Source: Chloroflexota bacterium (GTDB taxonomy: Bacteria > Chloroflexota > Dehalococcoidia > Tepidiformales > Tepidiformaceae). From it: a stretch of DNA of 64,000 bases. Below are positions 1-64,000 of this stretch, in pieces (positions within the stretch are counted from its first letter, which is position 1; each line of letters opens with the position of its first letter). A program made the position numbers and the translations under genes. Under the pieces are notes generated by a model. That model had not been told where the DNA came from, ran no database searches, and worked only from the letters and a program-made list of their open reading frames with translations. The stretch covers positions 310,001-374,000 of the forward strand of contig JACRBT010000002.1 in assembly GCA_016234445.1 (NCBI GenBank). Direction: 5' to 3'.

Positions 1-520
1 TCAAGCGGTTCCGAGACGCCGTTGGCCCGGCGGGTGCGGTACTCACCGCCCTCGCCGTCCTTGAGCCGGTTCTGGTGGCCGAGGAACGACAAAGGGACGT
101 GGATCAGGATAAGGACGCCGTCGTCGGTGCGCTCAACCTCGGCGTCGAGCTTTTCGATGGGCGGCGAAACGTTGTCCTTCAACCATTGCAGGACGCGATC
201 ACGGGTCCAATCCGATGGAGCAAGTTCGATGCTGGCGGCGGCGCTCCACCCTCTTTCCGCGGGAGCCTCGGCGATACCGATGGCGACGAGTCCGCCCTCC
301 GTGTTAGCCATCGAGGCCACGGCTTTCGTGAGCTGATGCCTCCCTGATCGCTTGAGGTTCTCACGCTCCAACAGTTTCCCCGACTTGAACTCCAGCGTGA
401 GCCCTTCCGACGCACTCTCGGCGATCCAACGGCGGAACGTCTCGCTGAGGCCCTCGCTCACTCCGCGGCCTCCACGACGGGGGCGGTACCGGGGCCGACG
501 CGGCCGCCCCGAACAGTCAT
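1..520 (-). CDS. AlbA_2 (Schlafen-type) ATP-binding protein, partial
   Basis: Reading the minus strand from the ATG at 520 gives an open frame of 173 codons that runs off the left edge, so the C-terminus is missing. After a short basic leader, the segment LTLEFKSGKLL, then LTKAVASMANTEGGLVAIGI, matches the AlbA_2 family (PF04326), whose hallmark is an EFK strand followed by an ANT-x-GG-x-hydrophobic-IGI motif. Such proteins are nucleic-acid- or ATP-binding and are frequent in defence islands. The ATG overlaps the helicase stop codon (ATGA at 517-520), so the two genes are translationally coupled and probably act together. Family assignment is solid; the exact role (regulator, effector or helicase partner) cannot be read from this part. 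Confidence 0.85.
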
Positions 521-3500
521 TGGAGTCTCCCCGGCCTAACGGTGCCATCGCTGGCAGCGTGCAGCCGGCCAGCGTCGACCAGCTGCTTCAAGGCGTCCTC
601 CAGCGACCCCTTGATCTCTGGTCCGTTGCGGCCAAAGCCGAAGTGGCGGGCGGTCTCCGTTACCAACTCGTCGGCTGTGGGGCCGATGACCACCCCAAGG
701 ACCGCAAGGATCCCGGCCTCAAGTTCTGCGAGTGAGATGCGGGTCACGTCGCGCCGGCTGCCGGCGGCCGGGCGGCGCGGCCGGGCCTGCCGGCCCGGCA
801 GATGGTAGAAGGCGTCCTCAACTGAAAGGATCTGCTGCTTGGAGTGCAGCTTGTTGAGAGCTTCGTTGACCCTTTCTCTAGCTTCCTCTCTCGCGCGCCC
901 GAGGCCGTAGCGCAGGCGCAGCCTTTCCACGATCAAGTCGACGTGGACCGGGCCTTCGGTGTCCACTATCTGGAGAATGAGCGGCGCCAGGGTGCGATCG
1001 GTCTCGAGGCGAAGCTCCGGCCCGATAGGGATCCCTCCCAGCGACGCCTCCCGGTACCTGGCGAACAGGTGCTCGGGGGCAGGTTCATCGACGGGCCCGT
1101 CAGCTTCGTCATGCACCACGTCAGAATCGTCCGCAGCTGGCGGCGGGACCGGAGTCGTCCAACCGCTAGCGTGGACCCGGCGAGCCCGGGCGACCTCGAG
1201 GGCGGCCTCGATGCGTTCGACCTCGGCGGAGGGATTCTGGAGCCAGGACGTGGACCAGACCCGGTGGATCGCCCAACCCAGGTCCTCCAGCACGGACTGC
1301 CTGAGCCAATCCCGGTCCCGCGCGGCTGGCGCGGAGTGATAGGTGGCGCCGTCGCATTCCACCCCGAGGTCGAACCGTGTCCCATCGACCGAATAGATGC
1401 CGAGGTCGATCCGGTAACCTCCGACCCCAACCTGGGGCTGCACCCGGTGCCCGCGCTCCCGGAGGGCCGCGGCGACCGCGTCCTCAAACGGACTGTCCGT
1501 CACGGCATTCGGGTCGAACGCCTGCTGCGCCTGGATGGCGGTGGCTGGCGCCGCCGCGTATTCGAGGTACCGCCGGAGGGCCTGGGCGCCGGCCGTCGTC
1601 GACGTGATGTCCGTGGGGCGTAGCGAGCGGACAACGGTCATGCTCATGCGAGCTCGGCTGACAGCGACATTGAGCCGGCGCCAACCCAGATCCGAATTGA
1701 GAGGGCCGAATCGATTGAGCACCGGCCCCCCCGGGGATGCGGGGCCGTAGCCAACGGAGAACACAATGTGGTCGCGCTCGTCACCCTGGACGTTCTCCAG
1801 GTTCTTCACGAAGAATGGCTCGTGCACTTCCTCCGAGAACCGCGAATCGAATTCGTCGGTGCCGCGGCGATGTTCGTCCAGCAGCTGTTGGATGAGATCC
1901 GCCTGCGTCCGAGAAAGGGCCACGACGCCGATGCTTTCATCCAAAGGGCGTGCCCTCATCAGTGCGAGGACGCACTCGACTACCCGGCGAGCCTCGACTT
2001 CGTTCTTGCCCGGGGCCGGCGAGCCGTACCGCCCATCGGCGACGTAGACATCGCGCACACCCAGATGCTCCGTTTCCCGCTCCGGGGAAGGGAACACGAG
2101 CAGCCGGTTGTCGTAGTAGGAGTGGTTCGAGAACCGGACCAAGTCTTCGTGCCGGCTGCGGTAGTGGACGGACAGGTAGCGTTCAGAGACGTCCCGGCCC
2201 AACCTGGCGTCCAGGACGTCCAGGATGCTGGCGCGGTCCTGGAGCGCGTTTCCGTCCTCCTCGTCGTCATCGTCCGTGGCGGTCCCGTCGTCGTCACTGA
2301 GCTTCCGAAAGAAGGCGGTCGGCGGCAACTGTTTCTCGTCGCCCACGACGATGACCTGGCCCGCGCGGGAGATCGCCGGGGCCGCATCCTCGGGGAACAC
2401 CTGCGAAGCCTCGTCGAAGATGACGAGATCGAAGGCGAGGTTCTCTGACTGGATGGGGCCCCGGGCGAGGTGCTGGCTCACGGCGAGCGGGCTCATCAGC
2501 ATGCAAGGCTTAATGCGGGACACGAGGCCCGGGATGCGCTGCAGGAGCTTCCGGACTGGTAGCTGCTTCCGTTGCTTCGAGATCTGGTCCCTGAGGACGT
2601 TCTCCTCGCCCGCGTTCGTGTAGGTCATGACGTGGGCCGGATACCGGGAAAAGCATTGCTTCCGCACCTCCGCCCGGGCTGCGAGCGGCATGGCGGCATC
2701 CAGATCCCGGAACTGGGCAATGAGGAGGTTGTGGTCCGTCCCGGCGAACGTCCTGAGCAGCGGTTCCGTCGCGTACACGTTCTCCAGCCAGAGCTGAAGG
2801 ACCCGCCGCTCCACTATTCCAGGGATCTGCTCGGACGCGGCAGTGGTTGCGCGGATGCGGGAGACCGACGGTTTGCCGATGAGCGCCTCCAACTGGCGAA
2901 CGGCCTCGGAGTAGCGAAGCCAGGCGGCGGCGCCGGAGGGTTCAGACGCGATGCCGTCGGCCCATTCCCGCAGTTCCGGGAAACCCGCCTTTCGCCAGGC
3001 CTCCCAGGGCGTGGCCGTTTCGTCGAAACGCGCGCTCACTCCGGTCATTTCGGCGTCAAACGCCGCCAACTCGGCAGCCAGGCGGAGACGCCAATTTTCA
3101 TAGGCCTGTGGCACGTCCGGCGTCACGGCGTGGGCTCGCAGCCGGTCCGAGGGAACGGCCGGCGCCGTCGAGATGAAGGCATCGGCCCACTGCAAGGCCG
3201 CGTCGACACCTTTCCAGTCGGTCTCCCAGCCATTGAACCGGCCTTCGAAGTCGCGTGCGAGGGCTGGGGTCAGGCGTTTCATCTCCTCTTCATAGGCCTG
3301 GAGATGCGATTCACGATCGAGCAAGTCCCGTAGCGCTGCCAACTCGTAGATCGGCTGGCGGAGTTGAGGTTCCAGCTCCTCGACAAGCGCGGCCATCTGG
3401 CGTAGCGCGGGCAGCGCAGCCGTCGCCGCGGGGACCAACTGATCAACGGGTCCCAGTGGATCTGAGACCGGCCCCAGCGTCAGCTCGGTATCACGGAGTG

Positions 3501-6111
3501 CCCGGAGCGCTCCCAGCGCCGCTTCGATTGCGTCCGCCAGACCGGATTCCGGCGGGGAGGTGACGAGAACAGGTGGGAACGCACTGCTGCTCGGGTGCGC
3601 CAGCAAGTCGTGGACCTCGGCGAGATCAGCCAGCACCTGCGACCAATCGGTCTCGGGACCACGGAAGCGCCGCCCGAGTGTATCGGAGAGCGCTGCAGAG
3701 TGCGCCGCCCAATGCTGGCGCAACGAACCGAGCTTGAGGGCGTCGCTGATGGCAGTCGCCGCGGCGTTCACGTCCAGTGGTCGTGGGGACTTCAGGCAGG
3801 CCCGGAGGACGCGCTGATCGGCCTTGAAGGCCTTCCCGAACGTGCGGGCGACCCAGCTTTGATGGTCGGTGCGGTACCGGGCGAGCATCTCTTGAGTCGC
3901 GCATAAGAGAAGCGTCTCCTCCCAAACCGCCAGCAGGGGGACTTCGACTTCTCGGAGGTCGGCGAGCGTCTTTCGTGCTTCCGCGACCGCCTGTGGAATT
4001 CGCCAGTCAGCAGCCCCTGGATCAAGCCAGCCGGGAGGGATGGGCGCGAGCGTTCGAATCCGGGCCGCGAGTTCGAGGCCTGACCGCGCCTCAGCACGGC
4101 TCTCCGGGCTGGCCATGCCGAGCATGTTGCTCAGAACTGCAAGCGTCGCAGCCGCAAGCTCGGCTCGGCCCCTGATGGCTTCGGCAGCAGCGGCAAGGGT
4201 GCCGGAGGTCTGGACGGCGACCGCCGTCCACCCCGCCGTCCCGAGCAGATTGCCGACCTTCGGTGCCGCCAGTTCGGCCGCGTGCAGGTGCTCCGCCAAT
4301 GCGCTGGCGTTGGCGAGGTTCCCGGGGCTGAGCAGCTGGACGGAAAGCGAAACTCGAAGTCCGGCGCGGCGGCGCTGCGCTTCAGCGCGCTCCGCCGCAA
4401 TTCGGCGCAGCCGCGTGAGGGCGTTCGAATCGAGCCACGCAGAGCTGACACCGGGGGCGGTTGCCAGCGTCTCAAGCATCGGCGTGAGACGGTCGGCGGC
4501 GACCGGAGACGCCGGCGACCTCACTCCCAACCATGCCGCGAGTTCTCCGGCTAGTGGATCGAGCGCGCCAACTGCCCGATGGACCGAGCCGGCATCCCGC
4601 AACACGAGGTCGTCGAGCCCGACGGGAGAGAGCGAAACGCGGAGTGGGCGCCAGCGGCTGGTGGTATGCTCGCCGAATTGCACCCCATAGGGCACCAGGC
4701 GCGCGGCGAGCATGACCACCTGGTTCAGAGCCACCGAGTCGAGCGCACCTGGATTCGAGATGAAGAAGTCCACATCCGGGAGTTCGCGGAGCTGGGCGGC
4801 GCGCCCATGCACCTGGAAAACACTCCGCCCGAGGGGTTGGCGTCTCGTGTGCAGCGCGCGGACGAGGTCGTTGAGCTGCTGGCGATGCGCAAGAAGCGCA
4901 GTGTAGTTGAACCCGGACGTGGCGGTCTTCCGGGCGTCTTCCAGCGACTCTCTCAGCTGCCGATAGACACTCGCCTTCTTCCCACGTTCGGAGTGCATGT
5001 CGAGGCAGAAAACACCGAGGCCGCATTCGTCGAGGCGGCGCTTCACGACGTCGAGCGCGGCCGTCTTCTCACTCACGAACAGGACCGTTCTCCCAGACGC
5101 GATGAAGTTCGCGACGATGTTCGCAATCGTCTGGCTCTTGCCGGTTCCTGGCGGGCCGTGGATGACGAGGTTGAGGCCGGCCGCGGCAGCGCCCACCGCC
5201 TGCATCTGGCTGTAGTCGGCCTTCACCACTAGCGGCAGAGTCTTGGGGTCGGGGACATGATGGTCCAACACCGCTCCCGCAAGATCGCCTTCGTGAAGGT
5301 TGAACCAGTCGGAAGGTCCGGAGATGGCTCCCTGCTTCACATCCGGGTCGCCGGCGAGGGCTCGAACCATCGGCTGGTCTACCTCCCCTTGCTTGAGCCC
5401 TTCAAGGTCCTCCCACATCGCGGCCTTCGAGTACTGGAAGGTGTCAAGGACGAGCCGCGGTTCGACCGCCCACCCATGACGCCCGGCGACAAGCTGGCTG
5501 ACTTCGTCGAGGTAATCGGCCACCGGACTGCCGCCGTCGAAGTCCGGGAGTGTGAGTCCCAACTTGGAGAGTTTGAACCGGAGCGTCGCGTTGGGGGATG
5601 CGTCGTCGTCTTCCTTGCGGAGATAGAAGTGGTCCCGGGGCGACGCGCGGTCGAGGTCGCATGGCACGAGGACCAGCGGTGCGCGGCCCTTCTGCCCCTC
5701 CTCGTCCTCCCACAGCAGGTACCCGGCGGCGAGGAACAGCACGTTGACGCCCTGTTCCTCGGTAAACTCGCGGTCCTTCCGGCGAAGGTAGCCCAGTCGT
5801 GACTGGAGCCGCTCCGCGTCGAGCGGCGTTTCGATTTGTCCGGGCTCGAAGGTGAGCGGCTCGGGATCGGGAGACGCCGGGTCGAACAGCCCGAGGGTGC
5901 GTGGTTTTCTTAGAGTGAGGGGGAACGACAATCCGCCTCTGGCTGACTCAAGGCGGTCAAGGAACTTGTCGAGATCATCGCAGGTGATTTCCACCGACGA
6001 GGTTCGCGACTCCTTCCAGTAAAGCAGCCGATTGCGCCGGTCCAACTGAAGGAGTTGCTCTTGCCAGCGACCGATGCTGTCCCGGACGCGCGCATCCGCT
6101 GCGGACGTCAC
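517..6111 (-). CDS. DUF4011 / SF1 helicase / Vsr-like nuclease / DUF3320 fusion protein
   Basis: This very large protein (about 1864 aa from the chosen start) begins with a DUF4011 segment (GRWQEQLLQLDRRNRLLYW). It continues as a superfamily 1 DNA/RNA helicase: Walker A GPPGTGKSQ near residue 320, Walker B LVIFDEASQVFPED, then VVGDEKQLPPTAFF, and a late motif DLGWRRLNVAVSRAR. Around residues 1540-1640 lies an MTES_1575/DUF559-like PD-(D/E)xK nuclease (SPFE, RIDLGI, GVECDGATYHS), and near 1695-1770 a DUF3320 domain. Helicase-Vsr fusions of this kind are known in defence islands, so an anti-phage or anti-plasmid role is likely but not proven. The frame stays open to 6642, but that extension is compositionally odd and covers two operator-like palindromes. 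The GTG at 6111 has AGGG nine bases upstream; the ATG at 6159 is the alternative. Its stop overlaps the AlbA_2 start. Confidence 0.88.
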   Translation of the reverse strand: MTSAADARVRDSIGRWQEQLLQLDRRNRLLYWKESRTSSVEITCDDLDKFLDRLESARGGLSFPLTLRKPRTLGLFDPASPDPEPLTFEPGQIETPLDAERLQSRLGYLRRKDREFTEEQGVNVLFLAAGYLLWEDEEGQKGRAPLVLVPCDLDRASPRDHFYLRKEDDDASPNATLRFKLSKLGLTLPDFDGGSPVADYLDEVSQLVAGRHGWAVEPRLVLDTFQYSKAAMWEDLEGLKQGEVDQPMVRALAGDPDVKQGAISGPSDWFNLHEGDLAGAVLDHHVPDPKTLPLVVKADYSQMQAVGAAAAGLNLVIHGPPGTGKSQTIANIVANFIASGRTVLFVSEKTAALDVVKRRLDECGLGVFCLDMHSERGKKASVYRQLRESLEDARKTATSGFNYTALLAHRQQLNDLVRALHTRRQPLGRSVFQVHGRAAQLRELPDVDFFISNPGALDSVALNQVVMLAARLVPYGVQFGEHTTSRWRPLRVSLSPVGLDDLVLRDAGSVHRAVGALDPLAGELAAWLGVRSPASPVAADRLTPMLETLATAPGVSSAWLDSNALTRLRRIAAERAEAQRRRAGLRVSLSVQLLSPGNLANASALAEHLHAAELAAPKVGNLLGTAGWTAVAVQTSGTLAAAAEAIRGRAELAAATLAVLSNMLGMASPESRAEARSGLELAARIRTLAPIPPGWLDPGAADWRIPQAVAEARKTLADLREVEVPLLAVWEETLLLCATQEMLARYRTDHQSWVARTFGKAFKADQRVLRACLKSPRPLDVNAAATAISDALKLGSLRQHWAAHSAALSDTLGRRFRGPETDWSQVLADLAEVHDLLAHPSSSAFPPVLVTSPPESGLADAIEAALGALRALRDTELTLGPVSDPLGPVDQLVPAATAALPALRQMAALVEELEPQLRQPIYELAALRDLLDRESHLQAYEEEMKRLTPALARDFEGRFNGWETDWKGVDAALQWADAFISTAPAVPSDRLRAHAVTPDVPQAYENWRLRLAAELAAFDAEMTGVSARFDETATPWEAWRKAGFPELREWADGIASEPSGAAAWLRYSEAVRQLEALIGKPSVSRIRATTAASEQIPGIVERRVLQLWLENVYATEPLLRTFAGTDHNLLIAQFRDLDAAMPLAARAEVRKQCFSRYPAHVMTYTNAGEENVLRDQISKQRKQLPVRKLLQRIPGLVSRIKPCMLMSPLAVSQHLARGPIQSENLAFDLVIFDEASQVFPEDAAPAISRAGQVIVVGDEKQLPPTAFFRKLSDDDGTATDDDDEEDGNALQDRASILDVLDARLGRDVSERYLSVHYRSRHEDLVRFSNHSYYDNRLLVFPSPERETEHLGVRDVYVADGRYGSPAPGKNEVEARRVVECVLALMRARPLDESIGVVALSRTQADLIQQLLDEHRRGTDEFDSRFSEEVHEPFFVKNLENVQGDERDHIVFSVGYGPASPGGPVLNRFGPLNSDLGWRRLNVAVSRARMSMTVVRSLRPTDITSTTAGAQALRRYLEYAAAPATAIQAQQAFDPNAVTDSPFEDAVAAALRERGHRVQPQVGVGGYRIDLGIYSVDGTRFDLGVECDGATYHSAPAARDRDWLRQSVLEDLGWAIHRVWSTSWLQNPSAEVERIEAALEVARARRVHASGWTTPVPPPAADDSDVVHDEADGPVDEPAPEHLFARYREASLGGIPIGPELRLETDRTLAPLILQIVDTEGPVHVDLIVERLRLRYGLGRAREEARERVNEALNKLHSKQQILSVEDAFYHLPGRQARPRRPAAGSRRDVTRISLAELEAGILAVLGVVIGPTADELVTETARHFGFGRNGPEIKGSLEDALKQLVDAGRLHAASDGTVRPGRLQ

Positions 6112-6303
6112 GTCGCCACGCCCTGGTGCCTCAGCCCGACGCGCCGCTGCGGCCGCCATCCGCGGCCGTCGGTCGCGCCACGCTCGGGGCAGCAAGTCCC
6201 GACGGGACGGCGGGTGGCACCGGCTGACTTCCGTGGCGGTGGTGGCATCGTGGTTGGGAGTGTGGGCTAAGCGAGCATTCGGCCGCAAGGGGGCGGACGA
6301 AAT

Positions 6304-6320
6304 GCGACAAGAGTTGTCGC
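6304..6320. promoter_or_regulatory. operator-like palindrome, copy 1
   Basis: GCGACAA-GAG-TTGTCGC is a perfect 7-bp inverted repeat around a 3-bp centre, a geometry typical of a dimeric repressor site. The same arms recur at 6496-6512, and I noticed no other copy in the window. It lies on the helicase side of the divergent region. No regulator gene is adjacent. Confidence 0.6.
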
Positions 6321-6495
6321 GGGCCGGGGTTCGTGGCCGCGCGCTTCCGAGGGCAGCAAAGGCATCGTCACCCCGCGCGCGCAGGCGGCCAACGCGAGCC
6401 GAGTCCGTGGCCAGCATGCATCCGGCTAGTCTGTGGGGTCCATCGGGCTGTCTGAACCCCGCGCTCTCCGTCGGACTCTGCTCGCCGCCATTCCT

Positions 6496-6512
6496 GCGAC
6501 AACAGTTGTCGC
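6496..6512. promoter_or_regulatory. operator-like palindrome, copy 2
   Basis: GCGACAA-CAG-TTGTCGC has arms identical to copy 1 and differs only in the central base triplet. It sits 77 bp before the cas3 start and directly upstream of an AT-rich stretch, a good position to control cas transcription. Start-to-start distance between the copies is 192 bp. Confidence 0.6.
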
Positions 6513-6588
6513 CTCCGGAACTTATTATCCGCGGCGAATCAATATCCGTTACCGTTAGCGACTCTTCGGAATGGAGGGGGTGACGACC

Positions 6589-8757
6589 GTGTGGGCACAT
6601 TCGATCAACAGCGCAGGCCAGCGCCAGCCCCTCGACGAGCACCTTCGGGAGGTTGCACGACTGGCGGCTCTGCTAGCGAGTCCCTTCGGCGGCGAAACAC
6701 TCGCTCATGCTGCGGGCCTCTGGCACGACCTCGGGAAGGCCGACCCTGAGTGGCAGCGCTACCTGCTGGAGAACGAAGCTGGCACCCGAACGAGGGGCAC
6801 CGGGCCCGACCACAAGTGTGCGGGCGCGAAGGTAGCCCTGGACAGCGGGCAGCAGGCGGTCGCGTTGCTCATCCACGCCCATCACGGAGGACTCCAGGAC
6901 AGGCAAGCGTTCCGGAGCTGGTACGACCGTAATGCCACGTTGCCGGGCGTGAGCGCAGCCCTCGCTGCGGTCCGGAGAAGCAATCCCGGTCTTGCCTCCG
7001 AGCTCCCGGTCGACCTGCCTCCCGGCGTTTTGCGCGAACCTCTCGCGGCGGAGATGTTCCTTCGCCTCGCCTTCTCTGCGTTGGTAGACGCGGACACGCT
7101 GGACACCGAGCGGCACCACCTGGCGGGCCAGCCGACGGCCCGCGGCGCCACTGTCTCGATGCTGGAGTTATGGGAGCGCTTCGACGCCTACCACCAGGCA
7201 CACGCTGCGACCGACGCCTCCGTGGTCAACGACGTCCGGGCGGAAGTCTACCGGGCATGTCGCGACGCGGCCGACGAGCCGACAGGCGTCTTCCGGCTCA
7301 CGGTGCCGACGGGCGGGGGCAAGACCCGCTCGGGCATGGCCTTCGCGCTTCGGCACGCGGTAAGACACGGGCTTCGGCGCGTAGTCGTGGCTGTGCCATT
7401 CACGACCATCACCGAACAGACGGCCCAGCAGTACCGGGAAATCTTCCAGGCGGGGCCCCCCGGGTCTCCGGTCGTGCTCGAACACCACTCCGCGGCGATC
7501 GAAAGCCGTGGCAACGATGAAGACTGCTCCGGCCCTGGGCTATGGCAGCGGTTGGCGGCCGAGAACTGGGATGCGCCAGTGGTGGTGACCACCACGGTCC
7601 AGCTGTTCGAAAGCCTCTTCTCGAACCGCCGGAGTAAGACCCGGAAGCTCCACAACCTCGCCAGGAGCGTCATCATCCTGGACGAAGCCCAGTCTCTTCC
7701 CGCCCCTTTGCTCAGTCCCATCCTCGACGGCCTGCACCAGCTGACAGCCCACTTCGGTGCGACGGTCGTCCTCTCGACGGCGACCCAACCGGCGTTCGAA
7801 TCCGTGCCGTCCTTCAACCAGGTCGTTGCGCGGGAAATCGTACCCGATCACAGTCGGCACTTCGCCGCGTTGCGCCGGGTTACCTACGACTGGCGGGCCA
7901 ACAGCGAGCACGATTGGTCCGAAGTGGCCGGCTGGATGCGACTGGAGAAGTCGGCGCTGGCGATCGTAAACACAAAGCGCCAGGCAATCGACCTCCTCGA
8001 TAGCCTTGCCGACCCTGACGCGCTTCACCTCTCGACACTCCTTTGCGGCGCGCACAGACGGGATGTCCTGGCCGAGGTGCGAGCACGCCTCACTGCGGGT
8101 CGGCCCTGCCGCGTCGTGTCGACGCAGGTCGTCGAGGCCGGCGTTGATATCGACTTCCCGGCCGTCTTCCGTGCCCTCGGCCCGCTCGACTCCATCATTC
8201 AGGCGGCCGGCCGCTGCAACCGCGAGGGCCACCTGACGACCGGCCGCGTCGTGGTGTTTCAGCCAGCCGACCGGACACTGCCCTCGGGTGCGTATCCCAC
8301 GGGGGCGGCGACCACGCGCGTCCTTGCCGGCAACACCTCGTTCGACCCCCACGACCCGGACTGGATTCGGCGCTACTTCCGTCTCCTGTTCGAGGGCGGG
8401 GTCGACACCGACGCGAAGGGGATACAGGCCTCGCGACGGTCGTTGAACTACCCCCGGGTCGCGGCAGACTTCCGGATGATCGACGACGAGACCGAAGATG
8501 TCGTGGTTGGCTACGGTCGCCCTGAACAGCAAGCGGAGGTGGGCGAAATCCTCCAACGCCTGGGTGCCGGCGAGCCGGGAACCCGGCTGCTCATGAGACG
8601 GCTGCAGCCCTTCCTCGTGTCGCTGCGCGCCAGGGAAGCCGATCGGCTCCGGGCTGAAGGCTTGATCGAAGACGTCATGCCGGGCCTGGGGCTTTGGCGC
8701 GGACGCTATGAACCGGTTCGCGGACTTGTGACCGAAGACCCGGACTACATCGTCTGA
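6589..8757 (+). CDS. cas3: CRISPR-associated helicase/nuclease Cas3 (type I-C)
   Basis: The N-terminal HD nuclease is visible as HSIN and LAHAAGLWHDLGK. The helicase part has Walker A VPTGGGKTRSG, motif II ILDEAQSLP, STATQP, and a motif VI region (VVEAGVDIDFP, then IIQAAGRCNREG). Length of about 722 aa is normal for a fused HD-helicase Cas3. It unwinds and degrades target DNA after recruitment by Cascade. The GTG at 6589 is chosen because GGAGGGG lies nine bases upstream; the ATG at 6571 would place that Shine-Dalgarno inside the gene. It is the first gene of the cas3-cas5c-cas8c-cas7c operon, and gene order fixes the subtype as I-C. Confidence 0.96.
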   Translation: MWAHSINSAGQRQPLDEHLREVARLAALLASPFGGETLAHAAGLWHDLGKADPEWQRYLLENEAGTRTRGTGPDHKCAGAKVALDSGQQAVALLIHAHHGGLQDRQAFRSWYDRNATLPGVSAALAAVRRSNPGLASELPVDLPPGVLREPLAAEMFLRLAFSALVDADTLDTERHHLAGQPTARGATVSMLELWERFDAYHQAHAATDASVVNDVRAEVYRACRDAADEPTGVFRLTVPTGGGKTRSGMAFALRHAVRHGLRRVVVAVPFTTITEQTAQQYREIFQAGPPGSPVVLEHHSAAIESRGNDEDCSGPGLWQRLAAENWDAPVVVTTTVQLFESLFSNRRSKTRKLHNLARSVIILDEAQSLPAPLLSPILDGLHQLTAHFGATVVLSTATQPAFESVPSFNQVVAREIVPDHSRHFAALRRVTYDWRANSEHDWSEVAGWMRLEKSALAIVNTKRQAIDLLDSLADPDALHLSTLLCGAHRRDVLAEVRARLTAGRPCRVVSTQVVEAGVDIDFPAVFRALGPLDSIIQAAGRCNREGHLTTGRVVVFQPADRTLPSGAYPTGAATTRVLAGNTSFDPHDPDWIRRYFRLLFEGGVDTDAKGIQASRRSLNYPRVAADFRMIDDETEDVVVGYGRPEQQAEVGEILQRLGAGEPGTRLLMRRLQPFLVSLRAREADRLRAEGLIEDVMPGLGLWRGRYEPVRGLVTEDPDYIV

Positions 8758-8815
8758 GGAGGCACTATCGAAGGCTGCCTGGTGCATTTCCACCCACCGC
8801 ATTTAAGGAGGTTCC

Positions 8816-9469
8816 ATGTCAAACCCTCTCCCCCCAATGGAAGTGAAGCTCTGGGGCGACCTCGCATGTTTCACGCGCCCGGAGATGAAGGTCGAACGGG
8901 TCTCGTATCCGGTCATGACGCCTTCAGCAGCGCGCGGCGCGCTCGAAGCGATCTTCTGGAAGCCGCAGATCACCTGGCATGTGGGCGAAATCCATGTGCT
9001 CAGGCCCATTCAGTACGCGTCGATTCTCCGCAACGAGGTCAACAGCCGGCAGAGCCAACGGGTCGCCGAGGGCTGGCGGTCCGACGGCGGCGGCTACGAC
9101 GCGAGCGCGGACCGGGCGCAGCGCCACACCCTCGCGTTGCGCGACGTTGCCTACCTGGTCCGGGCCCAGGTCGAGCTGAAACCCGGCGTCAGCGACGACA
9201 TCGCCAAGTACCGGGATCAATTCCGGCGGCGGGTCCGTGAAGGCCGCTGCTTCGCGACGCCGTTCTTGGGATGCCGCGAATTCTCAGCCGCATTCGCTGA
9301 ACCCGACGGCAACGACGTTGCCATCCCCCGCAGCGAAGACCTCGGACCGATGCTGCTCGACATCGACTATGAGCCGGGCGGGAGTGGCCGCGGGAAACCC
9401 CGCTTCTTCCGGGCGACGCTCGACGCCGGGGTGATGCGTGTACCCGGCCGCTTCGCGGAGGTGACCTGA
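8816..9469 (+). CDS. cas5: Cas5c, crRNA-processing Cascade subunit
   Basis: The 217-aa protein starts SNPLPPMEVKLWGDLACFTRPEMKVERVSYPVMTPSAARG, the usual Cas5c/Cas5d opening with the glycine-bounded RAMP fold. In type I-C, which lacks Cas6, Cas5c cuts the pre-crRNA and stays bound to the 5' handle. A strong AAGGAGG stands five bases before the ATG. The stop codon overlaps the cas8c start (TGATG), indicating coupled translation. Confidence 0.95.
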   Translation: MSNPLPPMEVKLWGDLACFTRPEMKVERVSYPVMTPSAARGALEAIFWKPQITWHVGEIHVLRPIQYASILRNEVNSRQSQRVAEGWRSDGGGYDASADRAQRHTLALRDVAYLVRAQVELKPGVSDDIAKYRDQFRRRVREGRCFATPFLGCREFSAAFAEPDGNDVAIPRSEDLGPMLLDIDYEPGGSGRGKPRFFRATLDAGVMRVPGRFAEVT

Positions 9470-11196
9470 TGCTGCTCCAGCGGCTCAAAGCGTACGCGGA
9501 CCAGCGTATGCAGCTGCCGCCGTGCCTGTACTCAGAGACCCCGATTGGCTACATCGTGGAAATCGACTCTGCCGGCCGGCCTCTGAGCCGGGTGCCGACG
9601 CCGACCATGGACCCCACGAATCCCGCCACGCGCCGCGGCGTACGGCGGTTCGCCCCGGACATCGTGAGGTCTTCCGGGGTCAAGGCCCTGCTCCTTGCCG
9701 ACCAGTCGGAGTACACCTTCGGCCTCGCGCGGGATCCCGGGAAGCAGTCACGAGTCGACGTATGCCACAGGGCTTACCGGGAGCTCCTGGATGACTGCGC
9801 CGCTGCCGCCCACGAGCCTGCGGTCGACGCGGTCCGCAACTTCTACGCGAACGGCGGGGTCGCAGCCCTGGATCTGCCGGACGACTTCGACCTGGCGGCG
9901 AAAGTAACGTTCCGCGTGCACTTTGGCGGAGATGCCGTGTTCCCCACCGACCTCCCGGCAGTGCAGCAGTTCTGGGCCGGTCGCAACGACCCTGAGGCCG
10001 CCGGAGCGGCAACGATGCAGTGCCTCGTCTGCGGTTCCGTGGGGCCTGTTCTCAGCCGGCTCCAGGGCAAGATCAAAGGAGTGCGGGGCGGCCAGACTTC
10101 GGGCACCTCCATCATTTCTGCCAACGCCGAGGCGTTCGAGTCGTTCGGACTCGAAGCATCGCTCATCGCCCCGACATGCGCGGGCTGTGGCGAGCGGTTC
10201 ACCAAGGCTGCCAACGAGCTGATCGCTTCGGACACCACGCATCTTCACCTTGGCAACGCAACCTTCATTTTCTGGACGGTTGCGGAGACGGGCTTCTCCC
10301 TCACGTCGTTCCTTACCGACCCGGATCCCGCTCAGGTCAAGGGGCTGTTGGACTCGGCGAGGAGCGGGAGCCCCGCATCAGCGGTACAGAGCACGGCGTT
10401 CTACGCTGCCGCCCTCTCCGGGAGCGGCGGGCGCACCGCCGTCCGCGACTGGGTGGACACCACCGTCGGCGAGGTCCAACGCCAGCTTGCCCGGTGGTTC
10501 GACCTCCAACGCATCGTGGAGTGGGACGGCAGCGAAGGTAGGCCACTGGGCCTTTACCAGCTCGCCCGGGCCACGGTCTTCAAGGCCGATGACATCCGCA
10601 GCGCAACGCCACGCGCGCTGCTTCACGCCGCGCTCACGGGCACACCCGTGCAGCCGGGGCTGCTCTATGAAGCGGTCCGGCGGAACCGGGCCGAGCAGAA
10701 GGTGACCCGCGAGCGAGCGGCGCTCATCAAACTCGTCCTGCTCTCGCGGGACACCACCCCCCACACGGAGGAGTACATGGTCGGTCTCGAACCTGAGCAC
10801 CCGGACACTGCCTACCACTGCGGGCGTTTGCTCGCTGTGCTCGAATCGGTGCAGCGGCGGGCTATGCCCAACCTGAACGCCACCATCGTCGACCGCTTCT
10901 TCGGTACCGCGTCATCGGCACCCGCGAGCGTCTTCGGCCGGCTGCTTCGTGGCTCTCAGCCGCACCTGTCGAAGCTCGAACGGGACCGGCGTGGGGCGTA
11001 CATCAACCTCCAGCGCGAGCTCGAGGACGTGACCCGACAGATTCCGGCGTTCCCAAAGACGCTCACGCTCGAACAGCAGGGCCTCTTCGCGCTCGGCTAC
11101 TACCACCAGCGCGCCCACCGTGGCCATCGCGCCGACGCCGACGCCGACACCACAACCGACAACGACACTCCCACGACCAACCAAGGAGCACTGTGA
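9469..11196 (+). CDS. cas8c: Cas8c (Csd1), large Cascade subunit
   Basis: The 575-aa protein starts MLLQRLKAYADQRMQLPPCLYSETPIGY, typical of the Csd1/Cas8c family that recognises the PAM and recruits Cas3. Two CxxC pairs (CLVCGS and CAGCGE, roughly residues 185-245) look like a zinc-binding insertion. The C-terminus ends in a low-complexity Asp/Thr tail (DADADTTTDNDT), which may be disordered. It overlaps cas5c and cas7c by one base each, so the three subunits are translationally linked. Confidence 0.94.
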   Translation: MLLQRLKAYADQRMQLPPCLYSETPIGYIVEIDSAGRPLSRVPTPTMDPTNPATRRGVRRFAPDIVRSSGVKALLLADQSEYTFGLARDPGKQSRVDVCHRAYRELLDDCAAAAHEPAVDAVRNFYANGGVAALDLPDDFDLAAKVTFRVHFGGDAVFPTDLPAVQQFWAGRNDPEAAGAATMQCLVCGSVGPVLSRLQGKIKGVRGGQTSGTSIISANAEAFESFGLEASLIAPTCAGCGERFTKAANELIASDTTHLHLGNATFIFWTVAETGFSLTSFLTDPDPAQVKGLLDSARSGSPASAVQSTAFYAAALSGSGGRTAVRDWVDTTVGEVQRQLARWFDLQRIVEWDGSEGRPLGLYQLARATVFKADDIRSATPRALLHAALTGTPVQPGLLYEAVRRNRAEQKVTRERAALIKLVLLSRDTTPHTEEYMVGLEPEHPDTAYHCGRLLAVLESVQRRAMPNLNATIVDRFFGTASSAPASVFGRLLRGSQPHLSKLERDRRGAYINLQRELEDVTRQIPAFPKTLTLEQQGLFALGYYHQRAHRGHRADADADTTTDNDTPTTNQGAL

Positions 11197-12080
11197 TGAC
11201 CAACCCCATCGTGAACGACCCCGCCCGCCGCCATGACTTCGTCCTCCTGTTCGACGTCACCGACGGGAACCCGAACGGCGACCCGGACGCCGGCAACCTC
11301 CCTCGCGTCGACCCGGAGACCATGCAGGGCCTCGTCACCGACGTTGCCATCAAGCGGAAGGTCCGCGACTACGTCGACCTTGCCCGGGGGAGCGAACAGC
11401 ACTTCAAGATCTATGTTCAGCACGAAGCCTTCCTCGCCGACAACCGCGCTCGCGTTTTCGCCGAGCGCTCCGGCGGGAAGAAGACGTCCCCTGCCGACGG
11501 GCGGGCCTGGATGTGCGACGAGTTCTTCGATGTCCGCATGTTCGGGGCTGTCATGTCGATGAAGGAGAACAACGCCGGCCAGGTCCGAGGGCCCGTGCAA
11601 ATCACCTTCGCGAGGTCGATCGACCCGATCATCCCCCTGGACCTCAGCATCGTCGGCCCCGCCCAGAATGCGAAGGAGGTCCGGAAGGATGCTGACGAGG
11701 GCGAACCGGCCACCTTCGGGACCATGGGCCGGAAGTCGCTCGTCCCGTACGCGCTCTATCGCGCCCACGGGTTCTTCAACCCGCACTTCGCAAAGCAGAC
11801 CGGCGTGAGCGAAGAGGATCTGACCCTCCTCTGGCGCGCGCTCCAGGACACCTGGGACACCGACCGGTCCGCCGCTCGCGGGCTGATGGCATGCAGGGGG
11901 CTCTACGTGTTCACCCACGACAGCAGCCTCGGGAACGCCCCCGCGCACAAGCTCTTCGAACTCATCCAGGCGCCGAAGAGTGCCGTTGACGCCCCGCGAG
12001 AGTTCGCCGACTACACCGTCACCCGGCCCGCCGACGGCGAGGTGCGGCCCGGCGTGACACTGACGACCCTGGCGGAGTGA
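11196..12080 (+). CDS. cas7: Cas7c (Csd2), crRNA backbone subunit
   Basis: The sequence HDFVLLFDVTDGNPNGDPDAGN is diagnostic for Csd2/Cas7c, the RAMP protein that coats the crRNA in multiple copies. AAGGAG lies seven bases before the ATG at 11196, which shares its A with the cas8c stop (TGATG); a GTG three bases earlier is the alternative. It is the last cas gene: the usual cas4-cas1-cas2 adaptation genes do not follow, and the repeat array begins 47 bases after the stop. Confidence 0.95.
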   Translation: MTNPIVNDPARRHDFVLLFDVTDGNPNGDPDAGNLPRVDPETMQGLVTDVAIKRKVRDYVDLARGSEQHFKIYVQHEAFLADNRARVFAERSGGKKTSPADGRAWMCDEFFDVRMFGAVMSMKENNAGQVRGPVQITFARSIDPIIPLDLSIVGPAQNAKEVRKDADEGEPATFGTMGRKSLVPYALYRAHGFFNPHFAKQTGVSEEDLTLLWRALQDTWDTDRSAARGLMACRGLYVFTHDSSLGNAPAHKLFELIQAPKSAVDAPREFADYTVTRPADGEVRPGVTLTTLAE

Positions 12081-12127
12081 TCTTTCGACCGGCAACGGCT
12101 CCCCACGGACGGGAGTGGCCAGCCTCC

Positions 12128-13155
12128 TCACACCCGCTCTTCGGGGTGGGTGAGGATTGAAACACACCGTGGCTATCGCCGCCCGTAGGCTCGTTTCGCC
12201 CTCGCACCCGCCCTTCGTTCGGGGTGGGTGAGGATTGAAACGACTACTGCATGGTTTCGGGGTGCCCGTGCCAGCTCGCACCCGCCCTTCGGGGTGGGTG
12301 AGGATTGAAACACGTCGCCGGTGGTGGTGGGCTCGGTCTCGGTGTACTTCTCGCACCCGCCCTTCGGGGTCGGTGAGGATTGAAACATGGCGGGCATCTG
12401 GCGGCCCTTCGCGAGCACCTCTCGCACCCGCCCCTCGGTGTGGGTGAGGATTGAAACATGGCGCACGTGAAGAGCGGCATGGCGCTGGGGCCTCGCCCCC
12501 GCCCTCCGGGGTGGGTGAGGATTGAAACTCTGAAGTTGCGAACCGGGCAGCGTAGCTTGTGCTCGCAACCCGCCCTTCGGGTGGGTGAGGATTGAAACTC
12601 TGTGACGGCCATCATGGACCTCCTATCGGTACTCGCACCCGCCCTTCGGGGTGGGTGAGGATTGAAACAACCTCGGCGAGGCTACGGGATGCTCAAGGCC
12701 TGCTCGCGCCGGCCCTTCGGGGTGGGTGAGGATTGAAACGCCGCCATCGGCACTCCGGAAGCGACCGGGATCACCTCGCACCCGCCCTTCGGGGTGCGTG
12801 AGGATTGAAACGCGCTTGACCGGGTGTTCCCGTCGAACGACTGGAGATCTCGCGCCCGCCCTTCGGGGTGGGTGAGGATTGAAACGCCATCGACTCCCAC
12901 GCCGCAATCTCCTCCGGCTCGCGCCCGCCCTTCGGGGTGGGTGAGGATTGAAACTTGTCGTCGCCGCCGGTGATCTTCTGGGCCGCCTCGCACCCGCCCT
13001 TCGCGGTGGGTGAGGATTGAAACAAGTCGCGGCCCGTCTCTAAAGGCGACGCTGCCGCCTCGCACCCGCCCTTCGGGGTGGGTGAGGATTGAAACCGCGC
13101 TCCGGCCTCCGAAGTACCGCCGCGCCGCCTCCAACTCGCACCCTTCGGGCGAGCT
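12128..13155 (+). CRISPR. type I-C CRISPR array, 14 repeats plus a truncated 15th
   Basis: Repeats of 36 nt start TCGCACCCGCCC, contain the stem-loop CCCGCCCTTCGGGGTGGG, and end GGGTGAGGATTGAAAC, the classic I-C 3' handle. Repeat starts are 12128, 12202, 12276, 12351, 12422, 12493, 12563, 12633, 12704, 12776, 12850, 12919, 12988 and 13060; a 20-nt remnant lies at 13136-13155. Spacers are 33-40 nt. Many repeats are damaged: repeat 2 carries an extra TTCG, repeat 7 has an indel pair, and repeats 1, 4, 5, 6, 9, 10 and 13 have substitutions. Orientation matches transcription from the cas side, which leaves only 47 bases for a leader outside cas7. Cas5c would process the transcript. Confidence 0.97.
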
Positions 13156-13245
13156 GTCGTCCCCACACGGGTGGGGGTGAGCCGTTGAGGATGCTCTCCT
13201 GGGCGTCGTCGTTCTCGTCGTCCCCACAGGCGTGGGGGTGAACCG
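13156..13245 (+). CRISPR. type I-E-like mini-array (2 repeats, 1 spacer)
   Basis: Two 29-nt repeats at 13156-13184 and 13217-13245 flank a 32-nt spacer (13185-13216), giving the exact 61-nt period of type I-E arrays. Each contains a CCCCAC/GTGGGG stem and ends GTGAGCCG or GTGAACCG, like the I-E GATGAACCG end. They differ from the preceding I-C repeats in length, stem and handle. No I-E cas gene is in the window. The expected third repeat is absent after the next 32 nt, so this may be the relic end of another array. Confidence 0.85.
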
Positions 13246-13337
13246 AAGAGTGGTCTGGCACAGACCTCGGCGCCGGGAACCATCTCGGGACAGCCGGCTC
13301 AGCGACTCGTCGAGCCCCGGGGCATCGCCCAGTGGCG

Positions 13338-14183
13338 CTACTCCCAAGCAGGCCTCGCGCTCGTGGGCTCGGAACCGTCCCATTCCACCTTCAACCTCGC
13401 GACCATCTCTGCCACTGAACAAACGCCTTTGACGCCAGACACCGAGTGTCCCGCGCTCCAACTGGTATCCCTGATCATGTTTGTGGTTAGTCCCTCTGGA
13501 CCGGTGGTTGCGATCACTCGGTCCAGGTCCGATTCGAGCAGCGCAGCCTTATACGCGGGCGCGGCGCGGCTTTCCGTGGTGGCGATGAAGGCGGTTCCCA
13601 TGAACGCGAGGTCGCAGCCGAGGATAATCGCCGCTCGCAACGAGACGCCGTCACTCACGCCCCCTGCCAGAACTACGGGTCCCTCGTAGAACTCGCGGAC
13701 CGCCCGGACGAACGCGAATGGGTTGACCCACCCGGTGTTCCCGCCCGCGCCTGCTGTGAGCAAGACCAGGCCATCGGCGCCAGCTCCGAGGCACTTGTGG
13801 ACGTGCCGCAAATTCGCAACATCGGCGAACACGCGCGTGCCCGAATCATGGAGGATCGGGATGATGTCACGGGGCGAGCCAACGCTGGCGATCACGAGAG
13901 GCACACGATGCTTGATGGCCATGCGCACATCACCTTCAAGTCGAGACTTCAGACGCATAACCAGGTTCAGCGCCATGGGAGCGGGGTGTAGTCCGGCGTC
14001 GCTCGCTCGCTGGCGGTCTAGCTGGATTCTCCGCAGCCAGGCGTCGAGCTCGTCGGAGGATGTTGCCTCATGCGCTGGAAAGGAACCGATGACGCCAGCT
14101 CGGCACGAGGCAGAGACAAGCTCTGGACCAGATACGCCGCTCATGGGCGCCACGATAACGGGGATGGAGAGCGAATTGATCAT
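13338..14183 (-). CDS. nitronate monooxygenase-like FMN protein
   Basis: The 281-aa protein starts SLSIPVIVAPMSGVSGPELVSASCRAG and has the FMN-phosphate loops AGAGGNTGW and VLAGGVSDG plus LGCDLAFMGTAFIAT, all characteristic of the nitronate monooxygenase (2-nitropropane dioxygenase) TIM-barrel family. It is shorter than the usual 320-360 aa. Close relatives include enoyl reductase-like members, so oxidation of nitronates is only one possibility. AAGGAG stands six bases before the ATG. It is the last of five minus-strand genes probably transcribed from the promoter near 18100. Confidence 0.85.
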   Translation of the reverse strand: MINSLSIPVIVAPMSGVSGPELVSASCRAGVIGSFPAHEATSSDELDAWLRRIQLDRQRASDAGLHPAPMALNLVMRLKSRLEGDVRMAIKHRVPLVIASVGSPRDIIPILHDSGTRVFADVANLRHVHKCLGAGADGLVLLTAGAGGNTGWVNPFAFVRAVREFYEGPVVLAGGVSDGVSLRAAIILGCDLAFMGTAFIATTESRAAPAYKAALLESDLDRVIATTGPEGLTTNMIRDTSWSAGHSVSGVKGVCSVAEMVARLKVEWDGSEPTSARPAWE

Positions 14184-14231
14184 TTCGACTCCTTAGTTTC
14201 CGCTACGCAGTCGTGCTGGCGCGGGAAGCTT

Positions 14232-15020
14232 TCACTCAGGGACTCGGTTCTGTTGGTCTTGCTTATAATCTTCGGTCAGCTGGCCAACTGTAACGACTCG
14301 CCCAGAATATCGTTCAGGAAACCTTGCCAACCAAACGATTGCGGCAGCAGCGACATCAGGACTATGCCATCCGCCTGCGACGTCAGGGCCATCGTCGGGA
14401 AGAACCAGAGCGATGCCTTCGGTTCGGATCAAGAGTTCGAGGCCGAAGCTAATGCAGTGAATCTTGTACTGCCGGACCTCGGCCGCCAGCCCCATCGTCA
14501 GTTTATCGAGGGCAGCCTTCGAGACCGAATAACTAACTCTCCCAGGGGCGACGGAGAGCGTACTGGCTGCCGATGACACGTTGATGACTGTCCCTCCTCC
14601 CGCGCCAATCATGTGAGGAGCAAACGCGCGGAACGTCAGGAGTGGTCCCCTCAGGTTAACGTCCATCACGAGGTCCCATCGCTTCTGAGAAAGGTCTAGC
14701 ACGTTCCCGGGGAACGAGATCCCTGCGTTGTTGACGAGGATATCGCAGCGGCCGAACGCCTCTATCGTGGTCTTGCGGAGCGACTCGACGTTGGCCTCGT
14801 CGCGGACATCGCACCTCACAGCGATGGCGCGGCCGCCGCGGGCGACGACATTCCGCGCGGTCTCCTCGTTCGTCCCCGGGATCTTCGCCGGTTCCGCATC
14901 CGTAGTGCGACCTGCGCAAACCACCGCCGCGCCTTCCTGACCCAGTGCCAGCGCGGCGGCCTTTCCGATTCCACGGCTGGCCCCCGTCACCACCGCTACC
15001 TTCCCGTCGAACAGAGCCAC
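14232..15020 (-). CDS. SDR family NAD(P)-dependent oxidoreductase
   Basis: The Rossmann motif TGASRGIGKAAAL, NNAGIS, the catalytic Ser in INVSSAAS and YSVSK (Tyr and Lys of the active site) define a classical short-chain dehydrogenase. From the GTG at 15020, preceded by AAGGAAGGA, it is 262 aa, close to the family norm. It likely interconverts a hydroxy and a keto group on a CoA-thioester or alcohol intermediate of the surrounding pathway. Substrate cannot be read from sequence. Confidence 0.88.
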   Translation of the reverse strand: MALFDGKVAVVTGASRGIGKAAALALGQEGAAVVCAGRTTDAEPAKIPGTNEETARNVVARGGRAIAVRCDVRDEANVESLRKTTIEAFGRCDILVNNAGISFPGNVLDLSQKRWDLVMDVNLRGPLLTFRAFAPHMIGAGGGTVINVSSAASTLSVAPGRVSYSVSKAALDKLTMGLAAEVRQYKIHCISFGLELLIRTEGIALVLPDDGPDVAGGWHSPDVAAAAIVWLARFPERYSGRVVTVGQLTEDYKQDQQNRVPE

Positions 15021-15087
15021 GTGTCCTTCCTTCTCCTGCCGCGATCGGTGTGACCGGAGTCCACTCACGGGTCCTGGAACCTTGCTC

Positions 15088-16140
15088 TTACCCCGGCTGC
15101 GTTGGCGCGGCGAGTCGGCTCGATCGCTGCTTGATCTCCGCGATCAGGCCGGCCGCGGCATCCGTATCGGCTGGCGACGACAGCGGCAGGGTGAGCGTGA
15201 CGCGATTCACGATGCCGCCCAGGCGCTCAACGATCGTCTTCCCAGCCTCCGCGTAGGTGCCGACGATCGCGAACTCGTCGAGCACCTCATCCGGAACGAG
15301 GCCCGGCATCTCCTGCCATCGATTCGAAATCGAGCACTCGTGCAACTTCGCAGCCAGGTCCTGCCATCCGTAGATTTCGAGGCTCCCGGCATAGGTCCTG
15401 GTCGATCCGTAGAACCCGACGCGGCGGCGAAGATCTTCCCGGACTCTTCGGACCTCCACCTCGTCCCGCCCGATACCGATCAGTGCGCCACCCGAAATGT
15501 CGATGTCATGCCACGAGCGTCCTGAGGCCATCAATCCCCGCTCGAGGTCCTTACGAATTACGTCCGTCAGGAAGCGGCGCGACACGAAGTGATGCAAACG
15601 CACGCCGTCGCAGAGTTCCGCGGCCATGCGGAGCATGAAAGGATTGACGGCTGCGACGGAAATGGGGATGGGGGGATATCCCAACGGCCTGGGTCGCAAC
15701 TCAGGGCTCATCAAGCTGAACGAATAGTGCTTGCCCGAGAAGTTCAGGGGCCCCCCGTGTTCCCAGCACTCGAATATCGCGCGCAAGGCGAGCACGTACT
15801 CCCGCATGCGCGGGACCGGCGGGACCCACTCCGTCGAGAACCGGCGCTGGACGTGCCCCTTGACCTGGCTCCCGAGTCCAAGTTCGAATCGCCCCTGCGA
15901 GTAGTCCTGGAGGTTCCAGCTCGCGATCGCCGTTGCCATCGGGCTGCGCGGGAACGCAACAACGATTCCCGTCGCGACGCTCGCCCGGCGGGTTGCCCGA
16001 GCCGCTAGCATCGCAGCCAACAGGGCATCGCTGTAGCCTTCAGCCGTTACCACAGCGTCAGCACCGGCTGCTTCGGCCGCCTCGGCCTGGGCCTCGATGG
16101 TTCTTAGGTCCCGCACATCGAGCATCAGCTCGACTTTCAT
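15088..16140 (-). CDS. LLM class flavin-dependent oxidoreductase
   Basis: The 350-aa protein (ATG at 16140 after GGGG) starts MKVELMLDVRDLRTIEAQAEAAEAAGADAVVTAEGYSDALLA and contains RASVATGIVVAFPRSPMATA and GRFELGLGSQVKGHV. These are the signatures of the luciferase-like monooxygenase superfamily, in the subgroup often binding F420. It may catalyse hydride transfer or oxygenation of the pathway substrate. It lies between the two SDR genes of the same operon. FMN versus F420 use is undecided. Confidence 0.87.
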   Translation of the reverse strand: MKVELMLDVRDLRTIEAQAEAAEAAGADAVVTAEGYSDALLAAMLAARATRRASVATGIVVAFPRSPMATAIASWNLQDYSQGRFELGLGSQVKGHVQRRFSTEWVPPVPRMREYVLALRAIFECWEHGGPLNFSGKHYSFSLMSPELRPRPLGYPPIPISVAAVNPFMLRMAAELCDGVRLHHFVSRRFLTDVIRKDLERGLMASGRSWHDIDISGGALIGIGRDEVEVRRVREDLRRRVGFYGSTRTYAGSLEIYGWQDLAAKLHECSISNRWQEMPGLVPDEVLDEFAIVGTYAEAGKTIVERLGGIVNRVTLTLPLSSPADTDAAAGLIAEIKQRSSRLAAPTQPG

Positions 16141-16246
16141 CTCTCGCACCCCTTCTCGCCCGGTCCCTGTAAGCGCGACCTGCGTGCGCGGTCGGCCGAA
16201 GGGCGACTCACTGAGGCTCTCCAACGTTCCCGGCGCCCGGTGGGAA

Positions 16247-17044
16247 CTAGAGTCCGAACGTGAAGCCTCCGTTCACGGGGTACGTTTGGCCCGTTACCCA
16301 GCTCGATGCGTCTGAAGCCAGGAAAAGGACCATGTTGGCGACATCAGTAGGTTCGCCGATCCTGCCCACCGGATACTGACGCAGGATCTTCTGCATGTTC
16401 CCTTCGCTCTCGAAGGCGGCTGCCGTGGTGGGTGTGCGCGTCGCGGCGATCGCCACGGAGTTGGCCCGGATGCCGAACCGCCCGTTGGTCCTCGCGACGG
16501 ATCTCGTGAAGCCCGCGGCGCCGGCCTTGGCAAAGGCGTAGACCTCGGAGTTCTGATCGCCGTAGCGGCCAGCATCCGAGATGATCGTGATGATGCTCCC
16601 CCGGCGGTTGGCGATCATCGATGGGAGCACGTGCCGGGTGCAGTTGAGGACGCCGTACATGTTCACGTTGAGCCACGGCTTCCAGCCCTCGGGGGTGCTG
16701 TCGACGAAATACGACCGCGTAACGTCCGGGTTAGGCCCCATGTTGCCGGCGTTGTTCACGAGCACATCGATGCTGCCGAACTCCTTCAGGCCGGCCTCGA
16801 CCATTTTCGCCACGCCGTCGAAGTCGCCGACGTCTCCCTGCGCGGCCAACGCCTTGCCGCCCAGTTCGCGGACTTCCTTGGCGACGGCCTCGGCGCGTTC
16901 GGCGTAGAAGTCATTCACAATGACACCGGCCGCGCCATAAGAGGCCATGTGGAGAGCGATCTGGCGCCCGACGCCCTGACCGGCGCCGCTTATCAGTGCC
17001 ACCTTGCCGTTGAGATCCAGGATGTTGCCCACACGGTCTGCCAT
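16247..17044 (-). CDS. SDR family oxidoreductase
   Basis: ISGAGQGVGRQIALHMASYGA, LVNNAGNMGPNPD and the active-site segment with Tyr and Lys (EVYAFAKAG) mark a 265-aa short-chain dehydrogenase, and the end VTGQTYPVNGGFTFGL is the usual SDR tail. GAGG lies six bases before the ATG. It is not closely similar to the other SDR of this operon, suggesting a different step. Position behind the crotonase gene fits a 3-hydroxyacyl-CoA dehydrogenase-like role, which is inference. Confidence 0.88.
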   Translation of the reverse strand: MADRVGNILDLNGKVALISGAGQGVGRQIALHMASYGAAGVIVNDFYAERAEAVAKEVRELGGKALAAQGDVGDFDGVAKMVEAGLKEFGSIDVLVNNAGNMGPNPDVTRSYFVDSTPEGWKPWLNVNMYGVLNCTRHVLPSMIANRRGSIITIISDAGRYGDQNSEVYAFAKAGAAGFTRSVARTNGRFGIRANSVAIAATRTPTTAAAFESEGNMQKILRQYPVGRIGEPTDVANMVLFLASDASSWVTGQTYPVNGGFTFGL

Positions 17045-17137
17045 TTCGTACCTCGCATGTGTTAGATGAGTCAGCGCGTTTCGTTCAGGCCTAGGTTCCG
17101 GCCACGCCAGGATCGCGTGCCCCCGAAGGAAAAGGAG

Positions 17138-17926
17138 CTACGCCTTCGAGAAGATGTTCTTGTACGTGCCGCTCTTGGCCATGGCGTGTTCCTGCGCAGC
17201 TTTGGCTTCCTCCGGCGAGGCCATCGTCAGAATCGTCCGACGCTCGAAGAGGAGCCCCGTCCCCAGTTCCATGTCCAGGGCACGCTGGACAAGCATCTTG
17301 CCGGTCCGCACGGAATGGGGTGCAAGGTCAGCGATCTCCCGGGCGAAGGCCTCTGCGACAGCCATGACCTGGGCACGCGGCGCGATGCCGGTGACCAGTC
17401 CCATCGCCAGCGCCTCCTGGGCGGTGTAGTGCCTGCCGGTGAGCACCATCTCCTTCGCCTTTGGCATCCCCACAATGCGAGGCAGGCGCTGCGTCCCACC
17501 GCCAGCGGGCAGGGCTCCAAAGAGGATCTCGGGAACACCGATCTTCGCCTCTTCGGCCATGAACCTGAAGTCGCAGGCCGACGCGATCTCGCAACCGCCA
17601 CCCATCGCCGCGCCGTTGATCACGGCGATGACCGGCTGCGGGATCTCTTCAAAGCGGGACATGAAGTCGCGGCCCATCGACCGGGGCCTGCGGTCGCCGA
17701 GCGCTGAGGCGTTCTCGCGAAGGTCGGCCCCCCCGCAGAAGTGGCGATCGCCGGCACCTGTCACCAGGACGATGCGAACGTCCTCGTCGACCTCGATCTC
17801 GTCCAGCGCTGAGTTGAAGTCAGCCATCAACTGGCGGCTCAGCGTGTTGGCGCGGTCGGGGCGGTTAATCGTGCAATAGGCAAAGCCATCGCGCTTTTCG
17901 AGAATCAGTGTTTCGAAGGTCGTCAT
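17138..17926 (-). CDS. enoyl-CoA hydratase (crotonase family)
   Basis: The 262-aa protein has CTINRPDRANTLS, the oxyanion-hole segment HFCGGADL, and both glutamates expected of hydratases (GGGCEIASA and IGVPEILFGALPAGGG). It should add water to a 2-enoyl-CoA. The ATG at 17926 has GGAG seven bases upstream. It is the first gene of a five-gene minus operon (crotonase, SDR, LLM, SDR, nitronate monooxygenase-like). A TGTCAA-N11-TTGAAA site (18117-18139) with a TAGCGT -10 box lies about 160 bases upstream of the start. Confidence 0.9.
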   Translation of the reverse strand: MTTFETLILEKRDGFAYCTINRPDRANTLSRQLMADFNSALDEIEVDEDVRIVLVTGAGDRHFCGGADLRENASALGDRRPRSMGRDFMSRFEEIPQPVIAVINGAAMGGGCEIASACDFRFMAEEAKIGVPEILFGALPAGGGTQRLPRIVGMPKAKEMVLTGRHYTAQEALAMGLVTGIAPRAQVMAVAEAFAREIADLAPHSVRTGKMLVQRALDMELGTGLLFERRTILTMASPEEAKAAQEHAMAKSGTYKNIFSKA

Positions 17927-18093
17927 CGTGCATCTCCAAACTGGTGGTCTGGCTGCTTGGTCATCTCTGGAGGAGATGCATGAAGCAGACCGCGCCCGCA
18001 CCCGTCTGCTGGACGAGGCAGGCCTTTGCGCCGGCCACCTGCCGCCCGACCGTCCGCGTGGCGTCGCGGGGCAAGTGCTTAGGTTGCCGGCGA

Positions 18094-18162
18094 ACGCTAG
18101 CAGGGTGTCGACAGTCTGTCAACAGCTGAAAGATTGAAACTTACATCCAGCGAGGGTAACAT
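18094..18162. promoter_or_regulatory. bidirectional promoter with shared 23-bp motif (site 1)
   Basis: TGTCAA at 18117-18122 and TTGAAA at 18134-18139 are 11 bp apart. Read on the minus strand, TTGACA is followed 17 bp later by TAGCGT (18099-18094), pointing to the crotonase operon. Read on the plus strand, TTGAAA is followed 17 bp later by TAACAT (18157-18162), pointing to the CoA-transferase at 18249. This is one of nine sites with the same layout in this region. Confidence 0.65.
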
Positions 18163-18248
18163 CCAGGCAGCGCGAGATATCTGCGACTCACCGGGGCGGC
18201 CAGCGCGATGACAGCGCCAGCTCGCCTCCATGGTCCTATGGGGGAGCG

Positions 18249-19376
18249 ATGCTTCTGAAGGGTGTTCGGGTCTTAAGCCTTGCCCAACAGTATCCCGGGC
18301 CGTACTGCACGATGCTGTTGGCGGATCTCGGGGCGGACGTGATATTGCTGGAGCAACCGAAGAAGGGCGATCCCGCACGCGCCTTCCCGCCGTTCTTCGC
18401 CGCGGTAAACCGCGGCAAACGAAGCCTCACCGCAGACCTCAAGTCAGAGTCTGGTCGGGCCATCTGCCTGGAAGTGGCGGCCACTGCAGATGTCTTCCTC
18501 GAGGGGTTCCGCCCAGGAATAATGGACGCCCTCCGGCTTGGCCATGAGGAGCTGCGTCGCGAGTTTCCCCGCCTCGTGTACTGTTCGATTTCCGGGTACG
18601 GCCAGTCGGGCCCGTACCGCAACCGGCCCGGCCATGACCTGAGTTACCTCGGGGTCGCGGGAGCACTCGGCAATGAGAGCGAGGGGGCGTTGCACCCCGG
18701 ACTGGCCATAGCCGATCTCTCTTCCGCTATGTTCGCCACCGTCGGTATTCTCGCCGCACTCATCGAAAGGGCGAGCTCGGGGGTCGGGCGGTACGTCGAC
18801 GTCTCGATGACGGACGGCCTGGTCTCGTGGATGGGGGCGGTGATCGAACCGCTCCTGAATGGAGAGGCAAGCCCCTCGTCACAGAGGGAGCCTGCTTATG
18901 GCATCTTCAGTTGCGGAGACGGCGAATCGATCACGTTGAGCATCGCCCACGAGGATCATTTCTGGAGCAACCTGTGCCACTGCCTGGACTTGGGTGATCT
19001 GGCCAGCCTCAACGCTCAGGAACGTCGCGACCGGCGAGAGCCGCTGCGGGACGTCATCGCGCGACGCCTTCTCGACCGACCCCGCCACGACTGGCTCACC
19101 CTCTTCGATGAATCCAACGTCCCGGCCGCGCCGAAGCTTTCACCCGATGAAGTGATCCAGGACCCTCAACTGTTGGCACGAGGACTGTTCGCGCGAATGC
19201 CGGGCCGGGGAGAAGAGGGGAGATGGCACGTCCGCAATCCGCTGCAGTTCTCTGGCCTGCCTGCGACGCTCCCCCGACCGGCCCCCAGCCTCGGTGAGCA
19301 CACAGAAGCGCTCCTCGGCGAGCTCGGCTACTCGCACGAACGAATCCAGAGCCTGAGGGCGGAAGCCACGGTGTAG
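18249..19376 (+). CDS. family III CoA-transferase (CaiB/BaiF)
   Basis: The 375-aa protein begins LKGVRVLSLAQQYPGPYCTMLLADLGADVILLEQPKKGDPAR, followed by AAVNRGKRSLTADLKSESG, LVYCSISGYGQSGPYRNRPGHDLSY and a HTEALLGELGYS end. This is the standard CaiB/BaiF fold, with the catalytic Asp in the PGHD segment. It moves CoA between a donor thioester and a carboxylic acid and so would activate the pathway substrate. GGGGG precedes the ATG. It is probably co-transcribed with the double-length CoA-transferase 200 bp downstream. Confidence 0.92.
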   Translation: MLLKGVRVLSLAQQYPGPYCTMLLADLGADVILLEQPKKGDPARAFPPFFAAVNRGKRSLTADLKSESGRAICLEVAATADVFLEGFRPGIMDALRLGHEELRREFPRLVYCSISGYGQSGPYRNRPGHDLSYLGVAGALGNESEGALHPGLAIADLSSAMFATVGILAALIERASSGVGRYVDVSMTDGLVSWMGAVIEPLLNGEASPSSQREPAYGIFSCGDGESITLSIAHEDHFWSNLCHCLDLGDLASLNAQERRDRREPLRDVIARRLLDRPRHDWLTLFDESNVPAAPKLSPDEVIQDPQLLARGLFARMPGRGEEGRWHVRNPLQFSGLPATLPRPAPSLGEHTEALLGELGYSHERIQSLRAEATV

Positions 19377-19576
19377 TCGCGCCGTGAAAGGAATCCTGCG
19401 CTCACGAGGTGCCTGGGCGCCAGGGAGTGGGTCGCCGGCGAACGCTGATAGTCGGCAGCGGACGTGGGAGGTGCTATCGTGGCGCGCGGCTGCCTAACGC
19501 CTTTCACTGGCGCCGTCGGCCGGAAGAGCCCCCGGTGGAGACATCCGCCCGGGGCGTCAACATTGTGGAGATTCAA

Positions 19577-22030
19577 ATGAGTTCCGCCCGTCTGCTTTCC
19601 GCTCTCCGGGTCATCGACCTGACCGACGAATGGGGCCTGATGGCGGGCTCCATCCTTGCCGACCTGGGAGCCGACGTCATTCAGGTAGAACCGCCGGGCG
19701 GCTCCGCCGCGCGTCGCATCGGCCCGTTCGCGCAGGGGAAGAGTGCAGACCCGGAGCAATCCCTCTTTTGGTGGGGATATGCTCGGAACAAACGGAGCGT
19801 GGAGCTCGACGTCGCGACTAGGGCTGGGAGGGAGACCTTCCTCGCGCTCCTCGAAGGCGCCGACTGCCTCATCGAATCCACGAAGCCCGGTTACCTGTCG
19901 AGCGTGGGGTTGGGCTACACCGCCCTTGCAGAGAAACACCCCGGACTGATCGTGACTTCCATCACCCCCTTTGGCCAGACCGGGCCCAAGGCCCTGTGGC
20001 CCGCCACAGACATCACGATCATGTCGGCTTCCGGCTACCAGTACACGTGCGGCGACCATGACCGCGCTCCCCTCAGAATCGCCGTCCCGCAGGCCTACCC
20101 TCACGCCGCGATGACGGGAGTGGTGGGTACACTCCTCGCCCTCCGCGAGCGCGCGCAGAGCGGTCTCGGACAACACGTCGACATTTCCGCGCAGGAAGCA
20201 GCCACATGCTGTTCCGTGCCCGCCCAACTCGCCGAGCCATGGGGCGAATCGCCCATGGTTAGGCGCGCGGGGGGGTACATGCACGGCGGCATCTTCACCC
20301 GGACGACCTACCCCGCGAAGGACGGCTTCGTCTCCATCTCGTTTCTCTTCGGGAGCACTGTCGGGCCGGCGACCCAGCGGCTGGTCCAGTGGATGTATTC
20401 CGAGGGCGGCTGCGACGAGTCCGTTCGCGACAAGGACTACGTCGCCATGGGAGCCCGGCTGATGGGCGGCGACGAACCGCTCAGCGAGCTGGCCCGAGTC
20501 CACGAGACCGTAGCCCGCTTCACCGGCACGAAGACCAAGGCAGAGTTGCTGAAAGCCGCCCAGGACCACGACCTCTTGATCGCCCCATGCGCCACCATCG
20601 CCGAGGTCCGCCACGACGCACATCTGGCTACACGCGGCTTCTACGAGCCGGTGCAGGTCGGCGCCAACGAGGTGCATGTCCCAGGCCCGTTTGGCAAGTT
20701 CTCCGGGGCGCCGTTGGAGAAAGCACGACGAGCGCCTCGCATCGGCGAGCACACGTCTGAGGTGGTCGCCGAATTGCGGAGCCGGCCGAAGACTGCGCCC
20801 GCAGCGGGCGACCACCCAACAGGGGGGCTGCCGTTGAAGGGGCTCAAGGTCCTCGACTTCGGCTGGGCTATGGTGGAGCCGAGTTCGATGCGTGTTCTTG
20901 CAGACTTTGGTGCAACAGTCATAAAGGTAGAGAGTACGAAACGGTTCGACACGTTGCGGAGCGTCGGCACCCGCAATGGTGGCTTCGATCCCGATTGCAG
21001 TCTCTCGTTCCAGGACTTCAGCGCCGGGAAAACGGGCATCGCTCTCGACCTCACAAAGCCGGAGGCTCAGGAGGTCGTGCGCCGGCTTGCCGCTTGGGCC
21101 GACGTCCTCGGCGAATCGTTCACGCCTTCGGCAATGCGCCGGTGGAATCTGCATTACGAGGCCCTCCGGGAGGTCAACGATCGGCTGGTCTACCTGAGCA
21201 CGTGCCTTGGCGGACAGTTCGGTCCCTACAGCGGGATGGCTGGCTATGGGAATCTCAGCGCGGCGCTAACCGGCTTCAACGCCCTTTGTGGCTGGCCAGA
21301 TCGCGCGCCCGCCGGACCGAATGGCTATTACACGGACTACGCCACACCGCCTTTCATCGTTGCCGCGGTGCTGGCGGCGCTGGAGTATCGAGACCGCACA
21401 GGCAAGGGGCAGCACATCGACATCGCTCAGATCGAGGCCCCGGTGCACTTCCTAACCCCGGCTATCCTCGACTACGAGGTCAACGGCCGCGTGCTCGAAC
21501 GAGCTGGCAATCGCTCGGAGGAAATGGCGCCCCACGGCGTCTTCCCGTGCCTGGGTGACGATCGCTGGGTAGCGCTGGCAGTGGAAGACGACGCCCAGTG
21601 GACGACGTTCTGTATCTTGCTGGGGAGGCCCGAATTCGCGCGCGACCGTCGCTTCAACTCGCTTGCTGCGCGCAAACAGAACGAGGACGCAATCGAGCAG
21701 GAAGTCGGAGCATGGACCTCGCGACAGGCGCCCGAGACCGTCCAGGACTCCCTCATTGCGGCCGGCATTCCCGCCCACGTCGTCTCCAACGCGCGGGATC
21801 TCTACAACGACGCGCAACTGCAGCACCGCTGCCATTGGGTCTCCGTGCCCCACGCGACGCTCGGCGACATCGTTGTGGAGACCACACGCGTGAAGCTCAG
21901 CCGGACACCAGGCCGAACGCTGAGCGGCGCGCCAACGATCGGGCAGGACACCTTCTCGGTGCTGACGGAAATCGCCGGCTACAGTCCCGACGAAGTCGCC
22001 AACCTCGCGGCGAGTGGGGTGCTTCAATAA
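19577..22030 (+). CDS. double-domain family III CoA-transferase
   Basis: At 817 aa this is two CaiB/BaiF modules in one chain. The first starts LSALRVIDLTDEWGLMAGSILADLGADVIQVEPPGGS, the second near residue 420 with LKGLKVLDFGWAMVEPSSMRVLADFGATVIKVES. The N-terminal module keeps an Asp at the catalytic place (WPATDITIMSASG). The C-terminal module has MAGYGNLSAALTG, where Gly replaces that Asp, so only one half is likely to be catalytic. The ATG at 19577 follows GGAG; an upstream in-frame extension to 19409 is unlikely. A close paralogue is encoded at 30703-33144. Confidence 0.9.
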   Translation: MSSARLLSALRVIDLTDEWGLMAGSILADLGADVIQVEPPGGSAARRIGPFAQGKSADPEQSLFWWGYARNKRSVELDVATRAGRETFLALLEGADCLIESTKPGYLSSVGLGYTALAEKHPGLIVTSITPFGQTGPKALWPATDITIMSASGYQYTCGDHDRAPLRIAVPQAYPHAAMTGVVGTLLALRERAQSGLGQHVDISAQEAATCCSVPAQLAEPWGESPMVRRAGGYMHGGIFTRTTYPAKDGFVSISFLFGSTVGPATQRLVQWMYSEGGCDESVRDKDYVAMGARLMGGDEPLSELARVHETVARFTGTKTKAELLKAAQDHDLLIAPCATIAEVRHDAHLATRGFYEPVQVGANEVHVPGPFGKFSGAPLEKARRAPRIGEHTSEVVAELRSRPKTAPAAGDHPTGGLPLKGLKVLDFGWAMVEPSSMRVLADFGATVIKVESTKRFDTLRSVGTRNGGFDPDCSLSFQDFSAGKTGIALDLTKPEAQEVVRRLAAWADVLGESFTPSAMRRWNLHYEALREVNDRLVYLSTCLGGQFGPYSGMAGYGNLSAALTGFNALCGWPDRAPAGPNGYYTDYATPPFIVAAVLAALEYRDRTGKGQHIDIAQIEAPVHFLTPAILDYEVNGRVLERAGNRSEEMAPHGVFPCLGDDRWVALAVEDDAQWTTFCILLGRPEFARDRRFNSLAARKQNEDAIEQEVGAWTSRQAPETVQDSLIAAGIPAHVVSNARDLYNDAQLQHRCHWVSVPHATLGDIVVETTRVKLSRTPGRTLSGAPTIGQDTFSVLTEIAGYSPDEVANLAASGVLQ

Positions 22031-22180
22031 GGCGGGGCACAAGGCCGGAGGACGGGTTCGAGGGCGCTGGGAAAGCTCATGGGTCGCCCGACTGCAGAGG
22101 AAGCTCCGCCATCAGGAGTTGCGAGTGTCTCTCCGCAAGCAGGCATGGGAACCCGACATCGCCTGCGCCGGTGACTTCCT

Positions 22181-23107
22181 TTACCTGCTACGGAGACGCG
22201 GGTCGAGGACGTCCCTGAGGCCATCTCCGAGCATGTTGAATCCGAAAACCGCCAGGCTGAGAGCCAGGCCGGGCCAGAAGGCGAGCCAGGGAGAACGGAA
22301 GAAGTACTGCCGGCTGCCTCCGCTCAGCATGGTTCCCCAGGACACGTCCGGCGGGGTCACGCCAAGGCCAAGAAAGCTGAGCGATGCCTCGGCGAGAATG
22401 GCGTTCCCCAGCCCGAGCGTGGCCAGGATGATCACGGGAGCCGTGATGTTTGGCAAGATGTGGAACAGCATGATGCGCACGTCACCGGCCCCGATGACCT
22501 TCGCCGCGTCGACGTACAGGTTCTGCTTCGTGGCTAGTGTGGCCGCCCGCACGACCCGTGAATTCGGGAAGGTGTAGGCGAATCCGAGCAGGAGTGTCAC
22601 CGTCGTCAATCCCGGCCCGGCGATCGCGGCGATCGTCAGGATGATGACGAGCCATGGGAACGACATCCACATGTCCACAAGGCGCTGGGCAACGGTGTCC
22701 AGCCAGCCACCGTAATAGCCACCCACCACCCCGATGATGAGCGCTCCGGCGGTGGATATTGCAACCGCCCCGAACCCGACATAGATCGACGTGCGAGCCC
22801 CATGAACGACGAGGCTGAACGAGTCCCTGCCCAAGCTGTCCGTGCCCATCAGGTGCCGGAGACTCGGCCCCTGCAGCCTGTCTATTGGATTCACCGTGTC
22901 CACCGCATACGGGGCGATCAGATCGGCGAAGACGGCAACGCCGACGATCGCCAGGACAATCGCCCCGCCGGCAACCGCCAGGGGCTTGTGCGTCCACGGC
23001 CGGATCGCTCTTCTCAGGCGCCCCGCCCGCGTCGCCCCGGCGTCCATCCGCGGCGGGACTAGGAGCTCCCCCTGGGCTTCCGAGGCTGGCATTCCGGTCA
23101 CAGGCAC
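22181..23107 (-). CDS. ABC transporter permease, DppC/OppC type
   Basis: The 308-aa inner-membrane protein has an N-terminal transmembrane segment (LAVAGGAIVLAIVGVAVFADL), then MGTDSLGRDSFSLVVHGARTS and the EAA-type loop YVDAAKVIGAGDVRIMLFHILPN, all typical of the second permease of peptide/nickel importers. The GTG start follows GGGAG. It is the third gene of the SBP-DppB-DppC operon. No ATPase gene follows: the next gene is convergent. Confidence 0.92.
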   Translation of the reverse strand: MPVTGMPASEAQGELLVPPRMDAGATRAGRLRRAIRPWTHKPLAVAGGAIVLAIVGVAVFADLIAPYAVDTVNPIDRLQGPSLRHLMGTDSLGRDSFSLVVHGARTSIYVGFGAVAISTAGALIIGVVGGYYGGWLDTVAQRLVDMWMSFPWLVIILTIAAIAGPGLTTVTLLLGFAYTFPNSRVVRAATLATKQNLYVDAAKVIGAGDVRIMLFHILPNITAPVIILATLGLGNAILAEASLSFLGLGVTPPDVSWGTMLSGGSRQYFFRSPWLAFWPGLALSLAVFGFNMLGDGLRDVLDPRLRSR

Positions 23108-23117
23108 TCAGGCTCCC

Positions 23118-24065
23118 TCAGTTTTGGAACTTTATCCGCGGATCCAGGTACGCGTACGCGACATCGACCGCGAGGTTGGTGAACACCACGATGAGCGCGA
23201 TCACCAGGTTCAGCATCTGAATCATCGGATAATCGCGCTGGCTGACGGCGTTTAGGATAAATCTGCCCATCCCCGGTAGGCCGAAGATAGACTCGATGAT
23301 CACGGCCCCAGACAGGACCCCGGGGACCAGGAGCCCGATGAACGTCACGACCGGCATGAGAGCGTTCTTCAAACAGTGGCGCGTGACCACCACCCGCTCC
23401 CGCAGACCCTTCGCCAAGGCCGTTCGCACGTAGTCCTGCTGGAGCACTTCCAACATCATGGACCTGGTCATTCGCATGATGCTTGCCACGTAGAAGCAAG
23501 ACAGAATGGCAGCTGGAACGGCGAACTGCTTGAGGTTCGCAACTGGATCGTCGGTGAAGTGAATCAGTACGGGCGGTGGGCTATATCCCCACCACCGCGA
23601 GCCAAACACGATAAGGAGCGTTGCCAGCCAAAAGCTAGGGAGCGAAAGCGCCAGGATCGCCAGGCAGCGACTCACGTAGTCCCGAGCGGTGTTCTGGCGC
23701 GCAGCCGATATGATACCGATTGGAATCCCGGCCACCACGGCGAACGCCAGCGTCATCAAGCCCAGCTCGAAGCTGACCGGGAACGTCCGCCGAAGTTCCG
23801 CAAAGCCGTCTCGCTTCGTGATCAGCGAGGAGCCGAAATCCCCGCGGGCAACGCCTCCCAGCCATGACAGGTACTGTTCATAGATGGGCTTGTCCAGTCC
23901 CAGGTCCTCCCGCATGGCTTCCTTGGTTGGGGCATACCGGTAGTCTTCCACCAGGATGTCCACGGCGTCCCCGGGCAAGAACCGGACGAGCGCGAAGACA
24001 ATGAAGGTCACGCCGATCAGCGTCGGCAGAGCCAGCGCGAGCCGTCTTACTACGTAGCTCAGCAT
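23118..24065 (-). CDS. ABC transporter permease, DppB/OppB type
   Basis: MLSYVVRRLALALPTLIGVTFIVFALVRFLPGD and EDLGLDKPIYEQYLSWLGGVARGDFGSSL are characteristic of DppB/OppB. The coupling loop DYVRTALAKGLRERVVVTRHCLKNALMPVVT contacts the ATPase. It is 315 aa from the ATG at 24065, which has GGAG six bases upstream. It forms the membrane channel with the downstream permease and receives substrate from the upstream lipoprotein. Confidence 0.93.
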   Translation of the reverse strand: MLSYVVRRLALALPTLIGVTFIVFALVRFLPGDAVDILVEDYRYAPTKEAMREDLGLDKPIYEQYLSWLGGVARGDFGSSLITKRDGFAELRRTFPVSFELGLMTLAFAVVAGIPIGIISAARQNTARDYVSRCLAILALSLPSFWLATLLIVFGSRWWGYSPPPVLIHFTDDPVANLKQFAVPAAILSCFYVASIMRMTRSMMLEVLQQDYVRTALAKGLRERVVVTRHCLKNALMPVVTFIGLLVPGVLSGAVIIESIFGLPGMGRFILNAVSQRDYPMIQMLNLVIALIVVFTNLAVDVAYAYLDPRIKFQN

Positions 24066-24196
24066 GAGCGACTCCGATTCGGGAAGGCGGGGTTGAGCCG
24101 GGGCCCGCAAACAGAACTCATCTGCGGACCCCCCTCAGCGCCGGTACCGGGCGGGCCAACCTGGCTTGCGGCGCAGGCCGGCGATCGCGGTCGGCA

Positions 24197-25984
24197 CTAT
24201 CCTTTGTCGATCCACGCACTGCTGATCGCGTTCCCGATCATGAACCCCCAGTAGGGATCGCTTCCATAGAAGCCAGCAACGTCCATGCCCTTTATCCAGG
24301 GTTGGAACGCCTCGTACGAAGTCAGGGACCCACCGTAGACGCACTGCTGTTGCACCGCCTCATAGCGCTGGATGTCTTGCAGGATTGTCAGGCGCTTGGC
24401 GTTATCGAACTCCGCGCGCTGAGCTTCCAGCATCTTCGTGAACGCGGCATCGTCGACCCGCCCATACCGGGTGGCGCTGCCGGGATAATACCAGCGGTAG
24501 GTGACGGAATCGGGGTCGGGGAGCGCCCCGGGGCCCGTCATGCCCATCTGCTTCGGCATCCCGGCGTGAGTGGTTCCGATGAAGCTCGCGTAGTCCTGGA
24601 GTTCGACCTTGGCCCGGATCCCCGCGTCCTTCATATTGGCCACAAACTGCGTGAACTCATCGAAGAACCAGGGCGGCGATGGCGGAGACGTGAGGGTCTC
24701 GAACGTGATGTCTATGCCGTTGGCATAGCCTGCGGCGGACAGGAGCGCCTTTGCCGCCGTGACATCACGCTTGAAGTACTTGCTGCCTTCACCGAGCTTG
24801 TCCAAGGGCAGGGACAGTGCCGGCCCGAAGTTCGGGCCGATGATCTGCCCAAGTGTACCCCTGCCGCCAAAGAGGCCCTTGAGGAGCCCGTCACGGTCAA
24901 GAGAGAGCGAAATGGCCTGGCGAACCTTCACGTCCTTGAACGGCAGGTCCTGCACTTCGGCTCTCATCATCATCCGCGGCCCGGCCGAGGCGCCGCCAAC
25001 GACCTCTTTGATGATCGCCTTCGAGTAGTCCTTCTTCAGCTGGTCTGCCAGGTCGGCCGGGAGGGTGCTTCCCTGCCCGATGTAGTCGAGGTCGCCCGCC
25101 TTGAAGTTTGCGATAGCCGTCTGGTCGTCGAGAACAACGACCTCGTGGTGCTCATCGACGTACGGCCCGACGCCAGTCAGGTAGTAGTTTTGGTTTCGCT
25201 TGTAGACGGTTTCGACGTCGGGCGTGACCTTGTCCACGACCCATCGTCCGGTGCCAATCGCCGATTCCGGCTTGGTGTAGTCGCCGAACTGCTTCTCGAC
25301 TTCGGGCGCGACGATGGTGGCGAAGTAGGTTGTCATGTAGCGAAGGAACGGGGCGAACGGCGTCTTCGTCTTGATCGTCACGGTGTTGGCATCAGGAGCC
25401 GTCACGGAGTCCACGCTCGCGAACATGGCCCCGTAGAAGAGCGACTTCGGATCCATGCGGCGCTGAAGGCTGTAGAGGACATCCTGGGCGACCAACGCCC
25501 GGCCGTTCACCGGCGGCTTGTTGTGGAACTTGACGTCCTGGCGCAGGTGGAACGTATACGTCGTTGCGTCAACCTGCTCCCACTTCCCCGCCAGCCCAGG
25601 CTCGACCGTAAAGGAGCCCGGGGCGGCGTCGTACTTCATCGTGACCAGTGGTTCGTAGATGAAGCTGGCGGGTCCGTGCACGCGGAGGCCGGTATTCGCA
25701 AAGACGTCGTAGTTCAGCGTGCCCTGCTGGTACGTGCGAAAGCGCGTGACCCCACCCTTCTTGGGAGCTGGCGTCGAGGCAGCAGGTGAACCGGTCGAGG
25801 ACGAGGTAGTGCTGGTCGCCTCAGTGGATCCGTTGTCGTCGTCATCGCCACAGCCCACGGCTGCCAGCCCCGCAAGACCGAGGGACCCAACGCCGGCACC
25901 GGCGATGATCCGCCGCCGCGATGCCCTTCGGGCCCAGAAGCGGGACCAATACTGCGACTCCTGGCCGGAATTTGCGTGGCTCAT
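24197..25984 (-). CDS. ABC transporter substrate-binding lipoprotein, family 5
   Basis: The 595-aa protein has an N-terminal twin-arginine-like SRRRIIAGAGVG segment followed by a lipobox ending LAAVGC and an Asp/Ser/Thr-rich linker, so it is probably exported and lipid-anchored. The body shows family 5 (DppA/OppA) traits: YNYEPLV-like FIYEPLVTMKYD, TYTFHLRQDVKFHNKPPVNGRALVAQDVLYSLQR, and a long two-lobed C-terminus. It should capture an organic substrate, perhaps a peptide-like or acid compound, for the two permeases. GAGGG lies six bases before the ATG. Promoter site 2 lies about 120 bp upstream. Confidence 0.92.
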   Translation of the reverse strand: MSHANSGQESQYWSRFWARRASRRRIIAGAGVGSLGLAGLAAVGCGDDDDNGSTEATSTTSSSTGSPAASTPAPKKGGVTRFRTYQQGTLNYDVFANTGLRVHGPASFIYEPLVTMKYDAAPGSFTVEPGLAGKWEQVDATTYTFHLRQDVKFHNKPPVNGRALVAQDVLYSLQRRMDPKSLFYGAMFASVDSVTAPDANTVTIKTKTPFAPFLRYMTTYFATIVAPEVEKQFGDYTKPESAIGTGRWVVDKVTPDVETVYKRNQNYYLTGVGPYVDEHHEVVVLDDQTAIANFKAGDLDYIGQGSTLPADLADQLKKDYSKAIIKEVVGGASAGPRMMMRAEVQDLPFKDVKVRQAISLSLDRDGLLKGLFGGRGTLGQIIGPNFGPALSLPLDKLGEGSKYFKRDVTAAKALLSAAGYANGIDITFETLTSPPSPPWFFDEFTQFVANMKDAGIRAKVELQDYASFIGTTHAGMPKQMGMTGPGALPDPDSVTYRWYYPGSATRYGRVDDAAFTKMLEAQRAEFDNAKRLTILQDIQRYEAVQQQCVYGGSLTSYEAFQPWIKGMDVAGFYGSDPYWGFMIGNAISSAWIDKG

Positions 25985-26077
25985 GACATCCCTCCCGTGC
26001 TTGCTCTGAATGGCCGACCTGGCGACCTTGCTTCCTCCGGCTATGACTGCTCCACCCGCCCTGGAGGATCGGGCGCT

Positions 26078-26124
26078 AGGCTAGCATCCGGCCGAAGCTT
26101 CTGTCAATAGATAAAACTTTGCAA
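26078..26124 (-). promoter_or_regulatory. promoter with shared motif (site 2), before the ABC operon
   Basis: On the minus strand TTGCAA, 11 bp, TTGACA (26124-26102) is followed 18 bp later by TAGCCT (26083-26078). The inner sequence AGTTTTATCTA nearly matches that of site 5. It points at the substrate-binding protein gene at 25984. Confidence 0.62.
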
Positions 26125-26253
26125 GTTGCAGGGTTTGATGACCTGCGGACGAGCCCACCACCAGCTCTCCGTGGCATGTCCCGTCACTTCCACCGCAGAC
26201 TTCAGCAACGCATGACCCCGCTCCAATCAGAGGCGGCGGCCGAGCCCCCGCTC

Positions 26254-26940
26254 CTATCGGGAACCTCGGTGCCAGGGCGTTCGTTCATACAGCCCGCGGA
26301 CCGCTCCCGCGAGCCACCTGGAGTCCGGGGTAGCCGCTGACGCCGGTATCGACGTCCATGAGCGCCCGATCCCGGCCGGCACGTGAGCGTCGCTCCCGGC
26401 GACGGGCACGTGCGCGGCAAGGGCGGCCAGGCTGCGAGCAGCGTGATTCTCGGAATCGGTGCATCCGTTGTTTTCCACTTCGATGGCGTGGACCTGGCCA
26501 GCCTCGATGATCCTCCGAAGGCGCGGGTGGATCGTGTTCCCGGCTTCGGGGAGGCCGACGTCGAACAGGCCACGGAACGGGTGAGCGAGCACGAGGATCG
26601 CCCCGGCGTCCCGCGCTTCAATGGCGAGGTCCTCGAGTCGGCGGTGCCGGGGATACTCCTTCATACCGACGACTATGACGTGTCCTAAGTCTGTTGTGAC
26701 TTCGGCGCCTGGAAAGACCGTGAAGCTCGCCGTCGAAAACCGCTCAGCTTCCCCCTCGGCCCAGACGCGATAGTGCTCCGCCACCACGACGCCATCGAGG
26801 CCGCAACGGATCGCTGCGTCTACAAGCTGCTCGGGCGTCGTCCCGCTATCAGCGGACCCCAGGCGGGAGTGAACGTGGAAATCGATCCGGAGGGTTCTTG
26901 ATACCGGGTCGGCGTCGTTGCTGTTGGGGGGCTCTCCCAT
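26254..26940 (-). CDS. PHP-domain phosphoesterase
   Basis: The 228-aa protein carries the metal-binding motifs of the PHP fold: DFHVHSRLGSAD, GAEVTT, LAHPFRG, AIEVENNG and GSDAHVP. PHP proteins hydrolyse phosphate esters of nucleotides or small molecules using two or three metals. GGAGG lies three bases before the ATG. It is transcribed alone from the region shared with the acyl-CoA dehydrogenase promoter. A link to the CoA pathway is not evident. Confidence 0.85.
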   Translation of the reverse strand: MGEPPNSNDADPVSRTLRIDFHVHSRLGSADSGTTPEQLVDAAIRCGLDGVVVAEHYRVWAEGEAERFSTASFTVFPGAEVTTDLGHVIVVGMKEYPRHRRLEDLAIEARDAGAILVLAHPFRGLFDVGLPEAGNTIHPRLRRIIEAGQVHAIEVENNGCTDSENHAARSLAALAAHVPVAGSDAHVPAGIGRSWTSIPASAATPDSRWLAGAVRGLYERTPWHRGSR

Positions 26941-27088
26941 GCGCCTCCGGTCCCTTTCTCGTTTAGGCGGAGCACAGCGCCGCCAAACGGACTGGCAGCC
27001 TCGCCGATGCCCACCCGCAACGGCAGCGGGGCTGCGCTGGCACCCGCGACCGTAGCAGTGTCATCCTGGTTGTGTCAAAATCCGTCTG

Positions 27089-27134
27089 TTTCAAATATTC
27101 AAGTATTGACTTAAGCCGTTGAGGAGGCTAGCCT
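27089..27134 (+). promoter_or_regulatory. promoter with shared motif (site 3), before acyl-CoA dehydrogenase
   Basis: TTTCAA (27089-27094), 11 bp, TTGACT (27106-27111), then 17 bp and TAGCCT (27129-27134). It points toward the acyl-CoA dehydrogenase at 27358 and leaves a leader of about 215 bases, in which I see no gene. Confidence 0.6.
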
Positions 27135-27357
27135 TCGAGGCTACGCAGCCCGTGGGGTCGTCGGGGAGTCGCCCGCCGCGACCAAGGCCTCGTCTCAGCA
27201 CGTCAACAGGTTCCGGCGTACTGGGCGAGCCGGTCGCCGTCGAAGGGGCCTTCGCCGACTTGGCGTCCGCCAACTGCCAGCCCATCTGGGCGCAAGCTGG
27301 CGGCGCCGGCCTCTCGCGAAGCCATAACCTCGCAAGAATTCCTCCAGGAGGCTTGAC

Positions 27358-28512
27358 ATGGACTTCGAACTACCTGAACACACGCGAGCGATAAAGGATC
27401 TCGTCCAGCACGTTGTGGAACGGCACTGCCTGCCCCTGGAGGCGGAGTTCCTCCGGGGAAAGGAAGTTACCGACGAAGACCTCCAGCGCCTCGTCGATGC
27501 CGCCAGGGAAGCCGGGCTCTGGGGGCTAAACCTCCCAAAGGAGCTCGGTGGGGCCGATCTGAGCACGCTCGACACCGTGGTCGTCATCGAGCAGAACTAC
27601 CGGACGTTGTTCCCGATCGAGTTCGGGGGAAACCCGTTCGTCTTCCTCGCCTGTGAGGGAGAACAGCGCGACCGCTACCTGATGCCAATCATCCGGGGCG
27701 AGAAGAAGTTCGCCTTCGCGCAAACCGAACCCAGCGGCGGTTCCGACCCTGGGAATCAGATGCGGACGACCGCCGTTCGCGACGGCGATGACTGGGTGAT
27801 CAATGGGTCGAAGGTCTTCATCTCCCGCGCCGGACGGGCCGATGTGATCGTTGTATTCGCCGTTACCGACCCCGAGCGCCGTCAACACGGCGGGATCACG
27901 GCATTCCTGGTAGACAAAGGCACCCCTGGCCTGCACCTCGTTCGGCCGATTCCGATCATGGCGGCCAACGGCAACGACAAGTTCTACCAGCCATGGGAAC
28001 TCTACTTTGAGGACTTGCGCGTGCCAGCTTCAAGCGTCCTCGGAGGCATCGGGCAGGGTTTCAGGTTGGCTCAGAGGGAGCTGAGCACCCAGCGCATGAA
28101 CATCGGTGCAGAGTGCCTGGGCATCTCCACGCGCAGTTATGACATGATGGTGGCGTACGCGAAGCAACGCGTGCTCTTTGGCGAACCACTTGCAGCCAAG
28201 CAAAGCATCCAGGCGATGATCGTCGACTCGTGGATAGACATCCACACCACCCGGCTCGCGGTGCAGCACGCCGCCTGTAAGAACGATCTTGGCCAGGACA
28301 CTCGCGTCGAGGCCGGGATGCTGAAGCTCATCGGGACCGAGATGGCAACTCGAATCGTTGATCGGGCCATCCAGGTTCACGGGGGCTACGGTGTCACCAC
28401 CGAGCTGCCGCTGGCCCACTGGTACAACAAGCTTCGTCCGATGCGGCTGTACGAAGGACCTTCCGAGGTTCACAAGTTCCAGGTCCTCGCCCGAGAGCTA
28501 CTCCACAGGTAG
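27358..28512 (+). CDS. acyl-CoA dehydrogenase
   Basis: This 384-aa flavoprotein has FAFAQTEPSGGSDPGNQMRTTA and WVINGSKVFISRAGRADV (FAD and substrate loops), QVHGGYGVTTELPLAHWYNKLRPMRLYEGPSEVHK, and the catalytic Glu expected in the YEG motif. It oxidises an acyl-CoA to the 2-enoyl-CoA and passes electrons to an ETF. AGGAGG stands before the ATG. It supplies the oxidation step that the crotonase and MaoC-like genes nearby would follow. Confidence 0.93.
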   Translation: MDFELPEHTRAIKDLVQHVVERHCLPLEAEFLRGKEVTDEDLQRLVDAAREAGLWGLNLPKELGGADLSTLDTVVVIEQNYRTLFPIEFGGNPFVFLACEGEQRDRYLMPIIRGEKKFAFAQTEPSGGSDPGNQMRTTAVRDGDDWVINGSKVFISRAGRADVIVVFAVTDPERRQHGGITAFLVDKGTPGLHLVRPIPIMAANGNDKFYQPWELYFEDLRVPASSVLGGIGQGFRLAQRELSTQRMNIGAECLGISTRSYDMMVAYAKQRVLFGEPLAAKQSIQAMIVDSWIDIHTTRLAVQHAACKNDLGQDTRVEAGMLKLIGTEMATRIVDRAIQVHGGYGVTTELPLAHWYNKLRPMRLYEGPSEVHKFQVLARELLHR

Positions 28513-28647
28513 GTTGGGGCCGAGCCGGCCTAGCGGGCAACTCGACGCCGACGCCAACGATGCCAGAACCGGGCCGAGGAGGCAGTCCCCCGGCTATCGA
28601 CTTGTTCGCCCCGACTCAAGCCAGCTGACGACCGACCCCACACCGGA

Positions 28648-29826
28648 TCAGCGCTTGAGCCGACGCGCGACCGGCGACGAGCCGAAGTCCAGCGATGGAA
28701 GCACGATCGTCGCTGACCCCGGCATGACGTTTTCCCCGCGCTGATTCACCGCACTCGTTTCTACGTCGACGCACGGCTCGCCATCTTCGTCGATGTACTT
28801 CTCGGTCACGCTGCCGCTCAGCCGAACGACGTCCGAGAGGTAGACGAAGCGACGATACTGGGCCCGCGCGTTCTTCACCCACCCGCCGTCACCCATCCAG
28901 TGGGTGAGGAGCTGGATCTGCCAGCACTGGCGCTGGAAGCCCACATCGTACTGGTAGGGAACGCCCATCGCCCGAGCCGCGTGACGGTTGTAGTGCACGG
29001 CGTACACCGGTTCCAGCGCACTAAACTCGGGATCACGGAACGCCCAGGCGGGGTGCCTCTCGTAGTCCTTCAGAGCTGCAGCATGAGCCGCGAGACGTGG
29101 GATCGGCGCTCCGCCGCCCGCCACGAACGCCACCTCGTCAGTCATCCCGATAGGCCCCTTCGTCAGGGTGGCCAGCTGGTCGCCACGCGACACATGTTCC
29201 CAATACCGCGGCGTGGCACCACGGGGGCATTCCGCGCGCACCTGCGCCTCGATTTCCGCGAGCTCCTCCGGGGACCAGGGGTGAGGCAGGGGAATACCAT
29301 GCTCCGTGCCCCTCGCCTTCGCCTTCTGCCGTTCGACGTTGATCACGGACCACTCGATTTCAGCGACCAGCTCGTCTCGCTGGTTGGAGTAGCGGTTCGT
29401 GAACGTGTCCATCACCATCATTTCGGCGAAGTCGCTCCTCTTTGGGCCGACGAACCCATCATAACGGCAGGTAGGGGTGAGCTTGTCGTTCAGGAGCACG
29501 GGTTTGAAGAACCGAAGCACACTTCCGCTGTGGAAGGAGCCAAGTCCAGGCCATCCAAATTGCAGGCCGGAGAACACGCCGATCACGAACGACGGTGGGG
29601 CAACGAGACCGCCATAACATGACCCGGCAGCGTATTGAGCATCTGTCCACAATGGATTTATGTCGCCAATTCCTGCGGCGAACTTTGCTATGGCCAGGCG
29701 CGTCGCCTCTTCGTTGAAGATAGAGTGGTCTATGCGGAGATCAAGACCTACCTTCTCCTTCATGGACGCAATCATCTCTTCGGTCAACGTTGCCTCAGTC
29801 ATCTTCGCTTCATTGACGGTGTCCAC
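28648..29826 (-). CDS. MaoC-like / FAS1-type hot-dog dehydratase
   Basis: The 392-aa protein contains an N-terminal hot-dog segment (LAIAKFAAGIGDINPLWTDAQYA, GLVAPPSFVIGVFSG) and a second hot-dog-like half (GVPYQYDVGFQRQCWQIQLLTHWMGD). This is the layout of large MaoC/FAS1-DH enoyl hydratases. The N-terminal motif has Trp where many catalytic halves have His, so that half may be structural. It could hydrate bulky enoyl-CoAs, as ChsH-type enzymes do. The start is taken as the GTG at 29826 after GGAG; an ATG eight codons later is possible. Last gene of the CoA-transferase-crotonase-MaoC unit. Confidence 0.8.
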   Translation of the reverse strand: MDTVNEAKMTEATLTEEMIASMKEKVGLDLRIDHSIFNEEATRLAIAKFAAGIGDINPLWTDAQYAAGSCYGGLVAPPSFVIGVFSGLQFGWPGLGSFHSGSVLRFFKPVLLNDKLTPTCRYDGFVGPKRSDFAEMMVMDTFTNRYSNQRDELVAEIEWSVINVERQKAKARGTEHGIPLPHPWSPEELAEIEAQVRAECPRGATPRYWEHVSRGDQLATLTKGPIGMTDEVAFVAGGGAPIPRLAAHAAALKDYERHPAWAFRDPEFSALEPVYAVHYNRHAARAMGVPYQYDVGFQRQCWQIQLLTHWMGDGGWVKNARAQYRRFVYLSDVVRLSGSVTEKYIDEDGEPCVDVETSAVNQRGENVMPGSATIVLPSLDFGSSPVARRLKR

Positions 29827-29914
29827 TGAATCTCACTCCTAGGGATTGCGACGAAGGTGAAGGTATCGCGGGCGACGTGAAACGGGATCAAGGCGAATCA
29901 TCGTCATAGAAGGT

Positions 29915-30676
29915 TCAACGTCTGAACCTGGCGGTGTATGCTTCACTACCGGCATCTGGGTTCCGGTCACGGAAACGGAAGTACTGTTCGACCAGGTGTT
30001 CACGCTTGCGTTCGTCGAGACCGGCAAACAGCATGCGCTTGATGTCTATTAGCGACTTTGCGGAATTTTCGGCGATCTCCCGAGCCAACGCCGTGGTGAA
30101 CGACCGCAATTCGGCATCGGGCACGACATGATTCACCAGGCCGATGGCCTTGGCCTCGCTCGCGTCGATGAAGCGGGACGTGTAGAGGAGTTCGGCGGCC
30201 TTGGCCCAGCCAATGAGTCGCGGGAGCAACCAACTGCCGGCGCCGGTGTCGCTCACGGTGCCCAGCCTGGAGAACGGCAGCCGGAAACGAGCGGACTGGC
30301 CGGCCACCCTGATGTCCGCCTGAATCGCCAGTTCGGCGCCATAGCCGACAGCCGGTCCGTTGACCATGGCGATAACGGGCTGGCGCATCGCTGTGAGTGT
30401 CCACAGGCCGGGACCCTCTTCAAGGATGGAGCCACTGCCCGGCGTCGGCTTCAAGTCCTCCGGGACGGGCGACGAAAGGTCGGCACCGGAGGAGAACCCA
30501 CGGCCGGCTCCGGTGACAATCACCACGCGGACGTCGTCGCGGCGCGACATCGCCAGGCACGCGTCGTTCAGTTCCTGCACACGTTCGACGGTGACCGGGT
30601 TGAGGCGAGCCGGCTCGTTCAGGGTGATCCAGCCGATGCCTTCACTGCTCTCAACAAGTACGAATGGTTCAGCCAA
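29915..30676 (-). CDS. enoyl-CoA hydratase/isomerase family protein
   Basis: The crotonase fold is shown by ITLNEPARLNPVTVE, GRGFSSGADLSS and PVIAMVNGPAVGYGAELAIQADIRVAG. Only the first of the two hydratase glutamates is kept (GAELA); the second position lies in FRLPFSRLGTVSDTGAG and lacks it, so an isomerase-type reaction is possible. It is 253 aa from a TTG start with AAGGAG seven bases upstream. The gene lies between the double CoA-transferase and the MaoC-like gene in one unit. Confidence 0.87.
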   Translation of the reverse strand: MAEPFVLVESSEGIGWITLNEPARLNPVTVERVQELNDACLAMSRRDDVRVVIVTGAGRGFSSGADLSSPVPEDLKPTPGSGSILEEGPGLWTLTAMRQPVIAMVNGPAVGYGAELAIQADIRVAGQSARFRLPFSRLGTVSDTGAGSWLLPRLIGWAKAAELLYTSRFIDASEAKAIGLVNHVVPDAELRSFTTALAREIAENSAKSLIDIKRMLFAGLDERKREHLVEQYFRFRDRNPDAGSEAYTARFRR

Positions 30677-30702
30677 CGTCAGTCTCCTTATCGGGGCAAG
30701 TG

Positions 30703-33144
30703 CTACTGGAGGACCCCAGCTGCGGCGATTTCGGCGACCTGGTCGGAGCTGTAACCGAGGATATCCATGAGGACGTGCGAGGCGTCCTGGCCGTATGTCG
30801 GACCTGGCCGCTCGATACGCGCCGGCGTGCGGCTCAGCTTGAAGCGTCCCCCCTCGACGACGATGTCCCCGAGGTCCGGGTGCGGCACCGTCAAGAAGTG
30901 GTCTCGATGGCGCAGTTGAGGGTCGTTGTGCAAGTCGTCGGCGGTTGCCACCACGTGGGCGGGAACACCGAGGGCGACACCTCGTTCCTGGACGGCTTCT
31001 GCCGGGAGCGCCGCCGTCCAGGCGGCGATGATGACCTCGAGCTCGTCCTCATGCAGCTTGCGGGAAGCGAGGGAGGCGAACCGGGCATCGGATGCCAGTC
31101 CTGGCATCTCCATCGCTGCGCAGAGTCTCTGCCACTGGCCGTCGTCTTCGGCCGCCAGCGCAACCCATCGGTCGACCCCCAGGCAGGGAAACACGCCGTG
31201 GGGCGCCATCTCGCCATGGCGGTTTCCGTCGGGCTGGAGCACGCGTCCGTTCACCTCGTAATCCAGCATCGCCGGAGTAAGGAAGTGCACGGGAGCTTCC
31301 ATTTGCGAGATGTCGATGTGCTGCCCCAGGCCGGTCCGATCGCGATAGTCCAGGGCGGCGATGACTGCCGTTGTTATGAATTTCGGCGTCACGTAGTCCG
31401 TGTAGGGGCCGTTCGGGCCTGCCGGGGGCCTATCCTTCCAGCCGCAAAGATCGTTGAAGCCGGCAAGTGCCGCGCCGTGATTGCCGTAGCCAGCCATGTG
31501 GCTGTATGGCCCGACCTGACCGCCAAGACACGAGCTCACGTAGATCAGGCGCGGATTGATCTCTCGAAGGGCCTCGTAGTGGAGTCCCCACCCGCGCATC
31601 GCCCGGGGAGTGAACGACTCGCCAACGACATCTGCCCACGCTGCCAGCCGGCGGACGATCTCCTGCGCCTGGGGCTTGCGGAGATCAAGCGCGAGCCCCA
31701 GCTTTCCTGCGTTGAAATCGTGATATGGACCGCTGCGCTCCGGTCCGGGGACACCGTCCTTCATCGGCCGAAGCGTCCGAACCGTGTCTATGCGCCCGGC
31801 AGTCTCGATCTTGATGACAGTGGCCCCGAAATCCGCCAATACCCTCATCGCCGAAGGCTCGACCATGACCCAGCCCAGGTCGACAACCTTCAGGCGCTCG
31901 AATGGCCGGCGGACGGCCTCACCGGAGGCATCCTGCTGCCGCACGGGCTTCGCACTTGTCCCGTAGTCGGCCATGATCTCCGTGGTGTGCTCACCCAGGC
32001 GCGGAGCGCGCCTTCGAAGGCTGAGGGAGGCATTTGTAAACTTCACGAACGGGCCCGGATAGGCAATCCCATCCCCATGGGGAGAGGCGGGCTGGAAGAA
32101 CCCACGAGCGTTGAGATGCGGATCGTGACGGACGTCGGCCACGGTCGAGATCGGCGCGATCAGCAGCTGCCTCGCCATCGCGGCGTTGAAGAGCTCCCTC
32201 TTCGTCCTCGTCGCCGTGAACGACGCTATTGTGTCCTCGATTCTCTCCAGCTCGCCCAGGGGCTCCTTCCCCGACAACAGGAGCTCGGCGTAGGCGATGT
32301 AGTCCTTGTCGCGAATGGACTCGTCACAGCCGCCTTCCTCATAGATCCAATCCACCAGGCGCTTCGTCGCGGGACCGATCGCATTGCCGAAGAAGAACGT
32401 GATCGAGACATGACCATCCTTGGCCGGGTAGGTGTTGCGAAAGAGCAGCGGGCCGATCTTAAAGCCGCTGGCGGTGCGGCTGAGAGGCTCGTCCCCCCAG
32501 GAACGGGCAAGCACGCTCGGGATGCAGCAGACCGCCGCGGACTCCTGTGCGGACACGTCGACGTGCTGACCCAGGCCGCTCCAGCGCCGCTCATGAAGAG
32601 CCACGAGCGTGCCGACCACCGCATCCATCGAGGCGTGCGCGTAGGACTGGGGCACCGCGATTCGCAGCGGCGCGCGATCCTCATCGCCGGATAGCAGCTG
32701 GTAGCCTGACGCCGACATGACGGTAAGGTCGGTTGCGGGCCACGTGGACTTTGGGCCCGTTTGGCCGTACGGCGTGACCGACGTGACCACGAGACGGGGG
32801 TTCACTCGGGCGAGGTCTGTGTAGGCAAGGTTCAACCCTTCCAGATACCCGGGACGAAACGACTCGAGAACGCAATCCGCCGAGCGCACGAGGTCGAGGA
32901 ACTCAGTTCGGCCCGCAACCGAGTCGAGGTCGAGCACCATTCCGCGCTTGTTCCGGGCGTAGCCCCACCAAAAGAGGGACTGCTCAGGACCGCGTTCGTC
33001 GTTGGCAAAGGGACCCAACCGCCGGGCCGGAGATCCCCCGGGAGGCTCGATCTGCACCACATCGGCGCCTAGATCGGCAAGCATGGAGCCGGCCAGCAGG
33101 CCCCACTCGTCCGTTAGGTCGAGAACGCGGAGGTGAGACAACAT
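30703..33144 (-). CDS. double-domain family III CoA-transferase (paralogue)
   Basis: The 813-aa protein is co-linear with that at 19577-22030: LSHLRVLDLTDEWGLLAGSMLADLGADVVQIEPPGGS opens the first CaiB/BaiF module, and FERLKVVDLGWVMVEPSAMRVLADFGATVIKIET the second. The Asp of WPATDLTVMSASG is present in the first half, while the second half again reads MAGYGNHGAALAG with Gly at that place. The shared architecture indicates duplication inside this region. The ATG at 33144 is the natural start. Promoter site 4 lies about 70-115 bp upstream. Confidence 0.9.
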   Translation of the reverse strand: MLSHLRVLDLTDEWGLLAGSMLADLGADVVQIEPPGGSPARRLGPFANDERGPEQSLFWWGYARNKRGMVLDLDSVAGRTEFLDLVRSADCVLESFRPGYLEGLNLAYTDLARVNPRLVVTSVTPYGQTGPKSTWPATDLTVMSASGYQLLSGDEDRAPLRIAVPQSYAHASMDAVVGTLVALHERRWSGLGQHVDVSAQESAAVCCIPSVLARSWGDEPLSRTASGFKIGPLLFRNTYPAKDGHVSITFFFGNAIGPATKRLVDWIYEEGGCDESIRDKDYIAYAELLLSGKEPLGELERIEDTIASFTATRTKRELFNAAMARQLLIAPISTVADVRHDPHLNARGFFQPASPHGDGIAYPGPFVKFTNASLSLRRRAPRLGEHTTEIMADYGTSAKPVRQQDASGEAVRRPFERLKVVDLGWVMVEPSAMRVLADFGATVIKIETAGRIDTVRTLRPMKDGVPGPERSGPYHDFNAGKLGLALDLRKPQAQEIVRRLAAWADVVGESFTPRAMRGWGLHYEALREINPRLIYVSSCLGGQVGPYSHMAGYGNHGAALAGFNDLCGWKDRPPAGPNGPYTDYVTPKFITTAVIAALDYRDRTGLGQHIDISQMEAPVHFLTPAMLDYEVNGRVLQPDGNRHGEMAPHGVFPCLGVDRWVALAAEDDGQWQRLCAAMEMPGLASDARFASLASRKLHEDELEVIIAAWTAALPAEAVQERGVALGVPAHVVATADDLHNDPQLRHRDHFLTVPHPDLGDIVVEGGRFKLSRTPARIERPGPTYGQDASHVLMDILGYSSDQVAEIAAAGVLQ

Positions 33145-33215
33145 GGGATGACTTCCTCTGTTCCGTGGCTGGCCGCCCATGGGTTCAGTGGCTGCAGAAA
33201 GACCAGACCCCCGGC

Positions 33216-33261
33216 AGACTAGCCTCCTCTCGGGGATCCGTCAAGAGTTGTTTGTTTGAAT
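33216..33261 (-). promoter_or_regulatory. promoter with shared motif (site 4)
   Basis: On the minus strand ATTCAA, 11 bp, TTGACG (33261-33239), then 17 bp and TAGTCT (33221-33216). It faces the double-domain CoA-transferase at 33144 and so the CoA-transferase-crotonase-MaoC unit. Confidence 0.58.
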
Positions 33262-33389
33262 GTTTGCCGCAATCCGATCGAACCGACCGGGGTGCCGCGA
33301 CGGCCGGGCGCGATTGGGGGTCCGCTGTTCGAAAGAACCGCCAACCGCACGAAGGTGCCACCGGAACCCTCGCCCGACTTGTGCCTCCG

Positions 33390-34604
33390 CTATTTGACGG
33401 CACCCGCTGCTCGGAGCCGGTCGATCCCCGCCTGGCTCATTCCGAGCCATGAGATCAGCACCCTGTCCGTATGCTCGCCGTGGCCGGGCATACGGCGGCC
33501 TGCCAACGCCGGCGTCCGCGACAGTTGCATCGGCGAGCGGGGGAGGGGGAGAGAGCCCGGGAGCCCGTAGGGAAGGGGCACGTCCATGATCATGTTGCGA
33601 GAGCAGAATTGTGGATCGGTGAACAGGTCACCGATCGTGTTGACCCGACTGACCGCACAGATATTGGCCGGCTGGAGGACTCCCAACCATTCTGCTGTCG
33701 TTCTTTGGGAGAACGTTCGCGAGAGCTCGGCTTCCAGCGCGTCGACGGCCGCAACCCGTCGAGGGTTAGAAGAGAAGCTCTCATCCAACGCAAGGTCATC
33801 ACGGCCGATAAGGCCACAGAAGAGCGGCCAGTCCTTGACGTTCGCCACGACGATGTGCCCATCGCACGTCGCGAACGGACCGTAGGGTGCCATCAGAGCG
33901 TGCCGGCTTCCCTGCCGTGTCGGCACTTCTCCCGTCGCGCCAAACCGCACCACCTCGTTGTCGACGAGGGCCAGCTGTGCGTCAGTCAGGGCAACGTCTA
34001 CAGCCTGTCCGAGGCCCGTGGATTGCCGCTCGTGGAGCGCCGCCAGAACGGCGACCGCGAGATAGAGCGATGCAACGGTATCCCCAACGCTGACGCCGAT
34101 GCGGAGCGGGGGGCCCCCGGCATAGCCGTTGAGGCTCATTGTTCCGCCGAGAGCCTGGGCGACAGCGTCGACGCCCGGGAGGTCCCGATACGGTCCCGAC
34201 TGACCAAAGGCGCTGATCTGGGCGTAGATCACTCTCGGATTGACCGAGGAGATGGACGCGTAGCTCAGTCCCAGTCGTTCCATCGTGCCGGGCCGGAAGT
34301 TGTTCACCACCACGTCGGCCTCGCGCGCGAGGTTCAGCGCCAGGTCCTTTCCGTCAGCTGTCGCGAGGTCGATGGCAATCGCCTTCTTGGCCCGGTTGAC
34401 CGCAAAGAAGAATGTCGAGATGCCGGAGTAGTAGGGGCCAAAACCTCGCTGCTGCTCTGTGAGCCCGGGATGCTCCACCTTGACGACCTCGGCACCGAGG
34501 TCTGCCAGTTGCAGGGTCGCGAATGGGCCTGCCAGCGCCCAGGTGAAATCGAGCACGCGAACCCCACACAGGGGGCCGGCTGAGCCATCCAGCTCCCGTT
34601 CCAT
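33390..34604 (-). CDS. family III CoA-transferase (CaiB/BaiF)
   Basis: The 404-aa protein shows GVRVLDFTWALAGPFATLQLADLGAEVVKVEHPG, FFAVNRAKKAIAIDLATADG, IYAQISAFGQSGPYRDLPGVDAVAQALGG (catalytic Asp in PGVD) and STGLGQAVDVALTDAQ, all standard for a single-module CaiB/BaiF enzyme. Its ATG shares a base with the GntR stop (TGATG), so regulator and transferase are translationally coupled. That pairing suggests the regulator senses the substrate or product of this CoA transfer, which is inference. Confidence 0.92.
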   Translation of the reverse strand: MERELDGSAGPLCGVRVLDFTWALAGPFATLQLADLGAEVVKVEHPGLTEQQRGFGPYYSGISTFFFAVNRAKKAIAIDLATADGKDLALNLAREADVVVNNFRPGTMERLGLSYASISSVNPRVIYAQISAFGQSGPYRDLPGVDAVAQALGGTMSLNGYAGGPPLRIGVSVGDTVASLYLAVAVLAALHERQSTGLGQAVDVALTDAQLALVDNEVVRFGATGEVPTRQGSRHALMAPYGPFATCDGHIVVANVKDWPLFCGLIGRDDLALDESFSSNPRRVAAVDALEAELSRTFSQRTTAEWLGVLQPANICAVSRVNTIGDLFTDPQFCSRNMIMDVPLPYGLPGSLPLPRSPMQLSRTPALAGRRMPGHGEHTDRVLISWLGMSQAGIDRLRAAGAVK

Positions 34605-35398
34605 CACCGGTCGTCTCGCTCTCCTACGAACCCGCGGAGGTGGAGTCCGCCCTGACGCTGGATCGAGTCGGCGCGCATGAGCGCATCGGCAACGGTCCGC
34701 TGGGAAAGATCAAACCCGTCGGCGCGAAGTCGATCCTCAAAGCCCGACAGGTGCCGCCCCATGACGTACTCGGCACGCTGCCCATCTCGTTTCCGGAGCT
34801 CGCGGACGATCGCCCGGTGGGCGCGACCTTGCTCTACGACCAGTTGCGGGTCGTCGACGGTCGTGTCCAGGTCTCGGACCAGGCGTTCGATCGACCGCAT
34901 CAGCAGGAGCAGAGTCTGGCAATGGGCGGCCGTTGCGACTCCGACGTGAAATTGGGCGTTGAGTTCAGGGATGTAGAGCTCGGACTCGGCCTGCTGCTCG
35001 ATCGTCGAATCAAGGAAGTCCAGTTCCGCCTCGGATGCGTTCTCGGCGGCCAGCCGGGCGCAGGCCGGCTCGATCACGGACCGCGCGACCATGAGGTCGG
35101 CCAGGGGAGTGCGGTTCCGGGCGAGGATTCCCTCGAACGTCCGGGCAAGGACATCGGCGTCCGGGGAGCGGAGGTAGATCCCGCCACTGTGGCCGCGCCG
35201 AACTTCTAGCAGGCCATCCTGCTCCAGCAACCGGAGAGCCTCACGGAGGTGGTGATGGCTGATCCCGAGTTGCTGCGCGAGCTCAGGCTCCGGTGGAAGC
35301 CGTTCGACGCCAGCGAGGCTGCCGTAGAGGATCATTCGCCTCAACTCGCCGGCCACGACCTGGGACGCGCGTTTGATCTCGATCCCCGGCAATTTCAT
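34604..35398 (-). CDS. GntR/FCD family transcriptional regulator
   Basis: The N-terminal winged helix (RMILYGSLAGVERLPPEPELAQQLGISHHHLREALRLLEQDGLLEVRRG) and the all-helical FCD ligand-binding domain (ARSVIEPACARLAAENASEAEL, then NAQFHVGVATAAH) define a FadR/VanR-like regulator of 264 aa. The ATG at 35398 has GGAGGAG eight bases upstream. FCD regulators usually respond to acids or acyl-CoAs and repress their own operon. Site 5 lies in its promoter and site 6 in front of the divergent DUF35-thiolase genes, so it is the best candidate controller of the nine-site regulon. Confidence 0.93.
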   Translation of the reverse strand: MKLPGIEIKRASQVVAGELRRMILYGSLAGVERLPPEPELAQQLGISHHHLREALRLLEQDGLLEVRRGHSGGIYLRSPDADVLARTFEGILARNRTPLADLMVARSVIEPACARLAAENASEAELDFLDSTIEQQAESELYIPELNAQFHVGVATAAHCQTLLLLMRSIERLVRDLDTTVDDPQLVVEQGRAHRAIVRELRKRDGQRAEYVMGRHLSGFEDRLRADGFDLSQRTVADALMRADSIQRQGGLHLRGFVGERDDR

Positions 35399-35429
35399 TA
35401 AAGCCACTCCTCCCGGACGTCGGGGCCCT

Positions 35430-35476
35430 ATCCTACCACTCAAATCTTCCATCTGGCAAAGTTTTATACATTGACA
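35430..35476. promoter_or_regulatory. gntR promoter with shared motif (site 5)
   Basis: TGGCAA (35454-35459), 11 bp, TTGACA (35471-35476). On the minus strand the left arm reads TTGCCA and is followed 18 bp later by TAGGAT (35435-35430), a plausible gntR promoter. On the plus strand no good -10 follows TTGACA. The inner 11 bp AGTTTTATACA differ from site 2 at only two positions. Confidence 0.6.
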
Positions 35477-35585
35477 GTAAGCAAACCTGCGAGTCGGTGA
35501 TGCCCCGCGCACTCCCCTGGGCCGCCAATAGGACTCCTCGCAGCCACCACCTGTCTGGGAGTACCAAGAACCATTATAGGTGAAC

Positions 35586-35631
35586 CTTCAACATTTCAGA
35601 TGTTGACAGCCACGATCCTGCCTGATAGCGT
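35586..35631 (+). promoter_or_regulatory. promoter with shared motif (site 6), before DUF35-thiolase
   Basis: CTTCAA (35586-35591), 11 bp, TTGACA (35603-35608), exactly 17 bp, TAGCGT (35626-35631). The -10 hexamer is the same as at sites 1 and 9. It faces the DUF35-thiolase-kinase unit starting at 35807. Confidence 0.65.
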
Positions 35632-35806
35632 TCGCTCGCGACGGTCAGGTCAGGTCCCGGGGGCTCGGCCGTCCGGCACCGTGTACCAGGCCCACCGCTG
35701 TCCGCCCAAAGTCCAACCACGGCGCTCGGAGCGGCGCCTCCCCGCGGGTCGGCGGCCCTGTGGAAGAACTCGTCGGTGGGTGATACCCCAGGTTGAGGAG
35801 GCAGTC

Positions 35807-36223
35807 GTGAGCCAGGCAGAACAAGAAGGATCGGCCTTCATAGTCCCTGAATGGATGCGTTGGGCCTCGGACCGAAAGCGCCTGGTCCTTGTGGGCCAAC
35901 GCTGCAGGGCGTGCGGCATCGCCTTCTTTCCAAAGACAGCCCGCTGCAAGGCGTGCTACTCAGCGGAAGTCGTCGAGGCTGAATTCGGCCCGGAAGCTGA
36001 GCTTCACTCGGTCACTATCGACCACACCGGCACCTTTCTCGGGCGCCCGCACCTCGTCGGACAGGTGCGACTCGATGATGGGCCCTTCGCCCAGGGGTTC
36101 GTCGACGCCGGCGTTGATGCCGAACCGGCGATCGGTTCCCGTGTAGACCTCGTCCCGTTCAGCGTGCCGGCTCTCCAAGGTACGGGGACATTGACCACCT
36201 ACGCCTTTAGGCCCAAGGAGTAA
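35807..36223 (+). CDS. DUF35 OB-fold/zinc-ribbon protein
   Basis: The 138-aa protein has a rubredoxin-like zinc ribbon (CRACGIAFFPKTARCKAC) followed by an OB-fold (LHSVTIDHTGTFLGRPHLVGQVRLDDGPFAQG). DUF35 proteins bind the acyl-CoA or scaffold thiolase-like partners, as in the archaeal thiolase/HMG-CoA synthase complex and in Ltp2-ChsH2 aldolases. The GTG at 35807 follows GAGGAGG. The thiolase gene starts four bases after the stop, so the pair very likely forms a complex. Confidence 0.9.
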   Translation: MSQAEQEGSAFIVPEWMRWASDRKRLVLVGQRCRACGIAFFPKTARCKACYSAEVVEAEFGPEAELHSVTIDHTGTFLGRPHLVGQVRLDDGPFAQGFVDAGVDAEPAIGSRVDLVPFSVPALQGTGTLTTYAFRPKE

Positions 36224-36227
36224 ACCG

Positions 36228-37355
36228 ATGCGCGAAGTCGTAGTAGCAGGCGTCGGCTTGACCCGATTCGGGCAGTTCGCGGACCGAACCTACATAGACC
36301 ATGGAGTCGAGGCGGTCGTGAAGGCCCAGGCGGATGCCGGCCTCGGCTGGAGCGAGATCCAGCGAGCGTATTGCGGGGCGAGCGGGATCGGTCCGTTCGC
36401 CGGCAACCGGGTGGGGCATGAACTGGGCCTGACCGGAGCCCCGATTGTGAACCTGGACAACGCCTCGGCGAGCGGCAACTCTGCCTTCCACCAGGCGTTC
36501 CTGGCCGTTGCGACGGAGCAATGCGACGTGGCCCTGGCGATGGGAGTCGGCCAGCTTGGACGGACCATGCTCAACGCCGCTGGCAGCCAAGCAGAAACAC
36601 GCAAGTACCTGGCGCAGGCGTACGGCAACGCCATGACCATATTCGCGCTGGCCGCCCGCAGGCGGATGCACGAGTATGGCACGTCGCCGGAAATCTTCGG
36701 CCGGATAGCCGTCAAGAGTAAGTTGTACGGCGCGCTGAACCCGAACTCCCACATTCAACGAAAGTACTCGCTCGACGAAGTCATGGCGGCAAGACCGATC
36801 GCGAGCCCCTTGACCTTGCCAATGTGCTGTCCCGTGGGCGACGGCGGGGCGGCGGCGATTCTGACCACGCGTCGCGTTGCGGAACGGCTCGGCCAGCTCC
36901 ATCCGGTTCGAGTCACGGCCTCGCTGATGAAAGGCGAAGTCTTCCAGCAGGCCAGTGCCTGGAGCGAAGGAAACACCCTCGCGGTTGCCGCGCGCGAAAT
37001 GTACGAGATGTCAGGCGTTGGCCCCTCAGACCTCGATGTCATTCAACTTCACGACGCCACGTCAAGTGAGGAACTGGATTACTACGAACGGCTCGGGCTC
37101 TGCCGGGAAGGCGAAGCCGACGCCATGGTGCTTGAGGGCGCGACGGGCCCCGGAGGGCGCATCCCGGTCAACACTGATGGCGGACTGACATCACGCGGCC
37201 ATCCGCTCGGGCCAACCGGCCTCGCGCAGGTCCACGAGATCGTCCTCCAACTGCGAGGCGACGCGGGCGATCGGCAGGTGGCCGGCGCGAAGACCGGCCT
37301 CGTCCAGCAGACGGGGGCGGGCGCGGTCTGCTTCATGCACCTCCTCCAGAGGTAA
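36228..37355 (+). CDS. thiolase-like protein (SCP-x/Ltp type), Cys nucleophile replaced
   Basis: The 375-aa protein has the thiolase fold: VVVAGVGLTRFGQF at the start, DNASASGNSAFHQAFLAV at the nucleophile elbow, and NTDGGLTSRGHPLGPTGLAQVHEIVLQLRG with the catalytic His. The position normally held by Cys in N-A-C-A-S-G is Ser80, so ordinary thiolysis is doubtful. Retro-aldol cleavage, as by Ltp2 with a DUF35 partner, or a condensing or lipid-transfer role, are alternatives. AAGGAG lies seven bases before the ATG. A paralogue with the same change is at 60607-61758. Confidence 0.85.
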   Translation: MREVVVAGVGLTRFGQFADRTYIDHGVEAVVKAQADAGLGWSEIQRAYCGASGIGPFAGNRVGHELGLTGAPIVNLDNASASGNSAFHQAFLAVATEQCDVALAMGVGQLGRTMLNAAGSQAETRKYLAQAYGNAMTIFALAARRRMHEYGTSPEIFGRIAVKSKLYGALNPNSHIQRKYSLDEVMAARPIASPLTLPMCCPVGDGGAAAILTTRRVAERLGQLHPVRVTASLMKGEVFQQASAWSEGNTLAVAAREMYEMSGVGPSDLDVIQLHDATSSEELDYYERLGLCREGEADAMVLEGATGPGGRIPVNTDGGLTSRGHPLGPTGLAQVHEIVLQLRGDAGDRQVAGAKTGLVQQTGAGAVCFMHLLQR

Positions 37356-37407
37356 CCTCGTCGCCGAGTCTTCGTCCTGACCGCTATAGCCAACGGTGGA
37401 GGCCTCC

Positions 37408-38601
37408 ATGGAACCCAGCCACAACCTTGGGGTACGGGCCAGGATCAGCGCCAACGTACTGCGGGACTACATGATTCGACCGATCGCCAGGGAACCTGCC
37501 GATGTGCCGTGGGGACCACGTGGCTTGTCCGAAGAGTGGCTTACTGCCGCCCTCTGCGACAAGGTTCCCGGCGCGAGGGTCGAGTCACTTCAGGTCGGTG
37601 GCGGCCACGACGGCAGCAATGTCCGACGGGCCCTGCGCGTCGCCTATAACGATATCGGCGAGCGCGCCGGGCTACCCACCGCTCTTTACACGAAGTCCAC
37701 GCCTACGTTGCTCACGCGCCTGGCATCAGGTGTGGGAGCCGCGTCCGAAGCTAGATTCTTGACGCGCTTTGGTTCTCAGGTGCCGATCGAGCTACCAATA
37801 CTGTACTTTTCGACTAGCGATCGCGCGTCAGGTCGTAAATTTCACATCTTCGAAGACCTGGTAGCTACCAAGGCTGCCGCCTTTTGCGGTATCTCCACCA
37901 ACATATCACGAGATAGAGCGGACCAAATCGTCGATACGCTCGCTGCTCTCCATGGACACTTCTACGGCAGCGCCCTGCCGACGGACCAGAGGTTCGTCAC
38001 CTACGACGCCTGGTTTCAGGGAGGCGCACGGCTCGGGATCAAAGAGAGCCACGACAGGGCAATGGTGGAAGCCGAGGACGTGATTCCACCCGATGTCTTC
38101 GCGCGTAAGGACGATATCTGGCCCACCGCCGTCCGCATGCTCGAGCTCCACCATCGGGAGCCGCTCACACTCCTCCATAGCGATGTCCATCTAGGTAACT
38201 GGTACGTCACGGGAGCCGGGCGCATGGGCCTCGCTGACTGGGGTTGTGTCGCGCTGGGCCACTGGGCGCGGGATTTCGCCTACGCCATCTCCACGACGCT
38301 CCAGGTAGAAGATCGGCGCCTCTGGGAGAAAGACCTGCTCATGCGCTACCTCGACGCCATGCGTGAGTCGTGCGACCTGAAGGTGTCCTTTGAAGTCGCC
38401 TGGAACCAGTATCGGTCGCAACTGTTTGCGGCTCTGCTCATGTGGACGCCGACTCTCTGCCACCCGCCCACCATGCCGGATATGCAGCCAGCTTACATCT
38501 CACGGGAACTCATCAGAAGAATGGCCATCGCTATCTCTGACCTTGATACTTTTAACTGCGAGGTATGCTTCCATGATCAAACGCCAGGTGTCGTTCATTG
38601 A
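37408..38601 (+). CDS. aminoglycoside phosphotransferase-like kinase
   Basis: The 397-aa protein shows the Brenner motif LLHSDVHLGNWYV and a following metal-binding segment MGLADWGCVALGHWARDFAYAI, the kinase catalytic core of the APH/choline-kinase-like family. The N-lobe has VGGGHDGSNVRRALRVAY in place of a tight glycine loop. Members act on small hydroxylated molecules, and related genes often sit with acyl-CoA dehydrogenase pathways. The ATG at 37408 has GGAGG five bases upstream; the GTG at 37396 would overlap that site. Substrate is unknown; antibiotic resistance is unlikely here. Confidence 0.82.
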   Translation: MEPSHNLGVRARISANVLRDYMIRPIAREPADVPWGPRGLSEEWLTAALCDKVPGARVESLQVGGGHDGSNVRRALRVAYNDIGERAGLPTALYTKSTPTLLTRLASGVGAASEARFLTRFGSQVPIELPILYFSTSDRASGRKFHIFEDLVATKAAAFCGISTNISRDRADQIVDTLAALHGHFYGSALPTDQRFVTYDAWFQGGARLGIKESHDRAMVEAEDVIPPDVFARKDDIWPTAVRMLELHHREPLTLLHSDVHLGNWYVTGAGRMGLADWGCVALGHWARDFAYAISTTLQVEDRRLWEKDLLMRYLDAMRESCDLKVSFEVAWNQYRSQLFAALLMWTPTLCHPPTMPDMQPAYISRELIRRMAIAISDLDTFNCEVCFHDQTPGVVH

Positions 38602-38797
38602 TTGGGGCACAGAGGTGATAGAAGACATCCTTTTCATGGCAGCAAAGGGCTTGAGTGAGATGACGGATGATTGCAGATTCGTAGAAGTCTCAGTCCCCTT
38701 CCGCATTACAGCGAACGCTAACGAAGAGACGCTGGAGATCAGTTCCCCTCGTGCAACCGGTGTCACCCTCGTAACGACGCTCCCTCGGCCCTTTTAG
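38573..38797 (+). CDS. small protein of unknown function
   Basis: This 74-aa frame begins with an ATG inside the last 29 bases of the kinase gene and reads MIKRQVSFIDWGTEVIEDILF, then a mixed alpha/beta-like body ending in TLPRPF. An AGG lies about eight bases before the ATG. Overlap with the kinase end suggests coupled translation. I recognise no family, and a chance frame is possible. Confidence 0.4.
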   Translation: MIKRQVSFIDWGTEVIEDILFMAAKGLSEMTDDCRFVEVSVPFRITANANEETLEISSPRATGVTLVTTLPRPF

Positions 38798-39335
38798 ACT
38801 CGATGCGCGATGTGCGCGAGCTCAACACCACCTCGGCTGCAGCCGACCCTGGCGCGGTTCGGAGTTTCCCCCTCCGTCCCGGCCGCGCCAGGGTCACCCC
38901 CCATTCCCGTCAGTCACCCCCGGTGCCTGTCCGCGCGAAACTCCAGGACGCTCCGTGGCGCCTGGGATCCGAACATCCTCCAACTTCAAAGGGGAAGGGC
39001 GGCGATCGCGACTGGCCCCGACCAGCGGTCGGACGCCAGGTCGTGCTCTCCCTCCTCAAGCCGTCGCGCTGGAGGAGGAGTCGCGTCGCCAACCGCTCTC
39101 ATACGCCCCCGGCAGAGCTGTTCGCACAGGGAATCCATGCAATAGGGGCACGGCGTTCTTCCCCCGGGAGAGGCTGGGAACCGCTCGCACGGCCGGGGAG
39201 GTGGGCCGAACGCGGCCGACCTCCCCGGCCTGCGGGGAGGCCGGCGTCGTAGCCGACCGGCGTCGATGGCGGTTCTCCGGAGATACACCTTCTTGGTTGG
39301 GGGGACGACCTGGCCATCACCTGCTCAGTCGGCCG
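38798..39335. other. 540-base intergenic stretch with one strong hairpin
   Basis: This gap lies between convergent genes. Its right part holds the long hairpin at 39191-39230. The rest is GC-rich and C-rich; several frames are open, but none has a ribosome site, a family signature or normal composition. Confidence 0.5.
39191..39230. terminator. bidirectional terminator-like hairpin
   Basis: Arms 39191-39207 and 39214-39230 pair over 17 positions with a single G-G mismatch, closing a 6-base loop (GAACGC). It lies between convergent transcription units. There is no T-run, so intrinsic termination is uncertain; it could also be a repetitive extragenic element. Confidence 0.45.
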
Positions 39336-40196
39336 TCAAAACCGCGTGGACGTCATTTCCTCCGTCCAGAAGTTTGGGGGCCTCTTCTCGTAGAACGATT
39401 GCGCGGCCTCTATCCGTTCGGTCCGGTTGATAAAGTGGGGATCGATCATCTGGAGATAGTTATCCGAGTAGTGAAGTCCTGCGTCGATCATCTCGAAACT
39501 CTGTCTGACGGCCGCTATGCAGCTCGGGACACGGTCGAGCAGCTCGTCGCACCAACGATCAACTTCGCGATCGAGGAGGCGATCCTGGACGACGACGTTG
39601 CAAATTCCCTGCTCCAGTGCTTCCTGCGCGGTCAGTTGCCGCAACCGCATCCAGTATTCCTTCGCACGCTTCAGCCCAACAACGTGAGCGGAACTCGCGA
39701 CGATGTAACCACTGGCTGGACTCCCCACGCGCGGTCCGTTCTGGCCGAACACGGCGCTCTCACCCGCGATGGTAAAGTCGCAGTGATAAGCCATGTGGCT
39801 GTGCATGCCGACAACGTAACCACGTACAGCCGCAATCACCGGTTTGATGCAGCGCTTAATGATTGTATCCGGACTGATACCGCCGAGTTGTGACGCAGCG
39901 GCCCCCCGGTCACCCATCTTAGACAGTTCCTCGACGTCACCGCCCACGCCGAAATGCTTGCCGGTATGCGATAGTACGATGGCCCCGATGTCGCCTCTAC
40001 TGTTTGCGTCCAGGAGCGCGTCCATCAGTTCCGCCGACGTCTCCAGACCGAACGAATTCATTCGGTCTGGTCTATTGAAACGGATGCGAGCGACTCCGCC
40101 GCAGCGCACGCCCTCTCGCACCCGGTGGTGCTGCTCGTACAGGATCGTCGAGTAGGAGTGCCCGTCCACGGCTTCCCAATCAGTCCAGTCAGTCAT
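39336..40196 (-). CDS. crotonase-family protein, MenB/BadI-like
   Basis: The 286-aa protein has IRFNRPDRMNSFG, GKHFGVGGDVEELS and MAYHCDFTIAGESAVFGQNGPRVGSPASGYI. The CDFTIA and AVFGQ-GP-VGS segments resemble dihydroxynaphthoyl-CoA synthase (MenB) and 2-ketocyclohexanecarboxyl-CoA hydrolase (BadI) more than simple hydratases, so ring closure or ring opening of a CoA thioester is conceivable. The ATG overlaps the stop of the DsrE-like gene (TGATG), so the two are coupled. Confidence 0.8.
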   Translation of the reverse strand: MTDWTDWEAVDGHSYSTILYEQHHRVREGVRCGGVARIRFNRPDRMNSFGLETSAELMDALLDANSRGDIGAIVLSHTGKHFGVGGDVEELSKMGDRGAAASQLGGISPDTIIKRCIKPVIAAVRGYVVGMHSHMAYHCDFTIAGESAVFGQNGPRVGSPASGYIVASSAHVVGLKRAKEYWMRLRQLTAQEALEQGICNVVVQDRLLDREVDRWCDELLDRVPSCIAAVRQSFEMIDAGLHYSDNYLQMIDPHFINRTERIEAAQSFYEKRPPNFWTEEMTSTRF

Positions 40197-40627
40197 CAGT
40201 AGCTCCCAATCACCGTGTTCGCGGATGTGATGAGGTCGGCGAGGGCCTGCTCGTCAATGCGCTGAAGGTAGTCCGGGTCAGCGTCAAGCCCCAGGAATGC
40301 CGTCCAGATGGGGCAGGCGACAAGCCGGAGGCCCGGTTCGGCAGAGGCGGACCGCACGAACGCACGAATGTCTGTCCACCGGGGATCGCGTTCCGCGTCT
40401 GCGATGCCATGTCCCAACCTGTCGGCTCCCCGGATGACGGTGCTGCGCATCTCCCGCCCCTTGAAATTCTGAGCCCACTCGAATGTGCCACCGGCAAGCG
40501 CCCACAGAGCCTCGCCGACGAAGACGACGGTCACATCTCCCTGGCGTTTGGCGAGCGTACGCCCGAGAGCGATGTTCCCGAGCACAGAGTCCTCGAGTGC
40601 GTCTTTGCAGATGAGCACGGTAGTCAC
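40196..40627 (-). CDS. DsrE/DsrF-like family protein
   Basis: The 143-aa protein begins VTTVLICKDALEDSVLGNIALGRTLAKRQGDVTVVFVGEALWALAGG and has a Cys in LRLVACPIWTAF, consistent with the DsrE-like alpha/beta fold used in sulfur relay and in proteins of unknown function. The GTG at 40627 follows GAGGAGGG; an upstream GTG at 40648 is less likely. It is the first gene of a two-gene unit with the MenB/BadI-like protein and is preceded by promoter site 7. Confidence 0.65.
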   Translation of the reverse strand: MTTVLICKDALEDSVLGNIALGRTLAKRQGDVTVVFVGEALWALAGGTFEWAQNFKGREMRSTVIRGADRLGHGIADAERDPRWTDIRAFVRSASAEPGLRLVACPIWTAFLGLDADPDYLQRIDEQALADLITSANTVIGSY

Positions 40628-40687
40628 GGGCCTTCCCTCCTCTTCCACGTCGTCGCGGGTGAGCTTCGGTCGCGAAGCCGCGCCGCC

Positions 40688-40733
40688 ACTCTAGGCTCGT
40701 CCCGACAATGTGTCAACCTTTGAAAGACACGAA
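40688..40733 (-). promoter_or_regulatory. promoter with shared motif (site 7)
   Basis: On the minus strand TTGACA (40716-40711) is followed 17 bp later by TAGAGT (40693-40688). Upstream, the inner block TCTTTCAAAGG matches sites 1 and 9, while the outer half (TTCGTG) is weak. The implied transcript start is about 55 bases before the DsrE-like gene. Confidence 0.55.
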
Positions 40734-40849
40734 CTCTGCTCATCCACAAACTCCGCCTCCCCCTGGGGCAGCACGCCCTGGAGGCGTGCTGCCCGCCGCT
40801 TCCGCTCGCGATCCGGCGCCCCGCCTACTCCTTGATCAGGTCGTTATTC

Positions 40850-40895
40850 TTTCATACTTCCAATACTTGATACTCGACGGATCCTGGTGTAGATT
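40850..40895 (+). promoter_or_regulatory. promoter with shared motif (site 8), before DinB gene
   Basis: TTTCAT (40850-40855), 11 bp, TTGATA (40867-40872), 17 bp, TAGATT (40890-40895). Both arms are one base off the consensus, but spacing is exact. It faces the DinB-like gene at 41025. Confidence 0.5.
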
Positions 40896-41024
40896 TCCGG
40901 CGGCTCGCCGCCCCGTTCGCGTGCCACGTCCACGGCAGGCGGCCCCGCCGTAGTCGCCGCGCCTGCGCGTCAGCCCGTGCCGGCAAACCGGCGCGGTTTG
41001 GGAGAGAGGGTAAGGTTCATCGAG

Positions 41025-41636
41025 ATGGTCACCCAAGGGCAGGTCCGCGAACTGCGCGAGAAGCTGCTGATAGAACACAGTCGTCTGGTCACCACGGCAA
41101 CGAGCCTCACGGCCGAACAGGCGAAGAGGGGCCGGCCGGACCGAGAGGGAGAGGAAGGCTGGTCGCCCCTTCAGCAGCTCAGCCACCTTTGGGAGATGGA
41201 GCTCCTCTATGACTCCTGGATCCTGGCTGCCCTCGAACGCGATCGGCCCGACATCGGGAAACTGCCGATGCTCCAGCCGGCGGTTACCATAGAGCGCGCC
41301 AACAAGCATTCGGTCCCGGAACTCCTGGCGGTGGTCGAGTCCGAGCGCGCGAGGACCCTCGCCATTCTCGACCAGCTGCAACTCGATCAGTACGACCGGA
41401 CGGCGTTGCACCCCGTCTTCGGAGAACTGACCGTCATGCAGTGGCTTCGGAGCTTCTATCGCCACGATCGCATGCACCGGATGCAAATGGCCGGCGACGA
41501 GCCCGACTACCAGCCTCGCGGAAACGGTGCCGGCATGGACCAGCGCCGGATGCGGCTGAGGCTCGGAGAGGAACGTCTTCAGGCGATTCACACGATGGAC
41601 GAGTTGCTCTCTGCTGCGTCGCAGCAGGACGAGTAA
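41025..41636 (+). CDS. DinB-like four-helix protein
   Basis: The 203-aa protein shows the DinB/YfiT pattern: LREKLLIEHSRLVTTATSLTAEQ, WSPLQQLSHLWEMELLYDSWI and MQWLRSFYRHDRMHRMQMAGDEPDY, with three spaced histidines that could bind a metal. Members include thiol-dependent isomerases and S-transferases as well as unknowns. The ATG at 41025 follows AAGG at nine bases; a GTG at 40977 would add 16 residues. Confidence 0.8.
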   Translation: MVTQGQVRELREKLLIEHSRLVTTATSLTAEQAKRGRPDREGEEGWSPLQQLSHLWEMELLYDSWILAALERDRPDIGKLPMLQPAVTIERANKHSVPELLAVVESERARTLAILDQLQLDQYDRTALHPVFGELTVMQWLRSFYRHDRMHRMQMAGDEPDYQPRGNGAGMDQRRMRLRLGEERLQAIHTMDELLSAASQQDE

Positions 41637-41670
41637 CGCTCAGGGCGTCTTGCTCGCTCCCTGGCTGCGC

Positions 41671-41684
41671 GGCCCCTCGGGGCC
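41671..41684. terminator. short GC hairpin between convergent genes
   Basis: GGCCCC-TC-GGGGCC lies between the ends of the DinB-like gene and the hydrolase gene. It could help separate the two units. No T-run follows, so support is modest. Confidence 0.3.
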
Positions 41685-41693
41685 ACCGGCACC

Positions 41694-42650
41694 CTAGACG
41701 GGGAAGGTGGCGTGGCGCTCCAGGAACGGCCTGACTGCGTGCAGGAAGCCAACGGTGTTCTGCGAGTGGACGTTGTGTCCGCAGTCGCCAACAGTGACCA
41801 GCTCGCCCCGGGCGAGAGCGTCCGCGAACCGCCGCGCAGCGGCGGGCTCCAGAATGTTCGAGTACTGACCTCTGACAACGAGGACGGGACATGCGAACTG
41901 TTCCGCCTCGGCAAGGGACACCCGGCCTCGGGGAGCGTCGTCCGCTGCTCGACCGACGATGGTCGGATCACACTTGCTCACGTACTTCCCGTCGGCCCGC
42001 TCCAGGAGGTTGTAGCGGACGGTCCGTTCTATGTGCTCTTTCGAACGAAACGGGTCATATCCGCGGACTCGCTCGACGAACTCGTTCACGTCGAGAAATT
42101 CGACCGCCGACTCTACGAACGACCGGATGGAGGCGGCTCCCTCCAGGCTTACCTCCGGCGCAACATCGACGAGGACAGCGGCACGTGCAACTCCGGGGTG
42201 GTTCTTCAGGACGGTCATTGTCACCATGCCACCCATCGAGTGGCCGACGATGATCGGAGCATCCATTCCCAACTGCTCGATCAACGAGAATGCATCGGCT
42301 GCCATCGTGTCGATAGCATAGTCCTGGTCACGCGCCCACTCGCTGTCGCCGTGTCCTCGCTGATCCAAGGCCACCACGTGGAAGCGGTCCGCGAGAGCAA
42401 GGCTGACCAGGTCCCACGAATGCGCGGACTGGTGACCTCCGTGCAACAGGACAAGCGGCGAGCAATCCGGCTCGCCCCATTCGAGCAGGTGGAACCTGTG
42501 GTGCCGAAGGATGACGTTCAGTGACCGGTATCGCGGCACGTTCGCGTGTTTGACTCCAAGGTCGGCGGCACTTCGCACCAGGCTCTCGAACTCCTCAGTC
42601 TCAGTCATGTCTAGAGGTTCGAGCCCACTCGCGAATATATTCAGATGCAT
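41694..42650 (-). CDS. alpha/beta hydrolase
   Basis: The 318-aa protein has the oxyanion segment VLLHGGHQSAHSWD, LDQRGHGDSEW, the nucleophile elbow VGHSMGGMVT, and a C-terminal VGDCGHNVHSQ carrying the catalytic His. It may hydrolyse an ester, a C-C bond in a ring-cleavage product or a thioester; the sequence does not decide. The ATG at 42650 has GGAG seven bases upstream. Promoter site 9 lies 150 bp upstream. Confidence 0.9.
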   Translation of the reverse strand: MHLNIFASGLEPLDMTETEEFESLVRSAADLGVKHANVPRYRSLNVILRHHRFHLLEWGEPDCSPLVLLHGGHQSAHSWDLVSLALADRFHVVALDQRGHGDSEWARDQDYAIDTMAADAFSLIEQLGMDAPIIVGHSMGGMVTMTVLKNHPGVARAAVLVDVAPEVSLEGAASIRSFVESAVEFLDVNEFVERVRGYDPFRSKEHIERTVRYNLLERADGKYVSKCDPTIVGRAADDAPRGRVSLAEAEQFACPVLVVRGQYSNILEPAAARRFADALARGELVTVGDCGHNVHSQNTVGFLHAVRPFLERHATFPV

Positions 42651-42778
42651 TAGCATTCTCCGAGATCGGTCGTCGTAAGCCCAGTGCTTGCGTCCCTGGT
42701 GGCCTGGACCTCCCCACCCCACGCCCACCTCGACGACTCAGTGCCACCGCGTAGCGCGGACGACGGCGAACGCCGGTC

Positions 42779-42824
42779 ACGCTAGCGCCTCTCCAAGTTT
42801 CTGTCAATACCTGAAAGATTGCAA
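42779..42824 (-). promoter_or_regulatory. promoter with shared motif (site 9), before hydrolase
   Basis: On the minus strand TTGCAA, 11 bp, TTGACA (42824-42802), 17 bp, TAGCGT (42784-42779). The inner block TCTTTCAGGTA differs from site 1 (TCTTTCAGCTG) at only a few bases. It is the rightmost of the nine sites. Confidence 0.65.
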
Positions 42825-42886
42825 GATAGGGGCGATAGTCCTCGAGGCTGCCCTCCCGACTGCGCTGCCGCCGGTCCGCTGCCCGC

Positions 42887-43018
42887 TCAACGTTGAGTTC
42901 CTCCGGTCAAGGCGTCCGGCGTCGTTATGTAATCTCCTGCCTCCTTCACGGTTTCGTGCTTGTTGCGAAGGAAGGCGACGATGTCGAAGCGGTGGATGTT
43001 CTGCGTGAGGACGCTCAT
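42887..43018 (-). CDS. 43-aa mini-gene after helicase fragment
   Basis: An ATG overlapping the helicase-fragment stop (ATGA) opens a 43-codon frame reading MSVLTQNIHRFDIVAFLRN to a TGA at 42887. The overlap is typical of a coupled gene, so this may be the broken start of a phage gene. I recognise no family. Confidence 0.35.
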   Translation of the reverse strand: MSVLTQNIHRFDIVAFLRNKHETVKEAGDYITTPDALTGGTQR

Positions 43019-43317
43019 GAAGCCAGGTCCTCCTCGAACCGGGAGAGGTCGAAACGTGCCTTCACGGGGATTTCCTCCCCCTGTCCACTGTTACGCGACT
43101 TGGCAAAGGCGAGACGCATAACGCCGTCCTTCTTCTCGGTGGGGTCCTGGCAGAGGGCGATGACGTAGTCGGCGATCTTCACCTTGTCGAAACTGTCTGC
43201 GACGTTCTCAATGCCAAAGGTGCGCTTGCGGAGGGCTTCGCGGTTGGCCTGGGAGGCAGTCCAGACGGGGATGTCCAAGGCCACGGCCATGCCGCGGAGG
43301 GAACGGTAGATCTCGGC
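43015..43317 (-). pseudogene. C-terminal fragment of phage-type DnaB helicase
   Basis: From just after an in-frame TAG at 43320-43318 the frame reads AEIYRSLRGMAVALDIPVWTASQANR, then VADSFDKVKIADYVIALCQDP and MRLAFAKSRNSGQGEEIPVKARFDLSRFE. This matches the end of DnaB/gp4-type replicative helicases (the SQ-N-R and AK-R arginine-finger region). The Walker A and N-terminal parts are absent, so about three quarters of the gene is lost. It marks a decayed phage or integrative element. Confidence 0.75.
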
Positions 43318-43593
43318 CTAACGCCAACCGCCCACGGCGCAAGCCATGGAATGCATCCTCCACCCACGAGGCATGAGGCGTGGTCGCCCGCACAGCGCCC
43401 TCGGCAGCCCACCGGCCACCTTTTCGCTCCATCGATCAGTCCGGCCGAGCGCTGCTCGTCCAGTCCCGGGACATCATCCTTCGGCGGACTCCAGCTGCCG
43501 GGTACCGGTTGACCGGGCACACTGCACCCCATACTTTGATGTCACCGTGGGTAACGACGCCCTGGGGCAATCTGAGAGACGGTGTAAGCGCAG

Positions 43594-43968
43594 ATGAAGA
43601 CGCTCAAGTTCGAGGACATAGCCGAAATCCCGCCGCCCTCCACCCAGCGCGGCCCTCGCAAGAGCGTGAGCCGCGATGCCTACGAGGCGGCACAGAAGTC
43701 GGCCAGCGGCAAGCTCCGGGTGACTGGCGACCCGACCGAAGTCGAGCGGTTCTACAAGTCCATGATCCAGTGGCGGAACCGCCACGGTCGCCTCGCTGTC
43801 CACGTGCGCAAGGACGGGGACAAGGTCTACGTCTGGGTCGACAAGGGCGACCCGGGCACCAAGGCCATCAAGAGCGGGAAGAGCATCAGCCTGGCCGCGG
43901 CCCTGGAACCGAGCGGGGCTCAGGGTCAGACGAACCGGCAGGGCGTTCGTGCGGGCCCTCCGCACTGA
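43594..43968 (+). CDS. hypothetical phage-like protein
   Basis: The 124-aa frame starts MKTLKFEDIAEIPPPSTQRG and continues TGDPTEVERFYKSMIQWRNRHGRLAVHVRKDGDKVYVWVDKGD, which has normal composition and predicted alpha/beta structure. The last 20 residues look less natural and may follow a frame change. It lies in the element remnant between the helicase fragment and the excisionase-like gene. I recognise no family. Confidence 0.6.
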   Translation: MKTLKFEDIAEIPPPSTQRGPRKSVSRDAYEAAQKSASGKLRVTGDPTEVERFYKSMIQWRNRHGRLAVHVRKDGDKVYVWVDKGDPGTKAIKSGKSISLAAALEPSGAQGQTNRQGVRAGPPH

Positions 43969-44576
43969 GTAGACGTGGCGGGCGGTTAGGGCAGCTGGTG
44001 CTGCGCTCGTAGACCAACACACCCGGGCCCATCCCGACAGTACCGCTGACGAGATCTCGCGCAGATGCCGGCGCCGACTCGGATACGGGCGTGTCCTGCG
44101 GCGAACGCCATCGGGCATACGCCTGGACCTAACCGCTCCTCGATCCAGTGGTCCAAGTGCTTACGGCAACTGCGAACCCACCTGCTGCGCGCCAACCCGA
44201 CAGTGGAAGGCGACTCCCGGGACATCAGGAGGAGACCCACTCTGACGTTGGTCTGGAAGAGGGTACGCGCTTCCGGAAGCGCGAAGCCTTCTTGTCCGTG
44301 GCCTGCATAGAGTCCAGCACTGAACCCGGCCACTGCGGTATGCTGAGTATGTAGAGCTAACGCGGTCTGCCGATGACGAACTGGGGCAGGCGGGGTAACG
44401 CAAGAAATCGGGATCCGCCGGCAAGAAAGGGCCACCAGTCGTTCAGGCGGTTCGCAGGCAGACAATACGCTCCGGCTAAGCGCGACTTTGCTCGCGCCGG
44501 CGGCGGGGAGAACATCCGATGGCTCGGGGACGACGACCCCCGCACCATCCCAAGACCAAGGTGAAGGAGCTACACG
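43969..44576. other. 600-base stretch without a recognisable gene
   Basis: Both strands have open frames here, but none has a family signature, and they overlap each other. Given its place between two element genes, it is probably eroded phage sequence; I could not find an integrase fragment in it. Confidence 0.4.
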
Positions 44577-44786
44577 ATGACTGAGAAACTGTTGGTAAAC
44601 GTGACCGAGGCAGCCCGTCAGCTCAGCCTCTCCCGGGAAATGGTATACCGCGAACTCCGTTGTGGACGGCTGCCAGTCGTCCGGGTCGGGCGTGCGACGC
44701 GTATCCCAACCGAGGCGCTGCGGCAATGGACGATGGACCGGATGGAGAGCTGGGACAGGGAACCCTGGCCGTTTGAAATGAAGTAG
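44577..44786 (+). CDS. excisionase-like helix-turn-helix protein
   Basis: The 69-aa protein reads LLVNVTEAARQLSLSREMVYRELRCGRLPVVRVGRATRIPTEALRQWT, the MerR-like winged HTH_17 fold of phage excisionases and small regulators. AAGGAG stands eight bases before the ATG. It sits about 150 bp from a broken tRNA-Ser gene, as xis genes often do beside attachment sites. It could bend DNA for excision or regulate the lost integrase. Confidence 0.85.
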   Translation: MTEKLLVNVTEAARQLSLSREMVYRELRCGRLPVVRVGRATRIPTEALRQWTMDRMESWDREPWPFEMK

Positions 44787-44901
44787 CTTTGACTGAAGGT
44801 TTTCCTGAAGATTCGACCGCCCCGCTGACCTACTACGTGACCGACAAGCCCCTCGGCAACAGTCTACACCCATCGACACTTTGAACCTGTAGGAAATGCC
44901 T

Positions 44902-44923
44902 GGAGTGTACGTTAGGAGTGTAC
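44902..44923 (+). repeat. 9-bp direct repeat near the tRNA scar
   Basis: GGAGTGTAC occurs at 44902-44910 and again at 44915-44923, separated by GTTA (13-bp period). Placed next to the excisionase-like gene and the tRNA break, the pair could be recombinase arm or Xis binding sites. The function is inferred from location only. Confidence 0.45.
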
Positions 44924-44931
44924 TGGCCACA

Positions 44932-44970
44932 TTTCAAGACGGTTCCCTTAAGCCTCTCGGGCACCTCTCC
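44932..44970 (-). pseudogene. tRNA-Ser(UGA) 5' half, truncated after the anticodon loop
   Basis: On the minus strand from 44970 the sequence GGAGAGGTGCCCGAG is the usual 5' end and D-arm start of bacterial tRNA-Ser, followed by GGCTTAAGGGAACC and the anticodon loop CTTGAAA (anticodon TGA). Beyond 44932 the anticodon stem does not pair, and no variable arm, T-arm or matching acceptor 3' strand follows. The break at the anticodon loop is where tyrosine recombinases commonly integrate, so this is read as an attachment-site scar. Confidence 0.7.
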
Positions 44971-45200
44971 GTAGACCCTGAACCTGCCCGGCCTCCTCGG
45001 CCTGGACAGCGTTCGGTCAGCCAAACTTACCGCCACGGGAGCTTTGGTACATCTCGGCCCCCGTGCCGGTTGGGCTCCGGCCCGCGATTTCCCTCCCGAT
45101 TTCCTGACCTGCATCATGGCGCGCCGCGGGACGATGGCGGAGAACTAGCGAAATACGCGCGGCGCTTGCCACTGGCGAGGCCGAAAGAGGAGTTGCCCGA

Positions 45201-46010
45201 ATGGAACTGAAGGAAGTCATTGGCCGCCGCCGGACGATCCGGTTCTTCCTGCCCTACAAGCCGGTGGAGCGCGACAAGGTCCAGAAGATGCTGGAAGCGG
45301 CCCGCCGGGCGTCCTGCGCCGGGAACGTCATGAACGTACGCGCGATCGTCATCTGGCGAGAGAAGGCGACCGAGAAGGTGATCAAGGCGATCGCCCCCCG
45401 GATCGGCTACCAGCAGATGCATACCGCGCCGGTCTTCATCTTCTGGTACAACGAGGCCGCGGTGTACATCGGCGACGCCTGGCCCGACAGCGTCCTTCGC
45501 CTCGCCGACGCCCGGAGGATCGGCGTCGACGTGGAGGCCACGAAGAAGGAGATCAACGAGAAGCTCCGGCCGGGGTTCCTGATGGCGGGGAAGGCGATGG
45601 GCGCGGCCCCCCTGGCGTTCATGGACGTGGGCCAGGCGATTGCCCAGGCGACCCTGGTGGCCTACGAAGAGGGCCTCGGCTCCTGCCTGATGGCGAGCCC
45701 GCGGCTGGACAAGGTGGCGAAGCTCTTCAACCTGCCCGAGACCGCGACCCCCGTCTGCATCCAGGCGCTCGGCTACCCGGCCGAGTCGTGGGAGGCGGGC
45801 GGACAGACGCCCAAGCCCCCACTGGCCGAGATGTTCTACGAAATGGAAGTCGGCAAGCCGTTCCTCTCCGACCCCGGCGTGGAGGATGAATTGCTCCAGG
45901 CGAAGATGACCCAGGCCCCGGCGCCGCTGCCGTGGCGCGACGCCGAGCTGAAGTACCTCATGCAGGCGCTCTCGCTCGAGAACACGCTCCTGAACGAAGT
46001 CGAGCCCTGA
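45201..46010 (+). CDS. nitroreductase family protein
   Basis: The 269-aa protein starts MELKEVIGRRRTIRFFLPYKPVERDKVQKMLEAARRASCAGN, the FMN-phosphate-binding opening of nitroreductases, and has ATLVAYEEGLGSCLMASPR and VCIQALGYPAESW from the C-terminal half. It is larger than the usual 200-220 aa because of an insert around residues 110-140. It should reduce nitro or quinone groups, or act on another redox substrate, with FMN and NAD(P)H. GAGGAG precedes the ATG. First chromosomal gene right of the element scar. Confidence 0.88.
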   Translation: MELKEVIGRRRTIRFFLPYKPVERDKVQKMLEAARRASCAGNVMNVRAIVIWREKATEKVIKAIAPRIGYQQMHTAPVFIFWYNEAAVYIGDAWPDSVLRLADARRIGVDVEATKKEINEKLRPGFLMAGKAMGAAPLAFMDVGQAIAQATLVAYEEGLGSCLMASPRLDKVAKLFNLPETATPVCIQALGYPAESWEAGGQTPKPPLAEMFYEMEVGKPFLSDPGVEDELLQAKMTQAPAPLPWRDAELKYLMQALSLENTLLNEVEP

Positions 46011-46037
46011 CGCGTCGCCTATTCGCGGCGACCAGGC

Positions 46038-46898
46038 TCAACCGCCGGCTTCGGCCATGTAGCGCCTGATCGCGTCGATGTGGTCCCGCGGCGACTCCAG
46101 GCCGGCGTTCATCGTGCGTACACAGATGTAGTCGGCGCCAAGCTCGCGCCAGGACTCCGCGTGCGCGGCCCACTTCTCCGGCCCCGCGGCGAGGCTGACC
46201 TGGGCTTCGATCCCAAACGACGAGCGGTCCCGGCCGTTCTCCGCGAGGTATTCGTCCAGCCGTGCCAGCGCCGCCTTGCCGGCATCGTTGGGGGCGAACT
46301 GCGGGATCATGCCATCCCCAAGACGGGCCGCGCGCTTCATCACGCGCTCATCCGACCCTCCGAACCAGATCGGGATCGACCGGCCCGGGAGCGGCCTGAT
46401 GCCGGCCCGGTCGATGCGGTGCCATTTGCCGGTGTAGTCCAGCAGCGGCTCCGTCCACAGCTTCCGCAGCACCTCGACCTGCTCCTCCTGGCGTTTGCCC
46501 CGGTTGTGGAAGTCCTCGTTGAGGGCGTCATACTCGACGTAGTTCCACCCGGTGCCGATGCCCAGCCGGAGCCGGCCGCCGGAAAGGATGTCGACTTCCG
46601 CCGCCTGCTTGGCGACGAGCGCCGTCTGCCGCTGCGGAAGGATGATGATCCCCGTCACGAGGCCCAGCGTGGTCGTCTGGCCGGCGAGGTAGCCGAGGAG
46701 CACGAAGGGTTCGTGAAACTGGGTCTCGTGCGTGTAGGGGCCGATGAGCCGCGGCTCGCGGTCCGGGTGGGCGCCCAACACGTGGTCGTAGACAAGGAGG
46801 TGCGAGTAGCCGAGCGACTCGGCCGCCTGGGCGAAGTCCCGGATGACGGAGGGATCACTCCCGATCTCGGACTGCGGAAAGACGACGCCGATCTTCAT
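46038..46898 (-). CDS. LLM class oxidoreductase, probably F420-dependent
   Basis: The 286-aa protein starts MKIGVVFPQSEIGSDPSVIRDFAQAAESLGYSHLLVYDHVLGAHP and has GLVTGIIILPQRQTALVAKQAAEVDILSGGRLRLGIGTGWNYVEY, a strong match to the TIGR03619-type F420-linked luciferase-like family. The ATG at 46898 is two bases after the stop of the split-barrel gene. That pairing of an LLM enzyme with a split-barrel flavin or F420 protein suggests shared cofactor use. Confidence 0.9.
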   Translation of the reverse strand: MKIGVVFPQSEIGSDPSVIRDFAQAAESLGYSHLLVYDHVLGAHPDREPRLIGPYTHETQFHEPFVLLGYLAGQTTTLGLVTGIIILPQRQTALVAKQAAEVDILSGGRLRLGIGTGWNYVEYDALNEDFHNRGKRQEEQVEVLRKLWTEPLLDYTGKWHRIDRAGIRPLPGRSIPIWFGGSDERVMKRAARLGDGMIPQFAPNDAGKAALARLDEYLAENGRDRSSFGIEAQVSLAAGPEKWAAHAESWRELGADYICVRTMNAGLESPRDHIDAIRRYMAEAGG

Positions 46899-46900
46899 GC

Positions 46901-47317
46901 TCACTCTCGTTCCATCAGGACGCGGCCGGCCGCCATCACCTTGTCCACGCGGATCAGCACCGCGATCCCCTTGCGCTCAGGGTCACGCGAAAGCTCGATC
47001 TCGTTCGTCTTCGCCATCACGGCATCGCGGAGTTCGCCTGTGGGTTCGAGCGTGACCGCCCCGAAGAACTTCCATGCCAGCCGAGTCGACGGGTTGCGGT
47101 AAAGGACGCAGGCGTGCGGGTTCTCGACCATGTTCTGGAGCGTCGTGCCGTGGACCCGCTCCCAGAACGCCAGGCGGTCGTTGTCCCAGACCATGAGGCT
47201 GCCCTTATAGGCGAGGTCGGGCATGCCGGCCTCCCCCGCGGTCGCGACAATGGCCGGGACGCCGTCGGTCAGGGCGGTGTCGAATGCGGCGCGCATCTCT
47301 TCCGTAAGCTCAATCAA
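46901..47317 (-). CDS. pyridoxamine 5'-phosphate oxidase-like split-barrel protein
   Basis: The 138-aa protein has VPAIVATAGEAGMPDLAYKGSLMVWDNDRLAFWERVHGTTLQNMVENPHACVLYRNP, the characteristic split-barrel core binding FMN or F420. A TTG start with GGAG eight bases upstream is used; an internal ATG at codon 8 is the alternative. It is translated immediately before the LLM oxidoreductase. Confidence 0.85.
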   Translation of the reverse strand: MIELTEEMRAAFDTALTDGVPAIVATAGEAGMPDLAYKGSLMVWDNDRLAFWERVHGTTLQNMVENPHACVLYRNPSTRLAWKFFGAVTLEPTGELRDAVMAKTNEIELSRDPERKGIAVLIRVDKVMAAGRVLMERE

Positions 47318-47375
47318 CAGGGACGCTCCAGTTCAGGGATCAGTGATCTTCCGATCCTACTCGAACCTGTGCCCG

Positions 47376-47392
47376 GCCGGGGAACCCCCGGC
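47376..47392 (-). terminator. terminator-like hairpin after the serine hydrolase
   Basis: GCCGGGG (47376-47382) pairs with CCCCGGC (47386-47392) around a 3-base loop, five bases past the hydrolase stop codon. The stem is strong, but there is no clear T-run. Confidence 0.45.
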
Positions 47393-47396
47393 GTAC

Positions 47397-48656
47397 TCAG
47401 TCCACGATCGCCGAGTTGACCAGGGCCTGGAGTTCGCGCCGGACCGGGTAGGTGCTCGACGGCAGGAGTTGGGTCATGAAGATGACGATGAGCTCCTCGC
47501 GCGGGTCGATCCAGAAGGCCGTGCTCGCGGCTCCGCCCCAGGCGAACTGGCCGGGCGAGCCACTGATCTGGGCAAGCCGCTGGTCGAGCAGGACCGAGAA
47601 CCCGAGGCCGAAGCCCGTGCCGCTCATGACGGCCTCGCTGAACTGGCCCGGCGGCGCCACCGCCGCGAGATCCTGGCCCCCGGCAAGGTGGTTGGTCGTC
47701 ATCAGGTCGACCGTCTTCCGCGACAGCAGCCGGACGCCGTCGAGTTGGCCGCCGCCCAGCAGCATCCGGCAGAACCGCAGGTAGTCGCCGGCGGTCGAGA
47801 CGAGCCCCCCTCCGCCGCTGAACAGCTTCGCCGGTTTCCGGTACACGCTCGTCTGAGGGTCGTCCTGGAGCACGCGCTTTCCGCCCGGCGCGGCGGCGTA
47901 GCAGGCCGCGAAGCGTTCGAGCTTCCCGTCCGGCACGCTGAAGCCGGAGTCGACCATCCCCAGCGGCCCGAAGATCCGCTCCTGGAGGAAGACGTCGAAG
48001 GGCTTGCCGCTCAGTACCTCCACCAGGTAGCCGCAGACGTCGGTCGAAATCGAGTAGTTCCAGGCGGTGCCGGGCGTGAACAGCAAGGGCAGTTTCGCCA
48101 GCTTCTCGATGTGCGCCGCCAGCGGCTCCTCCTCGGCGTCCGCCGCGGCTTCCCGCGCCGGGCCAAGCACCGTGGACCCGGGGCGCTCCATGATTCCCAG
48201 CTGGCGATAGGCGGCGTCGACCGAATTGCGGACGTGGAAGCCGTAAGTCAGGCCGGTCTGGTGGGAGAGCACGTCGCGCATGCTCATCGCCCGCTCGGGC
48301 GCCTTCGTGACGAAGTTCGGCCAGGCGCCGGCGACCCACACGCCGAGGCGCTCCCACGCCGGGATGAACTTGTGGACCGGGTCGTCGAGCTGGAAGGCGC
48401 CCTCTTCGTAGAGCATCATCAGGGCAACCGAGGTGATCGGCTTCGACATCGAATAGATGCGGAAGATCGTGTCTTCGCGCACAGGCTTCCCACGCTCGGC
48501 GTCCATCAGCCCCTGGGCGGAGCAGTGCGCGGTCTCGCCCTTGCGCGAGATGAGGGTGAGCGCCCCGGGATACCTTCCGCTCTGCAGGTAGCGCTGATCG
48601 AGGAAGGAGTCGATTCGCTTCAGGCGGTCGGTGGACATTCCGGCGATGGTGGACAT
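47397..48656 (-). CDS. serine hydrolase, class C beta-lactamase/esterase VIII family
   Basis: The 419-aa protein has the nucleophile motif SMSK in FRIYSMSKPITSVALMMLYEEG and a YS motif in TAWNYSISTDVCGYLVEVLSG, placing it with penicillin-binding-protein-fold esterases and beta-lactamase-like hydrolases. No signal peptide is seen, so it is probably cytoplasmic and more likely an esterase than a drug-resistance enzyme. The ATG at 48656 follows GGAG at six bases; the longer frame to 48902 is unlikely. Confidence 0.9.
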   Translation of the reverse strand: MSTIAGMSTDRLKRIDSFLDQRYLQSGRYPGALTLISRKGETAHCSAQGLMDAERGKPVREDTIFRIYSMSKPITSVALMMLYEEGAFQLDDPVHKFIPAWERLGVWVAGAWPNFVTKAPERAMSMRDVLSHQTGLTYGFHVRNSVDAAYRQLGIMERPGSTVLGPAREAAADAEEEPLAAHIEKLAKLPLLFTPGTAWNYSISTDVCGYLVEVLSGKPFDVFLQERIFGPLGMVDSGFSVPDGKLERFAACYAAAPGGKRVLQDDPQTSVYRKPAKLFSGGGGLVSTAGDYLRFCRMLLGGGQLDGVRLLSRKTVDLMTTNHLAGGQDLAAVAPPGQFSEAVMSGTGFGLGFSVLLDQRLAQISGSPGQFAWGGAASTAFWIDPREELIVIFMTQLLPSSTYPVRRELQALVNSAIVD

Positions 48657-48847
48657 GGCGGGCTCCGGTTGAGGGGGTTGCGGGCCGGATTCTACGCCCG
48701 GTTGGCCGTGACCGGCGAGGTCACTGCCAGCAGGAACCACCGTCCCGCCGCTGCCGGCCGGTGATTCCGAATGCACCGGGTGGTAAGGTCGAAGGAGGCC
48801 GGCCGCGCCAGACGCCGCCCGCCACTTCTTGCTAGAGGTTCCCCACA

Positions 48848-49807
48848 ATGCCACCAGCCCGCCTTGCCGACGCCGCCAGTCTCCCGCGCGTGGCCGAACC
48901 ATCCACGGGCCGGGAGCGGCCGGTGCTCGGCGTGAGCACGGCTCCCCACGGCCTGGAGGGCGAGGGATTCCCGGTGCGGCGCGCCTTCGCCGGGATAGAC
49001 CTTCGCTATCTCGACCCGTTCATCATGATGGACCAGATCGGCGAGGTGGAATGGGCTGTGGGCGAAGCGAAGGGCACACCCTGGCACCCCCACCGCGGCT
49101 TCGAAACCGTGACCTATCTCCTCGAGGGCGGCTTCCGGCACGAGGACTCGCACGGTGGCGGCGGCATCATCGGCGAGGGCGACACGCAGTGGATGACCGC
49201 CGGCGGAGGGATCCTCCACATCGAAGCGCCCACCGAGCAGCTGCTCCGGGCCGGGGGCGTGGTCCACGGGATCCAGCTCTGGGTGAACCTGCCGAAGGCA
49301 CAGAAGTGGGCCGACCCGCGCTACCAGGACATCGCCGGCGGGCAGCTGGGGCTCGCCGGTTCCGCCGATGGTGGGGCGCTCATCCGCGTCATCGCGGGGG
49401 ACCTCGGCGGGCATCGCGGCCCGGGGATCACGCACACGCCGATCAGCCTTGTCCACCTGACCATCCCACCCGGGGCCCGGGTCCACCTGCCCTGGCCGGC
49501 GCACTACAACGCCCTGGCCTACGTGCTCGCCGGCCGCGGTTTCGCCGGCGCCGAGCGCTGGCCGATGGTGATGGGGCAGGCGGCCGTCTTTGGTGACGGC
49601 GACTCGGTCTCCCTGGTAGCCGATACCACCCAGGAAGGCCGGGCGCCCAACCTCGAGTTGCTGCTGCTTGGCGGCCAGCCGATCCGGGAGCCGGTCGCCT
49701 GGGCAGGGCCGTTCGTGATGAACAGCGAGGACGAGGTGCGGCAGGCCTTTGCCGACTTCCGCGCCGGCCGCCTCGGCCGCGACCTCCCCGGCCGCCTCGA
49801 TTCCTAG
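48848..49807 (+). CDS. pirin family protein
   Basis: The 319-aa bicupin has the metal-binding motif HPHRGFETVTYLLEGGFRHEDS and GGGILHIEAP, which carry the His and Glu ligands of pirins, followed by a C-terminal cupin with HYNALAYVLAGRGF. Bacterial pirins include quercetin dioxygenases and redox or metabolic modulators. It is divergent from the serine hydrolase, and its stop overlaps the end of the convergent hybrid kinase by four bases. Confidence 0.92.
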   Translation: MPPARLADAASLPRVAEPSTGRERPVLGVSTAPHGLEGEGFPVRRAFAGIDLRYLDPFIMMDQIGEVEWAVGEAKGTPWHPHRGFETVTYLLEGGFRHEDSHGGGGIIGEGDTQWMTAGGGILHIEAPTEQLLRAGGVVHGIQLWVNLPKAQKWADPRYQDIAGGQLGLAGSADGGALIRVIAGDLGGHRGPGITHTPISLVHLTIPPGARVHLPWPAHYNALAYVLAGRGFAGAERWPMVMGQAAVFGDGDSVSLVADTTQEGRAPNLELLLLGGQPIREPVAWAGPFVMNSEDEVRQAFADFRAGRLGRDLPGRLDS

Positions 49808-52800
49808 CCCGCCCCGGGAGTCCTCGGCCCTCGCCGCTGCGCCTGCACACGGCTGGCGAGCGCGCGGTGGACCGCCACCGCGAGATCGGCGACCGCCACC
49901 GGCTTGTTGATGAACGCGGCGACTCCCAGGGTGTCCGCCTCGGCGTGGAGTTCCGCGCTGGTGAACCCCGAGATCAGGGCTGTGGCAAGCCCCGGCCGGA
50001 TCCGCTGCACTTCGCGAATCACGTCGAGGCCCGATATTCCCGGCATGTTCAGGTCCGTGAGGACGAGGTCGAACGCCCCCGGGTCCCCCGTCACGGCGGC
50101 AATTGCCAGGGCCGGGTCGGTGAAGGCGGTTGCGCGATACCCGATGTGTTCGAGAAGCCGGCGGCCGACGGCGGCGAGGGGCTCTTCGTCGTCGAGGTAG
50201 AGGACGTGTTCACCCTCGCCCCTGGGGAAGGAGAGCTCCTCTTGCGCCTGCTCCTGGCCGCCAGAGGCTGCCGCCGGGAGGTAGACTTCGAAGGTGGACC
50301 CACGGTCCGGCTCGCTGGTGACGTTGATCGCGCCGCCGTGCCCGCGGACGATGCCGTGCACGACCGCCAGGCCGAGCCCGGTGCCAGAACCGACCTCTTT
50401 CGTGGTGAAGAACGGCTCGAAGATGCGCTCGATGGTCGCCGCGTCCATCCCTTTCCCGGTGTCGGTGACGGAAAGGCGCGCGTAGCGGCCGGGCTGAAGG
50501 TCGCCCATGTGGCGGGCGAAGCCGGCGTCGAGGTCGACGCCGTCGAGCCGCATGTCGATCCGCCCGGGGTGCCCGTCGAGGGCATGCCATGCGTTGGTCG
50601 CCAGGTTCATCAGCACCTGGTGGACCTGGGACGCATCGGCGACCACCGGCGGCGCCCCGTGGTCCACCGACATGGCCACTTCGACCGCGGCGGGGAGGGT
50701 GGCACGGATGAGGCGTGTTACCTCCACGACGACGGGGTCGAGGAGCATCGTGACTCGCGGCTGCTCCTGGTGACGGCTGAACGCGAGGATCTGGCGGACG
50801 AGGTCCTTGGCACGGTTGCTCGCGCGGCGGATTTCGCCAACGGTCTCCATCGCCGGGTGGTGGGCGTCGAGGTCCATGGCCGCGAGCTCGGCGTTGCCGA
50901 TGATGGCCGCGAGGATGTTGTTGAAGTCATGGGCGATGCCGCCCGCGAGCGTGCCGATGGCCTCCATCTTCTGCGCCTGCCGCAGCTGGGCCTCGAGCGC
51001 ATCACGTTCTGCCTCCGCCGCGACCCGCGCGGTGGTGTCCCGGAGCGTCGCGACGACGACCTGCCCACCTTCCACCTCCATTGGGCTGAGGCTGATCTCC
51101 ACGGGAAAAGTTGTGCCGTCTTTCCTCATCGCCCTGAGATTCGGACGGCCAGAACCCATGGCCCGGGAGATGCCCCCCTCAATGAACCCGGCCCGGAGCG
51201 CGCCGTGGCCACCGCGGTGTTCCCCGGGGACAAGCGCTTCGACCCCCAGCCCGGCGAGCTCTTGGCCGGTGTAGCCGAAGAGTGACTCCGCCTGGGGGTT
51301 GGCGGCGGTAATGGCGCCGTTCTGACCGACGATGATGATGCCGTCCGGGGAGTACTTGAACAGGTCCTGGAACTGCGCCTCGGTGCGCTGCCGTTCGATT
51401 TCCGCGGCCGTCCGCACCGCGAACAGGCGAAGGATCGCCTCCACCTGGCCAGGCTGGTCGAGGGGCCGGCGGCTCATCACACCGATGTGCCCAAGCGGCT
51501 GGCCGTCCGAGGCGAAGAGTGGGACGGCTGCGTAGCCGGTGATGCCCATCTCCACCAGCATCGTGTCGGCGGGGAACTCCTCCTGCACCCCGGATGCAAA
51601 GACAACCGTCTCTGCGTCAACGACGCGTTCGCAGGGGGTATCCGGGAGGTCATACTCCACATCGGGCAGGACCTGCCCATCCACAAACCAGCCGAGCGTC
51701 CGGATTCGCCGCGGCGTGCCCTCGATGAGACGGCCCACGAAACCGATGTCGAGTCCAAGAAGCCGCGCCATTTCGCTCGCCATTCGCTGGAAGAACGCTT
51801 CGCCCCGGAGGTGCGCGACACCCGTCGAGAGCAGCCGGAGCGCGTCTTCGCGCACCTTTCGCTCGCTGATGTCGCGGATGGTGGACTGGGTGCCGACGAC
51901 ACGGCCGTCCTGGGCGACCGGCGCAACGACCACTTCAAGCCAGAGCCGCGTCCCGTCGGCGCGCACGCCTTCGTACTCGAAGTGCTCGGGGACGGGCTCC
52001 CCCGCCATCCTGCGACGGTGACGTTCGACCAGGGCATCGCGCCATTCGGGGGCGACGTAGTCCTCGATCGTGATGCCGTCGCGCCGGTCCTCGGGGATGG
52101 CGAACAGCTCGAAGAACCGGGCGCTGGCGAACACGACCCGCCCCTCGGCGTCGTCGAGAATGAGCGCGTCGCTCATGTGTTGGACGACGCGCTCGTAGCG
52201 TTGCTGCGATTCGCGGATCTCGACCTCGGCTTCCTTGCGATCGGTTATGTCGCGAGCGAGGGCAACGAACCGGTGCTGGCCCGGCGCCGCGGCGGCGTTC
52301 CGGGCAACCGAGAGTTCGAACCAGCGTTCGCCGGCCGGGGTTGGCAGGCGATACTGGGCGCCCATGGATTGGCCCGAAGCCGCGCACTGTTCAAGGGCGC
52401 GTTCGACCACGGCTGCCGCCTCGGGAGGAAGCACCTCCCGGGGAGTCTTGCCCAGGAAAGCCTCCGGCGGGACCGTAAGAAGCGAGGGCTGCTTCGCCCG
52501 GAAGGTGACGATGCGGTGACCCTGGTCAAGTTCGAAGAGCAGATCGGGGACGGCGTCGAGGGTCGCGTCGAGGCGGTCGCGTGTATTGCGGACCTCCTCT
52601 TCGGCGCGTTTGCGTTCGGTGATTTCGATGGAAGAAACGAGAATGTGAGGTACGCCGGAGACCGGGACGATGCGGGCTGAAAGGAGGATCACCACGTCGC
52701 GCCCGTCCTTGCGGCGGACGACCGTCTCGAAGTCGGTCACGCGGGTATCGCGAAGGAACGTCCCCAGGAACCGCTCACGGTCCTCGGAACTCAACCAGAA

Positions 52801-54900
52801 GCCGACCTCAAGCACCCCACGCCCAAGCATTTCCTCGCGTTCGTAGCCGATGGAGTCGACGAACGCCTGGTTCACGTCGACGAAGACGCGATCGAGGCTC
52901 AGGAGGGCTTCGGCGACAGGGCTCTCGTCAAAGAGCGCGCGGAATCGCGATTCGCTCTCCCGGAGGGCGATGTCCGCTTGCTTCCGCCCGGTGATGTCGA
53001 CGGCGGCCGTGAGCACGTGGGGTTCGCCGCCGATGGGGACGATGCTGGCCGAGAGAAGGAGCGTCCGGAACGAACCGTCCTTCATCCGCATGGTGGTTTC
53101 GACGTTCTGTGCCCGCCCCTGGCGGGTGAGTTCCTGGAAGCGGTCTCGCTCGGCAGCGTTGGGCCAGAGCCCAAGGTCATCGAGCGGACGCCCAACCGCC
53201 TCTTCGCGGGAGAAGCCGGAAACGGCCGTGAACGCCCCGTTCACGTCGACCAGGACGCGGTCGGCGCTCACGATGGTGAACGGGATTGGGCTGGCGTGGA
53301 AGACGGCCCGGAATTGGGCTTCGCTCTCGGCGATGGCGCGGGCGGCGCGGCGGCGCTCGGTGACGTCGACCGCCATGCCCCGGACAATCGGCTCGGGGCC
53401 ATCGCGAAGGGTGTTGTGGTACTCCCACTCCCGGACGTCGCCCGTGGCGGTGCGGACCACCATGACTCCGTCGGCGACGCCATTTGCCATGACCCCCGCC
53501 AGGTAGCGAGCGAGCCGCGGCTTCGCCTCCGGGACCAGGAGGTCCCCGAGAGACATCGTGAGAAGCCGCTCGCGGGAGTAGCCGGTGAGCCTCACGGCCG
53601 CCTCATTCACGGAGAGCAAGTTGCCCTGGAGGTCGTGGGTGCAGATAAGGTCCTGGCTGTTTTCGACGAGGTCGCGGTAGCGGTCTTCGCTCTCTTCGAG
53701 GCCGAGGACCGCCCGGCGGCGCTCCGTGATGTCCATCATCACGCCGTGCCAGGTGGTGGAGCCGTCTTCATGGCGGCGGGGAAGGGCGCTCCCGGCGACC
53801 CACTTTTCCTCGCCCGCCGCGCTCACCAGCAGAAATTCATGGTTCCACGGCGCCATTCTTTGCCACGATTCCGCAATCGACTCATCCAGTGCCTGCGCGG
53901 CCGACGGGGGGACGCGACTGAAGGCGACCTCGACGTCCGCCTCGATGTCAGCAGGGTCGAGACCGGAGAGCGCACGCATGCCTTCGCTCACGAACGGCAT
54001 CGATCGCCGGCCGTCCGCGTCGATCCGGAATTCATAGACCGCGCCGGGGATGGCCGAGACGAGTTCGCGGTAGCGGCGTTCACTGGCGTGGAGCGCGGCC
54101 CGTTCGCGCGCCGTTTCGGCCTGGCTGTGTGCGGCCTGGATGACCGCGGGAAGCTCCAGCAGATAGCCGGGCCGCTTCTCCAGGTAGTCCGAGGCGCCGA
54201 ACCGAAGCGCCTGGGCGGCGATCTCTCCCCCGCCTTCGCCGGAGACAAGGACGATGGGCAGGTCCAGCCGCAACTCGTGGCGCACGGCCTTGATCAGGTC
54301 CAGAGCATCGATGCGGGCCACCCCGTAGTCGAGCAGGAGGACGTCGAAGCCACGCTGCCCGGCCGCTTCGCCAGGGAGCCGGCCCAGGATCCCGGACGCG
54401 ATGGCTTCGGTCTCCAGGACGAAGTGGCGCGCATGTTCCTGGAAGTGGCGGACGGCCGCCTCGGCACTGCCCGGATCGTCCGCATGCAAGAGCACCCGGA
54501 GCGGACGGCGGAGCAGCTCCGCTTCTGCGCGGAAACGGGAGAGCGCCCCGTTGAGGACGCCCGGGAGCCGGACCAGGTAGTCATCACCCTTCACGAGGTA
54601 GTCCTCGGCCCCGGCCTTCAGGGCGGCGACCGCGACAGCGCCAGCATCGAGCCCGGTGAGGACCACGACCGCCAGGGGCATCTCCGACTGGCGAATCTCT
54701 GCCACGAGCTCAAGCCCGTCACCGTCGGGGAGATTGACGTCGGTGAGCACGAGGTCAAACCGGGGCTCCCGCGAAAGCCGGGCGCGGGCCTCGGCCAGGG
54801 TTGCCGCGACTTCGACGCAGAACGCCGGGGCGCGGCGATCCAGCTCGCGGCGGGCGAGGTCAGCGTCCTGCGGGTTGTCTTCGACGTAGAGGACGTTCAT
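49804..54900 (-). CDS. hybrid sensor histidine kinase (REC-REC-6xPAS-GAF-PAS-HisKA-HATPase-REC)
   Basis: This 1698-aa soluble protein begins with a receiver (VLYVEDNP, phosphoacceptor Asp54 in LTDVNLPDG) and a second receiver-like domain. Six PAS modules follow (about residues 285-1015, each closed by D-I/V-T/S-ERR or similar), then a GAF domain (about 1030-1180), a seventh PAS, HisKA with GTLAGGIAHDFNNIL, HATPase with GSGTGLGLAVVHGIVRGHGG, and a C-terminal receiver (LYLDDEEPLA, LTDLNMPGISG). No transmembrane segment is seen, so it senses cytoplasmic cues. It is the last gene of a three-gene phosphorelay operon. Confidence 0.95.
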   Translation of the reverse strand: MNVLYVEDNPQDADLARRELDRRAPAFCVEVAATLAEARARLSREPRFDLVLTDVNLPDGDGLELVAEIRQSEMPLAVVVLTGLDAGAVAVAALKAGAEDYLVKGDDYLVRLPGVLNGALSRFRAEAELLRRPLRVLLHADDPGSAEAAVRHFQEHARHFVLETEAIASGILGRLPGEAAGQRGFDVLLLDYGVARIDALDLIKAVRHELRLDLPIVLVSGEGGGEIAAQALRFGASDYLEKRPGYLLELPAVIQAAHSQAETARERAALHASERRYRELVSAIPGAVYEFRIDADGRRSMPFVSEGMRALSGLDPADIEADVEVAFSRVPPSAAQALDESIAESWQRMAPWNHEFLLVSAAGEEKWVAGSALPRRHEDGSTTWHGVMMDITERRRAVLGLEESEDRYRDLVENSQDLICTHDLQGNLLSVNEAAVRLTGYSRERLLTMSLGDLLVPEAKPRLARYLAGVMANGVADGVMVVRTATGDVREWEYHNTLRDGPEPIVRGMAVDVTERRRAARAIAESEAQFRAVFHASPIPFTIVSADRVLVDVNGAFTAVSGFSREEAVGRPLDDLGLWPNAAERDRFQELTRQGRAQNVETTMRMKDGSFRTLLLSASIVPIGGEPHVLTAAVDITGRKQADIALRESESRFRALFDESPVAEALLSLDRVFVDVNQAFVDSIGYEREEMLGRGVLEVGFWLSSEDRERFLGTFLRDTRVTDFETVVRRKDGRDVVILLSARIVPVSGVPHILVSSIEITERKRAEEEVRNTRDRLDATLDAVPDLLFELDQGHRIVTFRAKQPSLLTVPPEAFLGKTPREVLPPEAAAVVERALEQCAASGQSMGAQYRLPTPAGERWFELSVARNAAAAPGQHRFVALARDITDRKEAEVEIRESQQRYERVVQHMSDALILDDAEGRVVFASARFFELFAIPEDRRDGITIEDYVAPEWRDALVERHRRRMAGEPVPEHFEYEGVRADGTRLWLEVVVAPVAQDGRVVGTQSTIRDISERKVREDALRLLSTGVAHLRGEAFFQRMASEMARLLGLDIGFVGRLIEGTPRRIRTLGWFVDGQVLPDVEYDLPDTPCERVVDAETVVFASGVQEEFPADTMLVEMGITGYAAVPLFASDGQPLGHIGVMSRRPLDQPGQVEAILRLFAVRTAAEIERQRTEAQFQDLFKYSPDGIIIVGQNGAITAANPQAESLFGYTGQELAGLGVEALVPGEHRGGHGALRAGFIEGGISRAMGSGRPNLRAMRKDGTTFPVEISLSPMEVEGGQVVVATLRDTTARVAAEAERDALEAQLRQAQKMEAIGTLAGGIAHDFNNILAAIIGNAELAAMDLDAHHPAMETVGEIRRASNRAKDLVRQILAFSRHQEQPRVTMLLDPVVVEVTRLIRATLPAAVEVAMSVDHGAPPVVADASQVHQVLMNLATNAWHALDGHPGRIDMRLDGVDLDAGFARHMGDLQPGRYARLSVTDTGKGMDAATIERIFEPFFTTKEVGSGTGLGLAVVHGIVRGHGGAINVTSEPDRGSTFEVYLPAAASGGQEQAQEELSFPRGEGEHVLYLDDEEPLAAVGRRLLEHIGYRATAFTDPALAIAAVTGDPGAFDLVLTDLNMPGISGLDVIREVQRIRPGLATALISGFTSAELHAEADTLGVAAFINKPVAVADLAVAVHRALASRVQAQRRGPRTPGAG

Positions 54901-54910
54901 CGTTGGCGGC

Positions 54911-55333
54911 TCACGGCGGGGGCTGGTTGGTGACGGTCCAATACAGTTCGATCTGGGCCGCTACTTCCAGGAACTGTTCGAAGTCCACCGGCTTGACGAT
55001 GTAGGAGCTGGCGCCGAGACCATACGACGCGTCGATGTCCTGGTTCACCGAGGATGTCGTGAGGACGACCACCGGGATGGTACGGGCGATCGGCGCGGCC
55101 TTCAATGCCTGGAGCACCTCGATCCCGCTGACCCGGGGTAGCTTGAGATCGAGGAGGATGACGACCGGCCTCGGTTCGCCTGCCTCCCAGCGCGCGATCC
55201 AGGCGAGCGCCTCCTCGCCGTCGCGCGCGACCTCGATGGGGTTGGCGAGGTTCCGCCGCTTGAACGCCCGGAGCGTGAGGTCGAGGTCCATGGGGTTGTC
55301 TTCCACCAGGAGGAGAGGGCGAACGTCGGTCAT
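54911..55333 (-). CDS. single-domain response regulator (CheY/Rcp1-like)
   Basis: The 140-aa receiver has LLVEDNPMDLDLTLRAFKRR, phosphoacceptor Asp62 in ILLDLKLPRVSG, VLTTSS and YIVKPVDF with the conserved Lys. There is no output domain, so it probably shuttles phosphate between the flanking kinases, as Rcp1-type regulators do for phytochromes. Its ATG overlaps the stop of the upstream kinase (ATGA). Confidence 0.94.
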   Translation of the reverse strand: MTDVRPLLLVEDNPMDLDLTLRAFKRRNLANPIEVARDGEEALAWIARWEAGEPRPVVILLDLKLPRVSGIEVLQALKAAPIARTIPVVVLTTSSVNQDIDASYGLGASSYIVKPVDFEQFLEVAAQIELYWTVTNQPPP

Positions 55334-58300
55334 CGCGGCAATTCCAGGTAGAAGGTGGCTCCCTTTCCCGGTTCGCTTTCGGCCCAGGCACGGCCCCCCA
55401 TCCGGTCCAGGGCCTTGCGGACGATGGCGAGTCCGACCCCCGTCCCGGGGTAGTCTTCGGCGCGGTGGAGGCGCTGGAAGATGTCGAAGATCCGGTCCTG
55501 GAACTTCATGTCGAATCCGACGCCATTGTCCCGGACCCAGAGCGTGACGGAGGAGGGGCCCTCACGAGCGCCAATTTCGATGGCGGGGTGGGGCTGGTCC
55601 CCGAGGAACTTGATGGCGTTTTCGATGAGGTTGCGGAGCGCCATCGCGAGGCCATCGCGGTCTGCCCGGACCATGATGGTGGGCAGGCTGGCGTCCACCG
55701 CCACCCCGCGAGCAGCGATCTCCGCGGCGCGCTCTTCAAGGAGGGCATGGACCAGCCCGGCGCAGTCGACCACCCCGGATTCGAGCGGCCGCCGTTCGAG
55801 CCGGGAATAGGCGAGGAGATCGTCGATCAGGCGGCCCATCTGGACCGTCGCCTTGCGGACGTTCTGGACGAAGAGCTGGCCTTCGTCTCCCAGCGCGGCG
55901 GAATAGTCGTCGAGCAGCAGGCGGCTATAGCCGTCGATGCTCCGAAGCGGCGCCTTGAGGTCGTGGGAGACGGAGTAGGTGAACATCTCCAGCTCCTTGT
56001 TCGCCGCCTCGAGCTGGGCCGTGCGCTCTTGCACGCGTAATTCGAGTTGGGCGTTCAGCTCCCGGATCGCCTCTTCCGCGCGTTTGATGGGGGTGATGTC
56101 GAGCACGTGCCCAAGGGAGTGGAGGAAGTTCCCGTTCGCATCGCGGAGGATGGTGGCGCTAAAGAGTCCCCAGCGCACGCTGCCATTGGCGTGGCGATAG
56201 CGCTTTTCGAGCTGGTAGCTGGCGCGTTGGCCCGCGATCAGCTCCCCGAACAGAGCCCTGTCCCTCGCCGTGTCCTCGGGCGGCGAAAGCGCCTCAATCG
56301 CTTCCATGTCCATGCCGGCGACCTCTTCCTCGGAACGCCCGAGGAAGTTCGCCAGGGCCGCGTTGACCCGCGTCACCCGGCCGTCGGGGCCGCCAAGGGC
56401 CAGGCCGACCGCGGCCTCGTCGAAAGTGGCGCGGAAGAGTTCCTCGCTCTCGCGCAGCGCGTCGCCCGCTCGCCTGACTTCTGTTACGTCCACGAAAGAC
56501 GACATCATGTGCGATGGCTGCCCTTCGCCATCCAGGAACATGTGGGCGGAGACCCGGGCGATGAAATTGCTGCCATCGCTGCGGCGGGCTACGAGATCGC
56601 CGATCCAGCGGCCGTCGGCAAACAACGCCTTGACGATGGCGAGCGCGTCCTCCGGGCGTTCCCAGAAAGACGTGATCGGACGGCCGATCGCGTCCTCCGC
56701 CTTCTCGAATCCCCAGAGGTCAAGGAAGGCACGATTCAGGTAGGTGCTTGTGCCGTCAAGAGCGGCGATGCCCATAGCATCGATGGCCGACTCCATCGCC
56801 TGGTGCGTCAGTCGCAGTTCCGCCTCGGCCTCCCGCTGCTGGGTGACGTCGCGGGAATAGACGGCCAGCCTCGTGACGCTGCCGCCGGCGTCTACGATCG
56901 GGTAGAGGCGGATTTCGAAGACGCGCCCGTTCCACTGATCCTCGTAGGTGGCCGGCTCGCTGGTCGCGACAACGTCAGCTATCCGGGCCCGGCCGCCTGC
57001 CGCCGCCTCCGCCGGGAGCACACCGAAGACGGAGCTGCCGACCAGGCCACCAGCGCCGGCCAGCGCCCGCTCTGCGGCCTCGTTCGTGGCGAGCACGGTC
57101 CCGGAGGCGTCGATCAGGAGCGCCACGTCGGTGTAGGCGTTGAGGAGCGCGTTGGCCGTCTCTTCGCTTTGCTCCACGGCCCGGCTGGCAAGGGTCAACT
57201 CGGTGATGTCCTGCACAGTCCCCAGCGACCGAAGGGGAGTGCCATCGGCCGCGTAGTGGGTCCGGCAGCGCTCCTGCACGTACTTGACGCGGCCATCCTT
57301 CATGAGCAGCCGATGGCTGATTTCGTAAGGCTGGCGGCTCGCCACCGAAGAGGTGTAGGCCTGGTCGACGGCGTCCCGGTCATCCGGGTGGATCGCGTCG
57401 AGGAACGCCTCGTAGGACGCCCCGAAGCGTTCCCTGTCGATTTCGAAGATCCGGTAGATCTCATCCGACCAGTGAAGCGCGCCGCCGACGAGGTCGAGTT
57501 CCCAGCTGCCGAGCTGAGCGACGCGCTGGGCCTCCCGCAGCCGCGCCTCGCTCGCCCGGAGAGCATCCTCCGTGGCCTTCCGGTCCGTCACATCCACCGC
57601 GAAAGAGAGCAGCTGGACAACGGTGCCCTGGTCGTCATAGAGCGGTTGCAGGGTGGAGTCGGTCGTCACCCGGCGGTCCCCGGCGACGGTGGCGGTAATG
57701 TCGGCCCGCACGCGCTCCCCCCGCGCAACCTTCGCGTACGTCTCCCGGAGCCGTTCACCAACCTCGGGGGCGTTGGCCCAGCGTTCCGTCTCCCACGGCC
57801 GCCGGCCGATCATCTGTTCGCGAGCGAGCCCCCACTGGTCGAGCGTGTGCTGGTTGACCTCGGTAAGGATGCCATCCGTCGAATACAGCGCGACGTAGGC
57901 GAACATCCCGTCGATGATTGCCCGGAGGCGGCTTTCGCCCTGGCGGAGCGCGAGTTCGGCAGCCTTCCGTGCGGAGACGTCACGGGCGACGATGATGAAG
58001 TGCGGTTGAGCCTCGCCCGGGCCGGGCCGCTTCGGGGCAACCGAGAGTTCGAAGCAGCGTTCCTCACCGCCAGTCACCAGGCAGATCTGGGCGCCGGTGG
58101 AGATGCCGTGGGCTTCGGCTTCCCGGATCGCTTCCATGCAGATGTCCGCGGCTTCCGCGGGAAGCACGTCCGTCACCAGCCGGCCCAGGAACTCGGCCGG
58201 GGGCACGGCAAGAAGCGCATGGTCGCGCGCCCGGTAGTCCATGTAGCGCCCCTCCCGATCGAGTTCGAAGAGGAGGTCGGGCACAGCCTGGAGCGTGGCT

Positions 58301-59013
58301 TCCAGGCTGTCGCGTGTGCCGCGAAGCTCCTGTTCGGCCCGGCGCCGGTCGGTGACGTCCTGGCCGATGGCGAGGAGGCCGGCGGGAGTACCGGTAGCGT
58401 CCCGGACCAGCTGGTCGGACCATTCGATCTCGCGGACCTCTCCGGTGCGCGTCACGATTGGGTTGACGTTGCCCCGCGTGGGGACCCCACCGGTGGCTGT
58501 CTTGAACAGCGCCCGGATACGGTCGTGGTCGCCCTCCGGGAGGAAGGTGGAGACCCAGTCCTTGCCTTCGACTTCTGCCAACGAATAGCCGCTGAGCGCC
58601 TCGAAGCAGGGGTTCACATGCTGAATGCGGCCTTCAAGGTCGAGGATGAGGATGATCACCGGGGCCGCCTGGACGACAGTCGCGGCCAGGTCCCAGTCGG
58701 GCGTCAGGGCCATCGCTGCCGCGGGTGTGGCAAGCAGCCGGGCCAACGCACCGACCCCCTCCGCGCCGTTTACGGCGACGAATGGCAGAGGAGGCGATCG
58801 CCGGGCCAGCTCGTCGGCAAAGGCGCTGCCATCACCGCCGAGGACGCCGAGGTCGGCAACCACAAGGTCGCAGGCGGCATTCTCCGCGAGCCACGCGCGC
58901 GCCGCGTCGAGAGAGGCAGCCGTCGCCAGGGTTACCCGCGGAGCCAATGCTCCCAGGCCCCCTCGTGTCTGGTCCGCTCCCCCGACACGGGGATTCACCC
59001 AAAGGACGTGCAT
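55330..59013 (-). CDS. multi-PAS sensor histidine kinase
   Basis: The 1227-aa protein starts with a degenerate receiver-like segment (VLWVNPRVGG, LVVADLGVLGGDG), followed by seven PAS modules between about residues 110 and 960, a coiled region (LNAQLELRVQERTAQLEAANKELEMF), HisKA with SVSHDLKAPLRSIDGYSRLL and HATPase with RNLIENAIKF and PGTGVGLAIVRKALDRMGG. The kinase core resembles phytochrome-type kinases. It is soluble. First gene of the kinase-receiver-hybrid kinase operon; AGGAAAGG precedes the ATG. Confidence 0.95.
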   Translation of the reverse strand: MHVLWVNPRVGGADQTRGGLGALAPRVTLATAASLDAARAWLAENAACDLVVADLGVLGGDGSAFADELARRSPPLPFVAVNGAEGVGALARLLATPAAAMALTPDWDLAATVVQAAPVIILILDLEGRIQHVNPCFEALSGYSLAEVEGKDWVSTFLPEGDHDRIRALFKTATGGVPTRGNVNPIVTRTGEVREIEWSDQLVRDATGTPAGLLAIGQDVTDRRRAEQELRGTRDSLEATLQAVPDLLFELDREGRYMDYRARDHALLAVPPAEFLGRLVTDVLPAEAADICMEAIREAEAHGISTGAQICLVTGGEERCFELSVAPKRPGPGEAQPHFIIVARDVSARKAAELALRQGESRLRAIIDGMFAYVALYSTDGILTEVNQHTLDQWGLAREQMIGRRPWETERWANAPEVGERLRETYAKVARGERVRADITATVAGDRRVTTDSTLQPLYDDQGTVVQLLSFAVDVTDRKATEDALRASEARLREAQRVAQLGSWELDLVGGALHWSDEIYRIFEIDRERFGASYEAFLDAIHPDDRDAVDQAYTSSVASRQPYEISHRLLMKDGRVKYVQERCRTHYAADGTPLRSLGTVQDITELTLASRAVEQSEETANALLNAYTDVALLIDASGTVLATNEAAERALAGAGGLVGSSVFGVLPAEAAAGGRARIADVVATSEPATYEDQWNGRVFEIRLYPIVDAGGSVTRLAVYSRDVTQQREAEAELRLTHQAMESAIDAMGIAALDGTSTYLNRAFLDLWGFEKAEDAIGRPITSFWERPEDALAIVKALFADGRWIGDLVARRSDGSNFIARVSAHMFLDGEGQPSHMMSSFVDVTEVRRAGDALRESEELFRATFDEAAVGLALGGPDGRVTRVNAALANFLGRSEEEVAGMDMEAIEALSPPEDTARDRALFGELIAGQRASYQLEKRYRHANGSVRWGLFSATILRDANGNFLHSLGHVLDITPIKRAEEAIRELNAQLELRVQERTAQLEAANKELEMFTYSVSHDLKAPLRSIDGYSRLLLDDYSAALGDEGQLFVQNVRKATVQMGRLIDDLLAYSRLERRPLESGVVDCAGLVHALLEERAAEIAARGVAVDASLPTIMVRADRDGLAMALRNLIENAIKFLGDQPHPAIEIGAREGPSSVTLWVRDNGVGFDMKFQDRIFDIFQRLHRAEDYPGTGVGLAIVRKALDRMGGRAWAESEPGKGATFYLELPR

Positions 59014-59158
59014 CGCCTTTCCTGCGCTCTCAATTCGCCGGGCCGCGTCTTCTCCTGGCCCTTCGAAGCTATCGAGAGAGTGTTGCAGGCCGGAAAGCCG
59101 AGTGGCAATTCGGGGAATCCCTAGGTGTTTCCCCTACGCGCGGAGGCCCGGACCGGCA

Positions 59159-60055
59159 TCAAGAGGGGACCGGCTCGAAAAGCCGGGAGAGCGACACCGG
59201 TTCCAGCCCCCGGGCGCGGATGCCATCGATCAGTCCCGGCAACGCCGCCACGGCGCGGTCGCTGAAGTGCATCAGGATGATCGCGCCCGGCTTCGCCCCC
59301 GCAAGCCCGTTGCGCACCATGTCCGCCGGGGTTGTCGAAGCCGAGCCGTCGCCAACGGAGGCGCTCCAGAGAATGGGCCGGTAGCCAAGCGCGACCGAGA
59401 CGTCGATCACGGTCTGGTTCAGGGCACCGCCACTGGGCCGCATGAAGGGGACCGTGGTGGCGGCCGGCACCACCGCCTTCACCAGGTCTTCGAAGTCCTG
59501 GATGTCCTTCCGGATCGTCTCGCCCGCCATCTTCGTGAGGTCGTAGTGGTCCATCGTGTGGTTGGCGACTTCGCAGCCGGCGTTGAGTGCCCGGGCCACG
59601 AACCCGCGGTCGTTCGGGATGGCCCGGCCGGTCAGGAACAGGCTGAGTTGGACCCTCTTCTCCTGGAGGACGCCGAGGACCGCGTCGCGTGCGGACCATC
59701 CGTCATCGATGGTGAGCGCTACGCGGGGGCGATCCGTTGGACCGGTCCGGACGACCTGGCGGAGGAGGTCGGCTTCCCATCGCGGGCGGCGTGCGGCCAG
59801 CGGCGTGGGGGTGGGCGTGAGCGTCGGGACAGCGGTCGGCGTGGACGTGGGAGAAGGCGTCGAAGTAGCGGTGGGAGTGGGGAGGATGAACAGGGGCACC
59901 GCCGCCGGGTCGGCCTCGTCGATCCGGAGGACCGCGGACGTCGCCGTGGTGCCCGGCCCTGGGAAAGGGAGCTTGCGAAGCGCCGCCGCCGCGGCGACCA
60001 CGACTGCCCCGCCCCCAGCGGCCAGCGCCCGGCGCCGCGTCCACCCGTCCACCAT
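59159..60055 (-). CDS. Tat-exported polysaccharide deacetylase
   Basis: The 298-aa protein has a twin-arginine signal (WTRRRALAAGGG followed by an Ala/Val-rich core), a Pro/Thr-rich linker of about 30 residues, and a NodB domain with LTIDDGW (metal-binding Asp), the HTMDH metal-binding motif in NHTMDHYD, and MRPSGG. It should deacetylate a cell-wall or extracellular polysaccharide outside the cytoplasm. The ATG at 60055 fits the signal peptide; the longer frame to 60409 crosses the divergent gene. Confidence 0.92.
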   Translation of the reverse strand: MVDGWTRRRALAAGGGAVVVAAAAALRKLPFPGPGTTATSAVLRIDEADPAAVPLFILPTPTATSTPSPTSTPTAVPTLTPTPTPLAARRPRWEADLLRQVVRTGPTDRPRVALTIDDGWSARDAVLGVLQEKRVQLSLFLTGRAIPNDRGFVARALNAGCEVANHTMDHYDLTKMAGETIRKDIQDFEDLVKAVVPAATTVPFMRPSGGALNQTVIDVSVALGYRPILWSASVGDGSASTTPADMVRNGLAGAKPGAIILMHFSDRAVAALPGLIDGIRARGLEPVSLSRLFEPVPS

Positions 60056-60196
60056 CAGCGTCAGTGTAGGGGCTCGAAGCCTCTCCGTCCGTCCGGCGGC
60101 CGCCCACGGGGACGTCCGGCGCGCGCCTACCGGCCAACCTGTGTCACCATTGCCGGAAACGGCGCGGACAGGCCGCGTATGGCGATCGGAGGCGGG

Positions 60197-60610
60197 ATGC
60201 AGACTCCAGTGGTAGAAGGGCTCTTCGAGATGAGCGGCGGCGACGGCTTGCCCCATTTGCTGATTTCGCGCTGTGGTCAGTGCGGGGCCGTCGCGTTCCC
60301 CGCCCGGAAGCGCTGCGCCGCCTGCTGCGGGACCAGCCTGGTGGTGGAAGAAGCCCCGGGCGAAGGCACCGTCTATTCGTGGACGGTCATCCGCGAACTC
60401 GGCGGCCACCGGGCGGAGTTCGAACCGTACGTGGTCGCCCAGGTCGACCTCTCGGCCGGGTTGCGGGTGCAGGGCCTTGTGGACGCGGCGCCCGAGACGG
60501 TGGCGATCGGCCAGCGCGTCCGGACCGGCCTGACGGCCGTCCCGAACGCGGGGATGGACCCCGGCGTCGTAACCTACTGCTTCGTGCCAGCCGGGGAGGG
60601 AACCAGGTGA
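60197..60610 (+). CDS. DUF35 OB-fold/zinc-ribbon protein (second locus)
   Basis: The 137-aa protein contains CGQCGAVAFPARKRCAAC (zinc ribbon) and TVYSWTVIRELGGHRAEFEPYVVAQVDL (OB-fold). It parallels the DUF35 gene at 35807 and is likewise directly followed by a thiolase-like gene, here with a GTGA overlap. GGAGG lies four bases before the ATG. It probably forms a complex with the thiolase-like protein. Confidence 0.9.
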   Translation: MQTPVVEGLFEMSGGDGLPHLLISRCGQCGAVAFPARKRCAACCGTSLVVEEAPGEGTVYSWTVIRELGGHRAEFEPYVVAQVDLSAGLRVQGLVDAAPETVAIGQRVRTGLTAVPNAGMDPGVVTYCFVPAGEGTR

Positions 60611-61758
60611 GAAGGGTAGCGGTAGTCGGCGTCGGCATGGTGGCCTTCGGGCGTCACCCGGAACGCACGCTCGGGGAACTGGGCGCGGACGCGGTCACGG
60701 AGGCGCTCGGCGACGCCTCCCTGGGCTGGAAGGACGCCCGGTCGATGTTCTGTGGCGTGGTCGGCGGCGGGATGACGCCGGGCACCCGGGTCGGAAACGA
60801 ACTCGGGCTGACGGGCCTGCCGATCGTGAACATCGACAACGCCTCGGCGAGCGGCTCCAGCGCCTTCCGGGCCGCCTACATGGACATCGCCTCCGGGCGG
60901 GTCGACGTTTCCATCGCGGCCGGCATCGGCAAGTCCGGGCGGTCGCTTGGCGACCTTCGCCCCCCGGCCAGCCACGGCACCGCCGAGTACCGGGCGAACC
61001 TCGCCGGCTGGGCACAGGGAGCTATGCCGCCCGCCGGAGTCTTCGCGCTTCGCAGCCGGCGGCGGATGCACGACTTCGGCTGCACGATCGAACAGCTCGC
61101 GATGGTGGCCGTGAAGAACCGCCGCCACGCCTCCTTCAACCCCTACGCCCAGCTGCGGAAGCCGCTCACGGTGGAAGAAGTCCTCGCCGCGCGGATGATC
61201 GCGGACCCGCTGACGGTGCCGCACTGCTGCCCGGTGGGCGATGGCGCGGCCGCCGCCGTGCTGATGAGCGAGGATAGGGCCCGGGCGCTCGGGTATGGAC
61301 CGCTGGTTACCATCGAAGCCTCGGTCTTCCGCACGCCGACGCTGGCAGGCGACACGGAATCTCAGGATGCCGACACGACCCGGCTCACCTGCATGGAGGC
61401 ATACGCCGAGGCGGGCATGGGGCCAAAGGAGATCGACCTCGTCCAGGTCCACGACGCTTTCACGGTTGAGGAAATCGAATACTGCGAAAGCATGGGATTC
61501 TGCGAAGTGGGCGAAGGCGAACGGATGGTGGAGCGCGGCGAGATGACGATCGGCGGCAAGATCCCATTCAGCACCGACGGCGGGCTGCTCTCGCGTGGCC
61601 ACCCGCTCGGGCCGACGGGCCTGGCCCAGGTCTGGGAAACCGTCCTCCAGCTCCGCGGGCAGGCAGGCAACCGGCAGGTGGAGGGCGCCCGGGCGGGATT
61701 GGCGCACATGGTGGGCGTTGGAGGCGTCTGCGTTATCCACATCCTCCGCCGGGGATAG
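60607..61758 (+). CDS. thiolase-like protein (second locus), Cys nucleophile replaced
   Basis: The 383-aa protein starts VRRVAVVGVGMVAFGRHPERTLGEL and contains DNASASGSSAFRAAYMDIASG and STDGGLLSRGHPLGPTGLAQVWETVLQLRG. As in the paralogue at 36228, Ser80 occupies the thiolase Cys position, while the catalytic His region GHP is kept. The GTG start overlaps the DUF35 stop. No CoA-pathway genes lie nearby, so this pair may serve a housekeeping or separate function. Confidence 0.86.
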   Translation: MRRVAVVGVGMVAFGRHPERTLGELGADAVTEALGDASLGWKDARSMFCGVVGGGMTPGTRVGNELGLTGLPIVNIDNASASGSSAFRAAYMDIASGRVDVSIAAGIGKSGRSLGDLRPPASHGTAEYRANLAGWAQGAMPPAGVFALRSRRRMHDFGCTIEQLAMVAVKNRRHASFNPYAQLRKPLTVEEVLAARMIADPLTVPHCCPVGDGAAAAVLMSEDRARALGYGPLVTIEASVFRTPTLAGDTESQDADTTRLTCMEAYAEAGMGPKEIDLVQVHDAFTVEEIEYCESMGFCEVGEGERMVERGEMTIGGKIPFSTDGGLLSRGHPLGPTGLAQVWETVLQLRGQAGNRQVEGARAGLAHMVGVGGVCVIHILRRG

Positions 61759-61844
61759 CCGTCCTGGCGCCGTCAGGCCCGGCAGTCCACCCGGGCGACT
61801 GTGACTCAGGTTCCACCGTGGCCGGCAAGAACGAAACCGAGTGT

Positions 61845-61872
61845 TTGCAAGGCTTGACGGCGGGGTTATATT
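61845..61872 (+). promoter_or_regulatory. promoter of the small zinc-ribbon gene
   Basis: TTGCAA (61845-61850), 16 bp, TATATT (61867-61872). The ATG of the next gene is at 61879, seven bases after the -10 box, so transcription should begin at or next to the start codon. No Shine-Dalgarno is present, which fits a leaderless mRNA. Confidence 0.6.
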
Positions 61873-61878
61873 ACCTCT

Positions 61879-62178
61879 ATGCCAGTCCAGGGAAGTTGGG
61901 TGGAGATGTGGCTCGACCGGTACTGTGCACCGGGGAGGCATGAGTTTGCGCCGTGGCGCATGGGCACCCTGACCTGCACCATATGCAGCAAAGAGGAACT
62001 CGCCGGGGGCGCAACCTGCCTCATTTGCGGGATCCCGGGGGAATATGAGGTCGCCATCGAAAACACGGCGGCCTGCACGGAACGCTATTCCGGGAAGCTC
62101 TGCGGCACCTGCAGTGACGAGTTCGCCTCACGCCACACCATCCGCGGATGGCACCTGGTCCGCTCGCTTTCGGCCTGA
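61879..62178 (+). CDS. small zinc-ribbon protein of unknown function
   Basis: The 99-aa protein has three CxxC knuckles (CTIC, CLIC, CGTC) plus single Cys and His residues (RYCAPGRHEF, SRHTIRGWH). That pattern suggests two structural zinc sites. I recognise no family. It is monocistronic with a strong promoter whose -10 box is seven bases before the ATG. Confidence 0.7.
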   Translation: MPVQGSWVEMWLDRYCAPGRHEFAPWRMGTLTCTICSKEELAGGATCLICGIPGEYEVAIENTAACTERYSGKLCGTCSDEFASRHTIRGWHLVRSLSA

Positions 62179-62196
62179 GCCGGAGCGGAGGCGCGC

Positions 62197-62772
62197 TTAG
62201 AGCCCGGCGGGCAGGCTGCCAGCAGGCCGGCGCTTGGGCGCCGCGGCAACGACGAGCATCGCCGCGCCCTGGGCAACGACCAGCAGCAGGCCGGCAAGTT
62301 CCACGACGTCGCCGACGCTAAAGATGTTCCGGCCGAGAACAGGGAATTCGCGGTAATAGCGGTCTGCCAGCGGATAGAAGCGAATGTCTTCTTGGTAGAG
62401 CACGGTGTGGCGGCCGAGCTGTTCACCGACGTCGGCGGTGGTTATCTCCGGGAAGGCGCCCGAAGCATGCACGACCTCATAGGAAGTCGGCATCATCGCG
62501 TTGTTAGCGGCCATGGGGAGGAAGTTGAGTGCGATGCCCGCGGCGATGAGCCATGCCCCGGCAAACCTCCGGAACTGCATGGCCAGTGCCAGGAGCGCGA
62601 CCGCGCTGACCAGGAACAGGCCCATTCGGAGCCAGCCGCTGAGTCCCTCGGCGGGGAGCTGGCGCAGGGCTACGTGCTGGGCGGCAAAGGAGAGCGCGAG
62701 CACGCCCACGAGTAGCATCTTCCGCTCGGGGCGGCGAGCGCCGCCCGTCCGCTGCTCGTGGGCGTCTGACAC
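62197..62772 (-). CDS. DUF5317-like membrane protein
   Basis: The 191-aa protein has about four transmembrane segments (MLLVGVLALSFAAQHVAL, LRMGLFLVSAVALLALAMQF, AGAWLIAAGIALNFLPMAANNA and a C-terminal one) with the ALNFLPMAANNAMMP signature typical of DUF5317. The GTG at 62772 is chosen because it lies four bases after the stop of the upstream peptide gene, allowing re-initiation; an ATG at 62718 is possible. Function of the family is unknown. Confidence 0.72.
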   Translation of the reverse strand: MSDAHEQRTGGARRPERKMLLVGVLALSFAAQHVALRQLPAEGLSGWLRMGLFLVSAVALLALAMQFRRFAGAWLIAAGIALNFLPMAANNAMMPTSYEVVHASGAFPEITTADVGEQLGRHTVLYQEDIRFYPLADRYYREFPVLGRNIFSVGDVVELAGLLLVVAQGAAMLVVAAAPKRRPAGSLPAGL

Positions 62773-62776
62773 GGGA

Positions 62777-62863
62777 TTACCAGGGCTGGACCGGTGCGGC
62801 ACCGGCGATGGCGACGAGAGCGAGGGAAGCGACGGCGAAGGCGATGGCGATGGCGCGAGACAT
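62777..62863 (-). CDS. short secreted peptide gene (28 aa)
   Basis: From the ATG at 62863 (AGGGG seven bases upstream) a 28-codon frame begins MSRAIAIAFAVASL, continues as a hydrophobic core, and has an AGA-type signal-peptidase site that would release APVQPW or a similar tail. It lies directly before the DUF5317 gene (4-base gap) and after the BTAD regulator, with a SARP-like box upstream. A signalling peptide is a hypothesis; it could instead be a leader for coupling. Confidence 0.5.
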   Translation of the reverse strand: MSRAIAIAFAVASLALVAIAGAAPVQPW

Positions 62864-62915
62864 TGAGAAACCCCTGACGACGGCCGGAGAGATTTGGTGG
62901 TTGGCCGTCACGGGG

Positions 62916-62949
62916 AAACTAGCGGGAGGGTTCTCGCGAAACTCTCGCG
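62916..62949 (-). promoter_or_regulatory. SARP-type direct repeat and -10 box
   Basis: On the minus strand CGCGAGA-GTTT-CGCGAGA (62949-62932) is a heptamer repeated with a 4-bp gap, the 11-bp period used by SARP/BTAD regulators. Ten bases later TAGTTT (62921-62916) could be the -10 box, 53 bases before the peptide ATG. The adjacent gene encodes a BTAD regulator. Confidence 0.55.
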
Positions 62950-62982
62950 GCGGGCTCACTTAATGCAACTCATGACACATTG

Positions 62983-64000
62983 TCAGGCGCGCGACCCTGC
63001 CGCGATCCTGGCCCGCAGCGTGCTGAAGCGCTCCGGGACGGGCGCCCCGAGCCCGGATTCGTACGTCCGGCGGTAATCGTCAAGCAGTTTGAGCGCCACC
63101 AGTGGCTGCCCACTGTCGACGTGAAGGCCGGCGAGGGCGTAGGCCGCCTCCTCGTTGTAGCGGTCACGTTCGAGCACCTGCTCGAGGCAGCCGGCGGCCT
63201 TTTCGTACTCCCCCCGGCCTGCGTGGTAGCCCGCGAGGGTTGAAAGCGCTTCCATCGCCTTGACGTCGACGCGGTTACGCACGGCGTCGGCCCATTCGGA
63301 GAAGAAGGCCTCGGCGAACGGCCCACCGTAGAGTTCGAGCGCCCCACGGTAGGCGTCGGCCCGTTCGACCGTGCCACCGGCGAGGCTCGCGGCGCGGCTG
63401 ATCCCGGCCTCGAAGTCGTCGACATCCCAACTGAACTCGCCCTCTGAGTTGAGGAGGTAGGCTCCCGAGCGGTGGACGATGCTTTCGGGATAGAGCGCGC
63501 GGCGAACCCGGTAAAGGTTCGAATGGAAGGCGCTGTTGCACTTGTGGGCCGGGATCCCGGGGTAGAGCAGTTCGACTGCCTCTTCCTTGCGGACCCCCTG
63601 GCGGCGCGAAAGGAAGAGGAAGAAGAGTTCGAGGGCGCGCTGGCTGGACCAATCTTCACCGGTGAGCGCGCGGTCGCCGACAGTCACTTCGACCTGGCCC
63701 AGGCTCCGGGCCACAACCCGAGGGTACGGGGAAAGGGGCAGCGCGTCTTCGGCGTCGTCCGTCTCCGAGGGCGCGAGCGTTTGAGTGACGAATTCGCGGA
63801 AGGACGGTGCGGTCACCCGGGCAGCCGCCCATTGCGCGAACATGGCGTGTTCTCGCAGGCCGGGGAGCAGCCCGGGGATCATCCATGCTTCGGTGAGGAC
63901 GGCGCTGAGCCGCTCCAGGGTCGCGGCCGCGTCGGCCCGGCGGTTCGCCCGGAACTGGCAGAGCGCCAGCCGGTAGAGGGCGAGCTGGAGGTTGGTCCGG
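62983..64000 (-). CDS. BTAD-domain transcriptional regulator, partial
   Basis: The frame is open to the right edge, giving 338 codons; the true N-terminus lies outside. The visible part starts in a TPR-like helical stretch (LQLALYRLALCQFRANRRADAAATLERL). It continues with an OmpR-like winged helix (LGQVEVTVGDRALTGEDWSSQRALELFFLFLSRRQG, then FHSNLYRVRRALYP) and a BTAD domain (DDFEAGISRAASL to LLDDYRRTYESGLG). This order, with effector DNA binding at the C-terminus, occurs in large MalT/AfsR-like ATPase regulators. It probably controls the peptide-DUF5317 unit downstream. Confidence 0.88.
   Translation of the reverse strand, partial: RTNLQLALYRLALCQFRANRRADAAATLERLSAVLTEAWMIPGLLPGLREHAMFAQWAAARVTAPSFREFVTQTLAPSETDDAEDALPLSPYPRVVARSLGQVEVTVGDRALTGEDWSSQRALELFFLFLSRRQGVRKEEAVELLYPGIPAHKCNSAFHSNLYRVRRALYPESIVHRSGAYLLNSEGEFSWDVDDFEAGISRAASLAGGTVERADAYRGALELYGGPFAEAFFSEWADAVRNRVDVKAMEALSTLAGYHAGRGEYEKAAGCLEQVLERDRYNEEAAYALAGLHVDSGQPLVALKLLDDYRRTYESGLGAPVPERFSTLRARIAAGSRA

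Follow-up and report, generated by a model that had tools for sequence, protein, structure and literature searches.

A type I-C CRISPR array ending in a pair of type I-E repeats in a Chloroflexota genome

Type I-C CRISPR-Cas loci are laid out as cas3-cas5c-cas8c-cas7c-cas4-cas1-cas2 followed by the repeat array; their repeats are processed by Cas5c, and the last repeat positions constitute the 5′ handle of the crRNA. New arrays can also be made by off-target integration. Leaderless or orphan arrays and array remnants are discussed as a general class in PMC12814883. CreA is described in PMC9458426 as having a geometry of one or two ectopic, altered repeats. In the open-access literature searched, no type I array was described as ending in repeats of a different type I subtype.

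Such an arrangement is present in the window, a 64,000-nt stretch from the draft genome (3.54 Mb in 20 contigs, 97% complete) of a bacterium assigned to the Tepidiformaceae; the closest named matches to its Cas8c come mostly from Chloroflexota records. The locus resembles type I-C in possessing the four effector genes in their usual order and, downstream of them and in the same direction, an array whose repeats end in ATTGAAAC; it differs in the absence of cas4-cas1-cas2 and of a leader, in the heavy drift of its repeats, and in a shortened terminal repeat to which repeats of a foreign subtype are attached. These attached repeats share their length (29 nt), their stem and the length of their spacer (32 nt) with the type I-E system encoded on another contig of the same genome (C16), but they are only two in number, carry three base changes and have neither a leader nor cas genes within reach. 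The pair has the small size, the distance from its own cas genes and the altered repeats of leaderless and orphan arrays (PMC12814883) but, unlike them, lies right against an array of a different subtype. It also resembles CreTA/CreA, where one or two altered repeats lie apart from any normal array (PMC9458426), but a partial match to a promoter nearby was not found and the repeats have changed little. The proposal of a sequence-only reading that one array gives way to another of a different subtype at a single point is borne out by both the sequence and the match to the C16 repeat. We consider it probable, if well short of certain, that the I-C effector locus is frozen and that a leaderless remnant of the I-E array native to this genome has been joined to its trailer end, the joint, though unusual, being explicable by decay and rearrangement.

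The I-C effector genes and the drifted array

The effector genes cas3, cas5c, cas8c and cas7c are all open reading frames and all score as I-C (Table 1); for cas3 the NCBIfam model cas3_HD is above its cut-off and cas3_core slightly below. Divergent from cas3 and adjoining the I-C locus lies a further defence gene (517-6642, minus strand) encoding a 2041-aa helicase-nuclease with matches to DUF4011, AAA_11/12 and MTES_1575 and to the PADLOC models PDC-S37 and Hhe.

Table 1. Features of the I-C locus and of the joint, in window coordinates
Feature	Position	Strand	Evidence
cas3 (type I-C; HD nuclease and helicase)	6571..8757	+	PADLOC Cas3c, 1.7e-207
cas5c	8816..9469	+	TIGR01876, 150.9 bits (cut-off 85)
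cas8c (csd1)	9469..11196	+	TIGR01863, 362.7 bits (cut-off 218.65)
cas7c (csd2), final cas gene	11193..12080	+	TIGR02589, 308.4 bits (cut-off 182.25)
Gap between cas7c and first repeat, 46 nt	12081..12126	+	sequence reading
Type I-C array, 14 full repeats, 37-nt consensus CTCGCACCCGCCCTTCGGGGTGGGTGAGGATTGAAAC, spacers of 32-38 nt	12127..13095	+	
Last I-C spacer, 39 nt	13096..13134	+	sequence reading, repeat listing
Shortened I-C repeat and CT	13135..13155	+	CTCGCACCC, GCCC lost, TTCGGG, then CGAG
I-E-type repeat 1, identical at 27/29 positions to the I-E consensus of the genome, with preserved stem	13156..13184	+	repeat comparison, folding
I-E-type spacer, 32 nt	13185..13216	+	repeat listing
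I-E-type repeat 2, identical at 28/29 positions to the I-E consensus of the genome, with preserved stem	13217..13245	+	comparison, folding

No cas4-cas1-cas2 module lies beside the I-C array, only 46 nt separating it from cas7c, and the similarity of this gap to the cas4-to-array stretches of two related loci (L038 and L039) does not exceed that of shuffled sequences. The uniform repeat array behind a leader that is expected of an I-C locus was not found in the window, and no Cas1 other than the I-E protein Cas1e on C16 was found in the genome. The near relative L039, by comparison, has almost the same I-C repeat together with cas4, cas1c and cas2. The distance between cas7 and the array was compiled from 82 entries with a cas7 gene, comprising 77 of 80 related I-C loci and five loci from family members; a downstream repeat was present in 60, at 2.1-4.3 kb in 53 and at less than 0.7 kb in seven (L047, L052, L056, L078, L079, L094 and L118), although the seven may overlap, L118 being, to judge from length and position, apparently the same contig as L056. 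The contrast between the usual 2.1-4.3 kb and the 46 nt seen here supports the view that the I-C locus has decayed.

In L052, which has both cas4 and cas1, the short distance reflects a solitary repeat ahead of cas4. This lone, altered I-C repeat (L052:3486-3521, Moorella stamsii) is situated between cas7 and cas4, with the full array following the adaptation genes, and is a candidate for a crRNA-like regulator or a relic. Within L056 (10600-11250; Dehalococcoidia SJ813, apparently the family member G011) cas4 is retained and the array follows directly. This locus looks intermediate and suggests a stepwise loss of the I-C adaptation genes; its array extends to near the contig end. Two other comparison loci show further irregularities. 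At L079:3570-3760 (Pelotomaculum) three differing I-C-like repeats begin a few bases after cas7, and no cas family was detected in the next three frames scanned, while cas7c of L119 (2296-3164, G028) is broken into three tblastn pieces, suggestive of frameshifts or sequencing errors.

The window array itself breaks off as had been claimed, but its repeat measures 37 nt by alignment, not 36, and it begins at 12127, not 12128; the other coordinates given earlier are correct. Variant repeats make up 11 of the 14, as against none in 33 of 41 comparison I-C arrays, and this difference also speaks for decay. Six comparison arrays contained some variants (L053, 1/64; L056, 4/8; L064, 8/23; L074, 1/21; L078, 1/8; L098, 1/30) in a count that was anchored at the 3′ end and is therefore blind to 3′ changes in those arrays; the 14 window repeats lie in unbroken register, so that none was missed. 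The remaining two arrays, L104 and L107, appeared drifted because their repeats are shorter than the 36-nt frame used, and as artefacts they were not counted as drifted. Drift is no proof of lost adaptation, since L064 is variant in 8 of 23 repeats at a normal cas7-array distance, and this weakens the favoured reading to some degree.

The approximately 16 changes in the 14 window repeats all fall within the first 25 positions and none within the last 12, a distribution with a probability of about 0.002-0.004 under random spread, by a test picked after the data had been seen. Because these last 12 nt are unchanged in 14 of 14 repeats, use of the array may have continued once it no longer grew, so that it would not merely be dead; such continued use also weighs against the reading as a frozen locus. 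Neither a sigma-70-type promoter nor an intrinsic terminator was matched in 11900-13500, a result that carries little weight. A presumed deletion of the I-C adaptation genes and leader would leave the array as a fixed memory that can no longer be renewed. Any transcription of the array may come from read-through of the cas operon, which runs in the same direction. The loss of cas4-cas1-cas2 and the leader, together with the drifted repeats, went unremarked in the sequence-only reading and is a better-supported deletion than that of an intervening I-E locus, which it had suggested.

The I-E repeat pair and the I-E system of the genome

The last, shortened I-C repeat is in register with the array, as its start lies 76 nt past the previous repeat start. 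The repeat proper (CTCGCACCC-TTCGGG-(C)GAG) occupies 13135-13153 and is followed by the bases CT. The partial repeat reported earlier does exist, and two bases separate it from the first I-E repeat, which is complete. The lengths claimed for the terminal unit, 29 nt for the I-E repeats and 32 nt for the spacer between them, hold exactly. Three positions distinguish the two I-E repeats, which are oriented in the same way as the I-C array and carry three changes in 58 repeat positions overall. Their folding energies (-14.3 and -14.4 kcal/mol, for repeats 1 and 2, respectively) are close to that of the consensus (-14.4 kcal/mol) and describe the same stem. The two private changes of repeat 1 nudge it toward the I-C repeat, a likeness that is treated as coincidence. 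After repeat 2, which ends at 13245, nothing repeat-like follows.

A genome-wide search with I-E repeat 1 allowing up to three mismatches returned 23 places, against none for a reversed-pattern control, and the repeats are thus not chance matches. Two of these places are the window repeats and the other 21 belong to I-E arrays on contigs C14 and C16, near contig ends. On C16 the genes cas3-cse1-cse2-cas7-cas5-cas6e-cas1e precede an array with the same repeat, which supplies the I-E operon and array for which the sequence-only reading had proposed a search and establishes the terminal repeats as belonging to the I-E family. Six of the seven genes score above a curated whole-subunit cut-off, cas3 being recognized by core and HD domain models, and a putative cas2 frame between cas1 and the array is read from its position only. 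The existence of a complete I-E locus with a matching repeat in the same genome, and of Cas1e as the only Cas1 found, supports the interpretation of the pair as a relic. On C14 the I-E array ends in a repeat cut after approximately 18 nt (G000:C14:80560-80620), indicating more than one break among the I-E trailers of the genome.

The draft state of the assembly, and the ends of two other contigs, which fall within or right next to I-E arrays, raise the question of a chimera at 13.15 kb. The joint, though, lies within a 490-kb contig with about 167 kb of further sequence beyond it, the 34-mer spanning the junction finds a single place in the genome with as many as three mismatches allowed, and neither of the two changes in repeat 1 is seen in the C14 and C16 copies listed. 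As the 34-mer is unique and the changes of repeat 1 are private, there is no sign of a long k-mer in common that might have led to a misjoin, and an assembly error is judged very improbable.

Three I-E leader ends are readable in this genome and relatives (C16, G011 C81 and G002 C45), and all three share TTNCAGT just ahead of the repeat. The window has GCGAGCT ahead of I-E repeat 1, and, with the TTNCAGT tail missing, the pair is without a recognizable leader. This bears on the idea of an ectopic integration, whereby I-E Cas1-Cas2 would have placed a spacer beside the I-C trailer and, by copying a resident I-E-like sequence, generated a small array. Cas1e as the genome's sole detected Cas1, the clean repeat boundary and the spacer of exactly 32 nt are all consistent with this idea, yet integration duplicates resident sequence, such that an almost perfect I-E repeat must have existed at the site beforehand. 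There is no leader motif either, and the three differences between the two copies show that any such event was not recent. We therefore regard this origin as highly improbable.

With three mismatches allowed, the 32-nt spacer matches nothing else in the genome, an exact search of viral contigs with its first 20 nt was negative, and no protospacers were found, the phage matches being weak (E of 1 or more). The plasmid matches listed are spread over the repeats and look repeat-driven, and they were set aside. A virus-borne mini-array is likewise unsupported, since no exact copy of either repeat consensus occurs in viral contigs and the right-hand neighbours scanned are metabolic genes. A different use of the spacer would be that of a regulatory guide, in which a CreA- or CreR-like repeat-spacer-repeat unit steers Cascade to a nearby or cas promoter. 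The intact stems of both I-E repeats and a geometry resembling CreA, with one or two altered repeats outside an array (PMC9458426), would fit. The best contiguous spacer seed in 11700-14700 is nevertheless only 5 nt, against a mean of 6.2 for 200 shuffled spacers, the best in the cas upstream and leader stretches tested is 6 nt, with ACT before it, and three changes in 58 repeat positions contrast with the strong degeneration reported for CreA. A guide function is accordingly the faintest of prospects.

A probable rearrangement at the joint

The same I-E repeat family was detected in six of 38 family genomes. In one of these relatives, from another genus of the family, a single complete I-E repeat is flanked by truncated pieces (L125:8497-8525, on G015:C33) and appears to be a relic by itself, away from a full array, which lends support to the relic reading of the window pair. 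A tRNA suspected by eye near the G015 remnant was not confirmed. The hybrid arrangement was sought as an I-C tail followed, after 30-60 nt, by two GTNNTCCCC starts 60-62 nt apart, and was found in the window's genome only, at one in 393 genomes of the class and one in 400 of the phylum, samples that overlap by 54 of the phylum genomes listed. The array detector listed no I-E-spaced array beside cas8c in the 80 related I-C loci, whose trailers are under-sampled because many of the loci end at or inside the array. L081, with a period of 59, was considered as a near-60 hybrid but rejected, as it has a single pair only and a different unit.

The window's own genus is represented by this genome alone, and no relative was found that preserves the site in the state preceding or following the fusion. 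To the right of 13245 the flank carries genes for an NMO, an SDR and a CoA-transferase, homologues of which are partly scattered in G037, where no syntenic empty site was found. No I-E cas genes were seen beside the joint.

Under the favoured reading, the I-E pair would be the leftover of an I-E array, probably its old trailer end, moved beside the I-C trailer by a rearrangement that could have been either a deletion between neighbouring arrays or the insertion of the I-C locus beside an existing relic. Deletion in place, whereby a complete I-E locus downstream of the I-C array was deleted apart from its last two repeats, is one route within this explanation. It would account for the shared orientation of the arrays, for two repeats with trailer-like drift, and for the absence of repeat-like sequence after the second. 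Against it stand the lack of an I-E leader at the joint, the metabolic nature of the right-hand genes scanned, the location of the complete I-E locus on another contig, and the lack of a match, over the stretches compared, between the right flank and the sequences beside the I-E arrays of relatives. The loss of an intervening I-E locus, as originally suggested, is thus possible, although as a specific course of events we hold it to be rather unlikely.

The favoured reading is itself weakened by several observations. A random breakpoint in a 61-nt unit would rarely land where the complete first I-E repeat begins, within two bases of the broken I-C repeat, no relative was found to display the site before or after fusion, no protospacer was found, and the assembly is a draft of 20 contigs. 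A more active origin would be that Cas1e-Cas2e made the joint by attaching a broken I-C end, as a spacer, to the leader side of an I-E repeat, the resulting transcript being read by Cas5c and then by Cas6e in trans. We think this hardly probable; if true, a CRISPR integrase, cutting exactly at repeat borders, would have driven a chromosomal rearrangement.

Possible processing across the joint and significance of the locus

If one transcript spans the joint, Cas5c would be expected to cut the I-C repeats, and Cas6e of the I-E system could cut the I-E repeats in trans. The Cas6e cut site in the window repeats is presumably, by analogy, the one that leaves the handle GUGAGCCG, and cleavage would yield one I-E crRNA with this 8-nt handle (consensus GUGAACCG).

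In the samples searched the joint is otherwise a one-genome curiosity. As a whole, the locus offers a clean snapshot of CRISPR decay, in which an effector module outlives its adaptation genes, repeat drift is measurable yet spares the part that forms the crRNA handle, and the relic of a second system lies in a genome where that system is still complete. Here one could also test directly whether a single transcript is able to supply two type I subtypes, and whether Cas6e acts in trans on the relic.

Follow-up and report, generated by a model that had tools for sequence, protein, structure and literature searches.

A recurring 23-bp element lies at the promoters of a catabolic gene block in the window (the whole stretch of 64,000 nucleotides analyzed here, from an uncultured member of the Chloroflexota), and there is strong evidence that it is the operator of a single local regulon spanning the whole block at 18–43 kb. 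An earlier note on this DNA had proposed that one regulator controls the genes for uptake, CoA activation and oxidation together. The analysis gives this proposal good support: the element is restricted to the block, stands once at every inferred transcription unit and is missing from ordinary promoters. No reading but that of a single regulon fits both the element and its confinement. The regulon is probably run by a candidate GntR/FCD protein acting as a local repressor, which is the most likely mechanism.

By Pfam, the block encodes peptide-type ABC uptake, family III CoA-transferases, an acyl-CoA dehydrogenase, enoyl-CoA hydratases, MaoC, and a thiolase with DUF35. The genes are listed below.

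17138..18001, − strand, enoyl-CoA hydratase, first gene of its operon
18249..22030, + strand, family III CoA-transferases, a single one and then a two-domain fusion
22181..25984, − strand, peptide/nickel-type ABC uptake: solute-binding protein, OppB, OppC
26254..26940, − strand, PHP-domain protein
27358..28512, + strand, acyl-CoA dehydrogenase
28648..33180, − strand, fused two-domain family III CoA-transferase, enoyl-CoA hydratase, MaoC-like hydratase
33390..34607, − strand, family III CoA-transferase, with an overlap at the end of the GntR gene
34604..35398, − strand, GntR-family regulator with FCD ligand domain; HTH PPEPELAQQLGISHHHLREAL
35600..38601, + strand, DUF35/ChsH2-like protein, thiolase/lipid-transfer protein, APH-like kinase
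39336..40648, − strand, 150-aa protein (no Pfam match), then enoyl-CoA hydratase family protein
40977..41636, + strand, DinB-like protein
41694..42728, − strand, alpha/beta hydrolase

The hydratase operon probably reaches to about 13338, with further genes in the order SDR, luciferase-like monooxygenase, SDR and nitronate monooxygenase-like. The real start of the DUF35/ChsH2-like gene lies downstream of its promoter, and the hydratase family protein at 39336..40648 has BadI and MenB as its nearest models, below the cut-off.

Just before the catabolic block is a type I-C-like CRISPR locus, with cas3, cas5, csd1 (cas8c) and cas7 genes at 6571–12080 adjoining a repeat array at 12275–13096 (unit CTCGC(A/G)CCCGCCCTTCGGGGTGGGTGAGGATTGAAAC, period about 70). 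The minus strand at 517–6642 encodes a 2041-aa protein with DUF4011, AAA_11/AAA_12 helicase, MTES_1575 endonuclease and DUF3320 domains, whose best PADLOC model was PDC-S37 (1218 bits), followed by Hhe; it is likely a defence helicase-nuclease beside the CRISPR locus. At the other end of the block, tested ORFs in the ≈2 kb past the last site (42825–45200) had no family match, and this region is possibly non-coding or decayed.

The earlier note described nine sites in which TTNCAA and TTGACA stand 11 bp apart. All nine 23-mers were confirmed at their coordinates when read from the sequence, with the exact formula present in only three (18117, 26102 and 42802). The remaining six deviate either in the second half (TTGACT at 27089, TTGACG at 33239, TTGATA at 40850) or in the first (TTCGTG at 40711, TGGCAA at 35454, CTTCAA at 35586), so the formula describes a consensus. 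A weaker tenth site, missed earlier, was found at 27073–27095 on the minus strand, back to back with the site at 27089. The sites and their promoters are as follows.

18117..18139, − strand, site 1: TTGACA (18117–18122)-N17-TAGCGT (18094–18099), promoter of the enoyl-CoA hydratase/SDR operon
Site 1, + strand, second promoter, also missed earlier: TTGAAA (18134–18139)-N17-TAACAT (18157–18162), toward the CoA-transferases at 18249
26102..26124, − strand, site 2: TTGACA-N18-TAGCCT, promoter of the solute-binding protein/OppB/OppC operon
27073..27095, − strand, site 3b (weaker): TTTGAAACAGACGGATTTTGACA-N18-TACGGT, promoter of the PHP-domain gene
27089..27111, + strand, site 3: TTGACT-N17-TAGCCT, promoter of the acyl-CoA dehydrogenase gene
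33239..33261, − strand, site 4: TTGACG-N17-TAGTCT, promoter serving the operon of fused CoA-transferase, enoyl-CoA hydratase and MaoC; poor match in the middle box
35454..35476, − strand, site 5: TTGCCA (35454–35459)-N18-TAGGAT (35430–35435), facing the GntR/CoA-transferase operon
35586..35608, + strand, site 6: TTGACA-N17-TAGCGT, promoter of the DUF35/thiolase operon
40711..40733, − strand, site 7: TTGACA-N17-TAGAGT, promoter of the 40648–39336 operon; first box TTCGTG poor, middle box TTTCAA good
40850..40872, + strand, site 8: TTGATA-N17-TAGATT, promoter of the DinB-like gene
42802..42824, − strand, site 9: TTGACA-N17-TAGCGT, promoter of the alpha/beta-hydrolase gene

Read in the orientation of the motif, nine of the ten sites have a −35 box that is TTGACA or differs from it by one mismatch (5 or 6 of 6 consensus positions), with TANNNT at a spacing of 17 or 18 bp. 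All nine original sites had been placed on −35 boxes facing gene starts; this held for eight, which have TANNNT downstream, but not for 35454 on the strand originally given. There, no −10 was found on the plus strand. On the minus strand, the other end of the site forms TTGCCA-N18-TAGGAT, with a −35 box directed toward the GntR gene (35398), so that 35454 is the probable autoregulatory operator of the GntR/CoA-transferase operon. With operon limits inferred from gene spacing, the block comprises eleven transcription units: hydratase/SDR operon, CoA-transferases, ABC uptake, PHP, acyl-CoA dehydrogenase, fused CoA-transferase/hydratase/MaoC, GntR/CoA-transferase, DUF35/thiolase, 40648–39336 operon, DinB and hydrolase. 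Sites had been reported before nearly every unit; when 27073–27095 and the second promoter at 18117 are counted, all eleven have one. A weak match at 19555 on the minus strand was set aside, as it lacks a −10 and runs into the probable start of the gene for the fused CoA-transferase.

When oriented with TTGACA at the right, the sites aligned without gaps. Information was high at positions 1, 2, 5 and 6 (TT..AA), 9–11 and 13 (TTT.A) and 18–21 (TTGA), and A13 was invariant. Three boxes are conserved: T(T/G)(T/G)CAA at 1–6 and again, as a direct repeat, at 9–14, and the inverse TTGACA at 18–23, a consensus that can also be written as TKKCAA, TTTCAR and inverted TTGACA. The strongest symmetry is the wide dyad TTKCAA-N11-TTGACA, centered on position 12, near −41 and 6 bp upstream of the −35 hexamer, and the second best lies at about position 16 (TTTCA-N5-TGACA). 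The operator had been described as a simple TTNCAA/TTGACA dyad; this is doubtful, the middle box TTTCA being equally conserved. Site 6 (35586) carries a near-perfect dyad, TTCAACAT-N5-ATGTTGAC. The first box is absent (poor) in site 40711 and the middle box is absent (poor) in site 33239, so neither dyad alone explains every site.

A chance origin of the site set is excluded. In a leave-one-out analysis, a matrix built from eight sites ranked the ninth between 3 and 14 of 127,956 window positions for every site. When all gaps of 0–15 between [TG][TG]CAA and TTG[AC][CA] were scanned in the 18–43 kb block, a gap of 11 gave eight matches and any other gap 0–2. A Gibbs sampler that was given only the 200 bp upstream of the eleven inferred units, and not the motif, converged on the same sites at 20.0 bits, compared to 11.6–12.9 bits in 12 shuffled sets; the upstream region used for the acyl-CoA dehydrogenase was too short to include its own site.

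The candidate regulator has both an N-terminal GntR winged HTH and a C-terminal FCD domain (Pfam E = 2.6e-15 and 5.6e-19, respectively, both above the gathering score, with the longer ORF 34604–35512). It was the only transcription regulator recognized in the block by Pfam. The unannotated ORFs at 38803, 40196 and 43986 were considered as regulators and rejected, as they had no family match and none looked DNA-binding-like by eye. The placement of the operators, at the GntR gene's own promoter (35454) and at all other units, fits a local autoregulated GntR regulon. From the adjacency, the site on its own promoter and the lack of another recognized regulator in the block, we infer that the GntR/FCD protein binds the element.

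In FadR, Arg35 and Arg45 contact the guanines of the canonical TKGT-N3-ACMA operator (PMC4494728; PMC7797058), and in Atu1419 both Arg45 and its guanine are essential for DNA binding (PMC7797058). The equivalent residues here are Pro and His, leaving the guanine-contacting arginines absent, and the recognition helix is His-His-His; nearly all homologues that we read have Arg (or Lys) at the Arg45 position. The sites have no GT-N2-3-AC core in common and do not form a FadR-type TKGT-N2-3-ACMA palindrome. GT-N3-AC need not be expected for a protein without Arg35 and Arg45, and the sites have none; judged from sequence, the loss of the arginines and the motif appear consistent with GntR as the binder. 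In the FCD domain, N147, H151, H194 and H216 have the spacing of Asn137/His141/His192/His214, the Asn/His/His/His metal ligands of Atu1419 (PMC7797058), and the presence of these ligands suggests that the effector may be a carboxylate.

In the proposed mechanism, the GntR/FCD protein would bind the three-box element and thereby cover the −35 box, repressing transcription, and would also repress its own gene via the site at 35454. On binding a carboxylic acid, a substrate or product of the pathway, it would leave the DNA, and the genes for uptake, CoA transfer and beta-oxidation-type reactions would be switched on jointly. A GntR-type reading of the element would have the inner boxes, TTTCA-N5-TGACA, hold one dimer, with the outer TKKCAA as an accessory half-site. 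GntR-family palindromes often have a weaker extra half-site 7–12 nt from the center (PMC4494728), and the inner dyad plus outer box may thus fit the layout of the FadR subfamily, a match made post hoc.

Against this reading stands the symmetry of the alignment, which is strongest for the wide dyad, whose half-site spacing is untypical of GntR/FCD proteins and is not that of the FadR subfamily (PMC4494728). The same regulon might then be run by a different regulator from outside the block, such as one that binds the wide dyad, while GntR has another target; such a regulator could be encoded outside the window. We consider this rather unlikely, as no other regulator was recognized in the block, the element sits on the GntR promoter, and it is confined to the block that bears the GntR gene.

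The position of the wide dyad also bears on the direction of control. Class II activators bind at sites centered near −41, and the center of the wide dyad lies in this classical activator position, making repression uncertain. A regulator bound there might recruit polymerase, so that the pathway would be switched on rather than de-repressed. This is less likely still: −35 boxes that match 5 or 6 of 6 consensus positions at 17–18 bp spacing are more typical of repressible promoters, and the relatives FadR, PdhR and NanR are chiefly repressors.

The whole genome (3,544,494 bases in 20 contigs) was searched by pattern. Exact TTNCAA-N11-TTGACA occurs three times, each in the block, and TTKCAA-N11-TTGACA with at most one mismatch has seven of its eight matches there; at two mismatches, matches are no longer in excess of the reversed control. 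All six genomic copies of TTTYA-N4-TTGACA are in the block, with only three more added by allowing one mismatch. When up to three mismatches were allowed in the three-box pattern, it had eight matches, seven of them inside the block; its reversed control had two. The element is thus firmly confined to the block, with no cluster elsewhere in the genome. The genome has 42 TTGACA-N16-19-TANNNT promoters, six of them inside the block, and none of thirty outside the block whose upstream sequences we read had the upstream boxes. The earlier note had named equal matrix scores in coding DNA or at housekeeping promoters as the result that would speak against a regulon; the pattern counts and the thirty promoters gave no such result.

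The sites might also be alike because promoters were copied as the block grew by duplication, with no bound operator. Several gene families of the block are paralogous (CoA-transferases, hydratases), and GCAAAGTTTTAT is common to sites 2 and 5. However, flanks and spacers vary between sites while the boxes are kept, the site orientations differ, and most genes downstream of the sites have no relationship to one another (ABC transporter, PHP, DinB, hydrolase, thiolase), making this origin very improbable. Least probable of all is that the element is merely a general sigma-70 promoter signature of the genome: TTGACA is the −35 consensus and TANNNT follows as the −10, but the genome-wide counts, with TTTYA-N4-TTGACA found six times in 3.54 Mb and every time in the block, and the thirty promoters without upstream boxes refute it at the available resolution.

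No GntR orthologue was found at E below 1e-25 in the 38 genomes of the order. The best relative in the class, 44% identical, is in genome G058, from another family of the class, where the neighboring genes encode CoA-transferases, acyl-CoA dehydrogenases, hydratases, OppBC and a solute-binding protein, and a thiolase. The similarity of this gene set supports a link between the type of regulator and the gene set, which recurs at G058:C10:14000-33999 (L117) with the 44% identical GntR and two-domain CoA-transferase genes. With all gaps scanned, 48 kb of G058 contained a single related dyad, GGCAAACTGTTGAC, with a gap of 4 and on the −35 box of the GntR gene. This one site, with similar boxes at another spacing, is weak evidence. 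In a sample of the phylum, GntR relatives were only 29–34% identical, and their upstream regions, inspected by eye, were without the motif. Among 393 genomes of the class, allowing one mismatch in the three-box pattern gave scattered single matches, at most three elsewhere, and no other cluster. A search with the solute-binding protein returned only distant loci (23–31% identity), all in Chloroflexota and two in Dehalococcoidia, in keeping with a host of that phylum, and these loci lacked the motif.

The system belongs to a known kind, with an unusual operator sequence and an unusual recognition helix. The E. coli FadR-subfamily proteins PdhR, LldR and FadR likewise combine a GntR wHTH with an FCD domain. 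Like the system proposed here, their regulons provide local control of carboxylate/CoA metabolism, with operators near −35/−10 and autoregulation, and accessory half-sites have been reported for the subfamily (PMC4494728). In contrast, the canonical TKGT-N3-ACMA is absent here, Pro and His replace Arg35 and Arg45, and the boxes are A/T-rich (TKKCAA). NanR of E. coli, among the closest solved structures to the block GntR by sequence, is an FCD GntR protein with a repeated-box operator, (GGTATA)3, in more than one promoter of its catabolic regulon (PMC8012715), as here; box sequence, spacing and orientation differ, and the block GntR has other residues in place of NanR's sequence-specific Arg59 and Arg69. 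Atu1419, a VanR-group FCD-GntR protein of hydroxycinnamate catabolism in Agrobacterium, shares the metal-binding residues and acts through several operators on a cluster of catabolic genes (PMC7797058). Its operator, ATGTATACAT, has an Arg45–G contact, whereas the protein here has His in place of Arg45 and the sites follow another motif. We tentatively propose that a GntR/FCD repressor with Arg35→Pro, Arg45→His and a His-His-His helix reads a new A/T-rich three-box operator at about eleven promoters of one catabolic island in an uncultured Chloroflexota bacterium.

To our knowledge, almost nothing is known of regulation in uncultured Chloroflexota, and their many CoA-transferases are without assigned substrates. 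One operator that marks all units of a pathway tells which genes act together, and GntR with its effector is a direct handle for finding the substrate of the pathway. If GntR were confirmed as the binder, the recognition code of FCD-GntR proteins would extend beyond the Arg–G contacts that define the family.
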